A DNA stretch of 64,000 nt from Streptomyces pinistramenti (GTDB lineage Bacteria; Actinomycetota; Actinomycetes; Streptomycetales; Streptomycetaceae), in assembly GCF_020564935.1 (NCBI RefSeq), contig NZ_JAJCXB010000001.1:302022-366021 (forward strand), in the 5' to 3' direction. Position 1 is the first letter of the stretch; every line of letters begins with the position of its first letter. Of this stretch, positions 1-64,000 are shown piece after piece. The position numbers and the translations under genes were made by a program. The notes beneath the pieces were generated by a model. That model ran no database searches. It was not told the origin of the DNA and saw nothing but the letters and a program-made list of their open reading frames with translations.

Positions 1-1971
1 GCTCTCCATCGCGGAGAACGTCCGCAGGCCGATGCGGTACGACAGGTGCGACTCCAGCTGGTGCATCCGGCCCTCGTCGAGACGCTGCGAGGCGAGCAGC
101 AGATGCACGCCCAGGCTGCGGCCCAGCCGGCCGATCATCACGAACAGCTCCATGAAGTCGCGGTGCGCGGCCAGCAGTTCGCTGAACTCGTCGACGACCA
201 CGAACAGCGTCGGCAGCGGCGCGAGGTCGGCGCCGCCCTCGCGCGCCTTCTCGTACTCCAGCGCGGAGGCGTGGTTGCCGGCCCGCCGCAGCAGTTCCTG
301 GCGGCGGATCATCTCGCCGTGCAGCGCGTCCTTCATCCGCTCGACCAGCGCCGTCTCGTCCGCCAGGTTGGTGATCACCGCGGAGGTGTGCGGGAGTTCG
401 TCGAGGCCGAGGAAGGTCGCGCCGCCCTTGAAGTCGACGAGGATGAAGTTCAGCGTCTCGGACGAGTGGGTCAGGGCCAGCGCGAGCACCAGGGTGCGCA
501 GCAGCTCGGACTTGCCCGAGCCGGTCGCGCCGATCAGCATGCCGTGCGGCCCCATGCCGCCCTGCGCCGACTCCTTGATGTCCAGCTCGACCGGCGTGCC
601 GTCCGCCGACAGGCCGATCGGCACCCGCAGCCGTTCGCTGCGGGAGCGGGTCTGCATCCGGTCCATGGCCGCCGTGCGCAGGTCGGCGATGCCCAGCAGT
701 CCCGCCAGGTCCATGTCCTCCTGGAGCGGCTGGTCGGTCCGGGTGCGCGCGCCGGGCCGGTAGGACGCGACGGTGGCGGCCAGCGCCCGCGCCGCGGCGG
801 TGCCCAGCGCCTCGGGCCTGCCGATCGCGGTCTCGGTCTCCTTGCCGTTGCGGTCCGTGCCGACCATGTGCAGCTCGTCGGCGCCGATCCGCAGCCTGAG
901 CACCTGGCGCGAGTGCTGCCAGCCCAGGATGCCGCGCACGTCGAGCACCACGGCGTTGGCGTAGCCCGCGCCCGCCACCCGTGCGCCCTGCGGCACGTTC
1001 GCGGTGTCCAGCACGATCACGGTGTACGGCTCGTCCCGGCTCGGCTCCCGGTCGGCGTCGAACTTGGGCCGCTGGGCGAACTCCTCGCCGAGCAGCGCCT
1101 CCAGCTCCGAGACGCTGTCGATGACCAGACGGGCCGCGCCCGCCCCGTCGGTCTCCGCCGCGTGCTGCACGTGCGGCAGCCACTTCGCCCACTCCCACTC
1201 GGCCCGCGCCTCACCGTCCGCGACGATCACGATGTCCAGCTCGCGCGGCGCGTGCAGCACCGCCAGCTGGGCGAGGAGCGCGCGCACCGCGGCACGGGAT
1301 GCCGTCTCGTCGCCGCGCAGCACGATCCGTGCGTAGGTCCGCAGCCGGACTGCCACCGGCTGGTCGGCGACCGTGCCGTACGCCCGGATGAAGCGGCGCA
1401 GCGCGTGCGCGCAGAGCGGTTCGAGGTCCTCCACCGGCTTGGTCGACAGTGGCGAGAGGGTGAGGGCCAGCTGCTGGGAGCCGCGGGCGATCCGTACCTC
1501 GGCGAAGTCCTCGTGCGTCAGGCGCCGTTCCCACAGCCGGCTGGTGCGGGCCAGCGACCACAGGGCGGGCGGCTCGGGGTGCTGCCAGGACAGCGCCTGC
1601 CGCTGCTGGGCGATCACCTTGCGGACCCGGCGCCGGGTGGTGGTCAAGTAGCGGAGGTAGTCACGGCGTTCACCGCGCAGCTTGCGCTTGCGGTCCTGGG
1701 CGCTGCGCATGAACTGGGTGACCAGCATGCCGATGGCGGAGATCGCCATCATGCCGATCGCGACGTAGGTGAGGGCGCCGCCGCTGCCTCCCGGCTTCAG
1801 GAAGATCAGCACCATGCCCATCGAGCTGAGGGCCATGGGGAGGTAGGTGATCACGCCGGACATGGCGCTCTGCGACTCGGGCAGGGCCGGCGGCTCCTGA
1901 AGGCTCAGCTCGCCCTGCGGCAGTTGTGGCCCCGGCCTGCGTGGGGGGCGGCGGAATGTGACGGTGCTCAA
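1..1971 (-). CDS. eccC: Type VII secretion ATPase EccC (5' part only; runs off the left edge)
   Basis: FtsK/SpoIIIE-family motor of the ESX secretion system, which drives export of WXG100-type substrates from the cytosolic face of the membrane complex. The window holds the first 657 codons. Near the N-terminus are two hydrophobic stretches (about residues 35-75) followed by a basic segment rich in Arg and Lys, as in EccC membrane anchors. The first ATPase domain has a clear Walker A, GATGSGKSE, starting at about residue 481, and a Walker B, VVVDEF, near residue 592. The reading stops at ...TFSAMES at the edge, so later ATPase domains lie outside. I chose the TTG at 1971: it has AAGGAAGG 6 nt upstream, and the protein begins STVTFRRPPR, a usual N-terminus for this family. 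It is divergent from eccD, with 278 nt between them. Family identity is very secure; the exact start is inferred. Confidence 0.95.
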   Translation of the reverse strand, partial: MSTVTFRRPPRRPGPQLPQGELSLQEPPALPESQSAMSGVITYLPMALSSMGMVLIFLKPGGSGGALTYVAIGMMAISAIGMLVTQFMRSAQDRKRKLRGERRDYLRYLTTTRRRVRKVIAQQRQALSWQHPEPPALWSLARTSRLWERRLTHEDFAEVRIARGSQQLALTLSPLSTKPVEDLEPLCAHALRRFIRAYGTVADQPVAVRLRTYARIVLRGDETASRAAVRALLAQLAVLHAPRELDIVIVADGEARAEWEWAKWLPHVQHAAETDGAGAARLVIDSVSELEALLGEEFAQRPKFDADREPSRDEPYTVIVLDTANVPQGARVAGAGYANAVVLDVRGILGWQHSRQVLRLRIGADELHMVGTDRNGKETETAIGRPEALGTAAARALAATVASYRPGARTRTDQPLQEDMDLAGLLGIADLRTAAMDRMQTRSRSERLRVPIGLSADGTPVELDIKESAQGGMGPHGMLIGATGSGKSELLRTLVLALALTHSSETLNFILVDFKGGATFLGLDELPHTSAVITNLADETALVERMKDALHGEMIRRQELLRRAGNHASALEYEKAREGGADLAPLPTLFVVVDEFSELLAAHRDFMELFVMIGRLGRSLGVHLLLASQRLDEGRMHQLESHLSYRIGLRTFSAMES

Positions 1972-2249
1972 GACGGACCTTCCTTCGGGAGGCGGCCGTT
2001 CCCGCGCTGCGCGGCCGCCGGTGCAGGCCGGCACCGGGGGAGTGGAAGCGAGGAACAATTCGCAACCGCGATGATGCAAATGTGAGCGGTTCAGGGAAGA
2101 TTGCAGTGCAGTGACCGGATGGCTTGAGGTACACCTTCAACTCTCGGGAGTACGCTCTGCGATCGAATTGCTGATAAGCAGTCACGATAGTGTTCTCCTC
2201 AATCCGCGTCGACCCGGAGGCTTTTCCGGGACGAAGAGAGCGAGCCGCC
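1972..2249. promoter_or_regulatory. Divergent promoter region between eccC and eccD
   Basis: This 278-nt gap separates the divergent starts of eccC and eccD and must hold promoters for both. It is less GC-rich than the flanking genes, especially between about 2085 and 2215. I see no convincing -35/-10 pair or large palindrome. The short inverted sequence TGCTGATAAGCA (about 2170-2181) is the only compact symmetry noted. Confidence 0.5.
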
Positions 2250-3638
2250 GTGAGCGACACCACCGTCGGCCTGTGCCGACTCACCGTCCGATCCCCCGAA
2301 AGGTCCTTCGACATCGGCGTGCCCGTCGACGTCCCGGTCGCCGACCTGCTGCCGGTCCTCGTCGACTACGCGGGAGAAGACCTCCACGAACAGGGCCTGG
2401 ACCAGGGCGGCTGGGCCGTACAGCGCCTGGGGCAGCCGCCCCTCGACGACGAAGGCACCCCGCGCACACTGGAGTTGCGCGACGGCGAGACCCTCTACCT
2501 CCGCCCCCGCCACGAGACGCTGCCCGAAGTCGCCTACGACGACCTCGTGGACGGCGTCGGCGAAGCCCTGCGCAAGCGGCCCGACTCCTGGCGGCCCGAA
2601 CTCACCCGCCGCCTGCTCCTCGGCTTCGCCGCCACCGCCCTCACCGTCGGCCTGATCGTCCTGGCCCTGCCAGGACCCACCGTGCTGCGGGCCGTGATCA
2701 GCGCAGGGCTCGCCCTGCTGCTCGTCGCCTGCTCCGGCGCGGCCTCCCGCGCCGTCGGCGACGCCTCGGGCGGCGCGGTGCTCGGCATCATGGCCGTGCC
2801 CTACATGGCGCTCGCCGGAGCCCTGGTGCCCAGCGGCGGACACGCCGAAGTGCTGCTCGGTGCCCGGCTGTTGGCCGCCGGTGCCACCGGCGCCGGCGCC
2901 TCCGTGCTGGCGCTGGCCGCGGTCGCCGCCTGCGCCCCGCTGTTCTTCGGCGCGCTGACCGTCAGCCTCTTCATCGCCGTCGGCGGTGCCGGCGTGGTCG
3001 CCGGACTCCCGGTCAGCCACGCCGCCGGCATCGTCGTCCTGTGCGTACTCATCTGCGGCGGACTGGTGCCAGGACTCGGCTTCCGGATGTCGGGCCTGCG
3101 GCTGCCCGTCCTGCCCGCCAACGCCGACCAGCTCCAGGAAGGCATCACCCCGCACCCCGCCGACCGGATCGCCACCCGCGCGGTACTCGCCGACAGCTAC
3201 ATGACCGGCCTCTACGCCGCCCTGGGACTGGTCGCCGCCGCCTGCCTCACCGCCCTGCTCACCGCCCCCGGCACGGATGACTGGCCGCCCCTGGCGTGCG
3301 CCTGCGTGCTGAGCCTGCTCCTGCTGCTGCACTCCCGGCACTTCGGCAGCCTGTGGCAGCGCCTGTCCATGGTGCTGCCCGGCGCCTACGGACTCGCCCT
3401 GGCCGCCGCCCTCGGCGCGACCGGACTCGCCCTGCCCGCACGGCTGGGACTGACCGCGGGACTGCTCGCGGCGGCCGCCGTGGCCGCCATCGCCGCCTGG
3501 ACCGTTCCCGGCCGCCGGCTGGTCCCGTACTGGGGCCGCATCGGCGACCTGCTGCACACCACGACCGCCGTCGTCCTCGTCCCGCTGACGATCCTCGTCG
3601 CCGGCATCTACCAGCAACTGCGCGCCATCAAGGGCTGA
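2250..3638 (+). CDS. eccD: Type VII secretion integral membrane protein EccD
   Basis: EccD is the polytopic subunit that forms the membrane part of the ESX complex. Residues 1 to about 85 form a ubiquitin/YukD-like domain (from SDTTVGLCRLTVRSPERSF to the segment LRDGETLYLRPR). After a linker, about ten or eleven hydrophobic helices fill the rest to the C-terminus (...ILVAGIYQQLRAIKG). The length, 462 aa, is normal for the family. I chose the GTG at 2250 because the protein then begins directly with the ubiquitin-like fold. An in-frame start at 2190 would add 20 residues with no family support. Only a weak purine-rich SD (AAGAGAG) precedes it. eccB follows after 55 nt, so both are probably co-transcribed. 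Confidence 0.93.
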   Translation: MSDTTVGLCRLTVRSPERSFDIGVPVDVPVADLLPVLVDYAGEDLHEQGLDQGGWAVQRLGQPPLDDEGTPRTLELRDGETLYLRPRHETLPEVAYDDLVDGVGEALRKRPDSWRPELTRRLLLGFAATALTVGLIVLALPGPTVLRAVISAGLALLLVACSGAASRAVGDASGGAVLGIMAVPYMALAGALVPSGGHAEVLLGARLLAAGATGAGASVLALAAVAACAPLFFGALTVSLFIAVGGAGVVAGLPVSHAAGIVVLCVLICGGLVPGLGFRMSGLRLPVLPANADQLQEGITPHPADRIATRAVLADSYMTGLYAALGLVAAACLTALLTAPGTDDWPPLACACVLSLLLLLHSRHFGSLWQRLSMVLPGAYGLALAAALGATGLALPARLGLTAGLLAAAAVAAIAAWTVPGRRLVPYWGRIGDLLHTTTAVVLVPLTILVAGIYQQLRAIKG

Positions 3639-3693
3639 TCCGTCCTCCCGGACAGCCGCCGGCCGTACGTCACGGCCGAGGAAGGGGAATTCC

Positions 3694-5163
3694 ATGCAAT
3701 CCAGGCGGGACCAGGTACAGGCCCACCTGTTCGTGATGAGCCGGCTGTCGGCAGGCATGCTGCGCGTCGAACCCGACGCCCCCGACGCGCCCAACGCCCG
3801 CACCAAGCGCGGCCTGATCGGCGGCACGTTCCTCGCGCTGCTCGCCGCCGTCGGCGTGACCCTCTACGGAGTGGTCTCGCCCGGCGGCGCCACCTCGTGG
3901 CAGACCCCGGGCACGCTCGTCCTGGTCGACGACTCCACCAGCCGCTACCTCTTCGCAGGCGACGCCCTGCACCCCGTGCTCAACGAGGCATCGGCCAAGC
4001 TCATCGCCGGCAGCCGGATGACGGTGCAGAGCGTCAGCGCCGCCTCTCTCGGGGGCACCCCGCACGGCGCACCCGTCGGCATCGTCGGCGCGCCGGACTC
4101 GGTGCCCGCACCCGACGCGCTGGACACCGGAGCCTGGCTGGCCTGCGCCGGACACCTCACCGACTCCTACGGCAAGAAGCGGGACGTGCTGAGCGTCGCC
4201 GTCGGCAGCACCGAGGTCGGCGACGCCCTCGACGACACGTCCGGCACCCTCGTCAGCTCGCCGTCCGGCGGAGTGCAGCTGCTCTGGCACGGCATGCGGC
4301 ACCGCATCGACACCGACCACGGCGCCCACTCCGCACTCGGCTGGGCCAACGTCACCCCCCTCCAGGTCAAGGACGACTTCCTCAACACCCTTACCGCGGG
4401 CACCGACGTCGCCGCACCCGAAGTGCCGGACCGCGGCAACGAAGGACCGTCGCTGGCCGGCGCCCCCTCCCGCATCGGCCGGCTGTTCAACGCCACCGGC
4501 GGCCAGCACTACGTGCTGCGCAAGGAGGGACTCGTCCCGCTGACGCCGCTCCTCTTCGACCTGCTGCGCGGCGACCCGCGCACCCAGAAGGAGGCGTACG
4601 ACGGCGCCGCCGTACAGGTACGCACCATCGGACCCGCCGATCTGGAGGCCCACCAGGCGTCGTCCGACCTGGGCAACGCCCTCGCCGACGGCCTGCCCGC
4701 GACGGCGCCGCAGCTGATCACGGCGGACCGCAAGCAGGACGTGTGCACCAAGGTCACCCCGGGCAGCAGCGCGGGCAAGGGCCCGTCGACCGGCATCGTC
4801 GTCCTGGACGCGAAGGACGTGCCGGCCGGCGCCCCCAACACCCAGCCGGGCATCCAGGCCGGCTGTCTGCAATCCGACCGGGTCTGGGTGCGTCCGGGCC
4901 GCGGCGCGCTGGTACGGGCCCTCTCGTCGGCGGGCGCCGGCGCCTCCGACTACCTCGTCACCGACTCCGGCGCGGCCTACCCGATGAACCGGGCCGCGTC
5001 CGAACAGCTGGGCTACGAAAACGTCCAACCGGCCACGTTCCCGGCCCAGTTGGTGCAGTTGCTGCCCACCGGGCCGAGCCTGGACCCGGCGAAGCTCGCC
5101 AAGGGCGGAGTCGTACCGGCGGCGGCCGCCTCGTCCGCGGGCTGCGCGCACTCCGGCTCCTGA
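3694..5163 (+). CDS. eccB: Type VII secretion protein EccB
   Basis: EccB is a core membrane subunit of the ESX apparatus, with a short cytosolic N-terminus, one transmembrane helix and a large extracytoplasmic domain. The protein (489 aa) begins MQSRRDQVQAHLFVMSRL, very typical of EccB. It has one transmembrane helix at about residues 40-61 (LIGGTFLALLAAVGVTLYGV) and then the conserved start of the outer domain, with PGTLVLVDDSTSRYL. Two Cys pairs are visible in the outer domain (around LACAGH and at DVCTKV/AGCLQS). A strong SD, GAGGAAGGGG, precedes the ATG. The downstream WXG100 gene is separated by about 416 nt and may have its own promoter. Confidence 0.94.
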   Translation: MQSRRDQVQAHLFVMSRLSAGMLRVEPDAPDAPNARTKRGLIGGTFLALLAAVGVTLYGVVSPGGATSWQTPGTLVLVDDSTSRYLFAGDALHPVLNEASAKLIAGSRMTVQSVSAASLGGTPHGAPVGIVGAPDSVPAPDALDTGAWLACAGHLTDSYGKKRDVLSVAVGSTEVGDALDDTSGTLVSSPSGGVQLLWHGMRHRIDTDHGAHSALGWANVTPLQVKDDFLNTLTAGTDVAAPEVPDRGNEGPSLAGAPSRIGRLFNATGGQHYVLRKEGLVPLTPLLFDLLRGDPRTQKEAYDGAAVQVRTIGPADLEAHQASSDLGNALADGLPATAPQLITADRKQDVCTKVTPGSSAGKGPSTGIVVLDAKDVPAGAPNTQPGIQAGCLQSDRVWVRPGRGALVRALSSAGAGASDYLVTDSGAAYPMNRAASEQLGYENVQPATFPAQLVQLLPTGPSLDPAKLAKGGVVPAAAASSAGCAHSGS

Positions 5164-5579
5164 GCGGGAGCCGCGCGAAAGCCATTCCCGAACGTCAGCC
5201 TTTGGTATGACTACACGGCACAGAGCGATCTCTACCCTGGTGATGATGAAATCTCCCGAAGCTGGTTCTCTCGTGAACTCGGCGTCGTGGCAGCCGGATT
5301 ACCGGCGTGAATCCCGCCGCAGCGCGGGCGAAACGGCCAGTAGGGCCGGCGACTCCGTGACAGCGACACCGGACCGACGCATTCGGGAGCGGTGCATTCG
5401 GACAACGTGAACCCTCCGTGAACGGTACCGCCCACTGTTCGCGCACGTATCCGGATGCCACCGCACAGCGGTGTACGGGAATACCGGCACCGTCGGCCGA
5501 AAATGAAAGGCGAGGAAAGCCAGGAGCGTGTCCGCCGCACGCCTCTTCGGCCGTCCCGCCTCCCCGAAAGGAATTCTTC
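5164..5579. other. Intergenic region upstream of the WXG100 genes
   Basis: No gene is supported here. Open frames in it have no SD and biased, Arg-rich composition. The stretch after eccB is comparatively AT-rich near 5200-5260 (TTTGGTATGACTACACGG, then TGATGATGAAATC), which would suit a promoter for the secreted-protein genes, but I cannot identify a firm -35/-10 pair. The SD AAAGGA for the next gene is at the right end. Confidence 0.4.
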
Positions 5580-5930
5580 ATGGGTGCCCAGGTAACCAAG
5601 CAGGAACAGGACATCAAGAATGCCTTGGTGCTTCTGGAAGGCCAGATGCAGGCCATGCGCACGGCCGGACAGAAGGTGGAGGACACCGTCCAGCAGGCCG
5701 CCCAGCACTTCCACTCCACCGCCAGCACCACCTTCCAGCAGAAGATGCAGGAATGGATCGAGACCTACAACCAGGCGTCGGCCAAGGTGAACAATCTGCA
5801 CGCCAGCCTGGAAGCCGCCAACCAGACGCTGAACACCGGTGACTCGCAGGCGCAGGAGCACGCCGCGGGCTGGTCGGGCGACATCGACGGCATCCACGGC
5901 GTGCTGTCCGGGGGCGGCTCTTCGTCCTGA
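5580..5930 (+). CDS. WXG100-like type VII secretion substrate (first of a pair)
   Basis: Small helical protein of 116 aa, the expected size for an EsxA/EsxB-type protein exported by the ESX complex, usually as a dimer with its neighbour. The sequence shows two amphipathic helices. The region between them reads HFHSTASTTFQQKMQEW, where FHS sits in place of the usual W-x-G, while the following F and W of the second helix are kept. The C-terminus is Gly/Ser-rich. I chose the ATG at 5580: it has AAAGGA 8 nt upstream, and the protein then begins GAQVTKQEQDIKNAL. An in-frame start further upstream gives an implausible N-terminus. It lies 97 nt before a second protein of the same type. Assignment rests on size, helical pattern and position; it could be a distant family member rather than a classical WXG100. 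Confidence 0.8.
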   Translation: MGAQVTKQEQDIKNALVLLEGQMQAMRTAGQKVEDTVQQAAQHFHSTASTTFQQKMQEWIETYNQASAKVNNLHASLEAANQTLNTGDSQAQEHAAGWSGDIDGIHGVLSGGGSSS

Positions 5931-6027
5931 TCCCCGCGCCTGGTGACGGACCCGGCATCAGGCACCCCGACCACAACAGGTGGGCGCACGCCCGGGATGG
6001 GCCGCCCCGTATGCACAAGGAGCAGCC

Positions 6028-6312
6028 ATGGCAGATTTCAGTCTTCAGATCCAAGAGGCGCAGAACGACGTCAATGTACTGAACCAGGCCAATACGGAGA
6101 TGACGAAGGCGCTGGAGGACATGGTCCAGCAGCTCGCGCCGCTTCTTGCGAATACCCAGGGCCGCACGAAGGACGCCTGGCAGGAAGTCCAGGGGAAAGT
6201 GGACACCCAGGTATCCCAGCTGAACAGCTCCCACAAGCAGGGCGTGCAGGCACTGGACAGCATGATCAACGCCATGATCGAGGCCGACAACAGGGGTCAG
6301 AGCCACTTCTGA
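6028..6312 (+). CDS. WXG100-like type VII secretion protein (second of a pair)
   Basis: A 94-aa protein with two predicted helices (NDVNVLNQANTEMTKALED and the segment after DAWQEVQGKVDTQV). The turn reads NTQGRTKDAWQEV, so TQG occupies the place of W-x-G and a single Trp follows six residues later. It most likely pairs with the preceding protein to form the exported heterodimer. The start at 6028 is supported by AAGGAG 6 nt upstream (ACAAGGAGCAGCCATG). The C-terminus, NRGQSHF, has no obvious Y-xxx-D/E export signal; the partner or another protein may carry it. It lies close upstream of the 150-aa gene, in the same direction. Confidence 0.82.
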   Translation: MADFSLQIQEAQNDVNVLNQANTEMTKALEDMVQQLAPLLANTQGRTKDAWQEVQGKVDTQVSQLNSSHKQGVQALDSMINAMIEADNRGQSHF

Positions 6313-6349
6313 GCGCCGGAAAAGCCCGCGTGAACAGAGAGGCCGACTC

Positions 6350-6802
6350 GTGAGTGACGACGACAAGAATTCCGGTGGTACCGGCAAGGTCAAGGTGACC
6401 GAGGGATACCTCGAAGACTTTGCCCAGCACCGGATCAACGATTTCATCCAGGGGCTGCGGGACAACGACGACTACCGCAATCTGGACGGTTTCGCCGGTG
6501 GCCCCGCAGGGCCCGGCGGATACGCGAAGCTGCTGGCCGGCAGCAAGGACCTGCCCGCGGGCCAGGCGTTGCAGCAGCGTTACGCCAAGTTCTGCCAGAG
6601 CCTGAAGCACGAACTCGACGGATTCGCCCAGTCCATGACCGATCTGTCGAACGACCTGATGACGGTCCATCAGATTCTGGACAAGGGCGAGCAGGACACC
6701 GAGCTGACCGCGTCGCAGATGATGCAGGACCTCCAGGACATCCTGAACGGGTTCGGCGGTGGCGGTGGCGGCAGGACACCACCGCCCCAGGGCGCGGCCT
6801 GA
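6350..6802 (+). CDS. Hypothetical helical ESX-locus protein (150 aa)
   Basis: I do not recognise a named family. The protein is acidic at the N-terminus (MSDDDKNSGGTG), mainly helical through about residue 130 (including LSNDLMTVHQILDKGEQD) and ends in a Gly run followed by RTPPPQGAA. There is no signal peptide or membrane helix. Size and composition resemble small secreted or chaperone-like proteins of actinobacterial ESX loci, and it sits between the WXG100 pair and a large presumed substrate, so a role as substrate or adaptor is a reasonable inference. The GTG at 6350 has a purine-rich SD (AGAGAGG) and lies 37 nt after the previous stop. Confidence 0.75.
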   Translation: MSDDDKNSGGTGKVKVTEGYLEDFAQHRINDFIQGLRDNDDYRNLDGFAGGPAGPGGYAKLLAGSKDLPAGQALQQRYAKFCQSLKHELDGFAQSMTDLSNDLMTVHQILDKGEQDTELTASQMMQDLQDILNGFGGGGGGRTPPPQGAA

Positions 6803-6843
6803 CGGCTCTGACAAGGAACAACCGACCGCACACCGGAGCCCTT

Positions 6844-6869
6844 TCGGGCAGCCGCACGAGGCTGCCCGA
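6844..6869 (+). terminator. Perfect hairpin between the 150-aa gene and the 710-aa gene
   Basis: CGGGCAGCC (6845-6853) and GGCTGCCCG (6860-6868) form a perfect 9-bp, GC-rich stem with a 6-nt loop (GCACGA), extended by a T-A pair at the base. There is no U-tract, so it may be an attenuator, RNA-processing or stabilising structure rather than a simple terminator. It lies about 30 nt before the first GTG of the next translational unit. Confidence 0.6.
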
Positions 6870-6899
6870 GGGACGGGATCCGGCAGGAGAGGGACCAGG

Positions 6900-6938
6900 G
6901 TGAACTGGGACGAGCCGAAGGGACGGGCGCGCGCGTGA
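6900..6938 (+). CDS. Possible 12-codon leader ORF overlapping the 710-aa gene start
   Basis: The GTG at 6900 has the best SD of this region (GGCAGGAGAGGGACC just upstream). Its frame reads MNWDEPKGRARA and stops with a TGA whose first two bases lie inside the GTG start of the next gene (GTGA at 6935-6938). The next protein also begins MNW, from a repeated GTGAACTGGG. It could be a translationally coupled leader peptide or the relic of a duplicated or frameshifted start. Confidence 0.4.
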   Translation: MNWDEPKGRARA

Positions 6939-9067
6939 ACTGGGGAGAGGCGATGAAAGCCTTCGCCGCCACCGGTCAGAAGGTGACGGACAGCTCAGCG
7001 ATCGGGACCGACGGCGGACCGAGCTGGTTCACGTCGTTCGACGCGGGCACGCTCCCCGGCGGCGACCACAACTTGGACTCCGTGTACGACGTGTGGTGGT
7101 CGTTCAACTACACCACCCAGGGCGACGGGACCGGCGCCGGACTGCCCAACCAGTACGTCCTGGGCGTCACCATGGACTGGGCCGGGGTGGACGCTTCGGA
7201 CGGCCCGCTCAGCCAGTTCGTGCACCAGCCCGACCAGATCCTCGTCCCCGTCTTCAACAGTCTCAAGGGCAACGACGCCGCCAGCCTGGGCAGTTTCGAC
7301 ACCGCGGTCATCACCGCCCGGGGCCTGGAGCGTCGGATCCAGGGCGCCAAGGACATCATCGAGAGCTGGGCCAGGGAGATCAACGAGGACGACTCGAACT
7401 GGCAGGGCAGCTCGGCGGGCGTCTTCCGCGCGGTGCTGCACGGCATGGCCGACGAACTCGACCGGCTGCGGGTCGAGATGACCAACCCGCGCGACTTCGC
7501 CGCGGACATCGACCACGCCAGGACGCAGCTGCACGACACCCTCGCCCAGCTGTACGACGCCCACACCGCCTGGCGGGGCGACCGGATGGCGTGGCCGGTC
7601 AACGCTACGCACGACGCGCTCCAGGAAGCGATGCAGGGCGCCCACATCGAGTTCCCCGACCAGGTCAACCCCAAGGTCACCTCGTCCTACGGCGATCCGA
7701 ACACGCAGGAGTTCTGGGACCGGGTCCAGTCCCGGGCCAAGGCGCTGTGGATGGCGAACGTCAACACCCGGCTCGACCAGCCGGCGGATCAGCACATGCA
7801 GGCACTCAACTCCGCTCTCGGCACCGCCACTTCGGCGATCCCCGAGCAGCTGAAGCCCATGCAGCTGAAGATGCCCGGCGGGCAGACGCCTCCCGGCGCC
7901 TCGGCCACCAACCCGTTCGGCAGCCAGACCAACCCGTTCGGCGCCGGCACCAAGCCGCCCGGCACCTCCGGAACGGACCAGCAGAACCAGCAGCTGCCGC
8001 CCGGCGCGCAGGAACTCCTCAAGCACAACGCCGACGGCACGGACTCGGCGGATCTCGACCCGTCCAAGGGGACGGGCGGGGACGGCACGGCGCCGCCTGG
8101 AGAGGGCGCGTCGGGAGCGGACGGCCTCGGGGGCGGCAAGGGCGAGGACCTCAAGGCGCCGCTGTCGGCGAAGGTGGACGGGCCGCCGACCAGCAGCCTC
8201 GACACCCAGCACGCGGGCGGCGAGGGCGACAAGGACCAGCACGCGCCGCCGGCCGGCATGATGCCGCCGATGCCGTCCAGGATCCAGCCGCCGATGACCG
8301 GCACCGCCGGGAACAAGTCGAGCACCGGCGGGCCGCCGAACACGGGCATGCACACCGTCGGCGGCAACAACCCCGCCGCCAGGCTCATCGGGCCGGACGG
8401 CAAGCCGCTCACCGACCGCAACGGCAAGGCGCTCGACGTGCCGCCGGGCTCGAAGGTCAACTCCAACGGAACCGTCACCCGCCCCGACGGCACGCTCGCC
8501 GCGGACCGCAACGGCCACCAGATCACCGTGCCGCGGGGCACCAAGCTCAGCCACGTGACGGAGCCGCCGAACGACGGATCGCTGTGGCGCGAGCGGAAGC
8601 TCGCCAACAACCTTCAGACGCCTCCCGGCGTGAAGCCGCCGGGCACGCACGGCGACCTGGAGCACCCGCCGGCGATCCCGCGCGGCCTCAAGACGGTCAG
8701 CGGCCCGGCCGGCATGGGCGGCGGCGGGGCCGGCGAAGGCGGCGGCCTCGGGCGCAACTCGTCGCTCAACGAGGCGACCCCGCCCCGGACCGGCATGAGC
8801 ACCAAGGCGCTCAGATCCGGCGGGTCGATGCCGCCCGAGGAGATGCCTCCCGGCGGTCGGCTCGCCCGCGGCGCGGCGCAGGAAGCCACCGCCATGGGGC
8901 GGGCCACCTCGTCCGGCAGCCCCATGGTGCCGCCGATGGGCGGCGGGGGCGGCGGTGCGGGCGGCGGTGGCCAGGGCGGCGAGCGGCAGCGCCAGACCTG
9001 GGTCGACGAGGAGGAAGAGGTGTGGGGCACCGACGAGGGCACCACACCGGGCGTGATCGGCCGATGA
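6935..9067 (+). CDS. Large Pro/Gly-rich ESX-associated protein with helical N-terminal half (presumed substrate)
   Basis: A 710-aa protein without signal peptide or membrane helix. Residues 1 to about 310 are mostly helical, with long alpha stretches (residues about 120-220, including RIQGAKDIIESWAREIN), resembling the WXG100-like/PPE-like N-terminal regions of ESX substrates. From about residue 315 the chain is low-complexity: Pro/Gly/Thr-rich, with repeated NPFG (SQTNPFGAG). An imperfect repeat then reads PDGKPLTDRNGKALDVPPG followed by PDGTLAADRNGHQITVPRG (about residues 488-540). The C-terminus is acidic, with Trp: DEEEEVWGTDEGTTPGVIGR. A similar W-x-T/S...VIG ending is, as I recall, common in Streptomyces ESX-associated proteins. 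Position in the operon suggests it is exported. The start is the GTG at 6935, possibly coupled to the leader ORF; function is unknown. Confidence 0.8.
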   Translation: MNWGEAMKAFAATGQKVTDSSAIGTDGGPSWFTSFDAGTLPGGDHNLDSVYDVWWSFNYTTQGDGTGAGLPNQYVLGVTMDWAGVDASDGPLSQFVHQPDQILVPVFNSLKGNDAASLGSFDTAVITARGLERRIQGAKDIIESWAREINEDDSNWQGSSAGVFRAVLHGMADELDRLRVEMTNPRDFAADIDHARTQLHDTLAQLYDAHTAWRGDRMAWPVNATHDALQEAMQGAHIEFPDQVNPKVTSSYGDPNTQEFWDRVQSRAKALWMANVNTRLDQPADQHMQALNSALGTATSAIPEQLKPMQLKMPGGQTPPGASATNPFGSQTNPFGAGTKPPGTSGTDQQNQQLPPGAQELLKHNADGTDSADLDPSKGTGGDGTAPPGEGASGADGLGGGKGEDLKAPLSAKVDGPPTSSLDTQHAGGEGDKDQHAPPAGMMPPMPSRIQPPMTGTAGNKSSTGGPPNTGMHTVGGNNPAARLIGPDGKPLTDRNGKALDVPPGSKVNSNGTVTRPDGTLAADRNGHQITVPRGTKLSHVTEPPNDGSLWRERKLANNLQTPPGVKPPGTHGDLEHPPAIPRGLKTVSGPAGMGGGGAGEGGGLGRNSSLNEATPPRTGMSTKALRSGGSMPPEEMPPGGRLARGAAQEATAMGRATSSGSPMVPPMGGGGGGAGGGGQGGERQRQTWVDEEEEVWGTDEGTTPGVIGR

Positions 9068-9104
9068 CCGCACGGACAGTGGCAGACGAACGGAAGGGCA
9101 GGCG

Positions 9105-9551
9105 ATGAGCCCCGGATTCCAGGACCAGGTCGACCAGATGATGGGCCGGCTGGCCGAGCACCGCAACCAGCTGATGGAGACGCAGGCGAGGCTGGCGAAG
9201 GAGACCGTCAAGGTCACGTCCAAGGACCGGGCGATCACCGTCGTGATGGGCACCCGGTCCGACGTGCGGGAGATCAAGTTCAACGGGGACCGATACCGGT
9301 CCATGGCGCCGGCGGAGCTGGGCCGGGCGCTGGTGCAGTTGCTGGAGCAGGCGCGCGCCGACGTGCACGAGAAGGTGAACCGGGCGGTCGCGCCGTTCAC
9401 GGGATTCGGCGACGAGGTGCGCGAATCGATGCTCGGCGGCACGGAAGCGCTCAAGGCGATGAACGAGGCCAGGAAACTGTGGCCGCAACAGGGGCCGGGC
9501 GGCACCGCTTTCGGCCGCCGCGGTGAGGACGAGGACGAGACCGATGGCTGA
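9105..9551 (+). CDS. YbaB/EbfC-family protein of the ESX locus (EspL-like)
   Basis: A 148-aa protein. The N-terminal helix (QVDQMMGRLAEHRNQLMETQ) is followed by a short beta segment (RAITVVMGTRSDVREIKFNG) and a second long helix (AELGRALVQLLEQARADV), which is the alpha-beta-alpha layout of the YbaB/EbfC nucleoid-associated family. ESX loci of mycobacteria carry such proteins (EspL), where they behave as accessory secretion factors or chaperones; direct DNA binding here is unproven. The SD AAGGGCAGG lies just before the ATG. The 3' end overlaps the next gene by 8 nt (ATGGCTGA), a sign of translational coupling. Confidence 0.82.
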   Translation: MSPGFQDQVDQMMGRLAEHRNQLMETQARLAKETVKVTSKDRAITVVMGTRSDVREIKFNGDRYRSMAPAELGRALVQLLEQARADVHEKVNRAVAPFTGFGDEVRESMLGGTEALKAMNEARKLWPQQGPGGTAFGRRGEDEDETDG

Positions 9552-9903
9552 AGAGATCAGGACGACCGAAGACCTCCACCGGCTGTTCGCGGAATACCCG
9601 AAACTCGCCACGCAGATCAGCACCTTGGGCCTGGACGTGGCGGACATCAAGCGGCTGAATCTCCAGGGCGCGGGCGACAACGACGAAGTGGCCGAGCAGT
9701 ACAAGTCGATCGCCGATCCCGGGACCGAAGCCCTGGAGCGGATCGTCAAGATGATGAGCGATGTCACCGATTCCACCGGCCAGGCAGGCGGCGACGTCAT
9801 GAAAATCTTCCAGGCCGCCGACGACGACAACAAGCAGATCGCCGAATCCTGGAATCACATGCAGGAGGCGGAGAAGAAGGCCCAGGAAAAGTCGGGGCAA
9901 TAG
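9544..9903 (+). CDS. Small EspC-like ESX-associated protein
   Basis: A 119-aa, fully helical, acidic protein (MAEEIRTTEDLHRLF...). The last third, with MKIFQAADDDNKQIAESW, resembles the EspC/ESX-1 small secreted family that accompanies YbaB-like genes in actinobacteria. I chose the ATG at 9544 because it overlaps the previous stop by 8 nt and gives a compact N-terminus. An in-frame start at 9523 would overlap further. The gene immediately precedes the giant effector gene (164 nt), so it could serve as its co-exported partner or chaperone. The family match is moderate; the partner role is inference. Confidence 0.72.
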   Translation: MAEEIRTTEDLHRLFAEYPKLATQISTLGLDVADIKRLNLQGAGDNDEVAEQYKSIADPGTEALERIVKMMSDVTDSTGQAGGDVMKIFQAADDDNKQIAESWNHMQEAEKKAQEKSGQ

Positions 9904-10067
9904 CGGGAGAGCCGTAAATCCCGCACCAAGGGGGTGCCCGCGGCCGCGGACATCCCCTGGCGCCTTCCCTTCCTTCCCCACCCGCTCGTTCCCCGTGTCC
10001 ACCCGCACCTGTCGCCGTGCACTCCGTCATGCGGGCCCGTCGCCCGTAGTTCAGAAAGGGGTCGGCC

Positions 10068-13000
10068 GTGGCCCTCATGCCCTCCCAGGATGTCATCAAC
10101 GTTCTCAACGCCCTGGGCATGAAATGGCCGCAGGCCAACGAGGACATACTCCGCGAGGCGGAGGCCGCCTACCGGAAGACCGCGGGCGATTTCCGGCAGG
10201 CCGAGGACTACTTCCTCGACGTCGCCAAGGGGATCAACGAGAACTTCAGCGGGCAGACCGCCGGCGCCTTCGTGGAGCTGGTGAACTACCTGTGTTCCGG
10301 GGACCAGCCGATTCTGGACGGCGCGGCGAAGCAGTGTGAACACCTTGCCGAGAACGCCGGGAACACGGCCACCGACGTGGAGCACACGAAGTGGTCGATC
10401 ATCGGCCAGGCCGTCGCCATGATCGCGATGCAGGCGGCCATGGCCTTCTTCAGTTTCTTCTTCGGTCCAGGCGTGATGCTCGGCATGAGTTTCGAATTCG
10501 CGTTGATCCGCGAATTCATCATGAGCCTGATCGCGTCGCTGCTGAAATCCATCGCGATGCAGGCCGTCATCGGCGCGGGCGTGGGCTTCGCGGTGGACGC
10601 CGCCATCCAGGGAATCCAGATCGGGCAGGGGCACCGCGACGGCATCGACACGAAGCTGCTGTCCCAGGCCGTGGTGGCAGGCGCCATCGGCGGCGCGATT
10701 GCCGCCCCGTTCGACCTGATCGGCGTCGGCATCGGCAAGTGGCTCGGCAACGCCATCGGCACCGGCGTGAAGGGCGCACTCGGCAAGGAATTCGCGAACC
10801 TCTTCGCGGGCAACAGCGCCAAGGGGCTCGGGAAGGACGCGGCCGGCGCCGGCGTCAAGGGCGCGGCCACCGGCCTGGAGAAGGGGGCGACGGGGCCGCT
10901 GTCCTCGCTCTCGCACGCCGAACAGCAGGCGTTCGGAAAGGACTTCGGCAGCCTCGTCAGCAACACCCAGGCGCAGCTGTCCAAGGGCTTCGGCAAGGGG
11001 ATCGAGGGCGGCAAGGGCACCATCGCGCACGCCTTCGCCGAGAAGACCGGCGACCTGTTCAAGAAGCACCTGGGCGGCAAGGCGCTGTCCGAGTCCGAGG
11101 CCAAGCAGCTCGGCGGCGACTGGGGCCGCGCCGTCGTCAAGGACTGGGCGGCGGACGCCGAGCGCAGCACCGTCAAGGAGTCCCTGCAGAACGTACTCAA
11201 GCCGTACGAGAAGCAACTCGGCGCGGACGGCACGAAGTTGTTCGCGCACGACGTCCCGGACGCCATGCACGCCGCGCTCCGCGACAACCTCGAAGGCAAC
11301 CTCCGCTACCGCATGGCGGGAACGGCCGCCGGCACGCTGACGGACGGCGCCAACAACGCCCTGTCGGACGCCACCGTCAACTACCTCTACACGGGCAAGT
11401 TCGAGACGACGGGCGGCGCGTTCGCCGGCGGCATGGTCATGGGCGCGGCCGGCCGCGGCCTCGGCGAATACGCCATGCCGCCGGTGACCCAGCACGTGAT
11501 CCACCCGTCGATGGCGGCCGTGGGCAGCGGCCTGAAGAGCTTCAAGGACCAGGTGTTCGGCCCGTCGGCGGCGAACGACTCCGCGTCGATGCTGACCGAG
11601 CACTCCGCCACCCCGCCGTCGATCGCCACCACGAGCACCACGGATCAGACCTCGCTCTCCGGTACGGCCCACGACGGCGGATCCGACGGCTCGGGCACGC
11701 TGCACGACGGCGCTTCCGGGACGAGCACCCCGCATGACGGTGCTTCCGGCGGCGCGGCCCGGCACACCGTCTCCGTCACCGACTCCGACGGCCCTGCGGC
11801 GGCATCCGGCCACGCGTCGACCGCGGCGACGTCCCACGACGACACGGTGCAGCCGCCTGCCCCGCAGCGCACCTCCACCGAGAGCACGGATACGTCCGCA
11901 GGGAGTACGGAGACCGCCGACGGAGGCCCCGGCGAGCCGGGTTCGGCCGGGCAGCAGCAGAGCACCGAGCAGGCAAGCGGCGACGGCCCCGCCCCGTACG
12001 CCACCGGCTCCAGCACCCCGGTGCACCAGGAAGCGCCGCCGCAGACCTCCGCCGCCACGGGCACCCCGGCACCCACGGGCGGCCGCTTGGGCAGCCCCGT
12101 CAACCAGCCGCCCACCGGCGGCAGCACACACGAGACGCCGCAGAACCGGGCCCAGGGCTCCCGGACGGCGGCGCAGGAAAGCCCCCTCCCGCCGGCCAGG
12201 CCGCGCCAGGTCGTCACCAGCAGCACCCAGAAGTCGCCCGCCCCGGACGCCACGCGCCATGATGCGCCCCCCACCACCGGCACCGGATCAGCACCGGGCA
12301 CCTCGCACGAGGCCACCCCGCCGCCCGCACCCCACGTGACGGAGAGCGCAGCCACCACGTCGGCATCGGATTCCGCCCACCCGTCCCCGTCCACCGAGCC
12401 GCCCCGCCCCACCACCCCCACGGCCGGGGACCTGCACACCACCGACACGTCCTCCTCCGCCGAGCCCCCGCACGCGTCCACGCCGACGCCCGAGGGGCAC
12501 ACCGCCCCGCCGAAGACCCCGTCCGAGCTGGTCGACCGGATGATCCGGGTCCGCGAGGCCCGGCACACCGCGGACGGCGAGAGCCTCGGGCCGCAGGGGA
12601 CCGACGGAGCGGGCGCCGCCCATCCGTCGCCGGACGAGGGCGAAGCGCCGCTGCGGCCGCTGACCGAGCGGGAGCGGCAGGAGTGGATCGAGGAACAGGT
12701 GCTGGCCGCCCGACGGCCGCTGCCGCAGCCCGAGTCCGAGCCCACGTTCGACGAGGCGGCGGTCCGTGCGCAGAGCGCGGAGTTCCTGGCGGCGCTGCAC
12801 GTGGATCTGACGGGCGCGTTCGCCATGCCGCAGGGCGCGCAGCAGCACGCCTCCGCCGCGCCCCACTGGTCGCAGGCCGAGGACCGCCGGGTCCGCGCCG
12901 ACCGGTGGCGCGACGAGCAGGCCAGGATGGCGGGTTGGCGGGACGCCGAACTGTCCCAGGCGCAGCGGGACGCGGCCCGGGAGAAGTTCTTCGACGAGGT

Positions 13001-16000
13001 CTTCGACCGGTGGGCCGGGGACCGGCTGGGGGGCGAACGGTCCACGGGCGGCGACGGAAGCGACACGGGAACCCAGGGCGCCGGCGGGCAGCTGACGGTC
13101 GGCCGCGGGCGTCCGCAGGCGCGGCCGACCGGTGACGACGAGCTGCACTCCCGGGTCCTCCAGCGCCTGTACGACCAGGAGTTGGCGCGGAGCAGGAACC
13201 AGCTCGCGGCCGACGGACACGACCCGCTCGCCACTCCGGAAGCGCTGCGAGCCCACCTGGACCGCCAGTGGGTGATCGAGCACGGCCTGGAACACGTCGG
13301 CCGGTGGGCCGAGGCGGCCTTCGACAACTGGCGTGGCGGCCTCGCTCCCGAGGTGCGGGCCGGGCTGGACGAGGTGGAGCCCACGGCCGAGCCGCAGCGC
13401 GCCGACGGCGAGGAGGGCCGGGAGCAGCCCCAGCACACCCGGGGCGAACGGGCGCTGGCCGAGGCCCGGTACGCCTTCGAGCACCGAGCCCGCGCCGTCA
13501 TGGAAGAGATGCTCGGCGCCGGACCGCTGCGCACCGACCCGCAGCGGCTGATCGCCGCCCTGGAGACGATGAGCGAGGGCGCCTTCACCTCCGCCGTGGT
13601 CGGCGAACAGCTCGGGCGGCAGGCCGGCGGCGTGCTCAGGGCCCTCAACTCGGCCCTCCCTGACCTGTACCGGGCCTTCGGCGGCGCCGTCGAGGACGTC
13701 ACCCACCGGCACCAGGCCCAGAAGCTGTTCGAGGACGCGGCGGACAGCGCCGCCGTCCGCCGCACCGAGACGACGGACGAGGAACGGCCCAAGGACGTCC
13801 TCGTCCCCCGGGAGAAGCCGGAATCGGCGCTGTCCGAAGGCGGCCGGGAACGGCTGCGTCGCCAGTGGATGGAGACGTACGACCAGGACCGGCTGGAGCT
13901 GTACGGGCCTCCCGGTGCCGGGCAGCGGCCCCCCGGCGGCGGGGTGGTGGAGCGTGCCTGGCAGGAGCGGCGGCGGGCCCGCCAGGAGGAACTGCCCGGC
14001 CTGCTGGAGCTCCAGGTGGCCAAGGAGACGGCCGCGAAGGAAGCCGTCGATGCGGTCAAGGAGGCGGCGTCCGGGACGTGGCAGCGGGCGCTGGAAGACC
14101 TGGGCGAGGACTTCAAGAACGCGTTCTCGCTGGACGGGCAGACGGCCGGCCACGCCGCGCAGCGCACCGCGGCCTTCAAGCTCGGCGGGGAACTGCACGA
14201 GAAGCTGGACGCGTGGGCCAGGGACCAGGACCGTGACCCGTCCGGCGCCGAACGCCTCCTGGCGGAGTACACGAAGCCGGAGGCGGTGCGGCGGCGGGTC
14301 GCGCTCGCGGTGGCGCGGACCGTGGCCGAGGACCGGGCCCGCCAGGAAGCGACCGAACTCGCCGAGCGGGAAGCGGAGTTCCTGGCCCGTGACGCCAAGG
14401 ACCGGTTCGTCACCGAGCACGTGGGGCGGGTGACCGCCCAGTTCGACGCCCTCTTCCCCTTCGACACCGTCTTCGGGAAGCCGGAGGGCGCGGCGCACGG
14501 AACCGACGCGCCGGTGGCGGGGGAGCCGGCGGACACCGGCACCCCGCCCGCCGCCGACGGGCCGGACCGCTGGCGGGACGGCAGGGAGAGCCTGAGCGCG
14601 GAGCTGCCGGACCGGCTGCGGTTCGAGATCAGCGCCACGGACGGGCTGGGCGCCTGGGCCGATGGCTTCCACGGTGCCGCGGCCGGTCACGACATCGCCA
14701 GGGACGAGCTGACCCGCATCGGATCCCGCACCCGCGAGGAATGGTTCACCACCTTCCAGGAGCTGTGGGGCCCCGACGACCTCGACGCCGAACACTGGCT
14801 CCGGCACGAGAGCGAACACCGCGGCCGCTTCGAGAGCGGTACCACCGGGCAGGCCGGCGCGGGCGCGCTCGTGACCAGGCCGGACACCGCCGCCCAGCCC
14901 GTGGACGACGGCGCCCCCGCCACCTTCGCGCACGGCGACAACGACAGCGTCGCCCCTGCACCCGACGACACGCCCCCCGCATCCGTCACGGCGCCCCCGA
15001 AGCCCGATACCCGCTCGCAGGACGGCCTCGCCACCCCGCACGAGGATGCCGAGGCCGGCGAACTGGAGCGGCGGCTGCGGGCCCTGCGCCGGGACGATCC
15101 GGCCGGCCAGATGGTGGACCCGTACGACCCGGAGTTCATCCGGCAGGTGCAGGAGAGGCATCCGGGCGAGCAGCTGCTGACCCCCGAGGAGCGAGCGCTC
15201 ACGTACACGTCCGATGACGAAGAGCAGGGGACGCCGTCGGGCCCGGCGACGATGAGCCCGCAGCGCTCCGCGCCGGACCGCACGGGCCGGGAAGAGTCGC
15301 GGAGCGCATACTCCGAGCGCTCCGACGACGCGTCGGACACCTCCCGCGAGCCGGACGCCGGGGCCGAGGAGGCGGCGGCCGCGCACCGGGAACTGGAGCA
15401 GCGGCTGTTGGCCCTGCGCGGGAAACCGGGAGCCGAGCAGGAGCAGGGCGGCTCGCACGAAGAGCAGGAATCCGCCGGGCAGTTGACGGCGCCCGGTCAG
15501 GGTACGACGGGGCCGGCACCGCACTCCGCCGACTGGGAGACCCTCCGCACCCAGCTCGCCTACGGAAAGACGTGGGCGGGGGCGAAGGAAGCCGTCCAGG
15601 GGATCGGGACGACGCTGAAGTCGTTGGGCCCGGGAAGCGACGGAGCGGCCTCCTTCGTCGTCGGAACCAAGGGCGAGGACACCGTCGTACGGCTGCACGC
15701 GGTCCGCCACGGGGACGAGGTCATCTGGCTGGACCCCGTCGGCGGGAAGCTGCTGCGCGTGGGTGACCACGAGGGGCAGACCGTCTGGCGGTACGCGGCC
15801 GACGGCCGGCGGATCCCGGTGCCGACCGACGGCATGGTCTTCACCTCGATCGACCTGGGCCCCGACGCGCACGTCGTCCACCCCTCCACCGGACTGCGCA
15901 GGCTGGGCGAGCAGGAAGGCGGCGAGGACGCGGGCAGGTTCCCGCACCTGATGCCCGACCCGCTCGCCGTGCAGCACGCCCTCCGGAGGCTGGGCAAGCC

Positions 16001-19000
16001 CGGCTTCCAGCTCGTGCCCGAGGGCCGGAAGCTGAGGGGCCCCAGCGGCGAGACGTACCGGCTCGGTGCTCCCGCGTCCGGCAGCAGCGGTTTCGCCAAG
16101 GCGCTGAGCGAAGCGCTGACGGGGGTGCTGCCCCAGCAGTACGGCTCGCCGGAAGGCGTCCGGCGGGTGCGCTCGCTGGCCGAGCTGATCGCCGAAGAGG
16201 CGACCACCGCCACGCTCGACGAGGTCAAGCTGCCCCAGCGGGCGGTCGGCGACGAGGAACTGGCCGCGGCCGGCATCGTCCTGGACGCGAAGGCCCGCAG
16301 CAGCTTCGACGCCGCGGGCCGTCTTCCCGACGCACTCGACGCCCCGCGGCGCCGGGCGTGGATCCGCCACCTGCTGCGCTCGGACGCGGCATGGGACGAG
16401 GCGCTGACGAAGGCCGCGGCCAAGGCGGCGGCCGAGAAGCTGCATCTCCAGGTGACCCTCGTCAAGGAGGACGGCAGCCACGAGAGCGTGGGCGGGGCCT
16501 GGGACACCGAGGCCACGATCCGGCACGTCGGCGATGACTTCCAGGGCGCCTCGCTCGACCCCTGGCGGCGTATCCAGCGCATGATCCAGCGCCTTGAGGG
16601 CGAACGCGCCCGGCTGTACGAGGAGCAGGGCCGGCCCGCGCCGGAGCCGCTGGGCGGCACGTGGTACCCGAGCCTTCCGGCGGCCGGGACCGCTGCCACG
16701 GCGAAGGCCGGATCCGGCACGGATGTCACGCCCGTCACGACCGACCGGCCGCGGGCGCTGACCGCCGACGAGCTGAAGATCTGGCTCGACCACGTCTCCT
16801 CGCCGCGCGAGTTCGCCGAACACGCCCTGTCGCAGGAGCTGTTGGGCCGGCCCGTGGAATCCGAGGAGGAGTGGCGGGCGGCGCGGACCGAGCACCACAA
16901 GAAGCTGCTGCGCGAGTTGCAGCGCGACGTGGTGTTCGCCACCCGCGACGAGAAAGGCAAGCTGCCCGCATCGGTGGCCGACGACAAGCTGACACTTGAG
17001 CGGCAACACCTCGACGCCGACCGGCCGGTCCTCTTCGGCCACCCGTCCACCGACTTCGCCGCCGTCCACACGAAGGGCGCCAAGGACACCTTCGAGGACG
17101 AGAGCAGCCTGGAGCGGCATGCCTCGGCGGTCGGCGGCACCAAGATCACGCTGCGGGAGGCGGAGACGGTCGCGCGGCAGCTCGCCAACAGCGTGACGGA
17201 CATCGCTCCAGAGGACCGCGAGCGCCTGCGGAACGCCCTCGTCAAGCTGATGAAGCACCGCCCGCACGCGCTGCTGGCGCACCCGGACGAGGCGTCGGGC
17301 AACAAGCCCACCTCGCTGGGCCACGGCACGTTCCTGAGCTACACGACCTCCGTGGGCGAGACCAGGCTGCTCGCCGTCAGCGCCCTCAACCACGGTGCGT
17401 ACAGCCGCTATGCGGACCCGGAGAAGGTCAAGGTCAAGGGCGGGCAGCGGAGCAGCGAGAAGAGCGCCACGTCGTACTCCCAGTCCGCCAGCCACCAGAT
17501 CGGCGTGAACTCCGGGTTCGCGCCCGGCACCGGTACGTCCGGCATGTTCAGCGCCTCCGTCACCGGCGGCCTGAACCAGGCGTCGCACAGCACCGTGCAC
17601 TCCTCCACCTCGACGGACACCCGTGGCGTCGGCTCGGAGGGCGACTCGCACACCTACGTCAACGACGTGCTCTACGAGGCCAGGACGTATGCGCTGGACG
17701 ACCAGGGCAGGCGGGTGCGCACCGCGTCCGGGGCGGTGCGGATCCCCGTCGGCAGCGGCTTCGAGTGGCGGGTGCCGGACGCCATGACGGCGAAGAAGCC
17801 CAAGGCACCCACCGGGCTGCCGGACAGCTTCGTCATGCCGGAGGGCACCTACCCCGACCTGGTGTCGCCCGACCACCTCGTCATCTCGCAGGACTTCCTG
17901 GACTGGGCCCTGCAAGTCGCCGTCCAGCACGGCCAGATGAAGCCGGACATGCCGGCGATGCAGGCCATCCTCAGCGGTTTCGCCACCCACGCCATGCACG
18001 AGAAGCTGATCCCGACCATCCGGGGCGACGTGCAGGCACTGGAAGCCGTCGGGGAGAGCGGCAAGGTCATCGGCGTGTTCCGCTACAGCGTCGAGATCGA
18101 CCGCAGCAAGCCCGCGGAGCTGGTCGGGACGATCCTGCACGGTGAGAGCGACAACAAGGTCCAGAAGAACACCGCGGTCGGCAACGACCGCAGCCGGGCG
18201 GTCGCCAGCAACCTCTCGGTGACCGTCACCGCGGGACCTGCGGAGAACTCCGTCGTCCGCGCCCAGGCGGGTTTCACGGGCCAGGTGGGCACCGGCCGCA
18301 CCGACACGCTGACGGTCTCCGACAAGGGGCAGGTGCAGTACGGCCTGTCGGACAAGTCGGCGCAGGGGCTCTACAAGCAGGCCCTGAAGATCAACGTCGA
18401 GTTCGTGCCCGGCTACAAAGCCTCCGGATTCGGGCCGCCCGACGAACTGATCGCGCACCAGGACACCCTCGTCCAGAGCTTCCCCGCCTCCGCGCTCCTG
18501 CGCACTCCCAGGGACTCCGCGCGGGCCTGGGCGGGCTGGGACGACAACCGGCAGATCAACCAGCGCGACGCGTCGGCACTGTCGGGCTCACGCGGCCAGG
18601 ACAGCCCGAACGGGCCGAAGGTGCCGGAGTTCACCGAGCCGCCGCGGCCCGCGGAACTGGTGCGCGACGCCCAGCTGTTGCTGAACTCGATGCACTACAC
18701 GCGCATCAGCGCCGCGGTGGTCGCCTCCCAGGCACCGCCCCGCAAGCCCAGGCCCCATCTGCGGCGTCGTGCCGTGTCGTCGCTGATCAAGGCGACCGGT
18801 CTCGGCAAGGCGTCCCAGGCCCGTAATGGGCGGCACGACCGGATGATGAAGAGGTCGAGGACCGCCCCGGCACTGACCACCCACACGCCCTCGCCGCCCG
18901 CCACCACTGCGTCCCTGCGGGAGGCCGACGGCACCTCCCGGACCTCGACCCCGCCGAACACGCCCGTCACACCTGTCACGCCCGCCACCCCCAGCGCGCC

Positions 19001-22000
19001 GCTCGTGGAGACCACGGACTCGCACGTCCGCTCCACCGGCGACACGCCGCAGAACCCGGCCGCCCAGCCGTCGGCGCCGGAGGAGACGCGCCCGCTGGCC
19101 CACCAACTCCTCAATCGGACCGAGCAGGCACTGGCGAACCACGAGAAATCCAAGGTGCGGCAGCTGGTCTCCACCAGGGCGACCACCGTGCGCAGCATGC
19201 AGCACCACCTGCCGTACGCCGCCAAGAAGGCCCTGTACCGGGTGCAGAAGAAGGCCGGCTTCACGGCGGAGCCCCCGGCGTACCCGACCCCCAAGGCCGG
19301 GCAGCGCAGGGGCTGGCGGAACACGAACAAGTTCCGGGCACTGCACGGGGCGACGGCGCTGGAGACGCAGGGCCCCAAGCTCCTGCGCGGGACGTTCGAC
19401 AGCATCGGTGACCTGACCGCCGAGGCATCGGGCTCGACGGTGGTGCTCCGGCGCTCCGGATGGCTGCGCCGTCACACCGCCGCCCTGACCATGTCCATGG
19501 AACTCTCCGGCCTCACCTACGCGGGCCTGTGGCCCGACGCCACCACCGCGGGCAGCCTGTCCGGCGCCCGCACCGTCTCCACCGGCACCGAGGCGCAGCT
19601 CAACTGGCAGGCGGGAGCCGGCGTCGACGTGGGGTTCAAGCCCGTCGCCACCTCCAACCTCGCGCTGGGCGGCGCCACCGTCACGTACGGCGAGAACTAT
19701 GCCCGCAAGTCCGAGGCCGGCGTGGAGACCGGCACCGAATACGCCCTGGCGCCGGGCAGGGGCGTCCACGCCTACGTGGCCGAAGGCGTGTTGTCGCTGG
19801 AGGGAAAGCACCACGCCGAGCCGCGCTACCTGCTGAGGCTCGCCGCCGGGGAGATGTTCAACATCGACCCCAGCAAGATCGAACTGAGCGGGAACCCGGA
19901 CGGCAACCTGATGGCCAAGGTCAAGGTCCACATCTTCCACCCCACCGCGCTGATGCCCGCGAACCTCCGGCTGCCGCGCCGCAACCCCACGCCTCCCGAG
20001 GCACTCCGGAACGAGGCGAAGGACACCGGCAGCACCGCGCTGTGGACACCGCAGCAAGGCGTCACGAAGCTGACGCCGCAGGAGGCCGAGGCCCTTGCCG
20101 CGGGCCCGCGGGTCCGCCACGACTGGGACGACGCCTTCCACTCCCACGTCCGCATCGGGCACGGGCCTTACGTCGCCGCCGTGGCGAAGGACGTGCTCGG
20201 GCAGCTCTCGGAGCACCTGAAGCAGAAGCTCGCCATCCGGGGCACCCAGGCACACACCGATCTGATGGCCCTCACGGAGCAGTTGGAGGCGCAGTTCGAC
20301 GCCGCAGTGCACGGCGGGCGCACCCTGGACCTGCTGCACTACCGCGACCGTGCGTTCCGCTTCGAGGCACAGCTGCGTCTCGAAGCACGGCCCCGGGGCC
20401 CGAAGGTCCGCGACATCGTCGACAGCAACCTCGAAGCCAAGCACGCCGTCTCCAGCGCCCTCAGCGTCGGCACCGGGACCTCGCTGACCCGCACCGTCAA
20501 CGCACAGGCGCAGCTGACGTTCGGCACCGCCTTCAACGCCGGAGTGCCGGGCAAGGTCCAGGAGTCCCAGGGCTGGGGCGTCGTGTGGACCCTGTTCAAC
20601 CGCGGCACCACGCACACCACATCCCACTCGCTCTCCATCGGCACGACCTTCACCGAAACCCGGTCCGGCCGGATGGCGAGGGTGGACTTCGACGAGACCA
20701 CCTGGACCGTGACCGGCGGGGTGAAGTCGCTGCGCTGGTTCGCCCCGGAACGCACCGGGTTCGGCGGCGCCACGGTGCCCGGTGACAAGACGACGGTCTA
20801 CTCCCTGGACGACGCCCGCAGACTGGGCTGGGTGACCAACGGCCTGGACGAACTGCCCCAGAACACCCGGTGGTTGCCGCCGAAGGAACTGCCCTCGTTC
20901 GTCTCCGTACGGGGCGCGCTCGACGCCGGACCCGCACTGCGGGCCTTCGCCGGGCAACTGGGCTCCCAAGCGGGCAAGGTGCTGTCCGACAGCAGCATGG
21001 GCCCTGCGGGAGCGCTGCGCGTCGAACTCGACACGCTGCTGACACCGGACTCCCTCAACGGCGGCCTGCACTACCAACTCCTGCGCGAGGGCGTCCCGCT
21101 CAGCTCCGGCGTGTGGCTGCGACTGGTGCCCGGCCCCCTCACCCAGCGGCACACCCAGCACAACGTCTCGGTCGACGAGGACCGTTCGGTCTCCTTCACG
21201 CGGTCCCGTGCGGTCGCCGTGGCCGAGACCCACAGCCTCGGTGTGACCAGCACACAGACCGCGCTCACCCAGCCGAACACCACGGAGGGCAAGCCGCCGG
21301 GCAATGTCGTGGGCGTCGGCGTGCCGCTGACCGCGACCGGTACCGCCACCACCACCCGTACCCTCACCGTCACCGAAGCGGTCAGCACCACCCGCACGCT
21401 GTCGATCGGCGGCGGGTTCGTCGACTTCAGCGCCGACTACCAGATCGAGCTGACCCACACCGACGAGGACGGCCACGTCACCCGGGCGCGCGAGAACGCC
21501 GGCTCGCTGATCCAGATGCATCCGGAGCTGCTGCTGACGCCGGTCCGTGAGGAGGCCGCCGCCACCACGTCGGATGTGTCCGCCACCAAGGGGCCGACGT
21601 CCACGACCGAGGCGACGACATCCCACGAGGTGACGACGTCCGGGCCGCCCGTGACCGGGCCCGACCCCGTATCCGATCCCGTCCCCGCTCCCGCCCCGCA
21701 GATCATCGAACCCGTATCCCCGGGCACCTGGCAGGCCAGGAACAGCGCGCTGACGGGTGTACTGGCCCACCAGGACGTGGTGTTCCTCGACGCCCGGGGC
21801 GCGAACCACCTGCTGGCGAACGCCACCGCGGCACTGGACGCCGCCGCAGGCCGGGCCACCACCCTGTCCCGGTCCCCCAAGGGGAAGGACGCCGAGTCGT
21901 CCGTCTCCACCGAGCGCACCGCCGTCGGCGGCGGCAGCCTGACCCGGCCCCGCACCACAGCGGCCCGCCAACTCGCCCAGCAGAACAGCTCGCAGGTACT

Positions 22001-25000
22001 GCGCGCGATGCTGCCGCAGGCGTTCGGCACGCACGGCTGGCAGCAGCCCACGCTGGAGGACGGCTCGGCGTTCGGGGCCGCCCGCGGCAACATCACCGTC
22101 CACGCGCGGGCGAAGACCGCCCGGCCCAAGATCCTCGCCGTCTTCGACGAGGTCACCCTCACCAGCGACGAGCGGATCACCGACACCACCCAGCACGCCG
22201 AGGGACTCACCGCCAGCTCCAGCCTCACCGGTGGCGCCTACCCCACCCACACCGTGCAGCCCACCACCGGCAACATGACCAGCCGCGGCACGGCGCCGGT
22301 CACCCAGGGCGGCGACGTCGCCACCACTCAGAGCGCCGTCAGCAATTCGGTCAACTCGGCGGTGTCGCCCAAGGCGGAGCGCCGCCTCCTGGTCGAGGTG
22401 CCGCTGGACTTCCTCGTCGGCGCCACCGTCACCAAGCACGGCCTGAAGTCGGCGTCCGACACCATCGGCAAGGCACTCGACACCGCCAAGGCAACCCTCA
22501 GGCGCAGCGGCACACCAGCCACTGACGCCGCCACCGCCGAACTGCTCAGCCACGTCGTCGAGTCCACCAAGGGCTCGGCCAGCGCCGCCTTCTCCTCGGA
22601 CAAGGTGGTGGCGCTGGTGCCCGAGCGGGTCCTGCGCGAGGCGGGCCTGCTCGACGACGACAACTTCCCCGAGTCCGTGGGGAAGGCGTACGACCAGGTC
22701 AAGGACCTGCGGGAGAAGGTCAAGGACACACAAGAGCTGTACCTGGGCGCCGAAAAGCGCGTCGAGCGGTGTTACGAAGAGCTGTACGAGGTCATCCGCG
22801 AGGCCGGCCAGGCGCGCCGGACGCAGCAGCAGACGTCCACCGGGAGCGCGTCCCACGAGAACGCGCCCACCGCGGCGCGCTCGGCCGAAGAGCTGGACAA
22901 GAGTTTCCGGTCCGCCGGAAGCCGCCTGGTCGAGTACACGATCGAGTGGTCCGGCCTGCGCGCCGAGATCGAGCGCCTCAAGAAGGAAGTGGACAAGGCC
23001 CTCCGCAGCGCGGACGAACAGCGGGACTGGCACCTGGACAACGCGGGCCGCCCCGAAGCCCAGGGCAAGCCCGAGCCGTACACCTGGGACAAGGAGGAAG
23101 ACACCACCCGCAGGCCGCTGGCGACCCCGGCCACCGATGACGACGCGCAGAGCCCGGCTCCTCTCCCCGCCCCGTACGAGGACCCGTCGGTACGCGAGCT
23201 GGTGTCGCAGGCCGAGTCCTACGGCGGCATCTGGACGGGCGGCGCCGTCCCGCCAGCCCACGCCGAACTGCGCGAGAAGATCATGGTCTGGGCGCTGGGC
23301 GAAGAGCTGCGCGAGAAGGCCGACCAGGACCTCGATGTGCTGCGCCGCGCCGAGATCGCCTACCTCCGGCAGGCCCGCGCCCGCGTCCAGGAGGCCGCGC
23401 AGCGCATCCACGACGCCATCGCCGCGAAGCTGGCCGCAGCCGACGCGGCCACCGGCCGGGGAGACACGGACGCCGAGCTGCTGGCCGAGGCGGCCGAACG
23501 GCTCCGCAAGGGCGTTCCGGTGGAGACCACCGACGACCTGGCCGGCCGGATCGCGGAGCAGCAGGCCAGGTTCAACGCGGCACGGCAGGCATTCGAGGGG
23601 CAGCCCGAGGGCTCCGAAGCCCGGACCAAGGCCGGGCAGGAGGCCGCCGAGCAGCTGGCGGCCCTCGAAGAACTTCACCGCGCCGCCCAACTCCAGGTAT
23701 CCGCAGCAGAGTTCGCGCAGAACCTCAAGCCCTCGACGTTCCCCGAGCCGCCCCTGGTCAAGGACCGCGGCGATGACGAGCGCCTGGCCGCCGAAGAACT
23801 GGCCGTCCTCGACAAGCCCGTGCAGTTCACGGCGGGCGAGACCGGGGGCAAGGACGACAGTCCCACCACCTACACGCACGACGACGGCACCGTCTACGAC
23901 GTCCTGGACCCGCACGACACCGCGAACCCGGACAGCACCCAGGGCGAGGGCCTGCCGCTCGCCCTGAACGCCGCGCTGACCAAGCTCGCCGACAAGGGCG
24001 TGGCGCTGCCCGTGGCGCCGCACCGCGGCACACCCGCCGAGATCGCGCAGCGCGTCCGGCAGGCGATGGCCGACCGCCTGCGCCAGGACGGCGAGGACCC
24101 CGACTCCTGGCTCAACGTAGCCAACGACACCGGCAACACCTGGCTCCAGCCGGAGCCCGGCCGGGACCGCTTCACCCAGGCGGACCTCGACGAGGCCGGC
24201 ATCACGCTCGACCCCAAGCACCAGCTTGAGTTCGACCAGGACGGCACGCTGCACACCAACATCCGACTGCCGCACGCGGCGCGCCTCAAGCTCGTCGCCC
24301 TCCAGATGGAACGCCCGGCCAACTCCCCGCTGCGCCACGGCACCATGGAGGACCGCGAAAACGCCGACCTCTTCCTGGGGCCGCTGTCCTACGCCCGCGC
24401 GTACGGCGTCGAGGTCCACGTCGTACGCCCCGGCGCCGGCGTCGAGATCTTCCACCCGGCCGGGCCCGACGGGGTCCGTGACCTGTCTCTCCCCCAGGTG
24501 ACCGTGGTCCTGGAGGAGGACACGGTCAAGGCCCTTGTCCCGCGTGGCGGCGGATCGCCCACCCCGACAACGGACGCGCCGCCCGCGACGGACCAGCAGC
24601 CCCACCCCGCACCCTCCTCGCCTTCCTCCCCGCCCGTGACGGCACCGGTCGGCACCCCGCCGCAGCAGTCCGTCGCGGTGGGCCCGCCGCACCCCGCCGG
24701 GCCCCCGCCCTTGGGAACCGAACTGCCGGTCCCCATGGACGGCTGGTGCCAGATCTCGTCACTCATCGTGAACGCGCCCCAACACGTCCGACAGCAGCTC
24801 GACTTGACGCATCACCACGAGGCGGATGCACTGCTGAGCGACCCGGCAGCGGTGCGCCGCGCCGCGCGGGCGCTGGCCCGCGGCAACCGGACCGCGGCCG
24901 CCGCCGTCTTCTCCCAGGCCGTACGCCTCGCCCACCAGCACGTCCTGGACTTCCTCACCGAGGACGTCACGACCATGCCCGAGCGGTTCGCGTCCCGGCA

Positions 25001-28000
25001 GAGCGCCAGGGTGCACCGGACCACACACACGTCATCCGCGAGCCCGCAGGAACTGCTCCGGGAACTGGGCGAACGCATCCGCAGCACCGAGGAACTGCAC
25101 CGGCTCAGGAGGGACTGGCTCCCTGTCTACGAGCGTCAGCTGCGTAGGCAGTCCGAGGAGTCGTTCCGCGGCTCGGCCTCGTCCGAGCAGGACCTCGAAC
25201 AGATCCTGCGAGCGCTTGCGGCGCGCGACTTCCCCGAGGTCGACCTGACCGGCACCGTGCACGAACAGCTTGCCGCGATGTCCACCGAAGCCCTCACACC
25301 GTTCAGGCAGCACGCCTGGGAGCACGCCTCCGGCTGGACCACCACGGAGTTCGAGGGACTGCTCCGCACCGCTCAGGGCTGGCCGAGCACCTACGCCGAT
25401 GAGCACTACGGCGAACAGCTCACGCCGCTGCTGGCCGAGGCGTTCGGCGTCAGCATCTACGTCAGCCGGCCGAACGACCACATGCAGGCGGCGCCGCTGG
25501 GTCCGCCGGGCGGACCGCCCGTCATCTTCCGTTACAACGGCATCAACCACTACAACGGCGATACAGGCGGCGACAGTCGGAACGTCACCACTCCCTCGGC
25601 GCCGACGAGGACCGCGCCCGCCCCGGCCGTCGTCGAGAACGTCACGCAGCCGGAGGAACCGGCCTCGCCGAAGGACGCCCCGCTCTCGGAGGGCGACGAG
25701 ATCTTCGCGCTGCTCTCCGGGAAGAAGGGGAAGCCCGAAGCCGATGAGACGTCTCCGGGGGAGGAGTCCGTCCAGAGCCCGGATGACGAGCCCGTCCGCA
25801 CTTCCGAAGCCGACGAGGCCGAGAAGCGGCTGTCCGCGCTCTCGCGCAGGCCGGTGTCGGACGACGACCTCCAGGCCGACGATTCGCCGCTGGGGCGGCT
25901 GGCACGCAACCACCGGGAGTCGGCCCGCAACCTCCGGGAGGAGGAGAAGCACCAGGAACAACTGGCGAACCATGCGTCCGAAGAGCTCACCTTCTTCCCC
26001 GACGAGCAGTCCGGCCACTCCGACGTCTACGCCGCGCCGTCGGACCCCACTCCGGTGCATGCGCCCCAGGAAGCTGTCACGACGGGGTTGATCGCCCACC
26101 AGGAAACGCACACCGTGTCCTTCGCCGAAGGCTCGAAGGAGATCGGCAGCCCCGAACAGCGCGCCGCCATCGACCACTTGGCAGAGTTTCTGATCCTGCA
26201 GGCCCTGGAGAGCCGCCGGACCGGTACGCCACTTCCCGAGGTCGAGGTCACCGGTTTCGGCAATGGCTCCAGGCGGCCTTTCGTGAACTCCGCCGACCAG
26301 GCCGCCCGCACCGGCCGGATGCGGGCCGCCAACGTCGCCCACGCCCTGAAGCAGCGGCTGGCGGCGAAGCTCGCCCCGCTGGGCCAGGTCGAGGGCTCAC
26401 AACTGACGGCAGGTGACTTCTCCATCACCCAGCTGGAGCCGTCCGAGACGGCCCGCGGCCTCGGCACGTCCGAGTTGCGGCGCCGCGTCGACATCACCGT
26501 TCGCCGGACCTCCGTGACGCCGGAGACGCCGCATCCGGAGCCTGTCGGCGATGATCACAGCGCGACCGTCACCGCGCCCGCGGACAGCAACCAGAACAGC
26601 CCCGTCGGCCCCGACAACCAGCCGGCGCACGAAGAGAACCAGGCCGGTCACGAAGAGAATCAGGACGGTCACGAGGTCACTCCGTCTTCGGCGCACCCTT
26701 CCACGAGTCAGGGCGCGCAGGACCCCTTCCTTGACGAGGACCTGCGGCTCCAGACGGTGAAGACGCGGAAGACGCCGGCCCGCGACGTCCGTATCGGTGA
26801 CTTGAACCACCTGCCGATCACTGCCAGCGGCACCGGTGACCGGATCGGGCGTTCCTTCCTGACCAGCGAGCGCATGAAGGCCGACCTACCGCTGCACAAT
26901 CTTGATCTGAAGAAGCCGTACTTCGCCCATTACGAGATGCCGAGCGACGCGCCCCGTGGCCACCGTGCGGGGTCCGGCCACGTTCCGGAGGACGGGCTGG
27001 AGAAGGTGTCCTGGGACGTCGACCGGCCCACATACCTGGCGATGCTGCACGGGGGAGCCGGCCGGGTGCAGATCGCGGTGACGGAGGAGGGCACGGAGTC
27101 CAAGCTCTGGCTGCGGGGCGAGTCGTTGGGCGAGGTACTCATGCGCCGCCCGAGCCTGCGGCACCTGCGGGAGACCTTCGGGGACCAGGGTCAGATCATC
27201 CTGAGCGTATGTGAGGCGGGTACCGCCGACAGGTTCGGCCGGATCGTCGCCCAACAGGTGGCGAACGAGACCGGATTGACGGTGTGGGCGGCCACCAGCC
27301 AGGTCGGCGTGTCCGTGGGGGAGGGTGACTACACGTTCTACATCGCCTATGAGGCCGGTGGTGAGCGCGGCAGGTGGCTGAAGTTCACCCCGCAGCCCGT
27401 GAGCGACGCCGCTGCCGGGTCCTCGCAGGTGCGGGCTCCCGGCGCCGGCCCTTCCCGCCCCGCTGCGGGTCCGCGCCTGGACGAGACGGTGTCCCAAGGC
27501 GCTGCCAACCGGGCCACGGCCGAGCGGGGAGCCGAGGGCCTGGAGGCCGAGCACCCGGAGTACGCGGATCACCGGCAGGCGTTCCAGACCCTGTCCGACC
27601 GGCTGGACGCGGTGGGCGAGGGCGGCGACCCGCACGCGTGGACGAAGTTCGTGTCCGGCTGGACGGCCCGTGAGATGCAGCTGCGGGCACAGTTGGACGA
27701 CGTGAGCCTGGCCGAGAGCGTGCGGGGCGACGAGACATCGCTGGTCTGGCAGGGCGCGACGGAGCCTGGCCGGGAGCTTGTTCAGCGCACCCGTGGCCTG
27801 GCGGTGTGGGCACGGAGCCGGATCGAGGCGCTCGCCCGTCAGGTCGGGACTCTCCCGGAGGGCCTGAGTGCCCTGGGCATGGACCCGTCGGAGGTCGTGA
27901 AGGCGATGTCCAAGCTGATCAACTGGATCGACCAGCGCGTATCCGATCTGGAAGAGGGACTCGGCGCGCCCGCACAGCGAACCCAGGAAGCGCAGCAAAC

Positions 28001-31000
28001 ACCGGAAGTACCGGAAGCGCAGGAACCGCACGGGCAGGTCTTCGCGGATTCGTCGGACGAGCCCGCTGAGCGTTCCGGGGACGAGGCGTCGGTGGTCTCC
28101 GCCCCCGCCACACCCCAGGACGACCCGCCGTCCTACAAGGCGGCCCTCGCACACCAGGCCGTCGAGTCGGCGCCGCCGGCCGAGGGCACCGGCGTCGGGC
28201 CGGAGCCCGGCCCCCTGCCCGGCTACCAGGAGTCGCGCGCCTACTCCGCGCAGGAAGTCGCGCGCGGGGCCAGGACGACGGGCCTGGCCCGCGACCGCTT
28301 CCGGGAACTGGCCCGCTACGAGTGGTTCAACCCGGAGCAACTGAGCCGACTGCGCACCGACTTGGGCGTGCGGCAGATGGCGCACCTCGCCGATCTGAGC
28401 GAGTCCATCGGGCGGATCCCGACGGACATCCCGGAACTGGCCCGCGGCCTCGGTATGCCCGTCGTCAAGGACCTGTACCGCATCGCCCGGGACCTGGGCG
28501 CCGACCCCCGGCACCTCGCCCAGGTGTTCCCGCGTTCGTTGGGCGCGGTGAACGCGCAGACCCCGCTGCGGGCGGCCGAGCACTTCCTGCACATGGTGCG
28601 GCGGCAGCTCGGCCGGTACGGCGCCACCCTCAGGGGCGGGCGGAACTCCGATGCCGCGTGGCTGATCGAGCTGGCGGGCCGCGAGTCGATGCCCTGGCCG
28701 GACGGCGACTCCACCGTCCACAGCGGCGACAGCAGGATCCACCACGGGACGATGCGCTCCTTCCTGCACTACGTCTCCGGAGTGGAGCGGCTGCGCCGAG
28801 CCGATCAGGCCGTGGCGCACCTGCGGGACATGCACCCCAGCAGGCTGGACGAACTGCTCCTGGGCTACCGGGACCAGGGGCTGCGCCAGGAACCGCCCAC
28901 GTACGAGGCGGTGTCCGGCCCGCTCGCGGGGGCGCCGGGCGAATCGGAACGCCGGCTGCTGACCGACTGGGAGATCGCCGACCTCGCCGCCCGGTGGGAC
29001 GTCGGGCTCCACATGCTCACCACCCTGCGGCGGCAGGCGTGGTTCGACGCACGGCGGCTCGATCGGCTCGGGGTCGAACTCGGCGTGGGCGAGATGCACA
29101 ACCTGGTCACCATGACCCGGCTCATCGGGCGGATGCCGACCGATATCACGGCGCTCGCCACCCGCCTCGGCATGTCCGTCCCCAAGGACCTGTACCGGGC
29201 GGCGCGGGACCTCCATGCCGATCCGCAGGACCTCGCCTTCCTCTTCCCCGGCCAACTGGGTGCGCTGCGCTCAGGCTCCGGCCATCCGTGGCAGCGTCCG
29301 CACCGGGACTTCGTACGCTTCGCCGAGCGCGAGCTGTCCCGCATCGGCGCGTCCGAACCGGCCGTCAGGCGCTGGCTGTTGAGCTTGGCCCGTACGGAGT
29401 CCATGCACTGGGACGGCTCCGCGCGGGCCGGCGATGACCCCCGGACCCTGCAGGGCTTCATCCGGTTCGTCGGCGGCCCGGACGGGCTGCGCGAGCTGAA
29501 CCGGCGCCGGGGCATCGCGCTGACGCAGCGGCTCACGGATTGGCGGGAACGGTCGCTCCGCTACGAGAGCGACAGCCCGCCGCCGTCCTCCGAGGACACG
29601 GTGCCCCAGGGGCAGGACACCCCGGCGAACACCCCGCAGGGCACCGACACCGACACCGCCCCGCACGAGATGACGTTCTTCAGCGACGAGGACTCCGAGC
29701 CGGACACCACGGGCCCCGGCCGCGACCGGTCGGGCGGGCTGACGCCGCTGAGCGAGCACACCGAGTACAGCGAGCACGGTGAGCACGGTGAGGACGGCCG
29801 GGGCACCGCCGGAGACATCCCGGTCCAGGAGGTCTTCTGGAGCCGCGTCGAAGAGCTTGGCGTCCCGATGGCCGTGGCGGACCTGATCGATGAATGGGAC
29901 GACCTGCCGGAGTCGGTGGACCCCCTTGACCTGTTGACGACCGCGAGCGAGTGGCGGCTCGACGCCTCCGGAATGAGCGTCGTACTCCAGCTGACCGGGG
30001 CGCTCGGCATCCAGCCCCGGGACGTGCTCGGGCTGGCGGACCGGCTCGACGTGCCGACGGAGCATCTGGTCCCGCTCGCGGGCGAGTTGACGTGGGTCGG
30101 CGAGCTGCGGCCCGACGAGCGGCCCGCCGTGCCCGCGCACGCGCTGCGCAGCAGGCTGGCGCTGGTCGGTTTCGAGCCACGAGACCTCGCGTGGTTCGCG
30201 GGCGCAGGGGATCTGCGCCTGGCCGACCTGGACGCGTTCCGCCGCCACCTGGAAGCCCGGGGCTCGTCGCTCGCGGAGCTGCGGGAGGCCCCGGCGGACG
30301 AGGCCGGGCGGCAGGTGGCGCAGTGGGCGCGGGACCTGACGGCGAACCCCGGGGGTACCGGCGTCCAGCAGCAGTTGGCGGAGACCGTGTTCGGCGGCCG
30401 CGGGCCGGCCGCCACCGCGCAGGCCGCCGCGGACGTGCTGGACATCGACATCCTGGACCTCGGGCAGCTCTTCCAGGGCGACCTGGACATGCTGCACGCC
30501 GACCGTGTGCGGTCGGGCGCCAACTGGACGCCGCCGGTCGCCTGGGCGGCCAACATGCAGCGGTACATCGAGCGGCTACGGCTCCAGAGGCCCGCCGACC
30601 GCGCCGCCTTCGCCTACCTCACCGACCGGCTGCCTGCGCTGTTCGCCGCGTCCGCGCACCACGCCGCAGGAGCCGGAACCCAGCGCCTCGGCACCCCCAC
30701 CTACCGCGCGGCGGACGACTTCCTGCGGGCGTTCGTACCCTCGGACCACACGCTGGACGGCGACACCTCCTGGAGCCCCCCGCAACCGCCGTCGCTCGCC
30801 ACCCTGCGCGACGACCCGGTCTGGGCCGTCCTCTACCACACCGTCTTCAGCGCTCTCGGATGGCGCCCGCGGCTGCGCACGACCGCCCACGCGGTCGGTG
30901 AACTGGCCGACAGCCTCTTCCGGATGGTGCGGCTCCGGACACCGAACGGCATCTGGGCGCAGCTGGCGGCACGGGGCACACACGGCCGGTGGGAATACAC

Positions 31001-34000
31001 CCGCGACTGGCTGGTCAGCCACAACCTCGCCCGGGGGGTGGAAGCGTGGGCCGCCGCCTACGAGAACCCGGCCCAGGAAGCCGACCCGGGTGCCGACGTG
31101 GTCCTGGACCCCGAGGTCCGCGCCGACCTGGACGGCGCACGCCTGCCCTCCTACGAGGAGCACGATCCGGACGACGACACCCAGCCGCTGCCGCTGTCCG
31201 AAGAGCCGGAGCAGCACGGGGCCGGCTCCGGGCCCGCCGATGACGAGTCCGCGGAAGCGGACCGGTTGTCCCTCGTCGAGGAGGGCGAAGAGCCCCCGCC
31301 CTACCCGGCTCCTGCCACACCGGCCCCGGAGCCGGTGCGCCGGTGGGCGTCCCGCACCTGGGACGTACCGGAATCCCGGCTGCGCACCTTCACCGCCGAC
31401 GACATCGGGCGACTGGAGGACCTGCGCACGGGCCTCGGCCGCGGCGTCCAGCGGATGCGGAACCTGCTGGACGTGGTCCAGGGGATGCCCGAGGTGCCGT
31501 CCCTGACCGACATGCGGGCCGCGGCGGGCCGCCTGGGCCTGACCGACCCCAAGAACCTCTACCGGGTGCTCAAGCAGCACCCGATGTCACTGGAAACCTT
31601 GCGCACGCTCGGGGGGCGGCATGACCTGACCGCGGTCTTCCAGCCGCTCAACAGGGCGTCGGCGCTGCTGCGCACCTCGGTCGCCGCCCGGGTGGCGACC
31701 CAAATCGCCACGCTGCACGCCGCGTTGCCCGACACCCCGGCGCCGCCCCCGGCCGGCCTTCACGACGATCCCCCCACCACCGCATCCGATGCCGCGGCCC
31801 ACGTCGAATCCGAGCCGAGTCAGGACGACGTGACACCGCAGCACGTGCCGCACGAGCGCGTACCGGACGAAAACGCCCCGGACGAGTCCGTGCAGCCCGC
31901 TGACGGCGAACAGCAGGAGACCGACGGGCCGGGGCATGACGTCGCCCCTCCGGCCTGGTCCGAGTCCCTGATCCACTGGTCCCTCCGGCCCGAGCCGGAG
32001 ACGCCGGAGGCGATGGCCCGGTACGAAGAGGACGCCAGGGAACACTTCCTGACGACGTTTGGGCTGCCCGACAACGAGGAGGTAGGCCGTACCCTGGAGC
32101 AGGTCGCCTCCGTGGCCAATGCCCTCACCCCCGTCGAGCGCGCCTGGCTCTACCGCTTCCTGTCCGACCCCGCCGTGGCAGGGCCGTCGCCGCAGGGCCA
32201 GGAATGGTACGGCCGGTGGTATGCGCCATCGCAGGTGATCTCCGCGCTGACCTGGGCAGCTTCCCGTGCGCGTCATCCACAGAACAGGTGGCGGACGAGC
32301 GGAGCGAGGGCGCTGCGCGAGCACCCCTTCCAGGATGCACTCGGAAGGTTCGACGATCTGCTCACGGAATACGGGCGGAACGGCGCCGACATTCAGCACG
32401 TCTACCCGGTCGTCCCTGGGAGCGCCGGGGTCCTCGACGGCCTCTGGCGAGCTGTCCAGGACGCGGAGGATGTGGCTCTCAGCGCCTTCAGGGAGCACTT
32501 CCACCTGTGGAGCTATCCCTTCGAGAGCCTGCTGGGCGATGCCGCGGCACTCGTCGGAGCCCTGGACACGGGAAGCAGGGGGTGGCTCTACAACCTCGCG
32601 ATCGAGGCGGCGTTCCCCAGCCTCGAACATGTGCCGGCAGACACCCTGGAACTGGGACGGATCCACCCCGCGAACCTGTTGGGGCTCCTGCACTGGGTCG
32701 ACCGGTTCGAAGGCGACACCCTCGCCGGCGGCCGTACCTTGTCGCAGTTGCGCGACATGGTGCCGGGGGAGGCGCTGGCGATTCTGCACGGGCTGGCCGC
32801 GGATTTCGAGCTGCAGTACGGCGTAGCTCTTCGGGATACGTCGGGGGCCATGCCGGACGAGCAACTCGTGCTGCAGGACATCGGAGCGTGGGCCCGGCGC
32901 CAACTGGGCCTGAGCAGGGACGAGTATGCGCAACTGGGGCAGACCGGCGTGACCGTGCCCCAGGCGATCGGCTTCCTTCACGGCCTCAATGCCGACCGGC
33001 GGAGCGGGTATCAGGCGGGCATCCACGACCTGCGGGACCTGCTCGACGTCACTCAGGGCCTGGGGCACTTCCCGGACCGGGATATCCGGCACGTGGCGCA
33101 CGAGGCGGCGGTGCCACCGTCGCTCGGCCCCCTCCTGTACCGGCAGAGCCTCAGCCTCGGGATCGAGTCGGCGGATTTCGCGCTGATGCGGACGTTCCGC
33201 GCCCCGTACATGGAGATGGTGCGGCGCGGCGAGAACCCCCAGGACTTGAGCGACGGGATCGAGGCGCTGCTCGCGGCGAGCGGCGTCGATCTGGCTGTGC
33301 TGGCCCGAACCCCCCGCAGTCCGTTGGTCGATGAGGAGCAGCTGGCGGAGGACCAGGAGCGGGAGCAGGCGTACGTACAGGGGCTCCTGCGCACTCTGCA
33401 CGCCGCCGGTGCGAGTCTCGTCGAGCTGCCGGCGCTGGGGGCGTACCTGAGCACGGAGAGCATGAGGTCCTGGCTGACCGGGCGTCGCCCCTACGCGGAG
33501 CTCAACGGGGACCAGCGGCGCCGGATGTGGGGCCACCACTTCAACGGGAGGCTGACTCCCGAGATGGTCAGCGCCTGGCGTGCCGCACAACTGCGCTCCA
33601 GTGTCGCGCACTTCGAGATGCTGGACGCGCAGTCGTGGTTCGACGTGGCCGACGTGATGGAGATGGCGCGTGGCCGGAACACGGAGCCGGGCGAAGGGAG
33701 GGGATCGGCCCTTGACCCCTACATGAGCACCGCACTGGACCCGGCACAGCTCGCGTCCCTCGCCCACCGGACCCAGGGGATGCCGTACGCACTCCGTGAC
33801 GTGGCCCGCGAAGTGGAGGAGGACCCGCGCTCGCTGCTGCGCAGCGTGATCGAGGGCGGCGGCGAGGACGTCCGGCGTGCCCTGGCGGGCGAGTTCCTGC
33901 GGTGGCCCGACGTCAACGAGGACACCGGGATCGACGCGCAGGAGGCCGTACGCCGCCGCGAACTGACCAACACGACATTGGATCAGTTGAGTTGTGTGCT

Positions 34001-37000
34001 GTTCGTGGACGGACCGCACGCCGCCGTCCGGGAGGCGGCCATGCTGTCGCAGCGCGCACGCGAGGCGGAGGCCGAGCGCCTGGGAGCGCAGGACCCCGAC
34101 AGCACCTGGCTCGGTACGGAGCGGCAGCGGCAGGTGGCCGTGATGAACACCGGGACGGAGCCGGACCGGGACTCCGTCCAGGACCCCGACCTCGATGTCG
34201 TCCCGCACCAGGACCAGGACCAGGACCAGGACCCGGACACGCACTCCGATGCGGGATCCGCCCCCGATGGCCCGCTGCGGCTCCGGGGCGGCGCCGCCCC
34301 GGATGAGGCGTGGTGGAACCAGGACGACTTCGACTCCTACTCCGAGACCGACAGCCTCGCCCCCGTCGAGCAGGCGGACGCTCCGCACGACGACGCGACG
34401 AGTGAGCCGCACACCGTCGAAGAACTGGCCGGCCGGATCGGAGTCGACGCCGAAGACATCGAAGACGTCGAAGAACTGGTCCGGTTCACCGGCATGGACG
34501 GGAACGTGGCGGCGCTGGCGTTCCTCGATCCGCAGCGGCTCGGCGAACTGGTGCGGGACTTCGGCGGGGCGGGCACGGCGGCACGGGTCTCGTCGCACCT
34601 GACGCGCCACGGCCTGCCGTCCGTCGGCGACCTCACCTGGTTCCGCGACCTGTCGGCGCGTGCGACGGGCCCGCAGGCCACCGCTTTCACCCGCTTCGCG
34701 GCTTCGGTTCGTGAGGTCAGGGAGGTGCTGGGCAGCAGCCGGACAGTGCCGGGTCACGAGGTGTTCCGCGAGATCATGACGGGGTGGCGCAGGGCCATGG
34801 ACGGGCAGCGCGCGCTGCCGGACACCGTGGACGTCGCCGGGCTGCTGGCCTTCGCACATGAGCAGCGGCTCGACAGGAACCAGACGGCGGCCCTGGTCCG
34901 GCACGTCGCCGAGGCAGGGCAGCTGTCCGTGGCCTTGACCGGCCTGGTCACGGAATGGCGGGTGCGCCCGTCGGACGTCATCGAGCTGGCAGACGCCCTG
35001 GACATCACGCCGGAACAACTGGCCGTGCTGCCCGGCGAGTTGTCCTGGCTCGGCGATGTCGACGCGCACCAACGCGTCGAGCTCGGCGCGTACCGGCTGC
35101 GCGACCGGCTGGCACAGGTGGGGCTGGAGCCGCGCGATCTCGGCCCGTTCGCCGACCGTGGAGAGCGGCTGGAGCTGAACGACCTGGTGGACTCCGGCGC
35201 CCGGGTGCCGGCCGGCGTCGACGCAGAGTTCCACGCGACCGTGCAGGCGGCATCGAGGGCCATCGGCGTGGACGCACGGGACTTGAACCGCCTCTTCGCC
35301 CGGGAGCTGCGGGAACTGTACCGGGGACGCCGCGAGATCAACGCGCTCCAGGACAGCGACTGGACGCCCCCGGGCCGGTGGAGCGACGCGATGAACGTGC
35401 GACTGCGGGCACTCGGGCTGCGGGGAACCGCCGACTGGGTGGCGCTGTCCCGGCTGGCGGACCGGTTCGGGCCGCTGACGGAGCCCACTTGGGGAACCAG
35501 GAACGAGGCACCGGGCGACAATGCGGAGCAGGCGGCACGGAGCGGCGCACAAGCAGAGCTGGGCGTCATCCGCTACCTGCGGGCCGATCAGTTCCTGCGC
35601 CCGCTCGGCACTTCGGTGCGCGAGCTGATGCACGCATCGCCCGCCACCGTCGACCTCTACGACGCGATCTTCCGCGCGCTGAAACCCAGGCCCGCACTCC
35701 GCACGGACTTCCGCGCCCTGGAGGACCTGCGCCCCCTGCTGCTGGACCGGACACGGGACGGCGGCATGACGCCGCAGCGCGCCCACGACCTGGTGACGGC
35801 CTGGCTGAACGAGTGGCCGACGGCACCACCGCAGACTCCGGAGGCCCCGTCCACCGACACGGCCCCGACAGGCCGGACGCCCCTGACCGACGACGACCTG
35901 CCCGGCTACGGCGACGCCACCTCCCGGACGGAGAACAGCGACACCCCGCCCGCATACGAGGCGTCGCGCCGCGCGGCGGACGAGGCACTGCACCTGCGGG
36001 CGGCGGAGGTCTGGCGCACCCATCGGCCCCTGATGGACGGCTTCACCCCCGAGGAGACCCTCCGTCTCGACACCCTGTACACCCGGCTCGGCGTCCAGCG
36101 GATGCAGCACCTGGTGCACCTTGCCCGGGTCACCGGAGAGGTACCGACCTACGAGGCGTACGAGCAGCAGGCACGCGCGCTGGGGGTGACGCCCAAGGAT
36201 CTTTACCGGGTGCTCAAGCAGTTCCCGGTACGGCTGGACGCGCTGCACCTGCTCGCCGGGCCGCAGGAACCGACGGATATCTTCCGGCCGCTCGTCGGCC
36301 GCCAGCCGTTGTGGTCCAGCCGGAGGGTCGCCCAAGTCCTTGAGGCGTTCAAGAAGTTGGACATGGGCACCCCGGTGCGCTCCGGCATCCACTGGTCGCT
36401 CCAGCCCCAGCTGCTGGTCGACGAGACGGCGGCGCTCCAGCACTTCCGATCCGTGTTCGGCCTGGACGAAGGCTCGCAGTTCGAGGCCCTGCTGCAGGAC
36501 GCGGCCCCGCTGCTGGGCGCCCGTACGCCGCAGGACCGGGCGTGGCTGTACCGCGTCGCGTCGGACCGCGCGTTCACCGGGCCCGGCGACCTGTCGGCAC
36601 GCGAGTGGACCGGCCGCCGGCTGGCGCCCTCGCAGGTCTTCGCGCTGATGCACAGGACCGCCCACAGCTCCATCGGTCACGGGTTCGCCGAGCTGCGTGA
36701 GATGGACTTCCTCGGCGTGCTGGACGCGCTCGACGGCGTGGCGCTCGAATTCGAGCTGGGGGAGGGGATGCCCGTCCAGGAGTTCTACCCGGTGGGCCGG
36801 GGTGGCGCCGGGGTGATGTCTGGCCTCCAGCGCTGGGTCGCCGAGACGATGGGCTTTGAGGACGTCGAACAGTACGTGCACATGGTGTCCCAGGGCCTCA
36901 CGCTCGCGCGGGCGGACGACTTCGCCCGTGACATCGGCGCGGGCGCCGACGAGGCGCTGCGGCTCCACGGCATCAGCAGGGCCCAGGGGCGGCTGCCCGA

Positions 37001-40000
37001 GCAGGAAATCCGCGCCGTGGCGGACGCGTTGGACCTGCCCCGGGCGCTCGGCCCGGCTCTCTACAACCTCACCGTCCTGCTGGAACTCCCCGAGGACCGT
37101 TACCACCTGCTCCGCGGTCTGCGTACCGACCTGCTTGACCACGTGGAGTCCGGAGAGGCGCCGCACAGGTGGCAGGAGGACACCCTTGAGCCCCTGTTGG
37201 AGGACATCGGGGTCGACATGACGGCGCTCCTCGTCGGGCGACCGCAGGCGCTGGCCTACGCGCAGACGGTGCTCACGATGCTGCAGACCCTCCGCCTCGA
37301 CATCGGTGAACTGCCGTATCTGGGTGAGTACGTGGCGCGGAGTTCCTTCGGCGGCACGCAGCTGGGCCTGACCGCCTACCGCGACGGCACCCCCGACGAG
37401 CACCGCAGCCTGTGGCAGTACCTCAGCGGCGCCGGTGACACGGCGCAGGACCAGGTCGACGCCTGGCGTTCGGAGCAACTGGGCGTGGGCAGGGACCGCT
37501 ACGCCGAGCTGGCCGCACAGCCGTGGTTCGACGGTCCGGCCCTGACGGGCCTCGCCCGCGAGCTGGGCCTGAAGGGCGTCGCGGCGTCGCGGCTGGCAAA
37601 GCTGGCCGAGGAATTGCAGATGGTGCCCCGTGGTCTGGTGGGGATCGCGAACGAAGCCGGGACGGGGCGGGCGAAGAGGATCGACCAACTGCTGGCCGAC
37701 GCCCCCGGGGAGCGCGTCACGATGGCGTCGGCGGTGCTGCGCTGGCCGCCCGTGATCGGCACCGACGAGGAGTCGCCGACCGCACGGCAGCGCCGGGAGG
37801 CGACCGGGAACGCGCTGAACGAGGTGGAGTCCGCGCTGTTCAGGTCGGGCCCTGACCTGGCGGAGCAGGTCGCCGCCCGGCTGTCCGAAGCGGAGCGGGC
37901 ACGGGAGCTGGCCGCGCTGCCGGAGGACCGGCGGGCGCACGCCGTGCCGTGGATCGGCACGGAGGACCAGCGGCAGAACCGCCGGGTGGGCGGAGGGCCG
38001 ATGCGGGGCTGGCGCCACACCACGCTCCGGCCGTCGAACGAGACCGGCCTGCCCGCGGCTTCGGGTTCGGGCAGCACGTCGGAAGCGGGCCCGTCGGGTG
38101 CGCGTCCGGGCTCCGGCCCGCACGACGACACCATGACGCACGAGGCCGGGCAGGCGTCGCCCTCCGGGCCCGCGCCGGTGCGGCCGGGGGAACTGACGCC
38201 TCCGCAGCTCGTCGACGCCGTCCGGAGCTACCTGGTGCGGTGGGGCAAGAGCGCCCAGCGCACCGTGTCGGCCGCGCGCCTGGAGGAGGGCTGGGCCTAC
38301 CTGGCCGAGCTGGATGAAGCCGTGCGGGCAGGAACCGCGCCCGAGAGCCTGCGGACGGAGCTGCTGGAGGCTCTGGTCAACGCCGACGCGGCGCGGCCGG
38401 GTGCCCGGCCCTCGCTGCCGGCGGCCGGTGCCGGTGAGCGGGAGTGGATTGCCTGGGATCCGCGATTGCCGCGTCGGGCCAAGGCCCCCAAGGCAACCGC
38501 TGCCCCAGCACTTGTGGCTGACGTGACAGAAATCCACGGTGCGGGACACCCGATGACCGAGGCGGTGACCAGCTTCCTGGACAGTCAGCGGCTCAATCAG
38601 TTCAACCGGCTGCCGTCGGCGCGGATGCGATATGACTACGCGGTGGGGCTCCGGCGGTGGTGGGAGCAGGCGCGGAACGACCTCGGGGAGCTGCACGGCT
38701 CCCCGGATGAGCAGATGCAGCACTTCTTTGCACACCTGGAGGCCACGAAGGCGGCAAGGTCCCGGGGCACCGGCGGCTCCGGTGCGCGGGTTCCCGAGCG
38801 GGTGCGCGTGGCGGTCCAGGCATTCCACGGCCACCTCACCCGAGACCGCCGCCCGGCGATGCAGCGTGTGCAGCACATACTGGAGCATCGATACGGCAAC
38901 GACCCCCTGGCCCGTGTGGTGCCCCACTGGCTGTCCTCGCTCGCAGATCCCACCGGCCCGGCCGCCCCTGTCGCGCAGAAGGAGCACGCGCAGGCATTCC
39001 TCCGCTGGGAGGAGTACCTGCACCAGGGCGGCCGCCATCCGCTGACCGAGGCGGTCCCGCCGTCCCAGGACGACGAATTCGACCACTATCTGCGGGGACT
39101 CCGTACCCCCAAGCTGTCGCTCGACGCCCGCACGGCGCTGCGGAAGCGGCTCGACGCCTTCCAGACCTTCGCCCGGTCCCACCTGGAGCGGCTCGAAGCC
39201 GACCAGCAGCCTCCGCGCACCCGGCCGGACGACGACGTGCCGATGGGCGCGGTGCAACAGGCGGATGCGGGACTCCAGGACGACCCGTGGGGCGGGTTGT
39301 TCGACGACCTGGTGGAGCCGGATGCCGTCGGGGGTGGCGCCGTGCCGGTGGATGACCCGTGGGGCGGGTTGTTCGACGATCTGGTGGAGTCGGATGCCGT
39401 CGGGGGTGGCGCCGTGCCGGTGGATGACCCGTGGGGCGGGTTGTTCGACGACTTGGTGGAGCCGGGCACCGTCGGGGGTGGAGCCGTGCCGGTGGACCTG
39501 GGGCAACAGGCCGGTGGCCCCGGCGCCGATGCGGACGGCGTGTTGCCGTACAGCCACGCCGAATTGACCCTGCAACAGCTCCTGCCACCGGAATTCGCCG
39601 AGATGGCGAGGACGTCGGCCGGCCTGGGTGAAGCCGTGACGCGGTGGCTGGGCGATCCCGCGGCGCGTGCCGAGGTGAGGGGCCGGCTGGACAGTCAGGA
39701 TCCGCTGGGCTTCGCCGTGCTGGCACTCCTTGAGGGCACGCTGAGCGCCATGCCCGTGCACATCGGCCGCTCGTTCCTGTGGGCCGACGAGGACACGTTC
39801 GGCGGCTACCGGACAGGCTCCCTGGTCTCCTTGGGACACGTGCTGCCGGTATCCCGGTATCCGCTTTTTCCAGAGGACGGCCAGAACGTCGAGTTGTTCA
39901 TCGATGACGTGTCGGGGCCGTACATCCCGCACCAATGGCCCGAGTTCCAGGCGGAGTTCCTGGAGGGGGCCGCCATGCTCTCGCGCACCCCGCTCTTCCA

Positions 40001-43000
40001 GGTGGTGCGCGAGGAAGTGCGGCCCCGGGGCTACCGGCGGCTGTATCTGCGTCCGGCGGCGTCCGGCGACGAGCCCTTGGCGCCGCAGGGCACGGGAGAG
40101 GAGCGGGACGACGGTCCCGGGGGCCTTTCCGAGGAGGCGCTGGCCCGCTATACGGAGGCGTCGGGGATCCTGCGGTGGCCGCCGGTGCTGGACGCGGAGC
40201 GGCTGGCGCGGACGCACGCGGCGGTGGCCGAGGTGAGTGAGGTGCTGGCCGCTCAGGGCCGGGAGGTTGCTGAGGCCGTGGCCGTCGAGGCGTCGCAGCG
40301 GGCGCGGGCGGGGGGCCACACCTGGATCGGCACGGAGGACGAGCGGCAGCGGCGGTTGCCCGGAGGCGGGCCGATCCGCCGCAGCGGCGCGCACCGGACC
40401 GGCGCGGTCCGTAAGGACTCCGCACAGGGCCCGGACGGCAGGCGGGAAGCGGGCCCGTCCGGCACCTCTTCGGGCCCCGGACCGCTGGAGTCCGTTGCGG
40501 CCGATGAGACAGTGGCCGTTCCGATGGACACGGACCAGGGCCAGGCCGGGAACTACGTGGCGTGGGCCGAGGCATACGAGGGCCCGGCATCCCGTGAGCA
40601 GCTCGATGAGGGCTGGCGGCTGCTCGCCGACCTGGACGACGAGGTCTACGCCGGCGACACCGGCCCAGAGCTGCGCGACCGGCTGCTGGCCCAGATGGAG
40701 AGGCTGGACGCGGCCGCCGCTCCCAGCCCGTCCGCGCCGTTCGCCCCGTCCCGCCTCCCCGCGGAGGACGCCGATCCCGGTGCCTGGGTCCGGTGGTTCA
40801 ACCTGCTGGGCAACTTCGTGAACGCACCGTTCACGGCCTACCTGCCGCTCTCTCACACCTCCGTGACCCGGTCCACCCTCCACGAGTTCCGGATCAAGTC
40901 GGGAGAACAGTTCCGGCGGGACCTGTGGAAGAACCGGACCGCGGACCACTTCCTGAGGGGCCTTCGGGGCGATGCCGGCCGGGCCATCGACAGGGCGCTG
41001 GCCCGGCTGCGTACCGCCGGCACGGGATCCGCCGCCTCGGCTGCCGACGAGGAGGCGGGCCCCGGCAACGGCCAGGACGGCACACCTGCTGGCGGGACGG
41101 AGCAGTGGCGCGGCGAGGCGCACCGCCTGATCTCGGAACTGCAGCGTGAGGGAGACACGCAGTTCGCCGCAGCCGCGCGCAACTGGCTGAGTGAGGAGCG
41201 GCTGAACCCGTATACCAGGGGCGTGCGCGCCAGTGCCCTGCAGGCATGGCGCCACCATCTCCGTGAGCGGGGCGCACATCCCCTGACCGTCACCATCAGC
41301 CCCTTGCGGGACGACGCGTTCGACGCCTTCCTCGCGGTGCACCAGGAAGCGACGGGCCCAGGGGCGGATGCGAAGCGCCAGAGGAAGCGTGTGCTGGCCA
41401 CCTTGTTCCATGGGCACTTGGTGGTCCACCCGGAACTCCGGGGACACCCGGTCGACGGCGGGGTGGCGGCCACGGATGCATGGCTGTCCGAGCTGGACAC
41501 CACGGTGTCGCTGCTGGACTCGATGGTGGGGGAGACCGGCGTCACCGCCCTGGACCTGGCGATATGGGGGGAGTGGGTCGACCGTGGACTGGCGTATCGC
41601 GAGGAGGTGACGGGCCGGCTTCCGGCCGACCGGGCACAGGACTGGGCGGCGCGGCTGGATGGTGTGCTGGCGCCGTGGCTGACGGCCCGGGAGGGGAACG
41701 CCGCCGCGACCGTACCGGTCACCGACGACTTCATGGACCTGGACCCGGACCTGAGCCTGACGCACGACCTGGGCCCGGAGCCGCGGCAGCCGGACCACCC
41801 GGCGTCAGGAGGCGCCGTTCGGGACAGGTACGAGCCGGTGGCCGTCGCTCGCCTCATCGACCTCTCCCGCTGGCCGGACCGGGCCCGAGGGCTGATCATC
41901 GACCTGGAGGACGTGCACGGGGTGGGAAGCGATGAGGCTCGCCTCGTCGCCGCGTTCCTCCATGAAATCGTCACGTGGGACACCCAGTTGCGCTATGCCG
42001 CGGGGCTGCGGACGTGGTGGCAGCACCTGCCGCAGACGAGGCTGCTGACTCCTGCACCCACCATGGCCACGGACTACGTGGCGCAGGTGCGTTCCGCCGT
42101 GCAGCGAGGCGACACGCCGTCCAGGACAGGCAACAGAGATCTGGCCGCCCCCCGGGCCTTCTACGCCTTCTTGAAGAAGCGGGGCGAGATCGAGGCCGAC
42201 CCGTTCGAGGACAGCGGCGGCACGAACCGACGGTCCGGCGCACCGGAGACGGCTGCCCCGCAGCAGCGGCCGGAGCAGGAGAGCCCCGGTATGCCGGACG
42301 CCGACGCCGTATCGGCCCGGCAGGGAGCGGGCCAGGCGTCGTCGGCACAGACGCAGGAGCCCCCGGCCGGGCCGCACGCCGGACAGCTCGTCGTCGCCGT
42401 CCAGGGCTACCTGCGGTCGTGGAGCAAGAGCCCCCAGGGCGTCGCGGTACCGGCCGCGCGGCAGGAGGAAGGCCGGGAGTACCTGGCACAGCTCGACGAG
42501 GCGGTGCGGGCCGGGCATGACGACGCAGGGCCGCTGCGCGAGCAACTGCTGGCGGCACTGCGGGAGATGGCGCAGGTCGGCTCCGCTACGGCGAACACCG
42601 CGGGCCCGCTGCCGCAGCCGCCCGGGCCCGTGGCGGCCGGCCCGGCACCAGCGGCTGGGAACCCGTCCCCGGGCCATTCCGGCGGGACGGCGCCCGAGGA
42701 GGGCGGGACCGGTCACCCGCAGCCGGCATCCCGCCGCCCCGCACCGGGCGCCGGGAATCGGGTCGTAGGCCCCCGCGCCGCTCGGCGCAAGCCGCTGAAC
42801 CGGCCGGGCGTCCATACGGGCCTGACGGTGAACGAGGCGTTGGCGAAGGTGGCGGAGTGGGGGAGCGAGCAGCTGGACAGCACGGCGCGGGAGTGGCTTG
42901 CGACGCACAAGCAGCACGATGCACTGCAGGAGGACTTGGCGAGGGCGCTGCTTCAGTGGGGTGAGTATCTGCGTGCGCGGGACCGGCATCCGCTGACCGA

Positions 43001-46000
43001 AGAGAATCTGCCGTCGGCCGATGAGGAGTACGACACGTTCCTTTGCATGGTCGCGGGGGCCGATGGCCGGACGCTTCATGGGAGCGTACGCAGTCGTCTG
43101 CGCTCCGATGTGGACGATTTCGTCATGTACCGGCAGAATCCCCACGCGTGGCAGCCGGTGCGCGCCCCCGGGACGAGGGCCGCCGCGCCACGCCCCACTG
43201 CCCCAAGGGCCGTTCCCGGAAGGGAGCCGGCCGGCACGGTGGAGGAATTGCTCGCTCATCTCTCCGTGCGCTACGGCGCCTCGCACCCGCTCGTCGAGGT
43301 GTCGGGTGAGTGGCTCGACGCGCAACAGGCCGTGGGGACCAGGAAGGACCGGAGGCGGGCGCTGGCGGATTGGGAGAAGTACCTGCACGACCGGGACAGG
43401 GATCCGCTGGCGCAGACGGTCAGGCCGTCGGATGACCTGGACCTCCACCGCCACCTGGAGGAGCAGAACATCGGGCCGGCGGGACGCATGAAGCGCCTCG
43501 TCTACCTCGACCAGATCTTCGGGCGTCTCCGGAGCCGGATGCAGGAACGGAACAACCCGGCCACGGCCGACGCGTTGCTTGCCCACCTCTCCGCACGCTA
43601 CGGCGCATCGCACCCGTTCGTCGGGGTATCGCGTGAGTGGCTCGGCGGGGAACAGGGTGCGCAACGGAGCGAGGAGCAGGAAAAGCGGTCCCGTGAGGAC
43701 CGGGTTCGGGCGCTGCGGGGTTGGGAGCAGTACGTGTACGGCCGGGGCAGGGATCCGCTGGCGGAGACGGTGCGGCCGTCGGATGACCAGGAGTTCGCCG
43801 GCCACCTGGCGGAGCAGGGCATCAGCCTGGCGGTACGCATGAAGCACGTCGGCCGCCTCAACCACCTCTTCGACCGGCTCCGGAGCCGGACCGAAGGCCA
43901 TCCCCTCACCGGGACAACACCCAGGGTTCCGGGCGGCACGGTGGATGACCTGCTTGCCCATCTCTCCGTGCGCTACGGCGACTCGCACCCGTTCGTCGAG
44001 GCGACGCGTGAGTGGCTCGACGGGCAACGGAGGGCGCAAAGCGGCGGGCAGCAGGGCGAGTTGACCCGTGCGAACCGGAGGCGGGTGCTGGCGGTCTGGG
44101 GGCAGTACCTGCACGACCGGGGCAGGGATCCGCTGACGGAGGTGGAGCGGCCGTCGAGGGACCAGGACTTCCGCCGCCACCTGAAGGAGCAGAACATCGG
44201 GTCGACGGGGGGCACGCAGCCCTTGCCCCTCCTCGATCAGATCTTCGGGCGGCTCGCTGACAGGCCGCTGGAACAGGTCAATCCGGCTACGGTCGGGGGT
44301 AATTCGTTCACCGCTCCTCTTACGGTCACGAAGCTGCTGTCCGACATGGCAGGCGTGCACGGTGCGACGCACCCCTTCGTCCGGCTGGTGGACGAGTGGC
44401 TCAACCAGCGTCGCCTCGCCCGGAAGAGCCTGCGGACCTATGCGGGTGACATCCGTCCGTGGTGGGAGCAGGCACGGGAAGGGCGCCTGCAATTCCCTGC
44501 CACGCCTCACGAGCAGATGGGCACATTCCTGCGGGACCTGGCGGTATGGGACGTGGCAACGGCGCGTCTGGTCCGGAACGAATCCGGGCCGTCCGCACGG
44601 AAATTGACGAATCATCACCAAATGGCTGCGCGGGCCCTCCACAAGCATGCGGAACGCTGCGGATACCTCGAAGATCTCGCACCGGGCGTCTATCCGGGCC
44701 TGACCATGGACGACGTGTTGGGGCAGCTTGCGGAGCGGGGAGGTGAGGAGCTGGGCAACACGGCGCGGGAGTGGCTCGCGTCGTACGTGCAGCGTGGCGC
44801 GCCGCCGCAGGAGGACCTGGCGAAGGCGCTGCTTCAGTGGAGTGAGTATTTGTGGGGGCGGAGCCGGCATCCGCTGACCGAGAGGAACCTGCCGTCGGCC
44901 GATGAGGAGTACGACACGTTCCTCGGCGGGGTCCAGGGGGCCGACGGCAGGACGCTCCAGGCGGATGAGCGCAGGCGCCTGCGCTCCGACGCGGACGATT
45001 TCCTCATGCACCGGCTAAGCCCCCAGGAGTGGCAGTCGGCGCGCGACACCGGGGCGACAGCCCGGGTTCCGGTCATCGTGGACGAATTGCTCGCCCATCT
45101 CTCCGCGCGCTACGGCGACTCGCACCCACTCGTCGAGGCGTCGGGCGAGTGGCTCGGCGGGCAGCTGCGAGCGCAGACCGCGGTGAACCGGGGTCTGGCG
45201 CTGGCGGGTTGGGAGCGCTACCTGCACGACCGGGGCAGGGATCCGCTGGCGGAGACGGTGCTGCCGTCGAAGGACCAGGCTCTCCGCCGCCACCTGGAGG
45301 AACGGAACGTCGAGGCGGCGGAACGCACGGAGCGCCTCGGCCAACTCGACCAGATCTTCTGGCGACTCCGGAGCCGGGCGCCGGGACGGAACGACCCGGC
45401 GACCACCCAAGGCAGTACTCAGGGGCCGTCGGCGCCTGTGCCGGAGACCCCGGCGGTGGTGGCCGCCCGGCAGATCGAGGATGCGGCCGACAGCTATCTG
45501 CGCAGGGCCGAGAGCGCGGCCGAAGCCTCGTCGGCGCAGGTGGAGGAGGGCTGGAACCATCTCGTCCGGCTCGACGACGCGGTGCGGGCCGGCACGGTCG
45601 GCCCGGACCTGCGCGCTCGTCTCCTGAACGCCCTGGCAGGGCTGGAACGGACCGACACCATGGCGCCGCGGATGGCGTCCACGCTGCCCCTCGGCATCGA
45701 CATCCCGCGTGTGGGGGACAGCTGGGCCGACGCGCTGGAGGCGACCGTCGCGTCGTTGGAGGAGGCCGCGGGGCGCGACGGGCTGAGCGCGGAGCAGATC
45801 AGGCTGGGGCGGCGCCGCCGGCGCGACCTGTGGCATGCCGAGGTCCGCCGTCGGCTGCCGGAACAGCTGCCGGTGGAGATGACCCGGCGGCTGAACCAGG
45901 CGCTCAGCAGGCCCGCGCCCGGCGCCGTGGAGGCCACGGACGCGCCGCTGCCCGTCGCGCGCCGGACCGGGGCGTCGGGGCAGCTCCCGCAGTCGACGAA

Positions 46001-49000
46001 CCCGGCCGCGGGGGTGCGTCGCCGACCGGTGCGGAGAAGCTTCGACGAGGCGGGGCCTGCGGCCGTTGAGCAGGTCCGTGACTGGCTGGCCACGCGGGAG
46101 AACCCGAATAGCCGTCAGGTCTACGCCGTGGGTCTGCGCGTGTGGTGGGATTTCGTGGGGCGCGAAGGACACGAGGGAGAGGCGTTGTTGTCGCCCTCCG
46201 CGGCCACGGTCGCAGCCTTCGTGGACAAGGCCCGCATGGGGCAGCGGGAAGCTCGCCTCTCCGCCGTACGCGGCTTCTACGACTTCCTGACGACCCGGCG
46301 CATCATCGCCGCCAATCCCTTCAGGACCGAACCGGAGGTGACCGGGCACGGCCTGGAGGAACCGGGTGCGTGGGGCGATCCGGACGGTGACGTGCCGATG
46401 GAGCCGGTGTCCGGGGAGCCGGGGGCCGGTCTGCGGGGGGATGCCGTCGGCTCCGGGCAGGAGGGCGGGCTCGGCGACGACCCGTGGGGCAGCCTCTTCG
46501 ACGACCTGGAGGAACCGGGTGCGTGGGGCGGGTTGGACGAAGACGTGCCGATGGACCTGGTAGAGGCCGCGTACGAGCAGGGGCAGGGCGGCGCGGGCGG
46601 TACGGGGGCCGGCGCGGTGCCCGACGCCTACGCGGCGCTGTGGCAGTGGATGCCGGGGGAGTTGCTTCCTCCGGTGGCGAGCGGGGCCGATGCGGGCGAG
46701 ACCGTGACCCGGTGGCTGGGCAGCGCGGCGGCGCGCGCCGAAGCGCGGTCCGTGCTCGACGGGGAGAACCCGCTGGGCCCGGCGCTGCTGGACCTCGTGG
46801 AGCACACTCTGTCGGCCCTGCCTACGCACGAGCAGCCGGCTTTCCTGTGGTCCGATCAGGACACGGTCGCGAACCACATATTCGGCTCCCAACTGATCGG
46901 CTCCCACGTCTACCTCGGGCACCTGCTGGCGATGTCCCCGACCTCCGTGCTCCCGCGCGACGGGCAGAACATCGAACTGCACATCGCCGGGGTGCACGGA
47001 CGCCGGATTCCCCGGGAATGGCACGAATTCCACGACGAGTTCCCCGAAGGGGCGGTGCTGCTGCCGCAGGCCCCCGTCCTGCGGGTCGTGCACGTGGAGG
47101 GCACCGTCGACGGACACACGCGCCTGTACCTGCAGCCCGACGAGGCGACGGAGGAACAGCCCACCACCCAGGGCTTCCTGGACGACGCGGGCTTCGGCCC
47201 CTACGGCGGGCCTGGCGACGTCTACCTGCCGTCGGCACCCGGCGACGGGGCCGGTCCCTCGCAGCTCCCGCCCGGGGAGCCCGGGTTCTTCGCGCCGGGC
47301 CAGGACTCCGGCGTGTGGTACAGCGCGGCGGCACCGGGGGAGCAGCCGGACCGGACCCCGGCGGCGGCTTCAGGGCCGTACACGGACACCTCCGCCCGGA
47401 TCCCGGAGGAGTCCGTGCAGGCACCGGACACCTCCGCCCGGACCCCGGACTTCCCGCTCGACGCCGATCTCGACCCCCGGCCGACCCCGGCCGAACGGGC
47501 CTCGGGCGATCTCCGCAGGTCGCGGCAGGCCCTGCGGCTGCTGCGCACGCACTACGCGACGTGGGAGCAGTCGCGGCAGCCGGAGGACGGCAGGACCCAG
47601 CACCCGCTGTTGGCCGCCGGGCCCGAGGAGTCCTACCACCTCCGCAAGCGCGGGCTCGACGCCTTCCTGGAGCAACACCTGCCGCTCATCGAGGCGTTGG
47701 GGGAGGCGGACCGGACGGTCGCCGTCCGCCGCTTCATGACCGGGACCGTCGGGCCCTGGACGCACGGAGAGAGTGCGCCCGACGCCCCGGCCGTCGGCCC
47801 GACAGGTGCCGTGCCGGGCCCGCCCGACGGTGTACACCCCGTGAGCGCCGAGCTCAGCGACCTGTGCCGCACCAGTGCCAGGCCCGACGAGATGCGGGAG
47901 CGGGTGGCGCGCGCCTGGCCGGAGATCGGCGACGCCTACCGGCAGACCGTCGCCGCCGACGAGACGGCCGGCGCCCGCGTCTCGGAAACCGTCCGGCAGT
48001 ACCTGCGGCTGGCCTGGACCGGTGGTGACGACAGCGGCCGGATCCTGCCCGTGGACTCCCTCGTCAAGTCGCTCCTCCTCGACGGCCTGCCGCTGCGCGA
48101 CGGCAACGGGGCCGTCCAACTGCCCGCCGCCGAGCTGTTCCGCCGCTACGGCGAACTCTTCCACGGGCCGCGCCAGGTGCTCATCGCCACTGCGGCATCC
48201 GAGTCGCGCGGCGTCTTCCACGCGTATTTCACCGGCCGGATCCCCGCGGAGTGGCTCATCGACCACATCGCCCAGATCGCGGTCAGGCTGGACGACCGGG
48301 GCGAAGGCGTCCCTGGCGAGCTGTCGGACTCCATGGTGGACGCAGTGCGCGGGCTCTTCGGCGAACTGCACCAGCACTACCAGGCCGGGGCCTCGCTCCC
48401 GTACGCGGCATGGGAGCGGTCCCCCGGGACGCCGGTGCCTTCGGCGGTACCGGCGTTCGCCTACCAGGAGTACGCGAACGGCAGCCGCAGACTGCAGCGT
48501 ACCGACGGCGCCCCCTCCCTGTTCCGCTATGACGGCGTCCACCAGGAACTCTTCGCGCGGATCAACGAGCTGTTCGCGACGCCGGAGCGCATCCGCCAGG
48601 CGCACGCGCACCTCACGCAGCAGCGGCACGACGCGTCGGCCTGGCGCGCCCGCTGGCTGCTCGCCGACGACCCGATGCGCCGTATCCAGGACGGCTACCG
48701 GCCCGTGGAGCTGGACCACCGCTACCTCACAAGGCTCCGGGCCGACCGGCCGGCCCCCTACGACACGGCCGCCTTCCGCCACTTCCTTCACGGCCTGGCA
48801 GGCGGAGAACCCGGTCAGCAGCCCTTCCACGCCGTCGAACTGGCCACCGTGTACTCCCTCGTCGTCGGCGACGCGCTCCCCGGATTCGCGCAGGCCCTCG
48901 GCAACCGGACGCTGCCCGCCATGGTCACCGCCGCCGTCGCCGCGGCCGGGCTGCGCAGGCTGCCCGCCCACCACGGTGCCGTCCGGCAGCGCTTCGCCTC

Positions 49001-52000
49001 GCCGCAGGTGCCGTACATGACGGGCCGCGAACTGGACCTGAGCTTCGTGGTCGCCGATCCGCAGGCCGCCGGCAACACGGAGATCGTCTACACCGGCTTC
49101 CGGGCGACCGGCACCCACCCCCTCTTCCCCGGCAACCCCGGGGCGCCAGTGGTCATTTCCCCGGGCGAGCGCGGCATCGTCACCTCCGTAGAGCGGGCAC
49201 CCGACCTCGACGGTCCCGTCGGCCCCGGTCACCGGCTCCAAATGGTGTCGCTCGGGGCCGAGATCGAGCGGATCCAGGTGAAGCGGCCGTCCGAGAAGTT
49301 CAGGGAGGGACTGGGCCATCTCGCGCCCGTGCCCTTCCAGCGGTTCGAGGTCAGGCGCTACCACCTCGGCGACGGGACGAAGCTGAGCCGGCTGATCGCG
49401 CGGGTTCACGTGGTCGCCGATCCCGCACTCTCGCCGGCCGAGGTGGCGGCCAAGAAGCAGCAAGTCCTCCCGTACGTGGACGCGTTCCACAACGTCGGGC
49501 ACCGCTTCCCCGACGGCGATCTGGTGCAGTTCGTCGTGGAGTTCACCGACGACAGCTCCCGCGCCCACCACACGGTGTCGCTGTTGCCGGGCAGCGGCCG
49601 GGCGAACAGTGCCGAGTGGTTCCTGGACACTCTCCCGCTGATCGTGCTGCACGAGTTCAGTCACCTCTTCGGCGGCCGGGACTGGTACCAGGAAGGATGG
49701 CCGCGCCCGCTGGACGAGGACGGCTCGATCATGGCCGGGCAGTACCTCGACCCGTGGGGCCGCACCTGGCTGAACAGTGACTTGCCGTCGTCCTCCGGCG
49801 CACCGGTGCCGAACCTGCGGTGGCTGCCGCACGACCTGCAGATGCTCTGGTCATCCGTGCAGCAGGCGCGCCTCGCGCAGGCGAAGGAAGCGCACGGCGA
49901 CGGCGCACCCCAGGACCGTGCGGCCGGGCGTCGGCCGGACCCCGAGGCCGAGCGCGTCTCCGTCCCGCTGGAGGTCCGCCGACGGGTGCTGTGGGGCGAC
50001 CCCGGCACCGCCCGTCCGGGGCGGATGGCGCCGCGGAACCACGCGATCCACCGCGAGTACCCGCAGCGTGTGGGGGAGATGAATCCCAACGGCACCTATC
50101 TGGCGCGGTTTCCTTCGCAGCCCACGGCGGGCAGCGACGGCGTCGTCCACCACCCCGCGGGCGGGGACCTCGCCGGCCCGCCGACGGCCGAGGACGCCCC
50201 GGTGATGATGTTCCCCCACCACATGACCGAGGACGAGGTGGTGAAGGCCACCGAGCAGGCGTACCTCAACTGGCGTGCCAACGGCGGAATCTGGCCCGAC
50301 GGGGCGGGCCGGATCGCCTTCGACGGGGTCTATCAGGGCCTGCGGGTTCGGGGTGTCGCCGACGCCTCCGGCAAGATCCTCGACTTCGCCCCGCACGAAC
50401 AGCAGACCGACCCCAACGACACCGGACCGGCACCGCGCGCACTCCAAGTCCCCCTGTTCCGCACCCTGCTGCCGGAGCCCACCACGGGCGGCGCGCCACT
50501 GATCACCCGCTTCACGGAACGCTTCGTGCTCGACGGCGACCGCGCCAAGGGCGTGGGCGGCTATCACGGCTTTGCCCCCACAGAGCAGATGAAGCGCGGC
50601 ATTTGGTACGAAGCGGTGGGCGGGGAGCCTCTGGAGAACGGCGTCCGGGCAGGGGAGGTGAGGCTGCTGGGCATACGCATCTCCCCGCGACCGGGTGAGC
50701 TCGGGTGGTGGCATACGGTCGCCGACGGCAGCAACGGCGGACACCTGCTCTTCCCGCAAGCATGGACGGCCGATGCCCTGTGGGGCGCGGTCCGCGACGC
50801 CCACACTCGCGCCCTGGACAGCGGGCGGTTCAGCTGGCACACCGAGGGCGACCACGCCCTGGGCGCGGGCTACCTGTGGACCGGCGAGAGCAACGGCGTC
50901 CGTATCCAGGGCTACACGCTCCAGGGACGCCACATCTGGGTCCGCCCCTCCGCGTACCAGCCGAGGGTGACCTGGTCCACCTGGGACGACGACGAGCACC
51001 TCGCGCAGTCCCAGGAGCAAGCGGTCCGGCTGCCGACCGGCGACACCACCGAGGCTCCCTTCCGGGTGTCGCACATCGTGCTCGACGACGACGATCTGGG
51101 CGTGCAACTGGCCGTCGAACTGTCGGTCCCGCACGGCATGGACGCCGGCCAGCAGCGTGAGTTGGCGGACTATCTGGACGAGGTCCAGGAGGAGATCGAC
51201 ACGACGTACAACAAGGTGCCCCGGGGCGACGGGCTGCCCTTGGTCCGCTTCGATGTCGTGCCCGTCGGGCCGGCGCCGGGAGTCCGGTCACCGCAGCCGG
51301 CCGAACTTCTCGCGCTGTGTGCCCGGGTCGGACCGGCTGCGCTGGCACAGCAGCTGCTGGGCATTCCGCCCGATGCCCAGCAGATAGGCGCGCTGCTCGC
51401 TGCCGCCTGCCGACAGGTGCCGATGCCGTCCCCGCACGCGGCCGACGCCTGGCTCCCGCTCGACGCGGAGCAGCACATCGTGGCGGCGCAACGCCACAGG
51501 ACACCGGCAGGGATTGCCGCCGACCCGGGGGCGAGGGTGCTGCTGGAGACGTACCGGGCCGAGGAGCTGGCACCGTTCGCCACCCGCCGGAGCACCGTCG
51601 AAGAACTGCTCGCCCAGCTCCGGCCGGCATTCGCCCCCGGGGCCTGGTACAAGGAGACGGGGGACGAGCTGCCCGCCGGGCTCACCGATGACGAACTGCG
51701 GCTGCTCGCCTTCCGCGCGGCGCAGCAGGGCAGGTCGGACACACCGGGGCGCGACGTGTTCACCGGAACCGTCCCGGGCCACGACGACCTGGCACTCCAG
51801 GTCAGGACCGACGCCGAAGGCACGATCCGTGACTACCGGCTGGTGCCGTCCGATGCGGCCGAGCAGTTCTGGCCGGAGGACGAACGGATGGCGGCATCGC
51901 CGCTCCTGCCGGATGACAGCAGGGAGGATGACCTCGCCGCGTATGGCGTGCGGGATCCGGAGTCGGACAGCGACGACGACCTCGCCGCGTACGGGGTGCG

Positions 52001-55000
52001 GGATCCGGAGTCCGATGGGGACGAGCCCGTCATGGCCCTGGACGACGCTTCGGACATCTTCTCCGTACTGAGTGGCCGCTCCGCCCCGCCGCGGCCGAGC
52101 GCGCCGACGCCGGGGGAGCGGAGCCCCTACGAGCCCGAAGGCCCGCGTCAGGACATGGACACGGACACGGATATGGATATGGACACGGATGCGGAAGGGG
52201 ATTCCGGCACGGATTCCGACAGCGACACGGTCTCGGACATGCCGGGGGTAGAGGAGCAGGCGCCGCCCTTCCGGCAGGTGGCCGTCGCCCCCGCGCCCCC
52301 GGACGGGCCGGTTCCGCCCCCGATCGGCGGCCACCAGCCGTCCGGCGCGGGCGCCGACTCCTCTCCGGAAGCCGCCACTTCGGGCACCGGTGAGGCGACA
52401 CTCCCGCCGATGGCGCTCGGCACCATCCGCGTCGACGTGCAGGGACCGGCAGGACAGGGCGGCTTCGGATACCAGCCGTCCGGACTGTTCCAGGGGCTTG
52501 AGGTCAGCCGGGTGCGCCACGAGGGCGGGCCCTGGACGACCCGGGTGGTCCTGCGTACGGCGGCGGGGCAGCCGGACCTGCCCGGTGCCGTGCACACCAC
52601 CACCGCCTACCGTCTGCCGGACGGGGAGCCGTTGGAATTCGTCCTGGTCACGCCGGGCTCCGACGCGCAGCTTCCGGCCCCCGGGCCCGTCCCGCTGCTG
52701 TCCGGATCCGGTGAAGTGGTCCTGGAACCGCGGGAGTTGCGCTCCCTCGGGCAGGCCATCGACGACGCCTGGCGGGCCGCCGTCGATGCCGGGCAGGTCC
52801 GGCGGCAGGGCCGCGCGACCGATGACACCCCATCGGGCGCCGCCCGCACCGGCACGCCGGATGCCGATGGCCCCGCGCGGGTGCGGGTGCCCCTGGAGGT
52901 GCGGCGGCGGGTGCTGTACGGCGGCGCCGGTTCTCCGGGGCTGCTCGAACCGGCCGGGACGGGGGCCCGCCCCTCCTCGTACCGGGTCGGGCAGCCGCAC
53001 CCCAACGGCACCTACCTCACCCGCACGGCACACACGACCGAGCCGGTGCTGATGCTGCCGCCCAACTGGTCGTCGGAGCAGGTGACCTACGCCGTCGAGC
53101 AGGCGTATCTGGCCTGGCGGCGGGACGGCGGCAGCTGGCAGGACCCGTCGGCGCCGCGCCGCTTCGACGGGGTCTACCAGGGCCTGCGGCTGTGGGGCGA
53201 GGCCGACGCCGAGGGGAACGTCGTCGACTTCGGGCTGCACCCCGTCCAGGCCGATCTCCGGGCGCCTTCCTTCCTCGCCCCCCGTCCCGGTACGCAGGGT
53301 CCGCGCGTCACCGAGCGGCTGGAACGGCTGGTCCTGGACGGCGACCGGGCCCGCAATCTCGCCGGCCACTTCCTCCACGACGCGGACAGTCAGCGCGAGC
53401 GGGGCATGTGGTATCGGCCGCGCAAGAAGCTGGTCCGTGAGGACGGCGTGGTGCGGGAGGTCGACTGGAAGGAGGCGAACGGCGTCGTCACCGCACGGGT
53501 GAGTCTCCTGCCGGACCGGAACACCGCAGCGAACGGCCCGGAGGCGGCCGGTAGGGAGGCGGCCGGTGCGGAGGACTGGCAGGCGCCGGCCGGCGGCAAA
53601 TGGACGGTGCTTTTCCCGTCGCAATGGACGATCGACGGCCTGTGGGACGCGGTGGCGCAGGGCCACGAACGGGCGTTGGACGCAGGCGACATCACCCTGT
53701 ACGACGCCGGCTACCTGTGGTCAGGCACCGGCAACGGCGTCCGCATCGAGGGCTTCGTGCGCGACGGCGAACACGTCTGGATGCGGCCGTCGGCGCGGCA
53801 GCCGCTGCCCCGGTGGAGCGAGGACGCACTGGTCGCCACGAGCGGGCCGGTCCCGGTACGGGTGCCGGTGGGCGGCGGCTCGGTCGGCCTCGCCGTACGG
53901 CACGCGCTGTTCACCGGCGGCGATCACGGCGTACACCTGACCGCCACGGTGCCCCGCCCCGCCCGGGGGAGCGGTGTCGACGACGCGGACTACGAAGGCG
54001 CGTTGCGGCGCCTCCAGGGGCATGTCGACGCGGCCTACAACCAGGTGCAAGGGACGGCCGTCCCGGTGAAGTTCACGGTGACAGCAGCGGATCCGGCCCA
54101 CGCCCCGGGGGCCGCCGCCGACCCGGTTGCCGCCCTCCTCCTCGGCAGCGACGCCGACCTCGCGGAGGCGGCGTACCGGCTGCTCGGCGTGGAGCCGGCC
54201 GCTTCGGACGTGGACGCACTCGCGGCGCGCGTACGGCAGTTGGCCCCGATGCCCGTGGAGTCGGCCGGATGGCAGCCGCACTCCTCGGCGGAGCGGACGT
54301 GGACGGCGCAGGAGACGTCGTCGGCGCTGACCCAGCTCCAGACGGCCGATGTCGGCCGGCTGCCCTCCGACCCCGAGGTCCGCACCTGGTCCGACGACCC
54401 CGACGTGGCACCGCACGGATCGGGGGCCGCCGAGCTGGCGGCGCAACTCCGCGACCGGTTCGCCCGGAAGGCGTGGGACGCGTGGTACGCACCGGAGGTG
54501 CTGCCGGACGGCTGGACCGCCGATCGGCTGCGGGTCGCGGCGTACCTGACGGCCCGACGTGCCCGGCAGGCGCAGGAGTTGGCGGAGTACACCCGTGTCC
54601 TGGTCGCCGACGCGGGCGCGGAGCTGCCGTTCCGGCTCCGGGTGACCTTCGACGCCGGTACCGGCACGGTCCTCGACTTCGTGCTCCCGGACCTGCCGCC
54701 GCCCGGCAGCGTGCGGGACCTGCCCCCGGACGACGCACCGGCCGGTGGCAGCGGCGACGCACCCGCCGGAACGCCCCACGGCGTGCCCGGCAGGGATGGC
54801 CACCCGGTACCGCCCCCTTCCCCAACAGCGGCCGGGAACAAGGGTGCCGGGACTCAGGACCTGGATATGATCTCCCAGGGGACGGACCTTCTCGCCGCCC
54901 CGGCCCTCGGTGTCATGTCGCCCGTCGGCAGGCAGCCTCTCGCCACCCGGGCGGGCCCGTGGACACCGACCCGGACGGGCAGCCCGATCCGGAGGCCCGG

Positions 55001-55322: not shown

Positions 55323-56374
55323 CCGTGCCCGTCATCTCCGCGGACACCGATCCCGCCGCGGAACCCGCGCCCGCACCGCGAGCGGCATCCGCGCGGGCCA
55401 CCGCCGCGTCAGGGCAGAGCGCCGCAGGTGCCCAGGGAGCGGCGGCAACGGCCGCAGCGGGGAAGAAGGACGCCCGGTCCGCCGCAGCCGCGGGCTCGTC
55501 GGGTCCTGGCGAGGACGCCACGGACCAGGCGGCGGGGCCCGCAGGGCGGGTGTCCAAGCCGATGGTGGCGGCCGCCGCCCTGGCCGGTGTGCTGCTGCTG
55601 TGCTCGCCGTTCCTCATCAAGGGCCTGGTGGGGCACGGTTCGGACGACGCCAAGCAGCCGCCGGCCGCCGGCTCCGACTACGACGGGCAGGGCCGCGGCG
55701 CGGGCATCGTGCCCGGCGCCGACCAGCCGCAGGGCAACCAGGGCCCGCCCGGCGGCGACGGCAGCAGCTCGGGCGGATCGAGCAACGGCAGCTCGGGCGA
55801 CGGCGGTTCGGCGGGCGCCCCCGCCGACGGCGGCCACTCCTCGCCCCCGCCCAAGGACGACAAGACCTATGCCGCCGTGGCCGGCCCCGACTGCACCAAC
55901 AGCTCCACCGGCTACAAGGAGCACGGGACGTACAGCGACGGCGACAAGGGCTGGACGACCCACGACGGCGGCTACGGCAAGGAGGGCTGCGGCGGCAAGT
56001 TCACCTCCGTCCCGATGGCGGGCGAGCAGGGCGACGACGGCAACTACGCCCTGTGGACCTTCGCCACAGGCCCGGTGACATCCGGAAGCTGCCAGGTCCG
56101 GGTGTACATCCCCAAGGACAGCGCGGTGGCGCACGTCGGGGGGCACCCCACCCGCTACTCCGTGTACGCCGCGGCCGGCGCGACGGGCAAGCCGCTCGGC
56201 GACTTCACCGTCAACCAGGTGGACAAGCGCGGCAACTGGGTGTCCGGCGGCACCTTCTCCCTCACCGGAGGCCACCTGGCCGTCATGCTGCACACCCTTG
56301 GCGTCGACTACGGCTCCGGCTTCGCCAACGCGCACCACGCCGCGGCGGCGGTCGGGGTGAAGTGCACCGGCTGA
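55142..56374 (+). CDS. Single-pass membrane protein with golvesin-like extracellular domain
   Basis: A 410-aa protein. Residues 1 to about 138 are Ala/Pro/Glu-rich and cytosolic. One transmembrane helix follows at about 140-160 (MVAAAALAGVLLLCSPFLIK). A Gly/Ser/Pro linker leads to an outer domain (about 240-410) with DKGWTTHDGGYGKEGCGG, ALWTFATGPVTSG, VYIPKDSAVAHVGGHPT, VNQVDKRGNWVSGGTFSL and final VGVKCTG. This pattern resembles golvesin/Xly C-terminal carbohydrate-binding-like domains. Four Cys in the outer domain could form two disulfides. The ATG at 55142 lies inside the end of the giant ORF in another frame (181-nt overlap), with GAGGAG 3 nt upstream; an ATG at 55151 is an alternative. 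It may anchor or receive the giant protein at the cell surface. Confidence 0.82.
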   Translation: MAPMEPEESRKGGGARRDTADAPSTAAETAAVEAAEAEPPAPAGPRPQATEGRPYATGGVTVPVISADTDPAAEPAPAPRAASARATAASGQSAAGAQGAAATAAAGKKDARSAAAAGSSGPGEDATDQAAGPAGRVSKPMVAAAALAGVLLLCSPFLIKGLVGHGSDDAKQPPAAGSDYDGQGRGAGIVPGADQPQGNQGPPGGDGSSSGGSSNGSSGDGGSAGAPADGGHSSPPPKDDKTYAAVAGPDCTNSSTGYKEHGTYSDGDKGWTTHDGGYGKEGCGGKFTSVPMAGEQGDDGNYALWTFATGPVTSGSCQVRVYIPKDSAVAHVGGHPTRYSVYAAAGATGKPLGDFTVNQVDKRGNWVSGGTFSLTGGHLAVMLHTLGVDYGSGFANAHHAAAAVGVKCTG

Positions 56375-56415
56375 CGGCCTCCGCATCACCCGCCCGCTGA
56401 ACGGCACCGGCCGCA

Positions 56416-56456
56416 CGGCCCGGAAAGATAGGGGAACCCCTTATCTTTCCGGGCCG
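56416..56456 (+). terminator. Strong terminator-like hairpin after the ESX unit
   Basis: CGGCCCGGAAAGATAGGGG (56416-56434) is complementary to CCCCTTATCTTTCCGGGCCG (56437-56456) over its whole length, with a single one-base bulge and a 2-nt gap (AA). The arm lengths, 19-20 nt, are exceptional. It lies 42 nt after the membrane-protein stop and is followed by an AT-rich base (ATTTATAG). It probably separates the ESX unit from secondary-metabolism genes. Confidence 0.8.
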
Positions 56457-56470
56457 ATTTATAGGGGTCG

Positions 56471-56480
56471 GTAGGGGGTG
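56471..56480. promoter_or_regulatory. GTAGGGGGTG motif upstream of the ketosynthase gene
   Basis: The 10-mer GTAGGGGGTG occurs here, preceded 10 nt upstream by a related TAGGGG (56462-56467). The identical 10-mer is upstream of the SARP gene (58348), so it is a candidate shared regulatory site. Confidence 0.4.
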
Positions 56481-56752
56481 TGAATGCGCCGCACCACGCT
56501 CCCCGGCATGGACAATGAAGACACGGAAAAACGAAGGCACGGGAAGCGATGGCCGGTACCCCGCCCGGAATTCCCGGGCCGGTGAATTGCACGAAGAGCA
56601 ACTGCCGCCAGGGGCACCGCAGTTGAATGACAGACCGCGCATACACGCACGGGGCGGGCGCGCGGGCACGTACGCGTACGAGCACGGGACGGATGCGGCA
56701 GTACGGCCGGAGTGTGCGCCGGCCGCGGCGCGCGGCGTGCGAGAGGAATGAC

Positions 56753-58258
56753 ATGGGCATCGCTTCCGATGCGGACACAGGCGCGGGACGGCCCGCGCCG
56801 GAAGAAGCCGGCGCCATCGCGGTCGTCGGACTGTCCTGCCGTTTCCCCCGGGCGGCAGGCCCCGAAGCCTTCCGGCGGCTCCTGCACGGCGGCGCACCAC
56901 CGTCCGCCGATGAGCCGCGCGACGCAGCGGGGCAGCCGGACGGCGGCCGCACCCGGGCCGCCGCGCTCCTCGACCCGGTCAACCGCTTCGAACCGGAATT
57001 CTTCGGGATCTCCGCAGCCGAAGCGGCCGCCATGGAACCGCAGCAGCGGCTGGTCCTGGAACTCGCCTGGGAAGCCCTGGAGAGCGCCGGAATACTGCCG
57101 GAGGGCCTGGCGGGCAGCGAAACCGGCGTCTTCCTCGGAGCCGTCGCCGACGACGGCGCGGCACCTCTGCGCCCGCACGGAGCCGACGCCGCGCTCACCG
57201 GCCTCAGCCGCGGCACGCTCGCCAACCGCGTGTCCCATGTCTTCGGCCTGCGCGGCCCGAGCCTGGTGGTCGACACCGCGCAGTCCTCCGCGCTGACCGC
57301 CGTCCACCTCGCCTGCCAGGCGCTGCGGGCCGGCGAGTGCACCGAGGCGCTGGCCGGAGGCGCCGCCGTGAGTCGTGAAGTGGACACCGCGTCAGTCGGC
57401 GGACGGGCCCGCGCCGACGGCGGCGTGCTCGTCCTCAAGACCCTGCGCAGGGCACTTGCCGACGGCGACACCGTGCACTGCCTGATCCGCGGCGGCGCCG
57501 TCAGCAACGAAGGCGGCGACACCCCGGCAGGACCGCCTGCCACGGCCGCCCGGGAAGACGTCCTGCGTCGCGCCTACACGCACGCCGGGGCCGACCCCGC
57601 CGCCACCCGGTTCGTCGAACTGCACGGCGCGGACACCGCAGCGGGCGACGGCATCGCCGCGCTGATCAAGACGGTCCTGTGCCTGCGCGAGGCCGTCCTC
57701 GTGGCCGGTTCCCCGCATGCCGAGGTCTCCCCGGAGGCGCCGCACCTCCGGTCCGGCGACCGCGGACAGCCGCTCGTACGGCACGGGGACGAGCCGGTGC
57801 TGGCGGAGGTCAGCGCGTTCGGCGCGGGCGGCACCAACTGCCATGTGGTGCTGTCCGACTGGCGCCCGCAGCGGGTGGCGGCGGAGCCGGCCCCGCGGCC
57901 CGGCCCGGCACAGTGCGCCCGCAGCGGCGTCCCCGTCACGCCGGCCCTCTCGGCGGGTACCACCGACACCCCGCGCACCCGCGCGGCCCGCCTGCACACG
58001 CACCTGGCGGCCTACCCCGGGTACCGCCCCGATGGCATCGCCCCCACCCTCCTGCCGGTCGACCGACGAGCGGCACACGCCACACCCCCCGGCCCGACCG
58101 CAGCAACCGCCATCCACAAGACCGTCGACGGCACCGCCGACCCCGCTGCCGACCTGGACGACGAACAGGTGCTGGAAATCATCGGCGAACTGCCCCTGCA
58201 ACGCCTGCGCGAGGCCGGACTGTTGTCCCGGCTGCTGGAACTCGCCGGTCACGCCTGA
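56753..58258 (+). CDS. Degenerate KSQ-type ketosynthase protein
   Basis: A 501-aa stand-alone protein with a polyketide ketosynthase fold (residues about 20-390), starting IAVVGLSCRFPRAAG. The active-site motif VDTACSS is replaced by VDTAQSSALTAVH: Gln177 in place of Cys, as in KSQ decarboxylase loading domains. The first catalytic His is kept (FVELHGADTAAGD, His291). The stretch holding the second His (K-S-N-I-G-H) is missing: the sequence jumps from GDGIAAL straight to IKTVLCLRE. The C-terminal GTNCHVVL is present. The tail (residues about 465-501, DDEQVLEIIGELPLQRL and LSRLLELAG) looks like the end of a PKS subunit. No AT or ACP is nearby, so it is either a remnant or a non-catalytic partner. 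The start ATG has AGAGGA 5 nt upstream. Confidence 0.82.
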   Translation: MGIASDADTGAGRPAPEEAGAIAVVGLSCRFPRAAGPEAFRRLLHGGAPPSADEPRDAAGQPDGGRTRAAALLDPVNRFEPEFFGISAAEAAAMEPQQRLVLELAWEALESAGILPEGLAGSETGVFLGAVADDGAAPLRPHGADAALTGLSRGTLANRVSHVFGLRGPSLVVDTAQSSALTAVHLACQALRAGECTEALAGGAAVSREVDTASVGGRARADGGVLVLKTLRRALADGDTVHCLIRGGAVSNEGGDTPAGPPATAAREDVLRRAYTHAGADPAATRFVELHGADTAAGDGIAALIKTVLCLREAVLVAGSPHAEVSPEAPHLRSGDRGQPLVRHGDEPVLAEVSAFGAGGTNCHVVLSDWRPQRVAAEPAPRPGPAQCARSGVPVTPALSAGTTDTPRTRAARLHTHLAAYPGYRPDGIAPTLLPVDRRAAHATPPGPTAATAIHKTVDGTADPAADLDDEQVLEIIGELPLQRLREAGLLSRLLELAGHA

Positions 58259-58347
58259 AGCCCATCCGCCGCCCTCCTGCCGCTGCGCCGGAACACCCGA
58301 CCTGGCGCAGCGCCGTGCTGACCTGAGCCGGTGAACGGCCCGGAGAA

Positions 58348-58357
58348 GTAGGGGGTG
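58348..58357. promoter_or_regulatory. GTAGGGGGTG motif 1 upstream of the SARP gene
   Basis: Identical to the 10-mer at 56471. It forms a direct repeat with the site at 58381, 33 nt away, which is about three helical turns. Such spaced direct repeats fit activator binding, but the protein is unknown. Confidence 0.45.
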
Positions 58358-58380
58358 GGGCGGCCGATCTGGGGTTCAAA

Positions 58381-58390
58381 GTAGGGGGCG
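58381..58390. promoter_or_regulatory. GTAGGGGGCG motif 2 upstream of the SARP gene
   Basis: Second half of the direct repeat (AAGTAGGGGGCGGGCG against AAGTAGGGGGTGGGG at 58346). It lies about 150 nt before the SARP start. Confidence 0.45.
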
Positions 58391-58540
58391 GGCGTGGATA
58401 CGTTGACCGGGCACCCGTGGAAGACCGCGGCGTGCGGCACCGGGCCAGGCGCCCGGCGCATCCGTACCGGATCCGATAGTCCCCCTGTCGCCGGGGATGC
58501 GCGTGCGACGACAGTGCAGAGGGAGAGCGAGGAGCCATTC

Positions 58541-59314
58541 GTGCGGTATGACATTCTTGGTTCGCTTCGGGTGACCGATGACCACGGCGTCTCCTCGGTC
58601 AGTGCGCCGAAGATGCAGATTCTGATGGCCGCGCTGCTCGTCCGGGCCAACCACGTCGTGTCAGGCGAGGAGCTGACCCGCGAGATCTGGAGCAGCAACC
58701 CGCCACGGCGCGCGACCGCTTCCTTGCACGTCCACGTCTCCCAGCTGCGGAAGATCCTCGCCCGCCCCGGCCGGCCCGAGAGTCCGATCGGCACCGAGGC
58801 CCCCGGCTATCTCCTGCGCGTCGAGCCGGGCGAGCTGGACCTGCACCGCTTTCAGCAGCTGCTGCGGGACGGGCGGCAGGCCGCGCGCGCCAAGAACCAC
58901 GACAAGGCGGCGACGGTGCTGGGCGCGGCGCTGTCCCTGCACCGGGGTGCGGTGCTGAACGGGGTGGGCGACGGGCCGATCGTCGGCGGCTTCGTCCGCT
59001 GGGCCGAGGAAGCCAGGATCGAGTGCGCCGAACTGTTCGTCGAGTCCGGCATGGCACTGGGCCGCTACCAGGAGATGGCCGGACTGCTGCGCTCCCTGCT
59101 CGCCGAACACCCGCTGCACGAGGTCTTCTACCAGCAGCTCATCCGCTGCCTGTCACGGTCGGGCCGGCGGGCCGAGGCGCTGCGCGTCTACCACTGCGCC
59201 CGCGAGACGATCCGCCGCGAACTGGGCCTCGAACCCTGCCCGGCACTGCGGGAACTCCAGCGGACGATCCTGCTGTCCGATGACGAGCGGTCGGGCATCC
59301 GCCTGGCGGGGTGA
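58541..59314 (+). CDS. SARP-family transcriptional activator
   Basis: A 257-aa protein with the small-SARP layout: an N-terminal winged helix (Trans_reg_C; FVRYDILGSLRVTDD to the recognition region ATASLHVHVSQLRKIL), then the bacterial transcriptional activation domain (about residues 95-250, with RFQQLLRDGRQAARA, a region around WAEEARIECAELFVE and the end of SGRRAEALRVYHCARE). SARPs activate secondary-metabolite clusters in Streptomyces by binding direct repeats near the -35 box, so it probably controls the adjacent genes. I chose the GTG at 58541 because it has GAGGAG 6 nt upstream and matches the usual SARP N-terminus. An in-frame start at 58394 would add 49 poorly conserved residues. Confidence 0.92.
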   Translation: MRYDILGSLRVTDDHGVSSVSAPKMQILMAALLVRANHVVSGEELTREIWSSNPPRRATASLHVHVSQLRKILARPGRPESPIGTEAPGYLLRVEPGELDLHRFQQLLRDGRQAARAKNHDKAATVLGAALSLHRGAVLNGVGDGPIVGGFVRWAEEARIECAELFVESGMALGRYQEMAGLLRSLLAEHPLHEVFYQQLIRCLSRSGRRAEALRVYHCARETIRRELGLEPCPALRELQRTILLSDDERSGIRLAG

Positions 59315-59333
59315 CGGGCGGGCGAAGGGCGGT

Positions 59334-59370
59334 GGCGGAGACGGCGGTCTTAGGGTCCGCCGTCTCCGCC
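59334..59370. terminator. Bidirectional terminator between the SARP and LuxR genes
   Basis: GGCGGAGACGGCGG (59334-59347) and CCGCCGTCTCCGCC (59357-59370) form a perfect 14-bp stem with a 9-nt loop (TCTTAGGGT), followed on the + side by TTTCC. It lies between two convergent genes, so it can terminate both. Confidence 0.85.
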
Positions 59371-59452
59371 TTTCCGTGCCACGAAGCCTTCCACGCCAAG
59401 AATGCGCCACGCCCCGCACGTCGACGGGGACGGGCCGCGCAACGCGGAGCGG

Positions 59453-59728
59453 TCAGAGGCGGCGGTCCTCTCCGGCCCGCACCAGCCCCACCTCGTAGGC
59501 AAAGACCACCGCCTGGACCCGGTCGCGCAGATGCAGCTTGGCGAGCATCCGCCCGACATGGGTCTTGACGGTGGCCGCGGACAGTACGAGGCTCTCCGCG
59601 ATCTCCGCGTTCGACAGGCCCTGGGTCAGCAGGAGCAGTACCTCGCGTTCCCGGTCGGTGAGCCGTTCGAGGGCGGTGCCGTCCGCAGGCATCCAGACGA
59701 ATCGGCGCGGCCGCTGCCGGGTGATCAC
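59453..59728 (-). CDS. Stand-alone LuxR-type HTH regulator
   Basis: A 91-aa protein with a GerE/LuxR DNA-binding domain at about residues 20-85: [20 protein letters not shown], then [20 protein letters not shown]. It looks like the C-terminal third of a NarL-type response regulator (the beginning [11 protein letters not shown] resembles the linker), but the receiver domain is missing and is not found in other frames upstream. The GTG at 59728 has a strong SD, GAAGGAG, so it is probably a genuine gene rather than debris. It could act like small GerE-type regulators or compete with full-length regulators. It is transcribed toward the SARP gene and ends at a shared terminator. Confidence 0.8.
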
Positions 59729-59989
59729 CGTGGTTGTCTCCTTCGCCAGTCACCGACAGGTCGCGGGAAACTCCCCGGGCGGGACGGGTATCCCCGCCGG
59801 GCGGCAGCCCGGTCGTCGGGGGCGGCGTTTCCCGAACAACCCCAACGGCCTTCTGCCGTAAGGAATATGTCGGAGCGTCAGCATCTCTGGGAGCGCCTTG
59901 ACCGGGGCACCCCCAGTTGGAGGGGGATACGGCTTCTGGCGCAATTCGTGCCGCCATCACGCAGATTCCGGCCGTCCTCGCGGCAACCG

Positions 59990-60787
59990 TTACCCGGCTG
60001 GTGTGCCGAGGAGTGCGCCGCCGATCCGCTCGGCGACCTCCGGCACGTGGCCCTCCAGGTAGAAGTGGCCGCCGGAGTACACCGACACCTCGCACTCCGC
60101 CGTGGTGTGCTGCTGCCAGGCCGGCGCGTCGGCCACCGCGAGCGACGGGTCGGCGTCGCCGGACAGCACGGTCAGCGGGCAGTTGACCCTCTCGCCCTGA
60201 CCGCAGACGTACGTCTCGATCGCGTGGTAGTCGGCCCGGACGGCGGGCAGCACCATGGCCCGCAGCTCCGCGTCGGCCAGCACGCCCGGCGCGGTGCCGC
60301 CCAGCCGCTCCAGCTCGGCGACCAGACCGTCGTCGTCCAGCAGCCGGATGGCCTTGCGCCGAGGGTCGGACGGGGCGCGCCGGGCCGAGACGAAGAGCCG
60401 TACGGGGCCCGGCAGTCCGGCCCGCTCGCACCGCCTGGCCACCTCGAAGGCCACGATCGATCCCATGCTGTGCCCGAAGAACGCGAACGGCTCCGTCAGG
60501 TGGGGCCGCAGCGCATCGAAGGCCGCGTCCGCCAGCTCGGGGATGGCGGTGAACGGCGCTTCCGTGCGCCGCTCCTGGCGCCCCGGATACTGCAGGGACC
60601 AGGCTTCGATGCCGGGCGGCAACTGCCGGGCGAGGGGGAGGTAGAAGCTCGCTGCGCCGCCGGCGTGCGGGAAGCAGACGAGCCGGACCCGGCTCTCCGG
60701 CGCGGGGCGGAAACGCCGGATCCACGGGTCGGCCGACGGGTCGGGGAGCGCGGGTGCCGGTGTGCCGGTCGGGTCGGTGTGCTGCAC
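59990..60787 (-). CDS. Type II thioesterase (alpha/beta hydrolase) of NRPS/PKS pathways
   Basis: A 265-aa external thioesterase that clears wrongly loaded acyl groups from NRPS or PKS carrier proteins. The typical start is RLVCFPHAGGAASFYLPLAR. The nucleophile motif is GHSMG with Ser107; the acid is in LSGDADPS and the His in SGGHFYLEGH. Size and motifs are standard. The GTG at 60787 has AGGAAGGA about 8 nt upstream. It lies downstream of the FcoT-like gene in the same direction, separated by 115 nt that hold a large nested hairpin. Its presence implies an NRPS or PKS partner, not present in this window. Confidence 0.92.
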   Translation of the reverse strand: MQHTDPTGTPAPALPDPSADPWIRRFRPAPESRVRLVCFPHAGGAASFYLPLARQLPPGIEAWSLQYPGRQERRTEAPFTAIPELADAAFDALRPHLTEPFAFFGHSMGSIVAFEVARRCERAGLPGPVRLFVSARRAPSDPRRKAIRLLDDDGLVAELERLGGTAPGVLADAELRAMVLPAVRADYHAIETYVCGQGERVNCPLTVLSGDADPSLAVADAPAWQQHTTAECEVSVYSGGHFYLEGHVPEVAERIGGALLGTPAG

Positions 60788-60816
60788 AGGGGGTCCTTCC
60801 TGGGGTGCGCGCCCGT

Positions 60817-60887
60817 GGTCGCGGTACGGAGGCGGTCACGGCCGGGCGGCGTGCCGTGTGCCGTGACCACCATGCCGTACCGCAACC
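60817..60887 (-). terminator. Nested hairpin between the FcoT-like gene and the thioesterase gene
   Basis: Outer stem: GGTCGCGGTACGG (60817-60829) with CCGTACCGCAACC (60875-60887). Inner stem: GGTCACGGC (60834-60842) with GCCGTGACC (60860-60868), perfect. In leftward RNA the one outer irregularity becomes a G-U pair, so the structure is fully paired only in the genes' own direction. It lies just before the thioesterase SD, suggesting attenuation or RNA processing. Confidence 0.6.
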
Positions 60888-60902
60888 CCGGTGCGGCGCC
60901 GT

Positions 60903-61421
60903 TCAGTCGGGAAGGCGGGTGAGGGCGAGCGTCACCTCGCCGCCGCAGCCCTCTCCGGTGTCGTCGTGGTAGCGGTGGGTGGTGTTGATCATCAGAAGCG
61001 GGTCGCCGACGCTGGACGCCCGCCGCTGGAGCCGGTTGAACACCACCTCACCGCCGAACGCACGGGGGTCGACCGGGCGCCGGAACCTGGCCTGGAACCG
61101 GGTGATGAGCATGTCGGGCAGCAGACGCTTCCAGTAATCGTCCATCGTCCAGCCCGAGAACTCCTCCAGCAGCCGCCACTGGACCGCCGCGGCGGCGGTG
61201 TAATACGCCATCTGGTTGTAACAGATGTTGACCTCGACGGAGTTGAGGTGCCCGGTGTCGTCGATGTAGCAGGACTCGGGGATGGAGAAGGTGCACTGCG
61301 CGGAGACGATCCCGTCATCGGCGGTGACGTCGGCCGACTTCAGGTACTTGCAGTGCTCCTTGTAGGGGTGGAGCACCTTGTCCAGAATGTCGAGGTCGGT
61401 CGGGTAGCTGACCGCGGCCAT
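60903..61421 (-). CDS. FcoT/ScoD-like protein of isonitrile biosynthesis
   Basis: A 172-aa hot-dog-fold protein closely resembling mycobacterial FcoT (Rv0098) and ScoD. Matching segments are VLHPYKEHCKYL, ESCYIDDTGHLNSVEVNICY with NQMAYY, GWTMDDYWKRLLPDMLI and RFRRPVDPRAFGG. In isonitrile lipopeptide pathways this enzyme adds glycine to an alpha,beta-unsaturated fatty acyl carrier-protein thioester and releases the product, so its partner substrate should be an acyl-ACP. I chose the ATG at 61421, which has AAGGAGG 7 nt upstream; the GTG at 61427 overlaps the previous stop and lies too near the SD. It is translationally coupled to the ScoE-like gene. Confidence 0.9.
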   Translation of the reverse strand: MAAVSYPTDLDILDKVLHPYKEHCKYLKSADVTADDGIVSAQCTFSIPESCYIDDTGHLNSVEVNICYNQMAYYTAAAAVQWRLLEEFSGWTMDDYWKRLLPDMLITRFQARFRRPVDPRAFGGEVVFNRLQRRASSVGDPLLMINTTHRYHDDTGEGCGGEVTLALTRLPD

Positions 61422-61423
61422 GG

Positions 61424-62308
61424 TCACGCCTCCTTCTCGTACAGCTTGTGGGCGTCGTGCACGGTGATGCGGTGCGAGGCGGTCGGCTCCGGTGTCGTGG
61501 TGTGCCGGGCGCGGTGGATCAGGCTGCGGTTGTCCCAGACGAGCAGGTCGCCCACCTCGAACTCCTGGAGGTGGATGAGCTCGTGGCTCAGCTCCTCGTC
61601 GAGCTGGCCGGTGACCTCAAGGAGCTGATGCAGCAGCTTGTCGTCGAGCGGGTTGCCGTCCGCGTCCTCGATCTCGACGGTGCCGGCCTCGCTGATGTAG
61701 AGAACCGTTTCCCCGGTCAGCGGGTGCGTGAAGGTGGTGGGATGCAGCACGTCCGGGGTCTTCTGCTTGATCTCCGCGATGACTTCGGACAGCGGCCGGT
61801 GGACGTCCCCCGGACGGATCTTGAAGTACTTGCGCACGGTGTGACGGGAGTTGGTGCCGGCCACCGCCGCCTTCAGGTCGTCGGGCAGCCTGCGGTACGC
61901 CTCGCCCATGTCGATGAAGTACGTGCCGCGGTTCTTCTTCGGCACGACCTGCGGGTGGATGAGGGTGATGCCGAACGGGTCGGGCATGAACTGGTAGTCG
62001 GCGTGCCAGAACTGGCCGGTCTTGGGGACGCCGACCTGCTTGCCGTCCTGCGGAATGTTCGAGGACACGAAGATATCCGGGTTGTCCGGGTGGTGGTACA
62101 TCGGCTCGTAGTAGCGCTCAGGGCGGCCCAGCCGCTTGCTCAATTCGAGGAAGGAATCGGTCGACAGGTCCTGGTTCTTCAGTACCGCGATCTTGCTGGT
62201 GTAGACGGCCTGCATGAGTTCCTGGACGTCGGAATCCGACGCGGTGGTGTGGTCGAAGCCCTCGACGGTCACACCCAGTTTCTTGCCTGCCTGCGGCGTG
62301 ATGTTCAT
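61424..62308 (-). CDS. ScoE-like non-heme Fe(II)/2-oxoglutarate isonitrile-forming oxygenase
   Basis: A 294-aa TauD/TfdA-family oxygenase. It matches ScoE of Streptomyces over its full length as I recall it: [53 protein letters not shown] and [20 protein letters not shown]. The iron ligands are His102 and Asp104 (WHADYQ) and His265 (LIHRAR); Arg280 is placed to hold 2-oxoglutarate. ScoE converts an N-carboxymethyl (glycine adduct) fatty acid to the isonitrile by oxidation and decarboxylation. Its mycobacterial counterpart is Rv0097, also beside FcoT. The ATG at 62308 has GGAGAA about 8 nt upstream. It is the first gene of the leftward isonitrile unit. Confidence 0.94.
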
Positions 62309-63196
62309 GGTGCGCGTTCTCCGGATTCTGGTGAGGGGGGCCGGCGGATGGGGGCGCCGGTAAGGGGCGGGGAGCCGCCGGTCGGGGCGTCGACGCCGGG
62401 ACGGGCGGTGGTCGTACGTCACCGGTGCCGGGCCGCTGACGCATACCCGCGTCGATGGCGGTCCGCTGGGGCGGCCGGCGGGAAATCCGTTCGTGCTCAC
62501 GACGTGCCTTCCGGAAAACAGTGGAAGGTTTTCGCGTGGCGTCATCCACGAGGCGGATACAGATCAAGAAAAAGGCCGAAGCGTCATGTGTGTCAATGCC
62601 GGAGTGGATTTCTGAAGTGATTCTAAAGAAGCGCTGAAGGCCCGGGAGTGCGCTACGGGATCCCGGCCGGGTGTGCAGGCGGTTCGAGATTGTTGAGCTG
62701 GCCTGCGGAAATGCCCTGTGGGTCGTGCAGTTGAGGTGGTGTCACGCCGCTGTCACCGAAGGGAAACGCGGGCGATAAGGAACCTGTCGGCAGTTGCACG
62801 GGGCCATACCTTCGGCGTATCAAGTGTCTTGGCAGCCCGGTGATCTTCGGCCACAGTGAAGGAATTCACCGGGGGCGCGTTGTGCATCTCAATCATCTGC
62901 TGCTACCGGAACATGGTGCCGCGCGGACTTCGGAGGCGCGTTTTCCATGGAATCGACTCAGGTATGCGCACGGCGTATTTCCGGATCTCGCCGGCTTCGG
63001 CGCAAGATCCCCCGCCGCACGCACCCCGCCGGACCGGATTCTGCCTGCGGGCGCCCGGTCGACTGAGCTCCGCAGCACCCCCGTTCACCCGTCATCCCGC
63101 CGTCTCCCGCTGCTGTGCGAGCAGTGCGCCGCGCGCACCGGCGTCCGGAGGCCGGCCGCCTACGGCACCATCACCCTCCGAGAGGTATCCAGCCCC
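62309..63196. promoter_or_regulatory. Divergent intergenic region upstream of the isonitrile and methyltransferase genes
   Basis: An 888-nt gap with no supported gene. A frame open from 62840 that joins the methyltransferase in frame is rejected (see rejected list). The sequence between about 62520 and 62890 is clearly poorer in GC than the genes (for example GATACAGATCAAGAAAAAGG and GATTCTAAAGAAGC), which fits promoters or an acquired segment. A 12-bp palindrome, GGCGTCGACGCC, lies at 62386-62397. Confidence 0.45.
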
Positions 63197-63991
63197 ATGA
63201 ACTACATCATTGACCCCGCGTGGGCCGAAGAGCGCGAGCGTCTGGAAAACCTGGCCGTCTTCTACAACGTGGGCACCGCCGAGATCTGCGACCGGCTGGG
63301 CGTCGGTGCCGGCTGGCGCTGCCTGGACCTCGGCGCGGGCAGCGGCAGCGTCGTGCGGATGCTCGCCGAACGGGTCGGGCCCGAGGGCGAGGTGCTGGCG
63401 ATCGACGCCGACACCCGCTTCCTGGAACCGCTGGCCGGCGGTCCGATCACGGTACGCACCATGGACGTGACGGCTGGGCCGCTGCCCGAGGGCCGGTTCG
63501 ACTTCGTGCACGCCCGGCTGCTCCTTGAGCACCTGCCCGAACCGGCCGAGATGGTGCGGTCGATGACGGCCGCGGCCCGGCCGGGCGGCTGGGTGGTCGT
63601 CGAAGACGTCGACTGGTCCACGGCGCTGACCATCGACCCTCCGTCCGAGGCCCACGAGCGCGTCATCGCCGCCTGTCACAAGCTGTACGCGGGCAGCGCC
63701 TACGACGCCTCCTACGGCCGGAAGGTGCCCCGCCAGCTGCGCGAGGCGGGGCTGACCGACATCGGGATCCGGGCGGCGTCGATGCCGCTGCTGGCCGACG
63801 TCGAGCACGGCCAGCCGGACTGGCAGATGTGGGTCACCCAGCTCGCCCCCCGGATGCTGGCCGAGGGACTGCTCACCCAGGATGACCTCGACGCCTTCAG
63901 CCGTCTGTGGCACGACGGCGACACGGTCGGCTTCGGGCCGCTGATCGTCAGCGCCTGGGGCCGCCGCCCCGCCGACGAGAGCGCACGCTAG
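63197..63991 (+). CDS. Class I SAM-dependent methyltransferase
   Basis: A 264-aa methyltransferase with the SAM-binding motif CLDLGAGSGSVVRML (about residues 46-60), the acidic end of strand 2 (VLAIDADTRFLEPL) and motif-4 DFVHARLLLEHLPEP. A later region, VVVEDVDWSTAL, is also typical of this family. The substrate is unknown. I chose the ATG at 63197, where the protein starts NYIIDPAWAEERERLENL, normal for this family; GAGAGG lies about 12 nt upstream. The gene is divergent from the ScoE-like gene and could act on a product of the same pathway, or belong to the next unit to the right. Confidence 0.88.
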   Translation: MNYIIDPAWAEERERLENLAVFYNVGTAEICDRLGVGAGWRCLDLGAGSGSVVRMLAERVGPEGEVLAIDADTRFLEPLAGGPITVRTMDVTAGPLPEGRFDFVHARLLLEHLPEPAEMVRSMTAAARPGGWVVVEDVDWSTALTIDPPSEAHERVIAACHKLYAGSAYDASYGRKVPRQLREAGLTDIGIRAASMPLLADVEHGQPDWQMWVTQLAPRMLAEGLLTQDDLDAFSRLWHDGDTVGFGPLIVSAWGRRPADESAR

Positions 63992-64000
63992 AGGCAGCGG

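Follow-up and report, generated by a model that had tools for sequence, protein, structure and literature searches.

A single gene in an ESX locus of Streptomyces pinistramenti encodes a chain of 15,084 residues, and we consider it rather probable that this chain is a mosaic multi-toxin protein that would be exported by the ESX machinery and would cut itself into active pieces. The locus lies in a window of 64,000 nucleotides (positions 302022 to 366021 of contig C1, NZ_JAJCXB010000001.1) whose end is also the end of the contig; the source genome comprises 7.85 Mb in 133 contigs. Features of the window are collected in Table 1.

Table 1. Features of the ESX locus and of the giant gene (window coordinates; percentages are identities to S. 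catenulae)
Feature	Position	Strand	Basis or remark
EccC ATPase, N-terminal part (gene runs past window start), divergent from operon	1..2136	-	FtsK_SpoIIIE 2.5e-38; TIGR03924 EccCa 858 bits (over cut-off), in an open frame of 1375 aa
EccD membrane component	2190..3638	+	PF19053 9.8e-86; TIGR03920 2.5e-63, over cut-off; 87%
EccB membrane component	3694..5163	+	PF05108 3.9e-91; TIGR03919 7.6e-87, over cut-off; 78%
WXG100/ESAT-6-like small protein, true start probably internal	5418..5930	+	WXG100 and ESAT6_2 sub-threshold; 63% over 113 aa
WXG100-like small protein	5980..6312	+	TIGR03930 0.0025, sub-threshold; 47% over 87 aa
Small protein	6350..6802	+	position of the plasmid operons' "type VII secretion system-associated protein"; 77%
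AAWKG-like protein	6935..9067	+	NF038047 3.4e-17, 63 bits, below cut-off of 70; position as plasmid AAWKG genes; 66%
YbaB/EbfC-family protein	9105..9551	+	PF02575 1.7e-10, over cut-off; 81%
Small conserved protein preceding giant	9523..9903	+	59% over 122 aa
Giant gene, 15,084 codons (15,084 aa)	10068..55322	+	GTG start
Head (aa 1-400), comprising a WXG100_2 domain at aa 15-148 plus three hydrophobic segments within aa 110-215	10068..11267	+	73%
Large conserved unit, aa 2253-4878	16824..24701	+	also present in S. catenulae, S. benahoarensis, and genome G023 (giant of 18,430 codons)
OTU-like papain-fold candidate, aa 4880-5170; DGWC Cys 4894, NHY His 5161	24705..25577	+	motif reading only
Repeat, aa 5317-5500, earlier called OmpA-like	26016..26567	+	three further copies in C79 giant
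Lonely-Cys/caspase-like domain, aa 5548-5800; His 5661, Cys 5715	26709..27467	+	NF012197 4.2e-14, 52 bits, below 200-bit cut-off
Duplicated helical-looking region, aa 6030-9303	28155..37976	+	internal repeats
Region with twelve ~114-aa tyrosine-recombinase core-binding-like (SAM-like) repeats	38499..46316	+	PF02899; structure model
ART-like fold, aa 12916-13063	48813..49256	+	structure model
Metzincin-like protease, aa 13084-13268, HExxHxxGxxD at aa 13195	49317..49871	+	
EndoU-like domain a, aa 13292-13444	49941..50399	+	
EndoU domain b, aa 13478-13628	50499..50951	+	
Second, diverged copy of EndoU part, aa 14223-14880, without metzincin motif	52734..54707	+	Pfam EndoU 0.0016, sub-threshold, on aa 14500-14900
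Tail of low complexity that has lost the codon signature and overlaps next gene	54900..55322	+	
410-aa single-TM protein, weak Golvesin_C-like C terminus	55142..56374	+	sub-threshold family match; 65%

The giant frame contains no internal stop over its 45 kb. Its GC3 is 0.85 to 0.94 in each 1,500-nt block and 0.79 in the short final block; this high value nearly throughout indicates that the frame is coding over almost its entire length. In the other five frames, stops occur at 0.0010 to 0.0175 per codon (mean, 0.0113), and the chance of 15,084 codons without a stop (ln P) is -172 at the mean density and -15 at that of the stop-poorest frame (0.0010). A syntenic counterpart of 14,051 codons in S. 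catenulae is likewise unbroken; judged from these sequences, the giant ORF is therefore very likely real, and the single 45,255-nt open frame of the original prediction is borne out. Stop-free frames are common at such GC, as illustrated by an antisense ORF of 3,403 aa inside the giant gene, but it is highly improbable that the frame represents several pieces or a high-GC over-annotation, given the confinement of the coding signature to one frame nearly to its end, the ln P values, the S. catenulae orthologue, and further giants of 5,836 to 18,430 codons read from the DNA of other genomes. Frames were read from DNA for six giants in five genomes and for genome G072, contigs C79 and C48 of the present genome, S. 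catenulae, and S. benahoarensis; all others are given as open-frame lengths.

The 3′ end of the giant frame overlaps the next gene by 180 nt, and the codon signature fades in the giant frame from ~54,750 to 54,900 onward. The S. catenulae counterpart ends ahead of the downstream gene. Hence, judged by eye, the natural C terminus of the giant may lie earlier, near aa 14,950 to 14,975.

The giant was originally described as lying directly after eccD/eccB and WXG100 genes. These neighbours are confirmed: EccD and EccB score over their cut-offs, the WXG100-like genes match below threshold, and a divergent EccC gene can be added. From eccC through to the giant, the genes follow the order seen in ESX operons on linear plasmids of S. 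atratus (NZ_CP109382.1) and Streptomyces sp. NBC_01176 (NZ_CP108601.1), which also contain EccC/D/B, WXG100, AAWKG, and YbaB genes and a giant coding sequence (CDS). These operons differ from the window locus in being plasmid borne, and the shared module is only ~29% identical. In the plasmid operons an S8 peptidase adjoins eccC; in the upstream flank here, ORFs were listed by codon signature. The plasmid giants are annotated as a 14,361-nt "EndoU domain-containing protein" and a 59,022-nt "hypothetical protein." The latter CDS (OG199_RS01320, 313719-372740 of NZ_CP108601.1; ~19,673 aa) belongs to an ESX operon of this type, carried by a linear plasmid of 502 kb that is typed as mobilizable, so giants of this class are plasmid borne too.

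The product of the gene overlapping the giant's 3′ end is a candidate partner or immunity protein. Pfam and NCBIfam profile searches gave no immunity family match for it, and no immunity gene was recognised by these searches at the locus. In S. atratus, a ricin-lectin protein is encoded at the corresponding place. Downstream of position 56,374, the genes look unrelated (ketoacyl synthase and BTAD-type regulator; window 56627-59314). By eye, the giant on contig C79 is likewise near ORFs resembling polyketide synthase.

A WXG100-like export domain had been proposed for the start of the chain, and the head indeed matches Pfam WXG100_2 (PF25547; 1.3e-12) at 48.3 bits, over the cut-off of 27. Membrane-like stretches occur in the head and nowhere else in the giant. 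By a simple scale, approximately 21% of the chain looks disordered, forming linkers that join the modules. The large conserved unit that begins at aa 2253 has no family match; its part from aa 2280 to 2830 was found in 3 of 149 other genomes. The OTU-like candidate that follows keeps its DGWCQ in all three alignment rows; it gave no Pfam match at an E value of ≤0.05, and a piece ending at aa 5160 gave no OTU match. The duplicated helical-looking region has no family match. A piece of it covering aa 8200 to 9320 was found in 0 of 149 other genomes, but S. catenulae and S. benahoarensis contain blocks of the region. The genome searches scored part of the first-pass candidates per genome, such that their absences are soft.

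The lonely-Cys/caspase-like domain matches NF012197 when it is scanned alone; the match is absent from a 5,000-residue scan. The giant shares the cysteine domain type of the lonely-Cys proteins, and its 52 bits, compared with the curated 200, place it outside the curated family. His 5661 and Cys 5715 are invariant in 6 of 6 alignment rows, with DUF4347 matching below threshold in 3 of the 6. The genome scan for this family picked up the C79 giant and not the giant of the window. For the preceding repeat, an OmpA C-terminal-like identity was not confirmed: none of its four copies matched in Pfam, and the PDB gave weak apolipoprotein and adhesin matches only. The protease and nuclease-like modules of the original prediction are supported, some of these calls resting on a low-confidence model, and long repeats are present.

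The repeat array matches PF02899 at 6.8e-11 (42.7 bits; cut-off, 22.3), and 3 of the 12 repeats match in Pfam at an E value of ≤1 when tested singly. In a repeat model with a pLDDT of 93.5, VIA neighbours align the repeat with the core-binding domain of XerA and Cre. The giant has this domain type in common with these tyrosine recombinases but carries it in twelve copies, and no catalytic domain was found: Phage_integrase gave no Pfam match at an E value of ≤0.05 in four pieces spanning the chain, and the XerC match is limited to profile positions 16 to 99 of 295. A text search of the literature for core-binding domains combined with tyrosine recombinase, toxin, and WXG returned no WXG-bearing publication. 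Within the literature covered by that search, we found no precedent for such a use of the fold, as an array free of catalytic domains.

Towards the C terminus, ART-, metzincin-, and EndoU-type structural neighbours follow one another along a single model. The HExxHxxGxxD zinc-peptidase motif is invariant in 10 of 10 alignment rows, and the structural neighbours listed for this domain are metzincins. EndoU_bacteria (PF14436; cut-off, 25.3 bits) was matched at 48.4 and 53.6 bits in two overlapping pieces and at 34.0 bits in aa 13400 to 13900; no complete EndoU catalytic set was assigned on the alignments.

We propose that the head forms pairs with the small WXG100-like proteins and would pass through EccC/EccB/EccD. 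The arrays of helical and core-binding repeats would act as a spacer or binding scaffold, with no recombinase role. Release of toxins, or toxicity itself, might fall to the caspase-like, OTU-like, and metzincin-like domains; the warheads would be the ART-like and EndoU domains, with EndoU predicted to cut RNA in a rival bacterium or soil predator. Export by the neighbouring ESX system, self-processing, and damage to RNA or protein by the EndoU and ART-like domains are suggested by the anatomy of the chain and by the available text of Zhang et al. 2012 (PMC3482391). With polymorphic toxin systems delivered by T7SS, the giant shares an export-type head, processing-type proteases, a nuclease domain, and a fast-changing payload. 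However, those systems have one C-terminal tip and an immunity gene, whereas the giant has many internal toxin-like domains and no recognised immunity gene. If exported whole (~1.6 MDa, estimated at ~107 Da per residue), the chain would count as a very large cargo for a bacterial export system of any kind, and the maximum chain size passed by an ESX machine would then be testable in a culturable genus.

A second reading overlaps this explanation and concerns the target: the giant may be aimed at eukaryotes (amoebae, nematodes, or insects) rather than at bacteria, serving in defence against predators or in predation. In its available text, PMC3482391 interprets OTU-like and immunity-less peptidase toxins as directed at eukaryotic hosts, and the lack of a recognised immunity gene at the locus leans weakly the same way. 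Against this, the same text describes EndoU as frequent among polymorphic toxin systems, and a missing immunity family match is a weak argument because the downstream gene is uncharacterised. We regard an exclusively eukaryotic target as possible but, on balance, doubtful.

The original prediction offered self-processing delivery, a surface structure, or a predation factor. Self-processing delivery best fits the head, the ESX genes, and the protease-like and nuclease domains. It is unlikely that the giant instead stays on the cell after ESX export as an adhesin- or scaffold-like part of the surface or matrix, with its enzyme-like domains degenerate and acting as binding modules. The repeat arrays are very long, no catalytic residues were placed in the ART-like domain, no metzincin part accompanies the second EndoU copy, and the downstream single-TM protein with its weak Golvesin_C-like end could serve as an anchor or partner, all of which would suit such a structure. 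However, the metzincin motif and the lonely-Cys His/Cys pair are invariant, EndoU scores over the Pfam cut-off, there are no hydrophobic stretches outside the head, and OmpA-like anchoring was not confirmed. Still less probable, and quite speculative, is that the twelve catalytically empty core-binding domains form a tether gripping DNA or the chromosome, with the proteases freeing ART and RNase warheads at the target nucleoid and the paired giants of each genome serving as libraries that exchange warhead and tether cassettes.

We compared the self-cutting multi-toxin chain proposed here with its relatives in other genomes. The head of the S. catenulae counterpart is 76% identical in the genome search and 73% over aa 1 to 400. 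The two chains are colinear over much of their length, with payload blocks 36 to 61% identical (one short block, 70%); aa 10,717 to 12,420 have no colinear match in the S. catenulae chain. Since EccD is 87%, EccB 78%, and the head 73% identical, the payload drifts faster than the export machinery. Nei-Gojobori dN/dS is 0.38 for the head and 0.59 to 0.95 for the other 16 blocks, values that are probably too high because GC3 bias lowers dS. In S. benahoarensis, the frame has 11,544 codons and is cut by a contig end.

Head matches were found in 51 of 149 other genomes, 12 of which have an open frame of at least 5,000 codons (up to 18,430). The head-matching open frame of S. griseoviridis (G155:C17:1913-3286) has 19,630 codons, and annotated EndoU proteins of 5,697 and 7,165 residues in Kitasatospora carry a head of the same family. 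The lonely-Cys family NF012197 occurs in 20 of 149 other genomes; the open frames that hold it, mostly long, span 805 to 17,018 codons. Among the 10 genomes with scores above the cut-off, 7 carry at least two matches within one frame. Named records from the module search are Streptomyces at all 10 loci, and the named relatives overall belong to Streptomyces or Kitasatospora. The giant of genome G029 (12,263 codons) has a relative at G072:C11:212177-244998 that is split in two frames at ~218 kb, either a broken copy or an assembly error.

The present genome contains another giant frame, of 14,456 codons, on C79 (87396-130763), and one of 4,732 codons on C48. EccC lies within ~10 kb of each large ORF read here (C1, C79, and C48), and the genome has five EccC matches over the cut-off. 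The C48 frame carries a giant-type head according to the head search, which did not find the N terminus of the C79 giant; a WXG-like WSG motif can be seen there by eye. The C79 and window giants have in common the cassette of aa 5317 to 5800 and the core-binding repeats. The second giants of S. catenulae and S. benahoarensis, whose flanks match C79, also contain the ART-metzincin-EndoU module. At that place the C79 giant instead has copies of repeats, and in this genome the module was found only in the giant of the window. The module copies in the second giants of S. catenulae and S. benahoarensis are sisters in the tree (100/100), which suggests that the module was duplicated between giants before these two species split and was later lost or replaced in the present genome. 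Modules would be duplicated between the giants of one genome and replaced within them, across species, making such sets of giants a natural experiment on giant-gene construction.

The arrangement was originally thought to match no described machine. This view does not hold: the plasmid operon with its 59,022-nt CDS is one match, and the available text of PMC3482391 describes gigantic (>10,000 aa) actinobacterial multi-toxin proteins (e.g., gi 345002682) with ART, caspase-like, OTU, metallopeptidase, and MCF1-SHE domains. The window's giant shares with them its length of more than 10,000 residues; it also holds several predicted toxin and peptidase domains in one chain, among them candidate domains of the caspase-like and ART types. 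The described giants have a peptidase like anthrax lethal factor (ALF-like), whereas the giant here has a metzincin-type motif; its EndoU domains and twelve core-binding-like domains are further differences, and the array is not mentioned in that text. In the available text of a survey of huge proteins (PMC11573180), neither this class nor the word "toxin" was found, and a text search of the literature did not find the phrase "lonely Cys domain." We concluded that giant multi-toxin proteins are already known and that, as far as the available texts reach, three features are without precedent: the array of core-binding-like domains, the cassette that joins metzincin and EndoU, and the movement of modules among giants. 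An EndoU gene related to the module also occurs at NZ_CP109476.1 (20799-62610), amid many transposases and plasmid replication genes and with no ESX gene listed there.
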